Of a DNA stretch of 64,000 nt, positions 1 to 64,000 are shown piece after piece. Source of the DNA: Aporrectodea caliginosa (taxonomy: Eukaryota > Annelida > Clitellata > Crassiclitellata > Lumbricidae). Location of the stretch: contig JACEVL010006441.1 in NCBI GenBank assembly GCA_020284085.1, positions 1,964,501-2,028,500 on the forward strand. The letters are read 5' to 3'. Every line of letters begins with the position of its first letter. The stretch's first letter is position 1. Under the pieces are notes generated by a model. The model worked only from the letters and a program-made list of their open reading frames with translations, ran no database searches and had not been told where the DNA came from. The position numbers were made by a program, and so were the translations under genes.

Positions 1-714
1 TCAGCTTACATCGAGGACTGTCTCCAATGCGTCGGCCATCCTAGAAACCATCCAATACCTCTTCAATGCTCTACTCTTGATGAAAATGGAAAGTGACAGA
101 ATGTCTTGTTTAAATTTAAAACTTTTCTAGGGAATAAATGCCTTTAAATGAGACTGGTGGAACAAAATTAAATACAAATGCATCATTTAGCATCATCAAT
201 GTTAGGGGTTTTCGTAACGGAAGAAGAAGAGTAGTCCCTTAAGCTAGCCCTGAGGCAGCCGTGGGTATGAAGAGTTAGCGACTTCATTTTCTTAGCCACA
301 GCATAAGAGGGCAGGTGGCCAGTCCTCTCCCTTGCAGTCTTATCTTCCCACCGACAGTGTAAAGTTAGTGTACTCATTATAGCTGAGTTGGCTAGTAGCG
401 GAAAGAAGTACTAAACAAAGAAGTGAAGTACTGAATTGAGAAGGAAAGAAGTTTAACCTGTCTAAATGCTCAAACGGATGGACATTGGACAATCTAGGCA
501 ATTTTTAAACAAACTTTATGCAGTTAGGTCCAGCTAAAAGATATTTCTTGCATAAGTTCATGACTGAAATAACTTGTAATAAAAAAGTTTAGTTACATCT
601 CACAACATCATTAAACAATGTACAAACAATGGATGCATATACAAGGAGATAACATGGACATCTGCCAAAAAAACCGAGAAACTAATTTGGTTTAGAAAAT
701 TCTAACAGAATTAC
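1..714. other. Intron 52, no recognisable content
   Basis: This is AT-rich sequence downstream of exon 52. I looked for the missing second half of Ig17 on the minus strand and did not find it. Nothing else recognisable was seen. Confidence 0.6.
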
Positions 715-851
715 CTTTGTCCAGTAGACTTCTGGCCTTGGATAACCAAGTACTTGGCAGTCAAAGGTCGCTGGTTCACCAATCTGAATTGTGATGTCAT
801 GCATCTGGACTCTGAACTCTGGTGGAGTTTCCTTCACTTTCAATACATCCT
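715..851 (-). CDS. TTN: Exon 52: first half of Ig17, last exon in window
   Basis: 137 bp, phase 1 in, phase 0 out, donor GTAATT. It encodes [38 protein letters not shown]. The domain is cut at the mid-domain phase-0 position seen in other Igs here, so the second half should lie left of the window. Confidence 0.9.
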
Positions 852-3800
852 CTGTTGATTTTTCATACAATTACAACCGATAATTAATTAATATATAATC
901 TAATCTAACAGCTTTAATAGTATCATTACTGTAAATCAGAAAGCATCAATCGAAGATCACTTCAAGGGAAACTATAGCTGTAATCTGTTGGATAACCAAC
1001 AATAATGATGTAGCAGAAATCAGTAAACTGATTTTCCAGGCTCCACAATTACAAAACCTTTGCACTGCCTATCCAAATACAGTACAATACAATACAAGAA
1101 GTGATGTTCTCTCATAAAATACCCAGAAGAACTACTTATGATACAGCCACAAAGACATGGCATATAGGTAAAGAATGTCAGATGCAAAAACATTTGCACT
1201 TTCACTTCAATCAACAGAATACAACAAACAAAAACAATTACGCAAATGTAGTCGCAGATTTATATAGAGCCTTTTCATGAGAGGCTCATCAGAGGCACTA
1301 TCAAGCTGAAAACAGAAACCCAGGATCGAACAGAATGGTTTTCAAGCATTAACGGAATACAGGTTAAGAAAGACCAAGGAGATTATGATGTTATAAAATG
1401 CTAGGCAACCTATCCAGAAAGCTGGACAGCCCACCACAAAGCTTCTATGCTACACCAAGGAAGCTCAGGTGTGGGGAACAACCCGGTCACCCTGTGAAGC
1501 AAAGAAAACAAATCTATAGCCAAGAATGGATGAGGCAACAAGAAGGAACACAACCTATAAGGCAGTTACACATAAGCATTAAGATCTTAAACTCAACGTA
1601 TTGTATTGTATTTATAAATTTATAAAGCGCCTCTCACAGTGAACACCAATCAGAGGCGCTCCCAGTGCGAAAGACTCCGAGCGAAAAGAGTGGTCTTGAG
1701 TGGTCAACGTGTTTGTGCATTGGCAACCATTGCAATTTCTCCCACATGAAGCTGGATATAATGTGCCTAGACCTAGCTGTACCCCCAATATGACATTTAA
1801 ATTTGTTGAAATGTGTGATGTTCTTTACCCTGAACTATGAGCAGTGCTCGACATTCTGCAAAGCCGTATGGGCTGGTAGCCCTGACCATAAATGTTCCAG
1901 CATCTTCCAAGAAGACCTCTGGAATGACGAGGATGCTCTTCTGGTAGAGGTGAGTGATCTGGAAATCGCGTGATGGCTGTATCTCGATGCCTTCACGGAA
2001 CCAGTGAATTTCAGGCGTTGGGAAGCCAGTGAAGCTCACGTCCATTCTACAGAGAAGAAGCACTCATTAACTTAAAAATCAAGTAAATGAGAAAAACATG
2101 ATAACATGCAATAAAGAACAAAATGGATTTGAGAATTACAGAATCAACACAAGAAGGCATGGCAACATAAATGAAGATCAGGAAAATTAATAATGAATTT
2201 TACATAAAAGGTAATATTCAAATGATAACAATTCTAGATATCATTTTAAAGTTCCAGAGATAAAAACTATGGTCAAAATTTGGCCAGGTGCAGTTTGAAG
2301 AAAAGTAATGACTAATAATCATTAACACTGATCAAATGCCCTTAGATACCTCTGGGACTATATGCGAAAGCCATTATCTGCATCCTAATCTCGCTTCTTG
2401 CGCTCTGCTGATCGGCTTCATCTTTTTGTTCCTAGGACTAGGACTGCTCTGGGCCAACACCGGGCATTTCCTGTGGTGGATCCCTCCACCTGGAATAACC
2501 TTCCTCCCTCCCTGAGCGCTAAACTAATGACTGATTTTGCCTCATCGGTCTCTCATTCTTTAAAGGCGTTCTTTTCCCCCGGGGCTTCCCTGCTGAGGGC
2601 GACTCTGAATAGTTATTCTGCAAGAGGCGCTTCATAAATGTTTAGATACGATACAATACGATTTAGATATGAATCACTCATAAATGACTAATTCTGAGTA
2701 CTGACTTGACTGGCTGTCCTTCTTTGGCAGTGACATTCGACAGTGGTTCAGTGAACGTCGGTGGTTCCTTTCGTGCGGGCTGAGTTTTCTGCACAATACG
2801 ATGTTGTTCTTCTCGTTTGTAGTCATCAGCAATGTTCAGCATTGCCTTAGCACGAGCCACGTGCACCTCGGACTCGATGTGAACATTTGGCTCGTGCGAT
2901 CGCAACTCCTTCGATGCATCTGAACGTGCCATCTGTGCGTGGCGCAGGTTGATATCGGTAAACGCTTGCTTCACCTCATCATCTTTGTATGCCTGAGCCT
3001 TCTCTTGGGCAGCTGGTAACAAAGAAATAGACAACACGGTTCGATTAAATTAAAAACAACATCACCATATTAATGGCGTAAAATGTGCTGCACTGTGGTC
3101 AGTCCATCTTTCTGGAATAGGTTGCCTAGCAACCTCCATAACGAGCTTCTTGGTATTTCCTTGCTCCTTTTCCGCAAGCATCTGAAAACCATTCTTTACA
3201 ATCGTGGTTTGGTGTCGTCAGGTCGGGAGCGCCTCTGAGGAGTATCTCTTGAAGTGGCGCCATATAAATTTATGATTACGATTACGAAAATTCTTAGAAG
3301 TCTGTAATCATATGTTTTCAGGATACCTCACTGATTAATATATAAACAATTTATTAATGCCTCTAATATGATAAAACCATATTTACAACCATAGTAATAA
3401 TTTATATCTTAGATATTGATGATAATATAACGACAATACGCAAAGCTGTTCCACATACATCTCTCAAAAGCTCGAAGTTCAACAACAGTTGTTTTTGGTT
3501 TCTTCAAGGCTTGATCAAGTTCAAAGGTACGCAGTTCTCCGTGCTTCTTTCTGTCCAACTCAGTCTCCACAATAGCTGGAAAAACGTAAACAACCACATT
3601 AAAAATGGCAAATAAATACTTTGTTTGGTCTGCATTATAAAAACTCAGGCACTCATAAAAATTTTTCAATAGCTAGCAATTTTGTATGAACAAAATAGTC
3701 ATGTGTCTTAGGTGTTTGGTCTGCATTATAAAAACTTGGGACTCAAAATTGTTAGCATTAGAAATTTTTTATGAACAAAATATTAGTCATGTGTTTTAGG

Positions 3801-5780
3801 AGAGCTGCTGATGACCTATGTGATCTTTTTCCTTTGAAGGTACTCCTTCAGTGTACACTAACAAAACTAACAACAAAACTGATGATTTAATTACCGAAAT
3901 ATCTCAGTGCCACACTGACACAAAGCAGCATCAGGGAGACCAACTTATTCACTAGTGCTTGATAAATACAAGCCAGATTAAGTTAATAACAATTGTTCTT
4001 CTTTTGGCTTACATTTTGGTGCCTGCTTTAATCGAGATCTCCAGTCATCGCGTGAAGTAACGGTCAGACTGCCCGAACATTCAGCCTCACCAACGGCATT
4101 CTTAGCAACGACTCGAATTGCGCCGCTGTCGTAGTCACGTGCCTTTGGAATCTCCAAGATGTGAATCATTCCATCGTAACGAAGACGGAATCTCTGACTC
4201 TATAAAATTAAGTAATTGAGACAACGTGAATTAAAAAAATATATGTCTACAATATGGAATCGCACCATCAGAAATAACAATAGAAGAACATAAAAAGACT
4301 ATCACAAAGCTATTGCTTTGTAACAAAGCCACTGTTTTGTAACAAAGCTATTTTCTTGAAACAAAACTATTGCTTCATAATAAAGTGATTGTTTTGTAAA
4401 AAAGCTATCGTTTTGTAAAAAAAGCTACTGTTTTGTAACAAAGTAATTGCTGTGTAAAAAACCTATTGTTTTGTAACAAAGCTATTGTTTTGAAACAAAG
4501 GGTCTTGCACGTAATCTGCAATTTCAATTGTTACTTTCAACCACAATTTGAAACAAATAAAGTTAAAGATAGATTTGACAGTTACCACAAAGAAAACAAG
4601 AAAATAAATTAACAGAACACAAGGACAGTGAGGCAATCAACTGTTTTCATTAAGTAAAGAAATAATTTTTCGCTTTATACAAAAACAAATACAGTCTATT
4701 ATTGCCGAATATGATCACATTTCTAACAATAAAACACTTATCCTGGATTCAACTAAGATAAAGAAAATGGTTAGAAGACTAAGTAAGTAAGTAAGTTTCT
4801 TACATTGCAGGCGATTGTTCCGTTGACCCACCACTTCAACATCGGTCTTGGATTTCCGCTGACCTTGACCATGAACTTGGCTGTATCGCCCTCCTCAACA
4901 CGCTGAGAGTCCAAGAACAGGTCAAAGATTGGAGGAGATCTGTCCGGCTGATCTTCCACTCTCTCATCATACCTCCTTCAAAAGCAATTAATTCGGTCAT
5001 GTGATACACATTTATACAGAGCTATTGTTTTATTATTATTATTATTTTCTAACAATGACCATAACACAGAGAGCAATTACCCTCTGGATTGTTTTGATTG
5101 AATTTCCTCAGATTACACGAGAGCTGCCTGAAAGGAGCACGAGCAGCCTTAGGATATAAATATTTCTTAACAGCATTAATATGTATTCAAAGGCATAGTG
5201 TTTGAGAAAAGAAACTAAAGAACAGCAACTAGGCATAAGAAATATGTCAGAATAAGGAGACATTTTATAATGAGAAAGCACTTACTGGTATCTAGGGTAA
5301 ATAAAACAATGATAATAATTATAAAAATAATGAAAGTAATAAATAATAATAATTTTCCCAGAACTTTTTGTACTCTCCAGATAAATTTGTAATTCCTGAG
5401 AAATCATAGGTACCTCAGGGCAAAAACTTTATAAATAATAATAATAAATAAATACATGAAAGTATCTTTCATATTTTTTGCATGTATTGTATATGTATTG
5501 TAAAATCTGTAAAATTCTATGACGTTATAATGGGACGAGGAGATGGTTGAATGGTAACATGCTGGCACGAAGATCAGAAGGACGCGGGTTCAACACCCGC
5601 TAGCCCCATAAGGTTAACTCAGCCTTCAACTCCGTAGGGATGACTGTAAATAGAGTAATAGGACAGATGGGCACCTTGCAGGCTGCCATAAAGTTAAATT
5701 CAACTCCTCTTAAACTTGTTATCATTTGCTACTACTACATCATGAACTCTTACTGCGTACTTGTCAGTTTGAATTAATAA

Positions 5781-5827
<47 letters not shown>

Positions 5828-8800
5828 AAGAGAGACAGCTGGAAATTGTCTGCGTTGAGTATACCTGTAGTTGGCATCTTCCATATTCTGTATTTGTCGA
5901 ACGCTGTCGCTTCCTTCTGGCAGCTGCGTTTCATATATGACAGATTCCTTGCCTGGAATGAAACAAAGAAAATACACATAAAAGCATCCATCACATTATT
6001 CTGAAAAATAAGCAACGTGCTGAGAATCAAATGAAGCTGACAATATATATATATATTTATATATATAGCAAATATCATACTATGGGTCAATCCTATTAAA
6101 AGACACACAACTGCACTGTTATGCACTGAATTAAGGCATTTAAACGTATATACCAGTGCAATTTTATAATAAAAGCAAAGTCTGTTAACCTTTAATGACG
6201 AGCATGTACTAAAATGTATGGGAAACCGATGCAACTTGTCGTTAAAAGGTTAAAACCATAATGATGGTTTTGGGGAGACACTAGTTTCCTTCTCCGAGGC
6301 TCACATGGTAGTATGGCGGAAACAACAAAGTCTCAATAGGACTTCCTGATTAGCAATATTAAAATAACAAATAATTAGTCATGCAAGCATAAAAACTCAT
6401 TAACTGATGAATTGATTTGTAGTTATAGAACAAAGGCCAACCAAAGCATTGGAGCTGTGTGTGTGTGGCGTCTGATCCAAATTTGTTTGACGCTTTGCAC
6501 ATGTAGATGCCGTTGTCCTCTGGGTATGTGTATAGGATGTCCAACGACACAAAGCCAAAGTCATGGAGCGGCCGGAAACGATGACCTGAAATCATTTTCA
6601 CATAATCGTTACATCCACACGAAATATGTGTGCACTTATTATTTACTTGTTCATGCCATTGCCATGTACATATAATGTATATACCTTGTTTCCTTGTAAC
6701 GGCATGTGCCGTGTTACGGCGCTGTAGAAATTGTCGTAGTCATTCATTCATTCCTTACCTCCTTTCACGTTCATTTATAATTACTTTACGACAGTTAAGA
6801 ATTTACTACTCAGTTTTTACATCACACAGTTGGCCGTTATGCATCTTTCCAACCTAATGCTCTCAGTTGGCCCTGGCTAGCGGGACCTTCGCCTCTTTTG
6901 GGTCTTCTGTGTCAGCCGACAATAATTGGATAACATGATGTAATTACGACCTGTATTAAGTTGGTTACCGAATAAAATGTCATGCTGTTAGTAGGCTACC
7001 CCTATATATTGTAGTAAGTAAGTATATTCTTTATTGAACCAGCTACAATCCACATTCCGGTGTACATACATCATAATAAACAATCAATAGTCAATATGAA
7101 GAAAGCATTCTAACTATAAAAGTTTTTTTTCATATTGTGATCATCATCAAAATTGTTATTATCATCAGCTCAAATCATATCTTTATGATTGGGCAATTTT
7201 GCAATTATGTATGGCTTAGTCATGGATTCGTTGTTATAAATTGCTGACTGGTGGTCAATAATTGCAGACGAAATGTCTAACATACATCAAATATTGCACA
7301 TATACGTGCCATCATCTTATTCTGTTGGTAACTAGTGGGCCGTAATTAGAGGGACTTAGGCTCTTCAGGTCCTCTTGTGCCCATTATTAAAAATTCGTTC
7401 TGAATTGTCAATACGGAACTACTTGACTTATGGAATGTTCAGACCAAATCATCAAATCATCAAATGGTTCTCTTGGCTTAGCTACAGTTCTTTAACCTTA
7501 GCTACAGTGAATTATAATATTAGTAAAACTCAACCAAAAACAGAAAAATGAGTCAATCAATCAATCAATCAATCAATATACTTTGAGTCAGCACAACAAA
7601 CCATGTCTAAGAAGAACGCCGTCCTTGTACCACTCCACTTGCATGTCAGGATCTCCGACTGGTACCAAGCGGCACTCGAAATGCGCCGACTGGTTTTCTG
7701 AGAGGTTCATCAGAGGTTTGATCTGACTCATGAACTTCGGAGGGCGTGGTCTTTCTCTGTGAAACATGTCTTCGGCTGGCATATCGGGAGCTTTCACACG
7801 GGGTTGACTGCATACAAACATGCCAACATCAGAATAAAACCTTATGAAGCACTTCATTTAATATTTATATATATACTAAAGTACGTAAGTAGCCTTTATT
7901 TGCATCCGACAACAATTGCATACAATTTTGCATACATAGTTCTAGGTTCTGTTTAGAACAATAATGACATTTAAAATATATATATAAATGTATATATATA
8001 TAACATGAAACTGAGTAGGTTGTACAAACCCAGGAAATCTTCCTGAATCAACCGTGTCTTCAGAAGGACCAGCCTTTGTAGCCCTACAAATGAACAGTTA
8101 CAATGCAAGTCATTATTTGTCATTATTCTTGTCCCATGCTGGGCACAGTGTCCTTTGTTCTGCAGTCCATGGCAACTTGATTGTTCCTTTCGTCCTTTTG
8201 TCCATACAGCTACAATGCAGCAACGTGCTTTATCTGTCGTTGGTCCAGTGACATGGAATGGGCTTCCTCGGAAATTGCATTCCCTCCCTTGGTTCCTTCC
8301 TTGACCATTCTATCAGGTCCTTACAACTGCTTTTTTCCGCCAGGCCTGGGTCAGGAGCACCTCTGAATAGAGATCTCGAAGGGATGCTATATAACTTTTT
8401 GATTGATTGATTTATTGAATCTATAGCACCATATGCATATAAATTTATGATTACGATTATGACATGCTAGTTCTCTCTTCAATCATTAACTGGCAAACAA
8501 GGTTACACAGCAGCATGATAACAGCTCAAAATTTTTATAATCTCATTTGAGAACCGCAAATAATATTAGCAAACATTTAAGCAGCAGTTCTTACTTCATG
8601 AAGAAACAAACTTTCTTTCTTAGTAGGATAAAAAAAAGTGGGTGTCCTTAAGTGAATTTTAGTTATTAAGCAGCAATATGTTAATAGGTGACAGCCTAAA
8701 GTATAAACAAAATCACTTATATCAAGCTATGTAACTACAGATTTAAATCTAGGTGTTAATTTCAGAATCGGACGAACCTTTCCTCATCCTGAATGTACTT

Positions 8801-11800
8801 CAAGATCTCTGACTGCTTTGGAGCTGGCCTAGGAGTTGGCTTTGCCCTTGTGTCAATTGTAGCTACCACCGGAGATACGGTAGACAGTGGTGCCTGAGGT
8901 GGTGGCCGAGCAAAGGACTCCACTTTGGGCACAGGAGATGCAGGCACTCGTGGTGGTGCAGGCTCAGGTGTCCATGGTAACGGCACATCCACCACAGGAG
9001 CCGGTGACACCTTCCTTGGTGCTTCGATGTGCTTCCACGGCTGTGGTGACGGTGCCTTTGGAGGCGGTGTCGGAGACAGGATGATGTCAGCAGTAGACCG
9101 GTGAGACTCTGGTGTGAATGGTTCGATAGGTCTTGGCGAACTGACTGGGGCTATTACCCTTGACCAGTCTGGTACGGGCGAAGAAATTGGTTTCTGTGGC
9201 TCAGAGGCTGGCCTAGTAACATAAAAGTAGCATACTTTTACAAGAAATCAGTCCAGCAAGTTAGCAGTTGGACCTTTAACCTTCAGGTCAATTGCCAAGC
9301 ATACTATAAGAAGTTCCCCACTGATGATGGTGTAAAAATAATTCATGTGCAATAAATTTATTAGACCCATGAAGCTAGCAAATAAACCTTCAACATCTGC
9401 GAGTTAAAACCTATCCTTTAAGCACAAAAAATAATTAAATTCTTAGGGTACTTAATGTGTGCCATCAATTTCCACCTACCAGTCTTCCAAATGATAATTC
9501 ATTCAAAAACTAACTGAACTTCTGAAAGTCTTAAGTTTTAAGCCTCAGAGTGTAGGAATAATGAATGGAACGATAAAAAAATCACAAAATCATTTAGCAT
9601 GCTTCTCTGAGATTACATTTTAATTATGAGGAAATAAAGAACAATAAATTACCTTCTTTGAAACGGTGGATGAACAATTTCACTTGTCCTATACAAAAGA
9701 ATACAAAAAATAAATTATTCTGTCAATCATAAACCGTCAATAAATTACCCTCTCCCTACATATTTTCTCTAATACACTCACTCACCTGCACTCACATTTG
9801 TTTAAATGTCCTTATTTAGATATACTCTGAACAGTCAGTACACATACCCAATTCATAATTGCTCAGAATGTACTTATTCTAATGCATACTATAATAGCAC
9901 AGCTTATGTGACAAATGCGCACTTTTGCCACAGCCATAAGATGTCGTTAAGCACTGTAAACTACTACTAGGAAATATGACAAATTCTTACGGTGTTATCA
10001 CTCGTCCCCTTGGAATACTGAGTTTTCTCTCAGGTGTTCGTTGCCGAGCTTCAACTAAACAAAAATCAGAGCAATAAGAAACACTCAATTTCTCATCATC
10101 AACTTCAAAGTAAAGTCATTTGGTCTGAGACTTAGCGCAAAGCTTGGATCATAAGAAGCATGTTCGCAAATAACTTTTCATTGACGACATTGGAATATCC
10201 AGAAGCAAACAAATCTTTGAAATCAGTGATATTTTTTGTCAGCCCTTTTATTACAAGCACAATAACTGTAAATGAATTTAAGATACTTATGAAGATTTGT
10301 CAGCAACAATATATATAGACTTACAAAAAAAGGCCAGAGCAATCTAACAGGTCTTAAAGGACGATTTAAATGTCGACAATAATTTTGAAAAAACGGTCTC
10401 TTAGAGTCAAAAGTGGATTAAAACATTGACATTTGTTCATTCATCCACTCATTCCTTCATTTATTTGTTCATTCATTCATTCATAACACAAACGACAAGC
10501 TCTGACCTTGAACAATGAGCCTTGCACGATTTGTGGCAACTCCCGCGACATTTGCAGCAGTGCACTGGAACCACGCATTATCCTCCGGCCTTGCCCTAGC
10601 AATCTGCAGTGATGACCTGCCACCTGCTGTCTGAATGCGGTACTCGTTATCGGTGGACAGCATTCGTCCATCCTTCTGCCAGCTCATCATTGGAACTGGA
10701 AAGCCCCTTGCCTCCGCTTCGAAGGACACCGGCATACCCTCAAGCACCGACTGGTTGATCATACGATCCACAAACAGTGGCAGCGACGCTGATTCACGAG
10801 CTAAATAAAATACATCGAAATCTGCTTTGATCTGCTAATTTAGGTAAAAAAAGTGTAATTGAAGTGGGTTTTTAACATCTAAGAACTTTACAAAATGCTC
10901 TTCCAGCCTTGTGATGCAAGTACACCCGGAAAAACATTTTACAACTTTACGAAAATGCATAATCAGTACAAGTTCAGTATATGCAGACATCATCAATATC
11001 AACTATTTCAAATGCCCTTGAAGTTTATCTTGGACTGATCATACAAATAAACAGCTCCTGAGCAGAAACATCCTTGCAAGTGTCTTTATAGTCGATTCCT
11101 GCTTAAACATGTTTGAATATCCTTATAATAATCAACATTCACGACAGGATTCAGCAAACAAGTCACGTGTATGCCCTGATTCCCTTCCAGCTTGTTGATA
11201 TTGCTGGAAAAAAATCTGCACAGCACTGCGTCCCTCTAGTGACATTCTTACACGTTTCAATGAAGTTTCCAACACTGATTTGCATACAATGCCATCACCT
11301 CATAATCTTTTAAAACTTTCTTCTCAGTCAAGAGCTGCATAAAATATCCTCCACATTATGAACATGGGAAGCGCTGGTGACTCAATTAAAGTCAAAATAT
11401 AGCAAAAGACAGCTCAAAGTAAAAGATGCCAGTGTCTGGAGTCAACTGACACCATACATTTGGTTGCACAGCGACATCGGTATGTTTAGAAGACAACTGA
11501 AAATGTATTTGTTCTGTAAGCTGCGCACAGATTATGCAGTGCTTCCAAACTTTTTGCATATCAGGACAATTAGCGATGACTTGATCATGCTGAGACCCAT
11601 TCAGCAAAAAACAAGTTCATCATGTATACCAGCAATTAATTTCTTTTGAAGGGGCTCTAAACAAATTTCTGGATACAGCAACAATTACAGCAAAAATACA
11701 TTGACTTACGAAGAACATTAAGTCGGACTTGGAACTGGTCTTTTCCGGCCGCATTGGTGGCAATGCAAGTGTAGAGTCCACTGTCTGACCGACTGGTCAC

Positions 11801-14800
11801 TTCGAATATTAACGAGTTAATGCCCGCTTCGTTGATGACTATCTTGTGATAGCGATCGTCATAGACTTCTGTCCCATCACGGAACCAGGACATGTCAGGG
11901 TTTGGCTGACCGGACACAACGCAGTCAAACCTGGCCACTGATCCCTCTGGAACTTCCAGGTCCATTGGTATTTTACGAAAGACTGGCTTGTAATGCTTCT
12001 CTGACACTCCGCCAAGATCTCTTGATCCTCTGCGGGGTTCAGCAGGACTGTAATGAACATGAATTATTTTCAAATTAGTCATCCGATTAGATTATTATAT
12101 TTTAAATATTTAAATTATGAAATTAACATCTTCTATTTCATCGTTCTTACCTACAGGTACCTCCCGAAAAGAAGTTTTTAAAGGCAAATACCAAATTAAC
12201 TGATATAAAACACACTGTACACAGACTGTGCTCACTTTCAAAACACATGCCTACTTGTTGCAATGGGACTCAGTTTCCAGATTATCTTGTTCCTAGATAC
12301 ACAGTGTATTTTAACAGCTTAGATCATTAGTGTTTTCATCAGCCAAGTGTAATATTTCTAAGGTGGACAACAGGCAAACACAGTAGGTGTGTCATAAGAC
12401 TTATTGTGACTCTCCCAGGCCAAGCAGGCTGTAAAACGGGAGAGGCAGGTGTCTTCAAAGAGTGTGCAACAATGGCATTACATAAACATCCCTATGATAA
12501 ATGTCAAACTAGCAATCAATATTTTTTCAACCTCTTCTTACAAGCACCGCCACTACATAAGAAATCAAGATAGGCATCAATATCTGTCAGGAACATGGTG
12601 GACATAAAACAAAGGCCAGATCAAAATAACAGATCTTACCAGGCGATGAGTAAACACAACAGTACTATATGTAAGTTGAAAACTATTTCATGAGAGATCA
12701 CCTGTGCAACATTCGCCTGAGTGCATCGGGAGCAACATAAGAGGTCTCGTCAACGGCCTTGGCGCCCTCGACGTAGAGTTCTGCATTGCATGTGTCTCGT
12801 CCGCCGATGTTTGTGGCACAGCACGTGTAGTGACCAGCATCTTCTGGTAACGTCACACGGATGGTCAGTGTGCAGACACCTTCTCTTGTTAAGCTCATGA
12901 TGTAGCGATTGGACGGCCGGATTAGGCGCCCATTGTGGTACCACTCGATCTGTCGCCATAGCAACCAAATTCACTTTACAGATACCATGTTTGATATGTT
13001 GCCATAGCAACCAAATCCCATTTTACAGATGCCAACCAGATGAAAAATGACAAAATCCCACATCACTAGGATGACATATAAAGACTTGAATAAGATAGAC
13101 TGGCTAATTTAGATTATTGCGACTATTACGATGTGTGTATACCATAATGCAATCACCAATTGGTTTATTAAAGGATATTCTTACTTACTTACTTATGTTT
13201 GATAGAGCTTCATACTGTAATGTATGAAACATAGTTTCATACCATAAGTTATGAAACTAATTAATTATGGTATCCACACAAAACTGGTAGAAACTGTGGG
13301 TAATGTGTGTGCGTAGTGGTTACCTAAGAAGTTTTGGAATCATAAACTTTATCCCATAAAATGGTTTATTTAGCTTTTCTTCTATTTATATTCATCCCTG
13401 TAACCTAAAACCTGTTCTGCGCAATAAACAAATTCAATTCAATTCAATCCCAAAGTTAAAGTATATGTTAAATTGTCAACCATAGAAAATAAAAAGGAAT
13501 TGAAACTAGGAAATCTTTGAAAATCTAAAATGAACTAACATTTGGCAGTGGCGTTGCATTAACTTTGCAGACGAATGTAGCATCTGAGCCTTCGATGAGC
13601 TGTGAGTTCTTTGGTTTCTGTTCAAAAGCTGGGATGCTGACTTGCTCCTTGGGCAAGCTGTCATCGAAAGCCGGTTTCTCCTCTTTCACAAAATGCTTCG
13701 GAACTTGAACTTTGCCCTCATCACGAAATTCAATCTCCTTTGACAAACGTTTCTCAAAGTGAGAAACTTTGAAAGGCTGAAACACGCAAGAAAATGATAT
13801 TGACATAAAAATAATATTACAGTAAATCAATCAAATAAAATCATTCGAGACTTCTGTTGTAAATACAGACATAATAACAATAATTCCAAATGTTGAAGAT
13901 TTTTTGTAATCGTGATCTCGAGATTTCTACGCTAGAGAGGATAGTGCATGGTTCCAGTGCATCGCTGCTGTGGGAACCAGCTTATTTAGAGGTGCTCAGT
14001 CAAAACAAAATCGATAGACAAGTAAGGTCAGATTCAAGGGCAAGGCAGGTAGACAATCAGGCCACAGTGGATCATGTTTAGAACTGGAGAAGTCCTACAC
14101 CTAGAGGTTAGGGGAAGAGAAGAAAACAAGGTAGGATTTGAGGAATAGAAGCATTTTCAGTTTTAAGAGAAATGCTTGTTCAGAGATTGCAAGAGGTACT
14201 GTAAAATTCAGTATCACACAGCAACGAATAAAAATGTGAAACTGCTCTTTACAAGTTTGTTCTTCATCCAAAAGATCCTCAAGTGTGCTGGTGTACACTT
14301 GAGTGTACGCCAGGACGGACAAATACATCAACAGCACCTTTCTGGAAATTCTAACTGCCAATTCACTTTGTGCCACTTTGGTCCTTATTTTGAAAGTCGG
14401 AACAAAAATTGAAAGAGTGATGGTGATTTACCTAAGTCAGCAACATATACAAGTTCATATAATTCCTTTAGTTGTCTGGTGCATTCCTAGAAATGTGAGT
14501 TTTTAAGAGGCACATGTCAGTTGGTTACTTCTTCTGAAGGCAGTAGGTCTCCATCTGAAAGTCTTCCATCAACTGCAGGTGCTGAAGGTGGTCGATAGAA
14601 TTTGGCTGGAGATGGCACTCCTCTTCCCTGCTGTCTCTCCCAGTCCTGGAATCGATCTGTCAAAGAACATCAACGCTAACATTCAGAACAAATTGACAGC
14701 AGTTCATCATAAAACTGGATTGTCAGTGCAATAACATTTTTAAACGCAAAAATAAAAGAGAACCTACAAGTACTGGCTTGTCAGTTCCATATTATTTTTA

Positions 14801-17800
14801 AATGCACTTGTCATGATAAGAGAAGAGAACCAAAAAGTATAAAGCTGAATTTCTTGTCAGATTCATGAATCATATGAACTATCAACATGAATAATCACGA
14901 CAAAAAACACTTAGTTCAATACAACAACGTTAATTAATTGTCAGTACAGGAAGATACTGCATCTTACAATGACCTTTGAAGCTTTGGTATTTTTTAGCTC
15001 AAAGACAAATGCAGTGTCTTCTGGTATGCCAGAGAAGTGATAAACTTGTCACAGCCAGATGGCAATGCATTATACAATGACCTTTGAAGCTTTGGCATTT
15101 TTTTAGCTCAAAGACAAATGCAGTGTCTTCTGGTACGTCAATGAAGTGAAGTGGTCTAGTAAACAAGAAATTTAAAAATATGGAGAAGAGGAAAAAATAT
15201 GGAGAAGAGGAAAATCAGAGCAGAAGTCAGGTTTCCATTAGCCAAACTCAGAAGCCGCACTATTCATTAGAAAATGGCCGACCTGGACTTAGAAGAGTAG
15301 CAGACGTTGAGGATTCGCCAAGGCTGTTGATGGCCTTGCAAGTGTATTCGCCTTCATCTTCGTCTCGAAGGTTGAAAATTGTAAGAGTAGTAATCCCTGA
15401 GTACTGGTCGTAAGTTGACTTGTAACTGCAGTTGGTTCACAATGAAAAATAATGGATTTCATTTAATTAAATTATTTATTTAAAAATAATTAAATTTTAG
15501 AAATTAAAAATGTTTTTAATAATAATAATAGTTAATCATACATAATATTATAATATTTACATATTATAATTCCAAAATAATATTTTCAGCAGGGGTGGAC
15601 TGGGCCGCCGGGACACCGGGAAGATTCCCGGTGGGCCGCCAGGACCGGTGATATAATAATTTAATCAATTTAGTACAGATGATACAGGTTTTTTACAAAA
15701 AATTGCGGCATCGGTTAACCGGTTTTTAGTTTCGGTTAACCGGTTTGTAAATTAACTGAAAAAGAGCAATGCATACTTACTTACCTACAGTGCTCCGTAC
15801 AGCCAGCGGCCGCCATGTTAGATAAGAATTTACATCTTCCATTCTACTTCCGGCGTCTTCCACTGAGTTTGTTTTGATAAAATTTCTTTTAAATTTGTTA
15901 GTTAGTAATAAGTAATATTAATTAAATAAGATATGTTACGGTTATGAGTGATATAAATCCGAAACGTAAATGTAAAGGTGGTGCGGAGAAAGTAAGAGAT
16001 AAGAAACTAAAGATTCTTGGTAAAGATGGAGCTAAATGCCGAAATCTAGTCGATTTATTTAAAGCCACTCCAATTCAAACTGAAGACACCAGCTCTCAAC
16101 AAACACCTTCTGCAAGTAAACAACCCGACAAATTTTGCAAAAAATGTCCTGTTTGCTGCTTTTCTGTACTACATAAATACAGTTTCTATGGGCAAGCATA
16201 CAAGCATCTCTTTAGTGCATATAAACTTTTATTGACTCTGTCGTCTACCCAAGTAGCTTGTGAGAGATCTTTCTCTAAATTGAAATACATTAAGAATCGC
16301 TTGCGAAGCTCATTGTCATCTACACACCTTGAAGCTTTTATGCTTATGTCAACAGAAACCGATGTTTTAAGTGAACTGAATAATGACACAATTATAGATC
16401 ATGTAGCCGAAATGGCACCCGGCTTAAAGAAGTTGCTAATACTATAAACAGCAATAATACCATCACAGTGAGTCCGAATAAATTGATTTATAACTTGAGT
16501 TGACGCATTCTTAATATTTTATATATAATTATAAATTATATATGCGATTTATCGTTTTTTGTTATTGCATAATGTAATTTGTAAAGTGACCCATGACTTT
16601 GGAGGTCACTGGCCCTCGGGTATGCATGAAAAAATGCACAAAGAAAATAAAAGTCATGAAGTTAGGGCCGCTTTTTGTTTTTTTCCCGGGCCGCTTGAAC
16701 TCCCCAGTCCACCCCTGATTTTCAGCCTTCCTACCACTCAAGGTCATTCCATTCAAGATGGGCATAACTAAGGACACATTTTATTGGTCATAGCTGAAGA
16801 ATGTTTTATAACCAATTAACCTCCAGTTCTACCAAAATTTATCATATCCAGTGAAAGGTAAAGAGAAGTCTAACTAAATTGAAAAACTGAGCTAGATAAG
16901 TACAGTGTGATGAAGCACTTTTCACTAGCAACACATTACAAAAACAATTAATACAGATACAAATAAGAACAGAAACACTATTTCATATAAAGAAACAATT
17001 TATTATAATGAAACTAAAACTATGGCATAATAACTTTGCATTCAAAAAGACTATAAATAAACATTTTTATCTAAGTAAAGTCAAACTTTCACTGGTCCTG
17101 TTCAAATTACAGTGCAGCTATACAGAAGGTCATAGAAATGTTCAGATAGTTTACCTACCACAATAAAAGCACTGCAGAAGTTTTTTGACTGGATTAGATA
17201 AGGCCATTCTGTATGTCAACAAATGCAATCTAAAGTTGATAAATCACAATTGGAACCTGAAAGTGATATGTTGCATTCTCATTATCAAGCTAACCGTTAT
17301 TTCATTTTATTGAGACCAATGTCTTAACAGAATCAGATGGGGTGTATAACTACCGTGCTTTGTCGACCAGTGGATGTCCACGCCTGGTCCACAGAATTTC
17401 TGGTGGAGGATATCCATCGACCTTACATTCAAAGTAGGCCGTGCCTCCGTGCTGCAGACGCTGGTTAATAAGCTGTTTCACGAACAACGGCGTGTGCTCA
17501 GGAGGAGGACGTGGAGACGGCACTTGCTTTGGAGCAGCTGAATGTACAAAATTTAATAAAATTCATTCATTTATTCATTCAGAAAATGATAATAGCGCCC
17601 CTTCAAGATTTCTGCTGAGACGCTCCCAACCTAACCCAGGCTAAAAAGGACAGACTTTAGGCTGTTGTAGAATGCACCAGAAGAATTCCTAGGTAGGAGT
17701 CACAATTCCAGTGCAGCCGTTCCAAATAGTGGGATCAATGACAGAAAACGTGCGACCCTGCATAATAGAGGTACGCACGGAGGGAACTAAAAGCTCACCA

Positions 17801-20800
17801 TATCTTCAGTCAATGAATATAAGAAAGAAAGGAAACTAGACAAAATTATTACTGTACAGGCTTTGTTTAGATAATATATATAAATTTTGAAGGAATAACA
17901 TAAAGTGTTCTACTGATATAAACGATATTCACAGTAGATAATAAAACATTTATGTGGCACAAATATTGAGAAAACAACATATTTTATTTATTTTTGTAAT
18001 AGTAATTCAATAGGAATTACAATTTAGCATCACATCAAGATAAGCTTTATGTCATATATCATTAAGAATAGAAATTTCATCAGTAAGCAAAACAAAGAAC
18101 AGAAAACCAGAAGTCACCAGTGGTGGTACTAAACACATTATGGAGCCATATTAACAGATTCCCATCCATAGTTGACAGATACCATCATGTTCAGTCAATG
18201 GACTAAGAGTTGCAGAGTAATGACAGGCTGTAGCATCCACTGCACATGATTTAATTTATTCATTTAATAAATTACTGCCAGAACTTGTACAAGCCCAAGT
18301 TTAGCCATCAGGATCTAAACCCTGTTCTTTGGCCATAGGCCAGTACATAAAAAACAGTGTAAACATTAAATAAAAAACACTGTTGGAGAAAACTTGCCTT
18401 CCACTGTAAGCTGCATCATGCTGGAGACAGGCAGGCTGTTGATTGTGACCGTGCACCTGTACTTGCCAGAGTCTTCAGGGAAAGCCTCGGCAATAACCAG
18501 CCTGCAAACCCCGAGACTGAAAGAAATCTCGTAATCGGGAGATGTGAAAATCTCGATCTCGTTTCGAAACCATTGCACTTTTTCTGGCACAGGATAAGCC
18601 GGAATAGTACATTCCAGAGTAACTCTCTGTCCCTCACGTGCACTCTGGTTGGCTAAAGGCTGAAATTCAAATAAAAATCATCTGTAAATATATACTTACA
18701 AGTGGTCAAAGGCCAAAAAGGTCAAAATATTTTTTGCGCAAAAATATGGTTAAGCATAACAACACCAACTCCATAACTGATTTTAGTTTCATATTTACTG
18801 ATAACTTAGCATCAACTAGCATGAATTTCAGTCCATAAGATATCAAAAATCTCTTCTAAACGATTATTCAACTATCAAGCAATGATTACATCGCATACTG
18901 ACTATTTTAAAAATTAGATCTTCATTTCAAAGGTTAACACTTGCACTTCAAAAGAATTTGGGAACAAAATAATCAAATGTACATTTACTTATGGTTAAGC
19001 ATAACAACACCAACTCCATAACTGATTTTAGTTTCATATTTACTGATAACTTAGCAAAAGCATTATTACAATCACGTTAAACATAACATAACATAACATA
19101 ACATAACATAACAAGGTTTATATTGGCTCAGAAGACTTTCATCTGTGTCAGAGCCACTCTCTCGAGCCTCATCCACTGCATCTTTAGTAAGTCGTTCAAT
19201 CGTGGTTTCATTGTGTTAGGTCAGGAGTCTCTCTTGAAGTAGAGCTATATAAATTTTCAATTCCCATTACCATTACCAATCATTACAGTTACCTGCTATA
19301 CAAGCTGAATGAGACAGATCAGCACTGTATGTTTTAAATGTAAATTGTTTACCTTTGAGAACTGCACTCTGCGTGGCGGTGAAGCTTCGCGACTTGATCC
19401 CGAAAATGCAGCCGGCCTTGGGTAACGTCCAACATCGAGAGAAGGACTTCGAGAGACAGGAGGCGACGGAGTTATCGACTCTTCTTTTGCTGACAGTGCT
19501 AATGACAATTTTAGAAAAGTCTTAAGTTAACAACCTACCAGCCATTTCTTATTATATAAATAATATTATATAAATTATATATAGATGATATGAAGCATAT
19601 ATACATAATTTATATCCATGTAATAAGGATGAAATTATTATACTTAACTTAGATGTAGCTTTAATATAATAATTTCATCCTCATTACTTTTATCATCATA
19701 GCATTAGTGTTCAAACATAAGTTTTCATTCTTTTACTGTCTAGAATTTCAATCAACATATGCTGGCATACTAGCGACAGCATTCTGACAAAGAAATATAA
19801 AAGATAAACTGAGAAATTCAAACTTGAAGGTAAAAACAGAACTATAAAAACTAGTTCAATCTAAGTAATCAAAAATAGTTTTACATGAAAGTTAATACTG
19901 GTAGTCAAAATCAAGTTGGCTGTTGCAAGTCAGATTATTACTATCTAATGGCCATTATGCAAAAAGTCCATATGAAAATTATAAGCACAACTTAAGTTCA
20001 CAAATATTATTATTATTATGAAGATTTTTAAAGGACAAGTTAATATACCTAAATACACTGGTTATACACAAATGCAACTTAAGTGAACAAACTACATGCC
20101 CCATTTACTGGTACATGTCAAATGTTTTGCACAAACCCTCGTTCCTAACATTACAGCACTTTATTAATGAAGCTCTAGTTTTACTTTTGACAAAACTATT
20201 TCCCACCTTCCACAATCAGTTCTGCAGTACACTGGGTTTGGCCAGCCTTGCTGTCAGCCTTGACGGAGAACTTGCCAGAATCTTCGTAGAACACTTCGGG
20301 TATGTAGAGCGTATGCAGATTTCCCTCCTGCAGGATTTCAAAGTCAGGAGAACTGACGATCTTTGAGCCTTCACGATACCACGTCACCTCAGGGGGTGGC
20401 TTCCCAGACACCCTGACCGTGAAGCGAACTGCATCACCCTCCTTCACTTCCTTCGTCTGGAGTCGCTCAACGAACTGTGGCGGAATCATGGAAGCTAAAT
20501 ACAAGACGACACAAAGAAATGTTTAGGAAATCCAACATCATCAATAAAATATCAGAACAAAACTGCTTACCATAGGTTTCTTAATGTTCCATATGCAATT
20601 AATATAATGTATATATATATAATATATAATATATATGTATATAATATACATATAATTATACAAAATGACGTAGGTGTGCAGTGCCTCTATGAGGTCCCAA
20701 AGGCACTATATAAACAGCTAGATAGATTCATACGTACATACATAAATACGTTAATACATATATACACACACACACATACATACTTTTGGATATAACACAC

Positions 20801-23800
20801 GAAGAAATATGCAGACTCTTGAATAGAAAGCCAGGTAACATCGATAAACAAATAAATAACATTGTCCACTTCTTCTTGTTTGGATTGGTCAGTAAGTCTA
20901 GCTAAATCTTACCAAAGTTATTCTCAGATTGTTCAACCCTTTCTAATTCAGGCTTCTGACCAAAACCATCAAGTCCTTAACAGACACAATGGCTATCACT
21001 CCCTCAACTGGTGATCAGTGCAAATCAGAAATGCACTTCTACACACGGCCGTTACTAAGTGTAATTCATTAAAGCATTTGCAGCATACAAAAGAAGTTGA
21101 AAACCAGATCCAGCTAATCGAAAGCTTCAACCACTAATCCACAAGCCGTAAAACTCCGCAAAGCCATCAAAATAAAAGCCCAAGTCAAACCGGATCATTC
21201 AGCATCATTGCACTGTTCGTGCAGCATAGATTGGTGGTCTAAAAAGCGCCTCTGACTAACCCACACAGCAACCTGCAGGAAGTTAAGCTGCCACTATGGC
21301 TGCATTGCATACACAGTACAATTGCAAGCACACACCCACCCTCACAACATTCGGAACCGTTCTGATAAACGGATGTGGTATATTTAGAGAACTCCAGGAA
21401 ACAAAGAAGCAATATGGTTTCAAACACTGCCCGAGTCTTAGGTATATCCTTCAACACGAAGGCTGGCTAGAAAAGTATAATATCGCAGACTTTAGAAATC
21501 CAGAGTTAAGTGAGTGCACAGTACAGGAACTTGTAATCAGCACTACGCAGTACCACTGGCAGTACCACTGGCAGACCGAGAAAACCAAACCGGCTGGCAG
21601 AACAGACTATAAGTCTGAGAACTTCGTCTGAACCTATAAGATTTGCACGATAAACAAACTGCAGCCATCAGGACCTGCCTGGCCGAACGTTCTAGCTTAT
21701 CTTGTAACACAGAAATAGCTCCATGTAGTCTGTTAAGGAGAGCTAGACATCCCCTCTAAGTTGTAAAAAGTAGGCAAATCGATAAAACAGGGTTCTATAG
21801 ATATCAAGAACAGCCTTGTAAGCATCAGACTGCTTGCCCAAGCTTTCTCCAAAGATAAGAAGAAAGCCATATGCAATGCAAAATGTGGCCATGCAGCATA
21901 ATGTAGACTAGTACAGCACGGCTAAAAAGGAGTCTTAAGGTGAGAAAAACATAGGACAGAAGGTCGTGGGAAAGAGGCAAAGCTCCAGAGGGAAGCCATT
22001 CCAGGTCGAAGGGCCCACCATTGAGAAAGCGTGGTTCTGCCTATTGGAGGTACGGGCAAAAGGGACAAGGAGGAGACCCTGTTATTCACTTTATTTCTGC
22101 CTTCCAGGGATTTGAACCTCAACTTCAAAGTTGACAGTCCAACTTGCTAACCATTGTACCACCATCAGATCGTAACTATGCAAAGTTTTCTGGCAACAAG
22201 TGACACTGAATGTGTTGCCACACCAGACAGACAATGTCTATGAGCTTCCAAAACTCTGATATCAGTTGTTACCAAATATAGCTTTTAACAGCGTATCAGG
22301 CATAATCTCAAGGAAACACTTTTAAAAGCCAAGCAAGCCACTGGTTTTAAAAACAACACTTAATGGAGCAAATAAAATTCTGTCACTTGCATAAAGCAAC
22401 ACCTACATAAATTTTCAGCTCACTTATAGTGTCTGAAACCTAGATTCTGTGACGGAAATGGATAGAAGTTTCTATCAGAGGCCTGTTCTGTTCTATTCTA
22501 TTCTATTCTATTCTATTCTATTTAGACTTATAAAGCACCTCTTACAGTGCAACCTAATCAGAGGCGTTCCCAGTGCGAAGAACCCCTTGAAAAAAGAAAA
22601 TCTTAAGAGAACGGGCAGAAACAGTAGTGCCCCCAGATAAGATCTCAGCACAAGTTATAGCAGGAAGTTTATTGTTTGTACAGGACATTTTTCAACGGAA
22701 ATCGGCAACCACGCCCTTGCCAATGACAAGGGAATTTTTGTATCCCTGGCAGCAGAAATGAGTTGCAATACTCAGCCAATATTAAAGAAAGAAAGAGACA
22801 TAAAGTAACTATTAAACCTAAAAGATGTAATTAATTCCTTATAAAAAACAAAAGCTCGTTACGGAACTAAATGAATGTCTATGTTTTGAGGAAACATGGA
22901 ACAAAGGATGGAATGTGTGGTCAGATAAGGTTTTTAGAAATATCACATGTATATGGATATGGGCGGTTCCAACTTACTTATTCACATTTCACACAGACAG
23001 TAAGTAAGTATATCCTGGATGGATGGATGGATGGATGGATGGATGGATGGATGGATGGATGGATGGATGGATTGATGGATGGATGGATAGAAGGATGGAT
23101 GGATGGATGGATGGATGGAATAATGCTAGCTCATACTTTTGCCACTTAGGAAGCTTATTCAAATCTGGTAGTAAATAATCAGAAGAGTGGTTACTAGTAA
23201 ACGTAGCAAGATAAGAAGCTAATAGCTCACAATAAATCAATTTCTTGCAATGGTATTTATCGTCTGGCTACTGGGAAAATCTGCAAAGCACAGCATGGAG
23301 AAATCGGTTCCAGAGTGCATGATAATTCACTCTGTGCTTTGCCTTTGAAAGAATTCAACAGGTATTCAAAATATTCAACGTTCAATGAATCTCATGTAAT
23401 TAACTTCACACACAAAATGCACATTATCACAAAACACAGCAATACAAACACAACAATACAAACACAACAATACAAATACAACAATACAGTAAAACAATTA
23501 ATCAGATACAGGTATAAGTTCACGCAGTATACAATGCAAAGGCCTCTCAACACAACTGATTTGATAAATTTTACATTTGTTCTTACGTCAGTTGTGTTTT
23601 TTAGATCTGGAGTGACTGACTTTCAGGCACACTGCTCTGATGCATTATCACATTAAAATCAACCGCCTTTTGTGCTGGCTTCGAATATGATATATGGTTC
23701 AGTGCTCCCAATAAAATCACACATGGCTATCAGTAATGATTTAGTCATTCAGATAGTAAAACATTCATGAAACCACTTGTAAAACCTTGCATTCACCCTA

Positions 23801-26800
23801 CAACGTGCTTAAAATCAGTCGCAATGCCTGTGGTAGGTCGTTTAATGGCACCACTCTAAACGTCTTAATACAAATGACTCCAGATAAAGATAAAAAATAC
23901 TAACCTTTGACGATTAGTTCAGCAGTGCTCTGAACTTGTCCACCCTTGTTCTGTGCCTGGCAGACGTATTTACCAGAGTCTTCATCAAACACCTCCGGAA
24001 TCGTCAGCTGAACGCGGCCATTTCTGTAAGTAATTTCAAAGTCTGCACTCTGTGTAAGTAGCTTGCCTTCTTTGTACCACTTGATGCTCGGCTCCGGCTT
24101 TCCTTGAACGTATCCCTCAAAAGTGACGCGAGTTCCTTCCTCGGCCGCTAGGTTCTTCAACGGTTGAATGAACTCTGGCGGCACGGGCAGCTCGATCGTC
24201 ATTTCAACCGGCTGGAACGGTGGTGCTCTCTGCGGAGTCACAAGTTCCTCTCGGTACACAGGTGGTGGCACTGGAGCAGGCTGCACCTTTGGAACAAATG
24301 GAGCTGGCGCATGCACCTTTGAGACTACCGGTGGTGGTGATGGTCTCACTACCGGTTTCTGTTGTGGCACGGTTATCTGCTCACGATAGGTTGGCGAAGG
24401 AGTAGGTGGATGCACCACCTTTGGCGCTTCCACTGGAGGTGGAGCAGGTTTTGGTTGTGGCGGTGGTACGTAAACCGGCTTCGGAGGAGCGGGTGCTGCA
24501 ACTGGTACTGCCCGGATAGGGACCACTGGAGGAGGTCCAAATCCAGCCGGTTGATACTTGGCCTGAGGCGTTTCTGGAGGAGACTCATCCCTTGGCAGAA
24601 TCTGTGATTCATCCACAACTACCAGCAGGGCAGAGCACGTCGCCTTGCCGGCAGCATTCTCGGCCGCGATCGAAAATCGTCCAGCATCTTCGTCAAACAC
24701 CTCTGGGATGTGAAGAATGTGCTTTTCACCCCGTGACGAAATCTGATAATCGGGCGAAACAATCGGCTCATTGTTGAAGAGCCATCGAACCTACAACGAC
24801 ATTCAGAACAGAACCAATAAAGCACTCTGCCCATGAATTTTCTTCACATTTGTTTTAAAATATTGACTAACTCCATGCATCGGTCAACCACTGGTGACTC
24901 TTCTAGACTTCTGTGCACTGTTTAGCTTACTCATGATATTTCTGTGGTTGAGGATTAAAATCCTTACTCGGGCAGAAATTCGGTTCGCGATTTCTGCTTC
25001 ACCTGTGTCCCCAGCCAACTCAGCTATAATGAGCACCATGACTGTACACGGTTGATGGGAAGATGAAATGGCAAGAGAGCCGACTGCCCACCCGCCCTCA
25101 TATGCCGAGGCTAAGAAAATAGTCACCAACACCTCATACCCATGGCTGCCTCAGGACAAGCTTAAGGGACTGCTCTTCTTCTTCTTCGACGACGAGCTAG
25201 CACAGAAAGCGCTTCGATTATATTAGAGTGGCACTATGTAAATTACTTTGTTCCTTCATTCATTCATTTCAAGAATTTATAGAGCGCCCCTTGAAGGAAC
25301 CTACTCATTTTCGCATTGTTATATAAGTTGTAGCACCACTCCTAGAGAGAAACCGCCAAGAGACCCAAGTTGCTGTACCCAGCTGCTAGATAAATATTTA
25401 CAGCACTGACATAACAGATAATTGATGAATGATAGCAACCTGTGGCTTTGGGTGACCCGAAACTGTGACTTCCATGGTACACGACTCTCCTGGTCGTACT
25501 CGCATATCTCGAAAGATTCTGGTAAATTCTGGAGGAACATGGCCAGCGATGACTGTCCTCTGGGAGCTGTGCGACGCTTCAACAAGCCTCGTCTTCATCA
25601 TGTGCTTGTCACCTCCCTGTTTTACAATCAGTGAGGCGTAACACTTGGCTGTTCCGGCTGCGTTGGTGGCCTTTACCATGTAGTTTCCAGCATCTTCCTT
25701 GAACGTTTCAGGAATTGTCAGGCTGTGCAGTTCTCTCTCAGATGATAACTACACAACAAAAATGATTCCTCTATTGTAAAAGCAATAATAATAATCACAA
25801 TTAAATTTATTATTATTGTATATCAAATAGAAAAGATGACCTGGCATTTTGAAGTGGGCCACAAAGAAGGTTCTGATGTACTTTGCAGTTCATAACTCTT
25901 CACTACGGTACTATATACATAATTACTAATTAGGCAACTAATGTATTAATTTAAATAATCTATTAAAATAAAACTACTACTAGTAATGCAATTTTACAAA
26001 TTATTGTTAATACTGTGAATATAAAACATTAAATTATGTCATAACAGTCGAGAATCTAAGTTAAGCTATAAGAAAAACAAGCAGCTTCGCAAAAATAAAT
26101 ACGTGTGAAAAGAAATTCAGAATGAACATCAACGTACAAGGAAGTCTGCCGTCGACAGGATTTGATTGCGACCTCGGTACCATTTAATGATGGGAGTCGG
26201 GTGACCGATTACTCGACAGTCAAATCTCACCAACTCCCCTTCGACTCCTTCAATGTCTTTCAGCAGCTGCGTAAATTTAGGAGGAACTACATCTCCTGGA
26301 AGAGATGTAGAGGCATCACTCTGTTCACTGAGAGCTATAAAAACAAACATGACCGATTGTGGACCACAAAGTCTTTGTTATAATCATAGCTTCAGAATTT
26401 CTTATGCCTCACAGTACTGCTAATAACTCAATTTACTTCCAAGTGTTTTAAATAAATTCTCTGTTAATTGCCAAATGCACAATTATCTAAACAGCACAAC
26501 TAAGCCACTTTCAATACTTACCACAAAAATTAAATGTCTGGCGTCCCTCCCGTAGTGGGACTTAGGGGAGGTACTCATTTCCTTTTTTTCACAGGCCCCT
26601 GAGCTGACACAGGATGAATCCCATGGTCCTGGACATGGGGTGAGAACCTGCTCTTTCTTGCCACCTTGCATTTGCACCAAATTATAACGGTTTCTCTCAA
26701 CTAATTGAGAATTGTTATCTGAAAACCAACTTTTACTCTTAGAACTGAGATCAGGGTTAGGGTTAGGGCTATGGTTTATAAAGCACCCTAGAAGTAGATT

Positions 26801-29800
26801 GCTTTTGAAGATGCCATATAAATAATTGTTGATGATAGAGGCGTGTGTGCACAGGTAACTTGCTCAGGGTCATTACATGGAATCGAACCCAAAATCGCAT
26901 CACCATTAACCAAGCATGTTACCGATAGACCACCATGTCACAGCACAATTGCTAAGAAACAAGTAAAGCATAAAATACATTATAGAACAAATAATTATTC
27001 ATATAACCTAGACAGAAGTCACATTCATTAGGCTAACAGAATGCTTGCACTGTTCCACTTGAGGCAATCTATCGACCCCGGGAATACCAGAATATTTCTT
27101 TTATCAAAAACCAGCTGCTGCATTGATAGTCTGGTACAGTCATGCCTTGAATACTAGACCCTGTACAGTATGATATGCAGAAAAACGACACAAGAAGTAC
27201 ACAGATAACATGGCAACTCATCAGAAATAGAAACTCACGCTCCACTATCAGGCGACAGGAAGTCTCGGCGGAACCTTGCGAATTCTTGGCAACACACTTG
27301 TAATCTCCGGAATCTTCTAGGTAGACCTCACGAATTATGAGCGAACCCCTCTCTCCATCAAAGGTCAATTCAAAGTCTTTGACATCCTTCAAAATCTTGT
27401 CATTATGGTACCAGACAACCTAAGCAAAATATAAAAAGAAGAATTTTAAGCTTTCTCATTTAAAGAAAAACAAGCATACTTAACAGAACACTGAAATAAG
27501 AAGTTATTAACTAAAATAACACAAGAGTAGAATGTTTAATGCTTGTACCACCTAGCCAGAAATACAATATTCGTTTAATGACCAATCAAGGGTGTTAATT
27601 ATGAGGCTGTAAATGAAGAGCTTAGGACTGTAGCTTTTTGTGCTACTTAGTCATTATTGTTAGGGATCTATACAATATTGAATTCATTGTCTGATTAATT
27701 TGTTAAAGGCCTCTAATATCTGTAGCCATCCATGTCTGAAGGTTAATTGCTGAAGTTAGTCGCTATTAATTAAAGTGCTTGCTAAATGGTTGCCAAATAA
27801 TTTATTGCGACAATACATTTAAAACAAGCATATAACTAAATTTAGCAGAAGAATCTTTAAAACTGACTATTATACACCCCATCAAAGGTATTACAGGTAG
27901 ATATATACATTTATTTTTCTGTGAAAGAATTGGACTTCAAGTCTAAGGCAGTTTGGGGCCAAGGGGGCAAGTGCATCACAAGACTTGCCACTAGTTCCCA
28001 TAGTGCAGCGTCAGCCCCTTAACAAGAAAGATTTCTTTGGGCTCTCACCTCTGGCTGTGGAAATCCTTGAACAACACAGCGGAGGTGAGCACGGCTGCCT
28101 TCCTGGACATCTTTGTTCTGTAGCGGCTGAACGAATACTGGTTTAGACGGACCTCTCCTCGGCAGTTCACCGTTTATGAACATGCCTTCAATGGAGAGCA
28201 GACATGAAGTCCTTGCCTCTCCACCAAGGTTCTTTGCAATGACCGTGTATGAACCTGCATCTTCGGGAAACAGTTCCTTGATGTTGAGCGCAGTGTAGTC
28301 TGGTTTCACAATAATCTGCATGACAACACAACAACATCAGTGCCTGTCCAAAGTCTGCACGAAGGAGGAGGGCGACGCTAATCATCTTTGTTATGACACA
28401 GTTTTGTTTAACAACAACTAACCAACCAAAACAGTCGAGAGGTGGCGATTAAAACCTATGAGTCATGCCAAATGCACAGATAAAAGTATTGGTAATTAAT
28501 TTAAATTTTTTGAAAACAGCAGATATTAATATAGCCAGAATGCTCAAAGATGTCAACTGTCTAGTACTACACTACAGTACAGTCATTGTTGCATAGTGCC
28601 AAACCATAATGTGGCCTTATGAATTAGGTAATGCTGTATGGCTGTACGTGACAATTGATGTGCCATGACAATAGAAAAGCTATACCATTGTATATTTTAT
28701 TGGTCACAGCACTTCCCAGAACAAACTACTAAGGGATGCTGCCTGCATGTGAAAGTGGGGCATGGTGGCCGATTGGTTAGAGTGCTTGGACTGTAACGCG
28801 GAGAGTATGGGTTCAAGCCTCGCCCGAGGCAGTTACTGTGTATGGACCTTGAGCAAGTCCTTCACTCGCAATTGCTCAGCGCCACCGTATCCATGGTTGT
28901 GTGCACTTTTGAACTTTGGAACGAGGGCACACTGTACAGTCAGATGAGTGTCCGAAAAGGTGCTATATAAATGTCCAGATATAAACAAAATGTAAAGTGC
29001 GTAAGTAAGTAAGTATATTCTTTATTGTACCAGTTGCATAGGTTAATCTACCTGATAGACTGCGCTGGGTAAGATTGGAACGTCGTTCCTCAGCCACTGT
29101 ATCTGCGGTGGTGGTTCACCTGTGAATCGACACTCCAACAGAACGCCCTTGCCCTCTGCCACTGATGTATCTTTGAGCAATTCTGTGAACTGTGGTTTTC
29201 TGACAGCTGCAAGCAACACGGAAACCATAAGTACAACATGCTCAGCCTCATGAAGTTCATACAGGTTACTAACTAACATTATTTATTGGTTTAATGAAAA
29301 TATTGCCACTCTTTTGCCATCTCACTTTTACTTAGCAGACTAGCAAAGCAAGAACAGTGATTCAGATAAGCAGGCTGCATTAATCCCAAATAGGTAACCT
29401 GGATCCGACATAATAAAAACATTTTATGATGTACACATAATTTATAAACACAAAAATTTATGCATTACTCAAAGCTGCGTTCAATGCAGAAGCTCAATCA
29501 CAAGTGCTGCCTCAAGCCAAAAGAGGAGAACTTTGCCCCACTACCTTTTGACTGAACTGGGCAAATCTCGCTGCTACTTCACTGTAATTGTTAGTTTATG
29601 CATTGTACCTTAATTAATTCTAATTGTTAGTTTTTGCATCGTATTGTATTCGAATACTTACTGATGACTTGAACGCGAGCAGAGGAAGCCGTCTCTCCTC
29701 CAGGATTGGACGCTTTGCAAGTGTACTGTGCACTGTGTTGTTCCTTGATCGTCTTTCGGATCTTCAGGCAGCAAGTCCCGTTGATCTTTGTCAGCACATA

Positions 29801-32800
29801 GTCCGAGGAGTTGTCAATGTTCTCTTCGTCACGGAACCAGGATATGGTCGGAGACGGAATGCCGGAGACCTGGCACTCGAGCGTCAGAGCAGTGCCTTCT
29901 GGGATGTCGACCGATCGCAGGTGACGAGAAAAGTCAGGAGGAACAATCTTCTGATGCGTTTCTGTTGACATAAAACATTTGAAAATTAATTCAAATGCAA
30001 AGTAATTGTGTATTTATATAAAAAGTATTATTTATATAAAAAAATACATTTCTATATACTACTACATGTACCAGGGCAGAAATTTGGTTTGAGATTTCTG
30101 CACCATGTGTGCCCCTCAGCTGTAATGAGTATACTGACTTACACTATCAGTGGGAAAATATTTTTGGCAAAGGACCCTTGACTTTGAGGAATGCAGTAAA
30201 TGCAACAGTATTATCAAAGACTTACCCTTGACTTTGAGGAATACAGTAATTGCAAGAGTGTTATCAAAGACTTACCCCTAACTTTGAGGAATGCAGTAAA
30301 ATTGCAACATTGCGCTATCAAAGACTTACCCTTGACTTTGAGGAATGCAGTGGTCTCAGCAGTTCCAGCATCAGTGGTTGCACGACACATGTACTTCGCT
30401 GAGTCTTCTGAGAAGGTTTCTTCGATCGTCAGCTGGCACAGTCCATCACGGTAGGTCGCATGGAGGTCTGGAGTCTGAATGGGCAGGAAGTCCTTGAACC
30501 ACTCGATCTTCGGAGTTTTTGTGTCGCACTCCAACCGACATTCAAAAGTAAACCTACACAAAATGTTCAATAAATCCACTTGAATACAACCACGTAATGT
30601 AATGTAATGCTAATCAATTATTTATGTGACACTGTTGGACAGTTGACTTTGACTTTGCTGCAACGAGATTTGAGAAAGCACAAAAATTAAGATATGCTCT
30701 GTTTTATTAAGTACAATAAAATATAATGTCAAATTGCTTTATAACTAATTTTTCAGAAATTTAAAGCATATGTTGTTAAGTTTTACCAAGACAACCACAA
30801 TTGTTTTACTTAAATCAATGATCTTCAAAGCAATAAAATTGAAATTGGTTTGTTTTATTGCATTTTTTAATTCATCATTCCATTTTTACATTGCAATAAA
30901 GATTATAGCCTTGCAAGCACAGTCATCTGTCTCCTTTCTTCCTGCATTACCTATGGGATTCCACCAAATAAGCCAAACCTATGCCTAAACTTTGATAATT
31001 TGTTTCTTGATGCTCTCTAACTAGCTATTTTGTTGTTCAAGAACTGCAGAGTTTCAATTATTGAAATGGTTGTACATTTAAGCAGATACCAACCTCTGGC
31101 CCTCTGTAATTTCAGCATTCTGTAGAGGCTGTACAAAGCGCGGCTGTTTCGGAGCCTTCTTATCCACAACTAGTTCCATTTGCGCCAGGATTTGCTACAT
31201 AGAAAGAAACACACAACTCCAATATCATGTTTGTAACACTTTAACAGCTAGCTGCATTGGTTTCCCAGTAGCTTTTAGTACACTCCCTTTGTCTTCAACC
31301 CTTTGTTAAAGTGTTAAACAATCAACAAAATAATAACCAAGACATGAAAGCAGAAACCGGAAAATTTTGCACAAATTTAAAATAAATCTTTTACTGTTGT
31401 TACACTAGAAACAACCACATACCAAATCAAGTACCAACAAAAACAAAATATGTTTAATCTTAAATACTTTAATGAAAACTGTTATAGGCAATGAAGCATC
31501 TATTATGTAAATTTTCCCCAAAGTTTAATTCCGATGCACCAAACAGTGGTGTTCGAAATCTAGCAATCTAATATTACATGCATCTTTCAATAATTCTGTA
31601 AACTGTTAGGTGCCAGCTGCTTGCCAACACAGCTTAACTACAATATTTAGTTCTGTCAGTAGTTGATCAACTCAACTATGATTCTGATTCAGTTTTCCAA
31701 ATGAATTAAAAAATCTTCCGTTTATTGGGACATGGCAGCCGAATGGTTAGAGTACTTGCACTTTAATGGGATAGTACAGGTTCAAGACTCCCCTGATATG
31801 GTTGCTTTGTAGGATCCTTCAGAAAGTCCTCACCAACTATTGTTCAACACCTTCAATTGATGCATGGTCAATGGAAAGTACATAAATAGTTAATAAATGC
31901 ACAGAAGTAATAATAATAATAATAATTACCCCAAGACATATTGCAAAACATCAAAGGAGAGTCAAAATACATTACCTCTTTCTTCAAGAGGTTGTCTCGC
32001 AGGATGGCCAGCTCTTCAATTGCCTTGACAAATGAAGCAAGAGCTTCTTGGTTTCGGTCAACAGTGTGTTGCATCTTCTGTGGTCCAGTTACAGAACCTA
32101 CATTTTGAACAATTAAGCAAACATGGTTTCTAAAAAGCTGAAACTCTGATCTCAACTTTCACAATTACAGCCAAAACGTCACTGTCTCTTGGTACATGTG
32201 CATTCCTAAAATGCATCTGTATAACACAGTGAAATAATAACCAATAACCTTGATTGACTTTACATTGCTGTTGGATGCAGTTGTGTCTACCAATGGGGGG
32301 GGGGGGTTGAAGAATGATCTCCCATGGTTGCCAGAAGTGGGGGATTGAGCGTTTTGGACATAAACTGGGGGTTGTTGATTTCTGTATATTAATTTACAGT
32401 TTCTGACGGACTTCTGAGTATATAGGTCGGCCGAGAGTGGGGGTTTTGTTCTCCCATTCTTATGGGGATGGGTTCAATCCCACTGCTTGAGTGCAGAAAC
32501 CTTAGGGTACAAAATTTTTCTCGGAAACTTAAATAAATATAAACTTTGAATAACTTTTGTTCATACCGTATAGATTTGTGGCAATGCACTCCATGTTGTT
32601 AAGACGTTCATTCTCTTTTAGAGCTCCGTCGTCTTTGAAGTTTACGAGCTGCGTGATGAGCGCAGATGCGTCTTGGGATGTCTTGCAATCAGTGGCCTTG
32701 CGACCAATCGTAAGAAGAAACTGACCAGCTCCGTTGATCCAACCATCACACTAAAATAGTTTAAGTCAATTCAAAGAATGCTGAGTTTTTGATAAAAGAA

Positions 32801-35800
32801 GAAAATTAACACAATAGTGAAAAGGTTCTATGCCTTGATTTTAAATGTTTGCCAATGAATATTTATACAAATTCAAAAATATCGGTTTTTGACATCCCAT
32901 TTCTCTCGAGTAATTGAGAACTGTTATCTGAAAAACAACTTTTACCTAAAGTTAGAACTGAGATCAGTTTAGAGAATCACCCTAAAAAGCACCTAGAAGA
33001 AGCTAGCTCCTTAACACGGTATATTAATTATAATTACAATTACAGCTATTATAAAGCTTCAAACAACCCTACATTAATTATTAAGATATTGAGGTTTAAA
33101 TAGGCTTCACTAAGTGTATTATATTGCATAAACATGCTAAATGTTATGGCATTGCACAAACGACAAAATTACATTGCATTAAAGTTACATTAAAACAAGT
33201 AACGTGAAATGTTATGTTAATTGTTTTGTACTTTGCTGCATTATGTATGAACTTCCTAAACCATAAACTCCTTACTTCGTCCATAAGTTCGAAGAATTTG
33301 CTGGAGTCATCAAGCGACTGATGGTATTCCGTGATGCTCCTATGAAAGTCTGACCATTTCCTTTCAACGTCGTCCACTTCTCGACGAATACGGCGCGAAT
33401 CGTAACGACCATCGCGAACCATCGTGTCTGCAGTGTTGGAGAAGTTCTTGACTTTTCCCTCGATCAGCTGTACAGACTTCTCAAATACCCTGAATGCCTG
33501 CGAGATCATTTTGACAGATGACAGAGAACTGCCGTAGCTGCCATGTCTAGCTCTCAGCTGACGGTGAAGCTCATCGAGTTCAGCGTGCAACTGAAACATA
33601 AAGACAACCATCAGTTTAAGAAAACTGAGATAAAATAATAATTAATGCACAAATAAAAAGATTATCTAAAGAGACAAGAATAGAGAGTAACCTACCAAAT
33701 GCTTTGTGTTTCCCATCATCTTTCTTTGCAATATTAAAACTATCCAGTTTAGCCAAGGTTGGGTAAGGAGCGCTCCTTTTGTAGTAACCTTGAAGGAGCA
33801 CTATATAAATCCTCACAATGAATGAATGAATAAATGAGAAGATAAAGCAACATAAATAACCCATATCTCTTTAACACTATCTAGGCATATAAGAAGTACG
33901 AAGATTACAATTACAATATGATGAAATCAACCCTAATATCGTGTTGAAATGAGGCTTACAGCAATAAAACCTAGTTGTTCATATTTAGTATTTTACACAG
34001 CGCTTCATAGACCAAAGGCATTAAGCGAATTGATCAAAATAGAGGATATGCATGAATGAATGAGAAAAGTAAAAAGCGAATATGGAAGACAAATATTGCC
34101 ATATTTGGAAATGCATTACATCCTTGTATGGCATGGAGGTCTGTCTGGTAGCATGCCATGTCTTTAATCCGATGACTGTGAGTTTAAGTCTCCCATGCAG
34201 ACTTCATGTAATGACCCTGGCCAACTTCTTTTTGCACACTTGTCATGTACCTCACATTCACAGTTACTGACCTTGTACATGAAATAAGTGCAGTAAATAA
34301 ATGCCAAGATTTTTTATGGAACCTAATTACCTGTCTAAGATCAAAGTAGAACTGGCACATCTGAAGATTCTGTTCAAGTCTGGCTTTCTGCTCTTCCCAC
34401 GTTCTCTCCCACATTCGTCGTCTCTCCTCTGTCATCTGCAGAACTTTCTGCACTTCATCCTTGGCAACTGCCTCTGAATCCTATGACAGAAGAAACACAA
34501 ATACAACTTATCAATAAACTCTAATTTATAGAACTGCTATAGAACTGTTATCATAAATTACAACAACAGTTATCATAACATAAAAGAACGATTATTGTAA
34601 CATACAAGAGTTGTTATCATAACATACAAGGATTGCTAACGTAACGTACAAGAACCGTTGTCATAACATACAAGAACAATTATCGTAACATAACAGAAAT
34701 GTTACTGTAACATTAAAGAACTGTTATCATAATGTAACATCTGTATTTGCTTTACGGGAAACCATAGTAAACAATGATAAAGCTATCCATCGTAATTGGA
34801 AGGGAACAAGAGACTTATGAACAGTGCAAATAATTTTATTGTATTGTATTTGATCATTTATAAAGCACTTCTCACAGCATATGCCCTTCAGAAGCACTCC
34901 CAGTGCTAGGTACTCCGAGAGAAAAGGAAGGTTTTAAGGTGAGAGAAGGAGGTAGAGATGCCACCAGAGAAGATGGTAGAGCACAGAGGAGGAGGAAGTC
35001 CATTAAGACTAATTAATTAATTAATCAATCAATTGATCACTCAATCAATGAATCAGTCAATCAATAATTTCATTAATCAATCAATCCATTAATGATTCAA
35101 TTCATTCATTCATTCAAGACACAGATGTACATAATGTACACAGCAAAGTAATTACTCCACAAGCATCTAACATGATGCTCAAACTACTCACCTGCTGCCG
35201 AACCCTTATCACAATTTCTTCTCCCTCCTCTGCAGTCGTGTCGATAAGATTCTTAATCTTGTTGCGTGATGCCTCGTGCTCACGAAGCAGGAGCTGAGCG
35301 GTTGTCAGCTCCTTTGGAAACTCAGTTCCAGTGTACTCTCTCTCCGTCTTCTCTATCAGTTTATCAAGCTGTAAACAGAGGCAGAAGCATGGTTAGAAAA
35401 GTGTCTGAATGCAGAACTGCTCAAGTTTAAGAGCAATTTTAAAATTTTTTAAATGGCAAAACTATACCAAAGTATAGCAACATTTAAGTACCTAAGAACC
35501 AGTCAACATTTAAGTACATGAGAACCAGTCAACATTTAAGTACCTAAGAACCAGTCAACATTTAAGTACCTAAGAACCAGTCAACATTTAAGTACCTAAG
35601 AACCAGCATTGCACGTTTTTTGCATTTCTGATAATCCATGATAGGTTATGATCTTCGCCCACTGGACTTTCGGCTCCAACATCCTGGAGAGTAGTACAGG
35701 ACGGGACAATTGGCAGAGTCATCCAGGCAGCAACACGTTGGTGATGGGCAGCCATTGCTAATGATGATGATTGTGATGACGATGATGAGTCATCAAAACT

Positions 35801-38800
35801 TAAAACTCTAGCTCTGCCCATTCTCAACATAACCTTTTTCTCAAATCAATGTTCTCCAATGACACTATATTACTTGGACTTAACATCATGCAGTTAAGAT
35901 TCATGTTAGATACTCACGTGTGAAACGCCTTTGTGAGGTACTTAAAACACACTATAATTATAAAGTATCATAATACATACACGCACAACATATACTGATT
36001 AATTTGCAGAGAATGATACAATGGTAAGTTTTAACCTAGGTCACCATTTTCTCCTTTGCACTTTGTTCAATAAAAGACGTCAAATCTAGCACATACTGAG
36101 ATCTTCTGCATCTTTAAATCATCTCATTACCTCGCGAAGGTTCTCGAAGAACTTGACGGTCATGTTGAGCAGTATCTGATATTCGTTGATGCGAGCTTGG
36201 AAACGAGTGTGTACCCGTAGCAGTTCATTAACCAACTGATCTCTTTGTCCCTGCGTGTCTCCCTGGAGGGAAAGCAACTCAGCCGTCTTGAGGTGCTTTT
36301 CCACCTCCTCCTGAGCTTTCTGGAAGAAAAAGAAGAAAGACATTCCTTCAGTAACGAGAAAGTCAAATTCATCTTAAATGGTGTTTAACACTTTAACGGC
36401 GAGCGTGCACTAAAATGCATGGAAACCAATCCCTCTCGTTGTTAAGGGGTTAAATGCTGACTCCTGAGTATATGTGCATGTATGAAACATGATTTATACA
36501 TAAAAATGATTAAACTAATTACAGCAATGCATTAATTAAATATAAGTGGAAGTTCCATAAACTGCAGTTAAATAATTGGGAAAGATGAATTACATATAAA
36601 TTAAAAAAATTTATTATTCTAATTACTTAACTAATCATATAAACTCCTGACATGAACTGCATTTATAAGTCTGAAGAAAATGCTTACTTAATCCGAAATA
36701 TTGTGAGATTTTATACCTATAATTTACACGAAGTACCACAATTATATATATGCTCTAAGTGTTTGGCACTGAATTTGTCAGTTTTTTATTATCTTAAGAT
36801 GCACACTTTTAGATCTCTTAGGTAACCAAGTTCCAGGTGCCCCTGAAAGGTTCTTAGAGAGTGTTTTTCATATATCCAGATATCCATACATACACATGTA
36901 CAACAGCATAGTCTGGAGTCTCTCAATTTGTCACAGCTTCACTGTTAATCATTCTGCTTGCGAAAAGCGGTATCAGCCCAGCTCCCACAAAAGGTGGCAG
37001 TTTTTCATGTTGAAAGCATACACATGCAGAAGTAGAAGTAGACTACAAGTCCACTGCCTTCCCATTTTTCTTAACCTGACATAATGCCTGGCATACTACT
37101 CCTCTGTTTCCTTCTAGTGCCCCAATAACCGGATCTTATTCTTCAAACAGCATCTTAGGACAACCTCCCTGACTTGACCCAGCATTCATGAATAATCTGG
37201 TGCCCTATGCATAGCTTTCAAGTAGCACTTAAGAGATTTCCACATTAACCACTACAGTTTAGAGGAAGACCATTGCTCTGATACCAGCCACATGACATGA
37301 ACTACTTCATACAAACAAACTTGATGAGCAAGAACTTAAGCCACATTCAAAGCCAAATAAGAAGCTTTTAAAAGTAGGTCAGACACCATTTAACAATTTA
37401 ACAAAGACCCAACTTGTTCTAATAACATCGTATCTCCATTCTAGACTGAACTTTGAAGACTGAAATATCACAACGAGCAAATTAACATGCATAAATATAT
37501 CTGACATCACCTTTGCAATTGGACCAAACTTGTCCACTTTCTCCTGCAACCTTTTCGCCTCTTCAACATTCCTCCCTAAAAATCCTGCATTGTATGGCAC
37601 AAAGAGCTCCTTCTCTTCCTTTACCAGCCAATCAATGGTCTAAAATCGAAGTAAATACACATTATACGTAACTAACAGGCAGAGCCATGCAGAAACATTT
37701 AACATGATCATGATATCACAGTGAAGAGTATGTGCAATATGCATTCTGCATCAAAACCCTGATCAGGCAGCATTCCAGCCATGCACTGTATCAGAGAGTG
37801 TACCTTCACCATAGGAAAAAATTCAATGAGTTTTTGTTGGAAGCTAACAGCCATCTCCAGTGATGATCCTAACTCTCCAGCAATCAGAGGAAAGAAATCC
37901 TCTTCAAGTTGCATAATCCAATAAATTGTCTAATAAGGAATCAATCAATCGATCAATCAAACAATCAATCAACAAACCAATATTCCAATCAATTAGGACT
38001 ACCAGACATTTGCTGCCTGCTGAACTGACAATGAAAAGCAATGCTCATAAAGCAGACAAAGTTCATTATCAAAATTACATTGAATAGTTCCACGTAAGTG
38101 TCCATGACCTTACATTAAATAGCCATCATGTAGTTAGCTAGACATGTACCACAGACGTCAATATAATCACAAGTAAATTTATAATTTTTCCATTTACCAA
38201 GACTTTCCAAATAAAGTAATAATAAGCACAGTTTCAGCATCTTTCCTGTAAATCTGACAAGTCAGATTATTCAGATTTTAAAAAGTTTTTTGCAACAAGC
38301 CAATTAAATAGTTAGAATTTTTGTGTTTTAGAAAATTCGACATCACTTATTCAAAATAACAATTGTCAAGCAGGCAACGTCGGGCGGTATACCTTGCGCG
38401 CGTCCTGGACAAACTGGTGCCACTGCGTCTTGAACTGTTTGCCAGTTGTTATGTGAACTTTCCAGTGTTCATAGTATTCTGTGATGAGGTACTTCCTCTC
38501 CGAGAAATGTGACAAGATTGTCTCCACAACAACAACTGCACGTCGAGTGTCCAATTTCTCATCTGCCTTCACCTGAAAAAATCATAAAAATTAATAATAA
38601 ATCCATAAATAATTAATAATAAATCCATAAATAATGAATAATAATCAATAATAAATTTATCATGCATTGAACCATCCTCCTGGAACAATCTACCATTAAA
38701 CCTACGAACTATTTCGTCACAGATAGCTGAAGAAATTTTTTCAAACCAACTTAAGACACCTTTTCAGATCTGTCAGCTTGCTATGTTAAGCGCCTTTGTC

Positions 38801-39839
38801 TAATTCTCACAGATGCCGGACACATTAAAAGTAATGTCAGGCATAACAAAGTCTAATACTACAAAGAACAATAATAATGCTGTTTTATAATTAACAAAAA
38901 GTAAACTGAATACAGCAACAAAGTCTACGTGAAAGCAGTTTTCGTAATCATTATTGAAATCCTAATCTCCAGACTTCTAAAGCACCACTTGAAAGCCAAG
39001 CACAGGGTACCTGCTTATTCAAGAGTGCCGTGTCAAGTCAGAGGGGTTGTCCACAGGGTAGTCAGAAGGAGGTCCGAGCCGGGTTGCCAGAGGGTCAATG
39101 GGGGCAGGTTTCATTTAGAACTGGAAAGTGGAGGATCAGATGAGTCTGGGTATGAATTCTTGAAGAGTCGAGATTTCAGTTTTTTGGCACCAATGTTATA
39201 AATGAGAAAACAGCATGCACTAAAACATGAAAATTCCAGTCTCAATTTTTTAATGGCTGAAACTGACCTCGCCAGCTTCTTTGATGAAGTGCTTTCCCTT
39301 GTGTTCGACGTCTGTGTAGCCAGAGTTCAGGTGAGTGAAGCTTTCTTCCTTGTGTTTGATGGCTGCATCAGAGACCTGAGTAGGATCAAGCTTTTCTATC
39401 CGTAGATACTCCTCCAGTGCATCCATCTGAATGGCAAGCTAGAAGGGAGGAACGTTAAACAATTCTCCATATATAACATCATGTAATGTCCCATATCATG
39501 TTCATACCTCTAAACACGAACAACCTATCAACAGACATTGCAGAAACTATCATATTACTAGCTACTGCAAAATATAAATTCCACAGTCTGATGCCATAAA
39601 ATGAAATCTATATGTGCCAATTAGCTTTTAATACAAGCTTTATAATATTTACTGAAAATTATTAAAAGACCTAAATGATACATTTATTCATTAATTCATT
39701 CATATCGAACATTTATATAGCACCCCTTTAAAACGCCAAGAGGCACTCCCAACTCCAGTATGGCCAAAATGAACAGTCTTAAGGTGAGAAAAAAAACATA
39801 GGCGAGGTTTGACAACTGGCTACAACTATAACTGCCCAG

Positions 39840-39902
<63 letters not shown>

Positions 39903-42212
39903 CATACCTACATACATACACTGTGTCCTGAAAAAAAGAGATCCTTTTGGTAATATGAAAATAAACTAGTAAATGTTCGTCGATTTTTTAAATTCCAAGA
40001 CCATTTTAATCCTGACATAATTTGCTAAATACTGGTTAAAGTATAAAAGTTTTTGTTATTTAATAATGACGTCATAATGACGTTATTTTCATCAAAATTC
40101 AAGTGTCAAGGACGGCACAAAAAATCATCTAAAATTGTCAATATTATTTTAAACTGTCATTTATCAATTATACATTTTAGTTTAATTTAATTTTCATATT
40201 TGAATAATTAGACTACAAGGCATGCTCAAAGTGTCCGCCTTCGGCCTCAACACAAGCTTCAAGACGAGCGCGCCATTGGCCAATAGCAGCATCGATAGCC
40301 TAACCAGCTGATCAAATTCATCCCAGGCATTAACAATACGCGCATGGAGTTCTTCAATGTCTCTGATCTTTGTCCTGTAAACCTTCTCTTGCATTAGTCC
40401 CCAAATCTTGTAATCAACGGGATTTAAGTCCGGGCTGTTTGGCGACCAAAGATTAGGAGGTATGAAATCCGGAGTTTCCTTTGTGAGCAGTTCAACAGTT
40501 TTATGAGCTCGGTGAGCTGGAGCACCATCTTGTTGAAATGTGTAATAATCCGAATATTCGCGGATATCAGGCAACAACTTTTCCAACAATCCCGGTAATA
40601 AGCTCCATTTATTTTCACCCCTGGTTCTATTAAATGGATTTCCATTCTACCAAGAGCCGATACACCAACCGAAACCATGACTGACCGACTAAATGTTGAG
40701 CAAGTACGAAGCAAACGATCAGCGATTTCAAGACGTCATTATGACGTAATTGTTTTAACTGGGCCGTTCATAAATTACCAATTTGTTGATAATTATGTCA
40801 GGATTAAAATGGTCTTGGAATTTTAAAAATCGATGAACATTTACTAGTTTTTTTCGTATTACCATAAGGAGTCCCTTTTTTTCAGGACACAGTGTATATA
40901 CATACATACATACATGCATGAATACATACAGACACATACACTGTTACAGGCTAGTAGGGATTGGTTAGGTTAGCTGCAGCCTGTAACAGAAGGGAGGGGT
41001 CAGAGTATCTACAGGAGCACCAAAGCAGGATATGTTGTACAGAGATACCCCTTGTATAAAAAAGATATTTAAAAGAGAGAGTCCAACTGCTAACCTGTTG
41101 TGCTTTCTTGTGAAAGGCAACGTAAGAAAGTGCCAGTCGGATGCGTTGTTGTACATAGGTGTGCAGTTTCTGCCACTGTTCCCGGAAGGCTTTAACCTTC
41201 TCGGTTGACGCTAATGCTTCAGGTGTTCCAAGTTTAGCGATCTCATCTGTGGTTGATGCCAGAGATGCTATGTCCGCAGCCTTGCTCTGAAACAACAGAT
41301 TATTTCAATCATGTCTATGGTTTGAAGTAAAATCTCTAATATTGTTTTGATGTTGGAGATGATTGAGGGCACAGAAGCAGCTTGCTAGCTATGATCCCCT
41401 AGAAATTGTCATTTATGCAATTATAAATCTAATTATCAAATTACATGAAATCACATGCAGGCCTGAAAAATCCCAAAGGTCCTACATAAATGCTTTTAAA
41501 TTTACATTCCAATATCAGTAAAGCTTTTTAAATCATCAAATCAAGCAAAGAAATCCTGACTGATAGCAAAGACAAGCGTCTACATTTATAGTTTCTGATG
41601 GGTTTCTCTTAAAGTGGCACTATATAAATTTATAATTACAAGTACACTCTCAATTACAACTATAATTCACAAGTTAAGCCATAGTCGTAATCATATTCTA
41701 AAAATTTCTACAGCACCTAAAAAACGAAGTCGCAGGAAACAGCTGATTCATAGGCGCTTAGTCAAATATAATCGATAGGCGGGGTGAAATCAGTTCGAGG
41801 GCAAGAAGCAAACCAGAAAGCTTTCTAAAAGCCCTTCAGTTTCTTTCCAGCTACCTTCATGTCTTCGTTTAAGCGTTCATGCAGTTCTAGGAAGTCCCGT
41901 CCTGATGAAAGGTTGGCTCCCATGTCGTTATGTTGTCCGAGCACAGCAACTGCGATCTGTGTCATCCATGAGTTCAGCTGAAATTGCATGAAAACAAAAT
42001 TCATTACCAGATATACTTTTAAACACTTGATTGACTGACTGACTTGACTAATTGACTGACTAATTAAATGACTAATTAATTAATTAACGGATCAACTGAT
42101 TGCCTGACTGATTGATTAAAGCTACTCATTTCAGCCGTGGTTAGGCCAGGAGTGCCTCTGAGTAAATATCTTGAAGGGGCGCTATATCACATTTCTTTGT
42201 ATATCACGTTTC

Positions 42213-42258
<46 letters not shown>

Positions 42259-45200
42259 ATTGAATGACTGAGTTAGTCTGACTGTCAGTAACTGAAGGAC
42301 TTACTGACTGACTCAATGATTGACTGACTAAGTTATATAGTCTAAATTTAATTAGTCATAAAAATGTGAAGACTAACCGTGTTGTATTTGTCTAGAAATC
42401 GATTGAAAGCTTGGCTCTGTTCTCCAGCCTCATATCGAGCTTTGCACTTTTCCTCCAACTTGGCAGAGCGCTCTTGCAATACTGTCATCTGAAAGCACAA
42501 ATCGTTAAAACTCAGTGAATTAACAATTCACTCAGTTAATTTACTTACTGCTGAATAACTGTTAACAACAAGAAGACTTATCTTTGCATTTTGTTCAAGA
42601 ATACCATCTGTACAAACAAGTGTCATATAATTGTCATTAAACTTTAAGAACCAGCAATACTACACAAGTTGTTGCCATGTTTATGTTATTTGTCTTATTT
42701 CAGATCGCAGATGTATAATGCTTATGCTTCCAGGGCAGCATTAGTATGATTTGTCAGCCGGTATTTTTTTGAAGTTTTTTGTAATTTTCTGGGTTTTTTA
42801 GTCTTCAATTAGTTTCTCTGTTCTGCTTAACTGTATCATTATTACTCTCTCCATAACCTGTACTCTTCATTTTTCAGTCATTCATATATTCATATATCTC
42901 ATATTTCCTTTTTCTAACTTAATGTAATGTAATGTAATGTAATGTAACAAGACATTTATATAGCGCCACTCAAGAGTCTCACAGAAGCGCTCAACACGTG
43001 GCCATCAAACAGCTGAAAAAGTGTGTCTTTAAGAGTCGAGAGAAAACCATGTAACCACATGCAGCATTAGTGGCACGAACAGATGGCGGAAGAGTATTCC
43101 AGATCCGTGGCGCCGCAATCGAGAAGTCCCGACGAGCACGTGTGGTGGTTCGAAACGAAGGTACAATCAAGTCATTTCGCGAGGCAGACCGGAGAGCCCG
43201 CCGACCAGTTTGAGTGCCAACTGGAAGGCACAGTTCAGCAATGTAGTCCGGAGCAGTGCCAGTCATAGCCTTCCAAACCAGCGTAGCGATCTTGAAATTA
43301 ACACGATCAGCAACTGGAAGCCAGTGTAGCTCACCCCGCATGTAGTCGGATATGTGTGAATATTTCGGCAGGTCAGCCAGAAGTCTGGCTGCTGCATTCT
43401 GAACGAGCTGAAGTTGACGAATGCGGAACTCAGGGAGGCCCAGGAGGACTCCATTACAGTAGTCAAGACGTGTGAGAACATTAACATTATCTTATGCATA
43501 AAGCATTGGTGCTGGTGCTGAGCAAACACATGCTACTCTCCAAACAGTAAGCTGAAATCTGAGCAGTCCTCATTTTTGAAAAGAATCGTTAGCGTAGGAA
43601 AAGCCGTTACCTTGGCGTTAACCCCTGCCGCTCCGGGGTCATCTCTTCCGACCCTCTCTAGAAGAGTACGACCCTCGTGAAGAGCAGGGGTTACAGCCTC
43701 CACTATGCAGTGGGACAGGTAGGTATGTCGTTCGGCAAGAGCAGCACTGTTACGCGGGAGATCCGTGCTTTCCAGTTGTATTTCAATCTCGTCTAACTTT
43801 GTTACGGCCTGCAAAAAAATAAATGACACCAACCAAAGCATTACATTACCTGCCTTGTGATCTCAATGAGTTAGTTTAACAATGGATGTTATCAGTTTAA
43901 AATACCAGATAATATTTTGAAGCCATTAGTTTATAATAAGAATTATTTTTTTTATATGACCAGTTTATAGTTATAGAACATAGTTTGATGTTATCAATTT
44001 AAAATAGCAATTATTCTTTTATGTTTTTATCAGTTTAGAATAAAAGATTTCTTATGTTATCAGCTTATAATAATGGATTACAATTTATGAATATTCTCTT
44101 ATTTCCTCCTGGCATCCAGACGCAGCGATCAACAATGATGCATTGTGCATGGTAATAACAACAATCAAGAGAAGAGTTACAAATAATATACACAAAAAGA
44201 AATGCTTATATTTATTCAAAGTCATATGTCAAAGCCCATTCTAGAAATCCAACCATGTGAAACTAAAAATGCTAATAAAATAAAAGTGTAACGTTATACA
44301 ATGCAATATAAAAAGAATACGATACAACATAACACAACAAACAGACACAACAAAATATAATATAATATAGAATAATATAGTATAAAAACATCTAAATATG
44401 CGTATATGTACAAATGTGCGTGTATGCCAGTACCATCTGTGCATGTGTAAAGAAGTTTCTGGCAAGCGCAAGATGTTTCCTCCTGGCATCCAGGCGCAGC
44501 ATAAAGCTCTCGCACTTTTCGTCCACAATCTGCAGGCGCTTGCGCACGCTCTCGGCATCCGACCGGGCACTGTGTACAAGCTGATCTGCAGTTCGGATCA
44601 GACGTAGAATTGTCTCTTGGATCTCCTGCAATGCAACACAATCTGATGTTATTCATACCTCAATTATATACGACACTTTCAGATGTTCACTCCTATAAAA
44701 CATAGGAACAAGAACTTACACAAGAAACCTGATCGTTTCTGGCGTCTTGTTTTAAAGATTTTGATTTGAAGTCTTTTTAATTAGAGTAAATTAAACAACT
44801 TTAGGCAAGAAATCAATGTTAAAGCTAATGCACCTAGTAAAAACAAGCAGTGCTATAATTACTTAAAAATATGCAACCATTAACGTATATATGTATGTAT
44901 GTATGCATGTACTTATGTAGATACATAATATGCATGCACGCATGCCTACAAACTGTGCTACTAATTTACAATGTAATGATTTGACTAAAGAAAGAATTAA
45001 ACTAAGAAAATAACAGTAACAAACTTTGGCCTGCTGCTCGAAATGCAATTGTTCTTCTTGGAGTGCATGTGTAGCGGCCAATGAGTCACCCAGGTCCTTT
45101 CGACTGAGGTAGACGTCTCCGACTTTCTCGTACCATTCTGATACCTGGCAAAATAAAAAAAATATAAACGTAATTACAGGCAAATTACTGGCAAATTTTA

Positions 45201-48200
45201 ATAGGCATAAATTGATCTAGTGGACGGGCCAAAACACCTATACAACAGACCCCAACTTCAGATAACAACAACAAAACTCCTTAATAATTAACGAAAAAAC
45301 TGTCCCACTTGCATTCTCTTTTCTCAGGATTCAGTTCACATAGCAGTTGAATGCCTAACAACTAAAGAAATAAAACAATGAAGAATTGTAAAATGTAATT
45401 TACAGTCTCTATTGCACCGGTGTCCAATGCACAATGGCATCAACCAACGACACACCACGACCAAGCCATAATCAGGTGAATATCCAGAAGATCAGTCCAT
45501 AAGACCTAAAGGAAGCCCATGAAGGATAAGAGTCGTGTTTCTACAAGAACCATGAAGAAGACGTACTTTGTTAACTTCTCGGTCCAGCAGAAGCAACTGT
45601 AGACATTGCTCAAGTCGGATCTTGCGCTGTAGCCACAACTCCTCGAGATGGCGCCTCCGATCCTGCAGAAGTTCTAGAAGGTGTTCAATGCCATAGCAGG
45701 CAGCCGTCGTGGCATGGCGGTTCTGGACGTGGGCATGCATTCCCATCTCCCGAATCCTATCCAGCAGCAACTGCCCCTCCTGAAGCGTCAGCATCGACGA
45801 CTCCAAGATATCTACAACGTCCACAACAGACACTTAGCATTACGCTCTTCAAAGCAATGTCAAAAATTAGTAGACATTAATCTAACCAGAATGCACACTT
45901 GCCTGATTATTAATATACCTAATAAGTCGTTTTAATTTTGCAGCACTATTTAATGATTCATTCATAAGGCCGAGGTGAAAGCAATTTTTCTTCAAAAAGA
46001 CATAATAACTCTGAAGAACTTGGAAACTGAATAGCAGATGGTTGAATCTGATCAGTACTGAATCCATAAAGGTTAAGATCCGTGCATCTGTGGTACCAAG
46101 TCTGATTAGTACAGTAACTTCCAGAGTCCATATAGTCCACATGTGGATTGGGAGTAAGGGGAGAGAGAGACACGAGATGCAACAGAGGATTTTCTCCAGA
46201 AAAGACATTTTGCCAAAACCAGCACACAGATGCTATGTACAGAAGAGGTTACTCATAAATGGTTTCATAAAAAAATTAAACACTTTTGCCAATTTTTAAC
46301 ATGTCCATCTTTCTTTCCCAAGCACCTTTGTTTATGGAGGTCTAACTACCATGTATCATCTTCACATGGAATATATCAAAAGTTGAACAGTCCTTTATAC
46401 ACAATCAAGAGTAGAAGATAAAACAGAAAACGAACTCTTTTTCATGTCCTGATGCTGTTGAAGCAGATGTCTAGCACTTTCCACATCAGGGGCAAGGCCA
46501 CCGGACGAAAATCTGTCCTGGGCCTCTTCCATTCGGTGTGAAAACTAAAGACAGAAACAGAAAAGTACAGTGTGGACTTGTTCATCAACTCCCAATTTAT
46601 GCACCATTGCACTTATCATAAAGTGTGTTTACCTATCCAAAGCTATTAACTTAAAGGGCTGTATTGGTTAACAAGTCGTTCAAAAGCTGCACTGAAGCAC
46701 TAAATATTGACTTTTGCAGCATTATTCCTTTTTACACGTGGCCCTTGATAACACGCTGTATCATAAGGCATTTTCTCCCAATGACTTTAAGTCCACAGTG
46801 CATCTTTGCCTCAAACAGACAGCTTCAAACCTCACAAAATCTTAAAGGCGTTCAACCATCCACATATCAACTGCTTCATCACCTGTGCACAGAATCATAC
46901 TTCTTTGTGACTTTGCATGCTTCACAGATTTCTCAATAACAATAATAAAACTAATGACTCAAAACATTTAAATAGAATACAGACTATGCCCAGTGCACAT
47001 GCACTTACTTCCAAGGAGCAATATGCCTTTGTTTCACAAGCTGCTAAAATCTAGCTTATATCGCCATGGTTGGGCTGGTAGCGCCTCTGTGTAGGCTTCT
47101 TGATGAGGCGCTATATAAATTTTCTAAATGAATTAACTTCCAATATGCAGCCCGCTTACTGAAAAACAATAAATTTCCTAGCAACAGAATGTCTATGGTA
47201 GCTTGCCTACCTCAAGCAGGTGCTGACATAGAGAAACACTAGTTTTCATCAATGCTAAGAAGTTGATGTACATTTATATGCACCTACACCTTAGCGGCTT
47301 ATTATTGGTTTCACCAACTTTTGATTATGGCTAAACTTAGAGCAGCCATCAGTTGAATTCTTGTGCAGTATGATAATGGAGCTATAGAAGTCACTAGATT
47401 AGACAAGATTAGATTAGATTTAGATGGAAAAGGAAACAGAAAGTAAAATCACAATAGAACAAAAATCAAATACCTAGTAACAATATAAAAGGAAACAGAA
47501 AGCATAATAACAAGCAAACTAAAATCAAATACCGTACCTAGTAATGATATATAATTTTCTTTCATTTTCTGTCTGTAACACTTTAACAATGAGCTTGTAC
47601 CAAAAATGACTGGGAAACCAATGCACTTGCCGTTAAAGCGTTAAATCACAACTGTTAAATTTATGTAACATAACCAACAGTTTAAACAGACTCTCAACTT
47701 GACAATCTGTGGTCAGCAATTAAAGTTCTGACCTGTAGAGCACTCTCGTGGAATGCAATGCTTTGGTCTAGCAACATCTTGCGATATTCAAGTTGTTTGT
47801 TGAGGTCCTTCCACGCCTCGGCGAGCGACGTGGCCATGGCACTGTAGACCTCTTGGTAGGAAGTGTTCTGTACTGCTAAGTCATCAGCCCGTGCAAGTAA
47901 CTCCGTCACATCCTTCTGCTTTAACTGTTCAACACAGACCATCACAGCTATTAGCAATATGTCCATGTTGATATACGGTTATGTAATCATTCGTTGCACC
48001 ATCAATATTACTTCACAAAAGCATGTTGAAGGATACTTCAGTTTAAACAGAAACATGATAAATTTTCTATTTATGTATATATATGCACATTGCATGTGTG
48101 TATGTATATATATATGCCAGTATGCATGTATGCGAGACTGCGAGTATGTATGCATGTATATGTACCTGGCATGTATATATGCATGCTTGTATGCATGCAC

Positions 48201-51200
48201 ATCATATATATGCATATGTAATTATGTATAGATGTATGAATTTATATCTGAATGCTTATATAGCTCCCTTCACAGGCCTCTCAGATCTAAAGAGGTACAA
48301 TCTAAACTGTAATTAAATGTTGAGTGCAACCATTTGAAATTTTAGTGGATGAGTTTTGCAGAATGACAGATCAACACACAGCACAACTATAGGTATCTGT
48401 GTCATTGCTTGGGGAGCAGGACTTTAGGAGCAGGACTTAGGGAGCAGGACTAACTCCATGGGTTGCAAAGCAACAGTATTTCTAGGCTAGCCCGAGACAG
48501 AACAAAGAGAATTCTGACCAGTGGTTAAAGTGGTTTGGTGAGCAGTGGGAACTCCGAAGACAGTTTTCTTGGAAAGCATGTGTTATCAGGGTTCAATTAC
48601 AGGGTGAGCAGTGGGAACGCAAGCTTGGCAACACATTTCGAGAGCAGTGGGAACGCCGTTCCCACACCACTTTAAACCCTGATCCTGACATATTCTGGGA
48701 CACATTCTGGAACAACACCAATTACTGATGTCCACCCTATAGAGCTGTTCTATACAATGCTATTCTGTCTTCGACATGGAGCCAGAGCATTGTCCCCTGC
48801 ACAGAGTTGGAAACATCCAAGCCTGGACAACAAATTTCACGTAATTCACTTGAATTTTACCTATCTAGGTCGAAAGGCAAATGCATTAACCATCTGCAAC
48901 TTTACCATGCAGCAGTACAGTGACACTATCCAGTTATGAATTACTGATGGCATCACGAGGTTGTGCTTGAAGGTTGGTTAGTTGCTGTTTAACGATACTG
49001 TGTCATAATCACAAAGATGATTAGTGTCGCCCTCTTCTGTTCTCCAAGCTTGGGACTGGCACTACCAGACTACGAGCAGTGGCTGATTTTATGGTCAAGT
49101 TCCTTAAAAATGACCATTTTGTTGGAACCATAGTTGTAAAAAACATTTTTTTCGTTTTTTATTTTTCCCCAAAAACGTCGTTTTTTTGTTTTTTATTTCT
49201 CGTCTCGTTTTTTCCGTTTTTTATTTCTTCATGTAACTTTATTTATTTATTAACTGTCTGTTATTATTTGTTTAATTTTATTTTTGTCTGATATCCCTTA
49301 CGTTGTCTCCGTCCTTTCAAGGATTCATATAATTTACGTCACTATTTGGTGTCATCGGTTGAAATAAACAGCTACAGGAAATAAAATTTATAAAAGTTAT
49401 TTGAATTTCTAAGTTATCAAAAATGCGAATTGTTGTCTTTGTACTCAGTAATCTCTGATTGACTAATAAACTGACGGATATTACTCCATATCAAGTTCTT
49501 ATATAAGTCAGAATTGTAAGTAGACCTACTTTTTAATTAAGTAGGCTACACTCTATACTTGCAAAGTTTAGTTTTTAGTTGCTTATGTCTGCATGGATTG
49601 ATGTGGACTTAATGTATATAATTTTAATTTGAAAAGATTTCAATATTTTTAATTTATCAAATTCTTTTTAAACCAAACTTATGAAAAAGAAAATAATTGT
49701 TGTAGATTACTGTTACTTGGTGTTTACTAATAAAGTTATGTTATTTGCTAATTAAAATTAAATTGTGTAAACAAGGTTTTAATTTTAAAATGCAGTAAAA
49801 GATGTAGAAAAGTCAAATTATTTTCTTTTCCGTTTTTTTTCTCGTTTTTTCCGTTTTTTATTTTTTTCAATAAAATGACGTTTTTTTCCGTTTTTTATTT
49901 TGATTTGACCGTTTTTAACAACTATGGTTGGAACTTCACACCATCTGAGGAGCCGTATTAGGTAGAGGCCAGTTGCATTTGACAGTGTGTGTAAAGCATC
50001 TTAGAAGTGGCTTGCTACTGATGATGCTCTAGAAATTGTTGTAATTACAATTACAATTACATTCATTCTCTGCATTGCAAAGTCAACCATCAATCAACCA
50101 ACCAACTACTGTGTCACGTAATAAGCATACCTAAGTTAAACTAAGCAGATTTGTGCATACCAAGTTAACTTAACCGATAAATCAACTTAACAAACTTAAT
50201 TTTAAATCTCAACACAACTTAAACAGAAACTCATTCTGTACGTGATAAATTCATGCTGTTGATAAGTAACAAACTGCAAAATGTTAACTTGCAGCTGTCA
50301 CATTTTGTTTTTGTAAAGCACAAGATCACATTTCTAAAGATCTTAGCATAACATAACATAACTACTGAGACTATGGGTAATAAATGCGTGATTACTGTAC
50401 TAAGCATTACCTTCTGTAAGAGATAAACTACAGAAAAGCCTTTGGTAATTATAAAGGTCAGCTATATTAAGACAGCCACGAGATTTAATCAAATTATTCT
50501 GAAAATACATGAATACAACAGTTTGGAGTTTGCCTTAAAAACTTTCATGACCACTTAAGAAAACAAGTCTATTTAAATAAAAGAATTCTCCCACCAGACA
50601 GGCAAAGTACAGACATGGAAAATAGTTCATGAAGAGAACCAAAATAGAAGAAAATGTTAGGAAACACTCAGTAGTTAATGCTATAAACAGCCAGCGACCC
50701 AGCTTTAACTACAACACAGGAAGGTAGGATAGAAATAAAACGGAAACTTCAGAAGCTACAAAAAAGAACATAGGCCATTCTCTTGATTGCCAACAACAGT
50801 TACTACCAGCAGGGCCTCGTCTAACCGTTTGGCTGATAAGGAACTACTACAGTTGGTAACAAGCAGTTGATAATTCAGTTTTTTTATGCACAGCAAATAA
50901 ATAAACAGCACACAGGGTACAGTAGGCACAAATACTGGGTAGAATATACATCCAAAGACATATACATGTAGGGTCTTGTAGGCAGGCCTTTAGTATCTTA
51001 ACAAGGCACTCACAGTATCCAGATTTTTTCAACACTTTAACGATGAGCGTGTACTAAAAGTGACTGGGAAACCAATGCAGCTCATCGTCAGTGTTTAAGT
51101 ACTCACAAACCCATGCAGATAGAGCAAGTACTAGGTACTCAAAAATATGCAATCAGAAAGTTTTTCTGCACATCCAGGTAGACAGACAGATAGATCTGAG

Positions 51201-52593
51201 TACTTTATAAGTACTCGAAAGCAAGTATACTGAAGTACCCAAAGTATCTTAATAAAGTATTCAGAGTATTGAGAATGTCTTGTAGTACCATCAAATTCAA
51301 TGAGCTCATACAAACAAAACAAACAGAACTAAGTTATGCCAGTAGAAAACCATTTTTATCCAAAGATTTGTATACGTGTGTGGACATAAGGTTTTTAAAT
51401 CTGTAACTTAAAAACATTTAATTGCACAGTCAGTACCAGTAGTTGAGTTGTACAAAATTTCTTTTGATGTTTCCCTAAAAAGTTTCTCTCTAGTTAACAA
51501 GCTTCTACTTAACAACATTAATATAATATTGTCTTTTATGTTTGTGCTATGCATGTAAAATATTAAACACACTGTTACTACTGCCATATACTATATGTAC
51601 ATAGGTCAATCCAGCCTCAGCGGGACCACCTGACCAAGGTGACCTTAATTGACCTGACCTATTTGGATTGATCTTTGACTTCTGCATCATTTATTTTTTT
51701 ATTTTTTTATTTTTTATTTATTTATTTGAAACAGTGAACAGAAAGAACTCAGTAAAAGAAACATAACATACAATAAAACAATGTACAGAAATGATAATAA
51801 GACAAGTTAATGTAAAATTGTATAAACAGTGCAATTTACTATAAGTTTATTTTTTATTTTTGTAATGACTGTTCTTGTTGTGATATTATAGTGTTGATGT
51901 TCTGTCAAAAAAAATTGGCCAAAGCACATCTGCAACGTAGTCATGTTAATGAAATAATCCATCAACCGAGATAAAAAGTGTGCATCCAGAAAAAGTTCAG
52001 ATCAATCAGAGGATGGAAAATAATTAGCTGTCCATCTGTTCTACGCCCTTACGGGAAGTCCTACACGAAGGTCGAGTCTATCTGTCGCAGCCGCAGAAAG
52101 GTCACCAATTCATATTTACGTGTTTGTTTACATTTGGGGATGAGCAAATCCGTTGCCTCTACATGAAACCCAAAATAAAGCCATCTAACCATTTAACATA
52201 TTTTCTGCCAATGTGCCCAGCATGCACAAGGTAATCAACTATGGTCAAACCTTGATACATTTCTACATATAACATACAGCCACCACAAATGCTTAGAATA
52301 ACATAAGGTTAGATTACATTATTAATAATAATAAAAATAATAATAATAATAAAATATTACAAAGTTTTATTAAGACTAAACACTTGTGAAGCTATGCATT
52401 GAACACTGCACGTATGCTTGCAATGATAATCTTTCTTTTAAGGCCACCATTAATCATCTAATTTAATCTGTAATTTGGTGTCCCTACTTAGCGGGATCCT
52501 TTATCCCTTTAGGATCTCCTCTTTTGTAGCTGAGTTGCAATGATATGTAAACCTGATGATTCTGTTTGATTGGTTGCAAAATAAACATTCTGG

Positions 52594-52651
<58 letters not shown>

Positions 52652-55600
52652 TATCTGGACACACATAGAGCATATTTGAAAGCTTTAACAATAGGAGACT
52701 CTGGAATCTCTCAAAATCTGCCCTTTGTCAACATCCACTTTGGAGAATGTATCATAAATTCAAAATCTGGAGCTTAATAATAGTGCAGCTCAATATTTTA
52801 CATGCACTGATGAATGATTCCGTAGATTAATGCAAACTTGGAATATGGCAACATTCCTGAAAATGATTCTAGTTGGCAGAGTAACATTATACTAGCAGAG
52901 CAGCATTCGAAAAGCCAGACGCAATAGAGCCATCAGAACAGCCACGAAGCTAGACCAGAGGGAGCCACAGCAATGGACTCACTGCAAATCTGTAAATAGC
53001 TCATCGGCAGCGATCAAGAACAACTGGATAAAGAAAGAAGAACACGAGACGAAAGAAAGGAAGACAAGCGGAGAGACTGAGAAACAAACAAGACCAGACG
53101 GAGGGAGAGACAGAAACACAGAGAGAGGAAAACAACCCGCTCGCAACGTTCGACAGAAGCAGATCGCGATGAAATCGAGCATTTCTCTACAATGCAAAAC
53201 TACAAAAGAAGGATCTACTGTAATAATTCAAAGAAGAACGTATTCAACATAACTCATATCGCCGAGGCTTAATGCACGCTTCAAGAGCAATGCATCTAGA
53301 TAAGAGAAATACAGACAGACGTATGGTTCGTAAGATCTTTACTTCCACAGGCCTCCTACCACTCTTCCTAGTCGCTGTGCAAAGTGTATAAATAGAACAT
53401 GTAAACATCATACGGAATGAAAGCTTATAGCAAAGGCACAGCGCATCAGAGTGAGAAATAGAGATATAAAGAGAGAAATGTAAAGTATGTATACACGTCT
53501 GAAGAAGTTCCACTGAAGCGATACGTGCATTCATATTATGAAGGCGTTTTCTAACCATTTACTTGGAGGAAAGTGAATAGCTATGCTATTAAATAGCAGT
53601 TAAAATGAATAGTTAGAGGAAAAGATGCTAAGACAGTGAGCTCATAGAAAAAAGAATCGTGAGAAACTAAGGAAAGTTTTTGTCTTGAAGATCTAATGGA
53701 AGCACTGCTTGCTCTCCCAAACCAAACGATGACTTCGGTGTACCAGAAAATCAAACAAATTTTGCACTAATCTACCATACACTAAATGGACAGCTTAATA
53801 TGAGCAACTGACCAGATACTTTAGTAACTTTGCAATTAAAAAAATATTTAATGAAAATTTAGGTATGCGAATCACCACACAAATTTCACAAGGTCATAAG
53901 AAATGCCAAGACAAACATCAACAATTAAACAACTGCTAAATGAAACACTTGTCAAAAACACAGGTTTGCTGATGCACAAAAAATATATTACCCTTTGTTA
54001 GTGAATAATAACAAAACTAGAGTTAAATAAATATATATGTGTGTGACGTCGGCCGAGAGAAGGGACCACTTGTCGGGAATGGACTTGTTAACAGTTTCCA
54101 TAAGCTTATACCATCAAAAATCAGGGTAAAAATTTCAAAACGTTTGGCCCAAAATTTATGAACTTCTGAGAGAAAATATAAAATATCATTTGGCAGGAAA
54201 TCACCTATAAACATTGAAACTGTCTCTGCCCGATGCGTTAATACCAGATTTTTGGCCTTAGAACATCATGTGGAGTAATATAGGTCGCTATACAGCGATA
54301 ATTAGCTTCAGATGCAGTAATTAGACGCTAAAATCAATAATCACGATATTACAAAAAACCCATTTTCCGGCTGATCTAGAACCCGACAAGTGGTCCCTTC
54401 TCTCGGCCGACGCCACATATAAATAAGAAAATAGCAACATTCCATTTTCGCATAATGTTTCAATCTTAATAAAAAATACCTGCAGTAAGAATGCTAAGTG
54501 AATCAACTGAAATGAAACTTTGATGCATGACTGGTAGAAATATTTAGCTAAGAAAAGTGATTGATGTGAGACTCACGTTAAGTTTCAGTAATAGTTCGTC
54601 ATGTTCTCTACGAAGGTTTCTGGCTTCCTCCAGTGTTGCTCCCACTTCCATGATGTCAGGTTCCATCTGCTGTATCCGAACTCGGATCCAGTCATGACTC
54701 TGTGGAAAAGATAATCACCCAGACATGAAGAACAGAATACATCCTTCAAACAACACAAATTATATTTTGCATATGCTACCATAAAATTATATTTTGCATA
54801 AGCCAACATAAATTATATTTTGCATATGCTAACATAAATTATATGTAGCATATGCTAACATAAATTATATTTTGCATATGCTAACATAAAATTATATTCT
54901 GCATAAGCCAACATATTATATTTTGTACATGCTAACATAAATTATATTTTGCATACGCTAACATAAAATTATATTGTGCATAAGCCAACATAAATTATAT
55001 TTTGCATATGCTAACTAAAATTATATTTTGCATAAGCCAACATAAATTATATTTTGCACAGACTAACACAATTATATTTGGCATATGCCAACATATTATA
55101 TTTTGTACATGCTAACATAAATAATATTTTGCATATGCTAATATACATGTAACTAATATTTTGCATATGCTAACATAAATTATATAATTATTGAACATGT
55201 CAAAATACATTATATTTTGCAAATGCCAACATAAATTATATTTTGCATATGCCAACATAAATTCTCGAGGATTCTACTACTGACATCAGTTTATTTGGAA
55301 CCCCTGAAGTTAAGTTAATTGGACAGGTTAATAAGTTTGTGTTAATAGTAAAAACAAAGATCTTGTCATGTAGTATTTACAAGCATTTCTTTTATCAGTT
55401 CAATGAATGCTAATAATGCACAATTTTTAGTGTCATTTTTGTTGTTAAATTTTTCCGGAGGTAAAAGCACCCGTCAATTGGAGAAGAGCGAAGTGCTATA
55501 TTTTAAATGGCTCTGAAGTCTTCACATAATACGCATCAATTTAACCTTAACTCTAGGTCAGCCTTAGAAAATGCCCTTCTTATCAAACAACTTGTCATAA

Positions 55601-58600
55601 CACAATACAATACAACTGTTATTTGATAATGCCTTCCTTAAAAAGTTCAGAAATGCACATTGAAGCCAGGCAACCTAGTATTCAATGTAGCTCCATAAGA
55701 TAGCATTACAAACATTTAAGTTCCAGTGAATTATTATTACTTTAAAAATGTGCTTCGGGTGGACTTAAAGTAGTACTTACTTATTGAAAAGCAACTAATC
55801 ATAATCATAATCTCGAGATCTCTACAGGGCCCAAAAAAGCCAAGTCACGGGAACCAGCTTATTCACAGGCTCTTCTTGATGTCTATTGACATTCATGTGA
55901 TGGACAATTGATGTGCATTATTATGATGCTGTAGATGTTTCCAGATAAGAACACCAAAGGGTTATGGCATATCAACAGTTGCTGGGTTTTACTGCACTAA
56001 TAAAATTTGAACCAATGTTACTAATAACTACTTCTGTTACTGTAGATAACTGTGGTAGAGGCTGTCGCAGGCCTATCAGTAAAACTATGAAGATTATCTA
56101 GAAAACACTGTTAACATATGTATCTACCAAAAGAGAAATCTAACATCCATAAAATTTCTATTTCAATGGATTTGTGTGTGAGATCAAGAAGTTGTATTCA
56201 TAAACAAAATAATTACTAATTTGTACTAACATTATAAATGGTATTACTTTTATTATTAAAAACTGAGTTAACATTCTCCGAACTATAAAAACTCTCTGAC
56301 ATTTTGTAAAGAAAACTCATGTTACGTTTGAAGTAGCAATGACTTGTCTTTTTCAAGTCCAGATGTCTTAACATTGCATTGCCTACTAACACAAACTATC
56401 TGCCTGTTACCAAGGAACATGTGCAATTGATCTTAAGTGTAATGGATCCATGGCTGTGAAATCTGGAAAGAATTTACCAGACTGGCAACGAGGTGATTAG
56501 AAGTACTGTATTCCTTCAGAGAAGAATCACCTTTTCCTGATTTCTAGCCCGAATGAATGGATGTATGGATGAATGCATGAAGTGAAGCAACAACCTGGTT
56601 CTTTCTGGCTTGATTTTACATCGTGACAATAAATAAGCTGATCTGCAGACTCCGCTTTCGTATAGCACTGTGAAATGTTTTAGACCTACGTTTACAGTTA
56701 GAAGATAATGCGGATGATTTATAATGTAGTTTAACGCCAGGGATAGTTGCATATTTCGACTTTTATGATTCATTCATTCATTCATTCCGGATATTTATAT
56801 AGCGCCTCTTCAAGAAACCTACTCAGAGGCGCATGTTAGGCTTCCTAAACCACAAAAGTGACTGCTTTGCAAACCAAAATGCAGTTAGCAATTGGTATAA
56901 TAAAGGATACACTTACTTACTTACTTAGCCTACATGAAGTAGCTCAAACTGTACTAATAAAGTCAGTCGTGTTACAATTACATGACGCTTTAGACATTGA
57001 ACCACAGACAGGAACTTAGTCACAACCCTTAAGCTCTGAGACAACCGACTGAGAAGCTATGCTGGGAACCAAAAACTAGAAATATGCTATTTTGTAATTA
57101 TTCAATTACATTTCTCATGTATTCTGTAATTTGAAATTACATTCAATGTCCCAAAGTAATTTGTAATTTGTAATTCAATTACATTTTCCCAAGTAATTTG
57201 CCCTTCCCTGTGTCTTCGACATTGAACCACAGACAGAAACTTAGTCACAACCCATAAGCTCTGAGACAACTGACTGAGAAGTCATGGTGGGAACCAAAAA
57301 CTAGAAATCCGCTACAGTTCTAGAATTCTTCATGAGTTACAGAACTCCTTAGACACATTCTCAGCAGACAGCCAACCGAAGGATAAGAGGACTATTTATA
57401 TATTCACATGTCGGCAGCTAAAAGATAACTGAGTGCAGACTAAACAGCCGAGTTACGGCTGTTTTCAAAATATGTACAGAAATCAGGCACCACAGCACCA
57501 GCCCACCAAAGTGCTCAACTATCTCAGACTACAACCAGAAATGCCAATGATGAGTCATGCGAGAAATCTACAGTTTCCTTTGATACCACAGGTTCTTGGA
57601 TTTCTGAAGCTTTCACTATCAGACTATTCAGTATCTTGAATCGTAATCGTATCTCCAAACTTCTAAAGCACCAAGTGCTCGAAAGCCAAGCGCAGAGCAC
57701 CTGAAGGGGCGCTATATAAATTTTGATTGATTGATTGATTGATCTCACATTTTCAACAAGCACTAACAAAATCTCTTTGGTCACAGTGTCCAATCAATCC
57801 CCCTGCTTAATATAGTCTAGAGGTGCTTCAGTATTAATTTAGTACTGACTGTACTGTAGTACATTACCCGACTTTACATGTGTAGTGAAGCACAATTCCT
57901 CTATTCAGGATCTCTACAACTAGCCAATTGTAGTACTTCGGACAGCTATTGTTTTGTATTGTACTGTATATGTATATTGATCTTTAGATAGAAAATGGCT
58001 GTGCTACTATTGGAAGAATAAAGCAGAGGCTCAAGTATGAATATTTATACCAGTTTTACCATACATGACATTCTTGCAGATTTCCTTCGATCACAGAAAT
58101 GTGTCTGCCACACAGAAACAATATTTAACCTGGTGTCAAATATAGTTAAACTCATCTCAGGTACATCCCCTGCTGAGGTATCAGTCAACTATGACCTATT
58201 GACATATAATGGCTACGACAAGTTCTTATTTATTCATCATCATTGCGCTTAGGGCAAGCTGCAGATCCTGACTTTGTCTAGCCATTTCATTAAGTAGGGA
58301 TAATAATGATAATAATATTCGTTTATTAATTCAAACTGACAAGTATGCAGTACGATTACATGATAAAGTACCGTAGTAACAGATCTACGATAACAAGTTT
58401 AACAGGAGTCGAATTTAACTGTATGGCAGCCTGCAACGCGCCCATCTGTCCTACTGCTCATTTTACAGTTGCCCCTACGGAGTGGAAGGCTGAGTCAACC
58501 CTATGGGGTTAGCAGGTGTCAAATGTTAATACAAGCATCAATTAATGCAATGTTACTACACATTCATACATCATCTTCCAAGTACATTTGAAAGGCACTA

Positions 58601-61600
58601 AACACCTCTAAGAAGTAGGGATGTTAAACGAAATTCGGAAATCCGAATTTCGGTTTTGAAAACGAAATTCGGTTTTTATTATTGACAAAACGAAATTCGA
58701 ATTTAGAAAAAAAATCATTTTTGTAGTGAAAATTTCAAGAAATGCCAGAAAGAATTAATTCATGCATTTCTTTAGTGTTTACGATTGTTTTCATCAAATA
58801 TAGCCGGCAGATAAGAAGGTGTTTATTAACGTACGTTACAGTACCTAATATATAAAATAACTTGCGTTATAAAATAATATATTAAATTTTCTATAAAGGC
58901 CAATAAAAAAAGAAATTCGGTTTAAAATCGGATTTCTAAAACCGAAATTCGGATTGCCAAAAAATCCGATTTTAACAACCCTACTAAGAAGTGCTCCAAG
59001 TACTTCCTTAACTGATTCCTGCATTAATTTTTAATAAATTTATACCCCTCTCAAAATGAATCTCTTAATGTTAGCTTCTATACTGGCACACGATACATGT
59101 ATCCATTTGATGGAGTGAATTTTGCCATCATGATGACAGTGACTTCCAAAAGATCACACACATGTTGAAGCAATGGTCATAGACATCTACTGATCAGAAG
59201 TACATCTGAATGTAGCTGCAAGTAACTGCATCATGGACTCTGTTCCTGGACCTATTGGAACTCAAGAAATTGGCACAGTCAACCAATGACTGAGTAAGTG
59301 TGCAACAGTAATGATTTTACAATCTCAAAGCTCCTCAACTTCAAACATGAGGTACAAAAACTGGAAGTTGGCTCAGTTTTCTGATCTTCTGAATATTTAC
59401 CTACTATAGCTTGGTGCACCATTGTTTTGATGCCTTGTCCATTAGACACCGCATGACAGAAGTCACTAATTGAGATTAATAACAATTTTTCCCACTATAA
59501 TAATAATTGTGCAATTGTGAATTTTGCAGAAAATTCAACATTAGCTCAAAGCAGCAATTGTTCCAAAATTCATCTACTTGCTTTCCTTCATCAATTTCTG
59601 CTAGCTTCACATTAACTAACTCTCTCCAATATTATTCTCTTTCCAGAAGATTCTAAACTAATGAAAGACATGCATGGCATCTATTTCCAGCTCTTGAATA
59701 CTTGCAGTGCTTCTGCTTCGGCATATGATTAACGCAGTTCCTACATTCCTAGAATTTCCATCAACGATTACCAACCAACGCAGTTCGCCGCGATGACTCA
59801 CCGGCAAACTGCGCAGCATGCACTGCTCAGGTTTATACTAAAACTCTTCAACATGCGTCGACTTCAGACGCCCTACCAGTCATCAAAACACGAGTCTGCC
59901 GTAACGATAAGCAAGAGCATGGTACCGAGAGCATGCTCATCTGATCTTTCATCCCCTCCCTTTCTGAAAAGATGCTATCTTTTTATCTCATCATGTTAGT
60001 TTAGACATTTAAAAAGAATAGGAAACTCTCAGTAAAACTGAAATGCTCATGGCATTCAATGTATTATAGATCTGTCTTAGAGAATGTTTGAATAGGCATA
60101 CCAAACTAACTCAAGTGGAAGAAGCTGCATGTAGATTGGTAAACAGTGGTTTGAACCCTGTATGGTATTACGTAGGTATAGTTTTCAAACCAAGATCTAA
60201 AAGAATATACTAACTTTAACTAGATCTCAAGCTTGCAACAAACTTTGTTTCATTAGCTGGGGTGGAGGCTGTTCGTTCCACTAATGGTAGGTGTATTGTG
60301 AGCCTCCTATACTAAGCAGGCTGACCACTTGACTATCATATACCTCCTGTAAGAACCTTGAGCAAGTCTTTAATGCATAATTACTTTATTTAATTGACTA
60401 AAACCTTAGCATTAGGTATGGTAACAATTAGAGGTGTCAATAGTTTAGTTTGGTACATTCTAAGGGGGTATTGGACAACTCACTGGATAATAAATCAATC
60501 ATCCAATGGACCCCCATGAGGGTCATTAAGTGCACATAGGCCTAATTCAAAGTTAGTTGAGCAGTCACATTACCCAAAGGCCAGGATATCCCTCAGACCA
60601 CCAGTAGAACAGTGCAATACTTTCTATTCACTCTTAGAGACTAAAGAAATTTGTTTTTCTACAGGATTCACTGGTTGATAACTGACCACTGCAACCCAAT
60701 ACCTCCCACCCACTAGCTTCTCGGGTCACAGCATAATTAAATCTGCCTAAAATAATCATCATACTTCTTTGCGGGGTTTCGATAGATGATTTGTGACACG
60801 GGCATGGGCGTATTTAAGGGAGTTTTCCGGGTTCAAACCCCCCATATAAATTCCCGAATTTTTTTCTATGCGAAATACCAAAAAACTGAACTTTTCGACC
60901 ATTTCCAATGGAACCCTTCCCCCCACTGAAAATTTAAAACCCCTCCGAAATTTTTTCCTGGCTACGCCCATGGACACGGGTACCACCCTTCAGCTGGGTA
61001 CAGAGGATTATACTAGACAAGATTCAAATACTATTAACAAGGACATGTTTACCAAAAAATGGTAATGAAATGCAGAATGCTTCGGTTCCCAAAGAAACCA
61101 TTTACAATTTCCTTAATTCGAGCATTTGCAATTTCCTTAATTCTAGGCTTGTACCTTCAGCCAACCAAACTTTTGGTAAGTCATATGGGCATATAAAAAA
61201 ATAGACAACCAATCTACATAAACAAAATATTGGTCCATCACTGGTTTCCACATTGGAAGGAATGCGCTAAGTGCTAAGTGCTCTTTAAAGTCATCGCCAA
61301 CAGCCACAACAGCTTTTAAGAACCTGGGCAAAGTATTATTTAGAGATAGTTAAAGAAATTTTCAGTTTTACAGCTATCCAGGTGTCTTAACAGCCTCAAC
61401 TCAAATCTTTTTGCCCTGTGTTTACAATAAATTACTTGACAGATTGAATGCTAAGTCACAGAAAAAAATCATCCACTTAAAGCAGTCAATGAGATTAATC
61501 TTGAGAGTCGGCACTTGTCGTTGGAAAGGAGAAGGGAGAGTGAAAATTCACAGACTGTAAACACATCAGACTCAAAAAAAATTTCGACTGCAATTACTCC

Positions 61601-63727: not shown

Positions 63728-64000
63728 CGTTCGCTAGATGACGTCGTCCTCAACGAGACAGCTCGGAGGACGATCGCAATGGAGGTCGTTACGCCTGGTG
63801 ACCGCGTTGGCAACTGCTATACGCGGTTAGTCGGGACTTAGTTGAAAGGACATTACAGGTCGCGCGCGATTCGAGTCCGTGGACTGGCTTGACAGGATCA
63901 GAAGAAGAAGAAGAACAAGAACCGGAGGAGGATCGAGAGAAGATCGTTCTATTCACGGCTGATGGTGGTCAGCAGCAGCAGTCCAAGATGACGGCAAGCA
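63728..64000 (-). promoter_or_regulatory. 5' UTR and probable promoter region of the giant gene
   Basis: This stretch lies directly upstream of the start codon and is clearly more GC-rich than the rest of the window. It has an in-frame TAG at 63734-63736 and a TGACGTC motif (CRE-like half site) at 63739-63745. No TATA box is evident. The transcription start cannot be placed, and upstream non-coding exons may exist beyond the window. Confidence 0.45.

Follow-up and report, generated by a model that had tools for sequence, protein, structure and literature searches.

A CCDC141-type rod and a titin Ig array in one predicted gene of the annelid Aporrectodea caliginosa

Human CCDC141 and TTN are adjacent and in the same orientation, and CCDC141 ends in a titin-like Ig domain. 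The 64,000 nucleotides of Aporrectodea caliginosa DNA analyzed here (the window; positions 1964501-2028500 of contig C4536, genome 1.1 Gb) raise the question of whether the two are one gene in this annelid and, if so, whether vertebrates split that gene or another lineage fused it. We find an unbroken predicted frame that joins a CCDC141 rod to titin and would encode a single giant protein, and we put the probability that the locus is a surviving undivided ancestral CCDC141-titin gene at roughly 0.85.

The frame from rod to Ig array

A self-trained gene finder (trained on frames of the same contig, with a charge of 12 units per start and per stop) returned one chain from an ATG at 63685 to past the window end. 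Several rod exons were absent from this chain or wrongly placed, and these were set by hand from splice site and phase, with human CCDC141 as a lead. The finished model comprises 50 exons totaling 10,197 nt, or 3,399 codons with no stops, which bears out the single frame with consistent phases of the original prediction; the 52 exons counted there are essentially the same exons, and its exons 19-24 (33590 to 29662) are exons 18-23 here. AG..GT (or ATG..GT) borders are found in 49/50 exons. Exon 32 (18398-18659) has the sole non-GT donor among the 50, GCAAGT at 18397-18392 (-), and several exons, including 4, 7, 19, 31, 33-35, 40, 43, and 50, score weakly as splice sites on one side.

Exons 1-20 constitute the CCDC141-type rod (31976..63685, residues 1-1107; all exons are on the minus strand), set by splice site and phase and supported by Pfam and by collinearity with P0001, an intron-free JGI frame. 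Exons 1-7 lie at 63587-63685 (ATG), 54577-54699, 47733-47924, 46436-46544, 45567-45811, 45025-45144, and 44434-44625; exons 8-14 at 43611-43808, 42378-42488, 41855-41977, 41095-41286, 39268-39438, 38393-38572, and 37511-37639; and exons 15-20 at 36131-36319, 35192-35368, 34331-34480, 33276-33590, 32567-32750, and 31976-32097. Exon 1, likely an alternative first exon, carries the start codon and a 15-residue motif, and exon 5 a 10-residue motif; turtle CCDC141 holds AVQAGDSRIVIAILK, which is like the former, and the latter in identical form. Exon 14 as modeled (version A, matched by P0001 and P0003) has a candidate mutually exclusive version B of the same phase at 37804..37929 (matched by P0011). 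Of 24 relatives covering this exon, 14 are B-type by score and the other 10 favor A, two amphioxus rows being nearly tied. Because the types are mixed within molluscs and annelids, the two look like an old pair of mutually exclusive exons. Rod-half introns also contain transposon-like remnants at 42994-43491 (-) and 40197-40646 (-), which we take to resemble the end of a LINE reverse transcriptase and a mariner-type transposase.

Exon 21 (31094..31194) is the junction exon, holding both the rod end, with a 15-residue motif, and the start of Ig1, and it is continuous in P0001, P0031, and P0062. The Ig region (exons 22-50) opens with exons 22-23 (29662..30553), which encode the rest of Ig1 (30330-30553) and Ig2 (29662-29961). 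Ig3-Ig6 and a proline-rich linker span 24400..29206 (exons 29052-29206, 28049-28315, 27239-27419, 26138-26334, 25440-25748, and the first part of 23905-24790), with Aplysia P0002 aligning throughout. Exons 31-36 lie at 19353-19498, 18398-18659 (GC donor), 17354-17537, 15283-15425, 14529-14656, and 13540-13776, the last with a 12-residue motif. Exons 37-50 (715..12949), also matched by scallop P0027 and octopus P0146 models, comprise 12702-12949, 11710-12047, 10507-10800, 9991-10048 (10-residue motif), 8778-9212, 7602-7807, and 6442-6585 (exons 37-43), followed by 5865-5952 (ETQLPEG), 4804-4975, 4013-4199 (11-residue motif), 3459-3575, 2706-3012, 1829-2046, and 715-770 (exons 44-50).

All six motifs first named as diagnostic of the two sides were located at their expected positions on the minus strand. 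FEERL.., PERKL.., QLPEG, and DFRS.., candidate counterparts of titin Z-disc/near-Z linker motifs, occur in the window in that order; in a pattern search of 158 proteins, QLPEG was the only such motif matched, in 10. Ig1 stands directly behind the rod; the CCDC141 proteins of turtle and two frogs, compared by their C-terminal stretches, match Ig7, Ig16, or Ig2 best. Farther along the contig, C4536:1924938-1953338 (-), 11-40 kb below the window, holds very long repetitive frames of up to 2,323 codons in the same orientation, PEVK-like by eye, and Fn3-like frames, again by eye, lie on the same strand about 85-117 kb downstream.

One gene or two neighbors

Ab initio scoring alone is neutral on a gene break when starts and stops are made free. 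Score differences for a break then run from +0.1 to -5.6, and a break inside Ig1 is the only one that costs about 25. The joining of the rod and titin halves thus rests on homology and transcript-like sequence. Two intron-free JGI frames cross the rod-titin junction, and P0001 and P0031, since they are without introns, are very likely cDNA of relatives. P0001, which played no part in building the rod model, has 70% identity with 25/25 sixty-residue blocks in order and the same exon borders across the junction; inside the fourth Ig it passes into a tail that does not match, and there it stops. P0031 belongs to the type of a second locus in this genome, on contig C19, to which it is closer in 5/6 shared exon pieces. 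One of the two intron-free JGI frames, 4,653 codons long, follows the order of the locus at 51/52 matched blocks (77 blocks in total), starting at exon 1 and reaching 11 kb past the window. Other long models are less tidy (in-order blocks: scallop 53/90, octopus 43/68, leech 34/41), as expected from the Ig repeats.

The rod is also present in annotated giant Ig proteins of molluscs, a brachiopod, arthropods, an acorn worm, and amphioxus, many of them named titin. Public "titin" or "titin-like" models of Lingula, Ylistrum, Mytilus, Octopus, and Saccoglossus have the same joined architecture as our locus, but they are predicted and from other phyla; the papers found do not describe them as CCDC141-titin. 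Automatic gene models can merge neighbors. The locus might consist of two adjacent same-strand genes, a zormin/CCDC141-like gene of rod plus Ig and titin, with exons phase-compatible by chance and the joined models reflecting annotation merges or rare read-through. The neutral free start/stop scoring would allow this, the genes are separate in vertebrates according to PMC12198301, and NCBI lists separate "CCDC141-like" proteins of a chiton and some snails (Liolophura, Pomacea, and Babylonia), of which the Babylonia protein has no Ig match. However, the junction sits inside one exon, both halves occur in one intron-free 4,653-codon frame, and joined models recur across several phyla. We therefore consider a pair of neighboring genes improbable.

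Ancestry of the rod and its further copies

A single joined gene could still be a novelty of annelids or protostomes, fused from two ancestrally separate genes, as vertebrates, the best known group, are unfused. In a tree built from the rods of the window and 31 chosen relatives, the window joins the leech Helobdella, P0031, and three more JGI rows (100/100), a placement that probably indicates an annelid of the earthworm-leech group. Vertebrate CCDC141 falls with amphioxus (95/89) and with Saccoglossus (95/95); long stems lead to the vertebrates and to amphioxus, and composition is odd in both vertebrate rows and in one from amphioxus. Because this tree follows animal groups, the rod looks inherited along with the animal lineages and not assembled locally. 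Lineage-specific fusion is disfavored because rod and titin are annotated together in several phyla, non-vertebrate deuterostomes (Saccoglossus and amphioxus) among them, and because vertebrate CCDC141 falls among the joined deuterostome genes; we give it very little credence. Joined frames and models in several phyla, together with the tree placement, instead suggest that vertebrates probably split one gene into CCDC141 and TTN, and that a single ancestral rod-titin gene was most likely kept joined in this annelid. That the vertebrate genes are halves of one ancestral gene, as first proposed, gains support from the CCDC141 matches, the junction exon, the intron-free frames, and the models of several phyla.

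Judged by its matches, the rod of about 1,100 residues is spectrin-type and orthologous to vertebrate CCDC141. Pfam reports Spectrin_7, DUF7799, and five spectrin repeats; its spectrin model for SESTD1 reaches 22.3 bits, below the cut-off of 27. A search with the 1,315-residue front half found 25 proteins at E<=0.001 among 7,992 scored (length range 723-2,301 residues, with TRIO/kalirin and short SESTD1 proteins outside it). Identity is 66-75% to three JGI frames, 47-54% to molluscs and a nemertean, 39% to amphioxus, 30% to a rotifer, 24% to a mosquito relative, and 24-26% to vertebrate CCDC141. The last supplies the best named vertebrate matches, as predicted for the front exons (turtle, E=7e-107, 85% of query). 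As leads only, the rod is collinear with human CCDC141, and over a 264-kb stretch SESTD1 scores E=0.09 vs 2e-7 for CCDC141. The predicted structure of one relative, P0003 (mean pLDDT 82, pTM 0.35), has a three-stranded sheet at 31-64, corresponding to exons 1-2, with exon 1 as its first strands, and then almost all helices; 7/7 PDB matches at E<=0.001 are spectrin repeats. That the rod belongs to a different spectrin family (SESTD1, TRIO/kalirin, or obscurin relatives) is scarcely credible: distant MCF2L2/DBS similarity (E about 1e-5), the sub-threshold SESTD1 match, and an amphioxus relative named kalirin-like point that way, but within the length range searched the best named vertebrate hits are CCDC141 and not the SESTD1 or kalirin first raised as a counter-case (a partial comparison, given that range), and both motifs occur in turtle CCDC141. 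At E<=0.05 the first 1,315 residues match neither SEC14 nor RhoGEF, unlike TRIO/kalirin with its SEC14, spectrin, and RhoGEF modules, and in amphioxus P0014, one model with SEC14, SESTD1 repeats, and rod, the best alignment of our rod is to 1000-1689, which lies behind the SESTD1 part.

The genome contains three loci of the CCDC141-titin kind, on C4536, C19, and C121. The second (C19, 290-231 kb, -) is a further CCDC141-rod and titin copy, in which the rod end, junction exon, and Ig1 have no listed match. The third (C121, 356-249 kb, -) combines an Ig array and two weak rod pieces with repeats of SEC14 and SESTD1 type, and is the only locus found here that keeps the SESTD1 third. SESTD1/SEC14 queries gave no match at C4536 (17/17 candidates scored in one search, 23/53 in another), and matched C121 and, more weakly, C776 and C366. 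Separately, a COX1 match at C70:3435453-3436790 scores the same as the match on C4544, presumably the mitochondrial contig, and reflects either mitochondrial DNA copied into the nucleus or an assembly join.

Connectitin and other known systems

The original prediction held the arrangement to be undescribed, but PMC12198301 (Hanashima et al. 2025) had already proposed from synteny an ancestral single gene SESTD1-CCDC141-TTN, with SESTD1 as third piece. Named connectitin, it was found there in cnidarians and placozoans; that paper calls the single gene of ancient animals hypothetical, has it diversify into three genes in bilaterians, cites transcripts spanning CCDC141-TTN and zormin-sls, and sets zormin beside CCDC141. 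Literature searches, covering mostly journals outside subscription, yielded no further description of an intact bilaterian gene that we recognized. New here are an extant bilaterian example, three loci in one genome, and the old alternative-exon pair.

CCDC141 binds A-band titin and nesprin-1 according to a review, and is named in heart-rate studies. This binding would fit the rule by which segments that one lineage has fused are prone to interact in lineages that keep them separate. If the fused protein is made, the Z-disc N-terminus of vertebrate titin would be a derived cut end and CCDC141 titin's own detached arm, which predicts where CCDC141 should be located and which titin partners it should share. 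A wider reading, for which we see even odds, is that the undivided gene is the normal bilaterian state (annelids, molluscs, brachiopods, arthropods, acorn worms, and amphioxus): titin originally had a Z-disc spectrin arm, cut off only in the vertebrate line, with the detached protein still binding titin, and this animal tripled the gene and parted the pieces, SEC14-SESTD1 staying at one copy only. With the locus described here, a hypothetical ancestral gene becomes something to clone and stain in living bilaterians, and the vertebrate line is indicated as the place of the split.

Our locus adds a well-preserved new case to an idea already in print, dates the split more sharply, and comes with lineage-specific copies. 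It shares with connectitin the order of rod then titin in one gene, but connectitin includes the SESTD1 third, whereas SEC14/SESTD1 matches lie at C121 and were not found at C4536; on these matches the C4536 gene is connectitin-derived and not a complete connectitin. The connectitin paper has three genes in bilaterians, whereas here rod and titin appear still joined in one. The locus can also be likened to zormin/sallimus (kettin) of Drosophila, where zormin, located at both the Z-disc and the M-line, is described as the smallest of the Sls isoforms (PMC5521747), a likeness drawn from the papers' descriptions, the rod having been compared with a mosquito relative.
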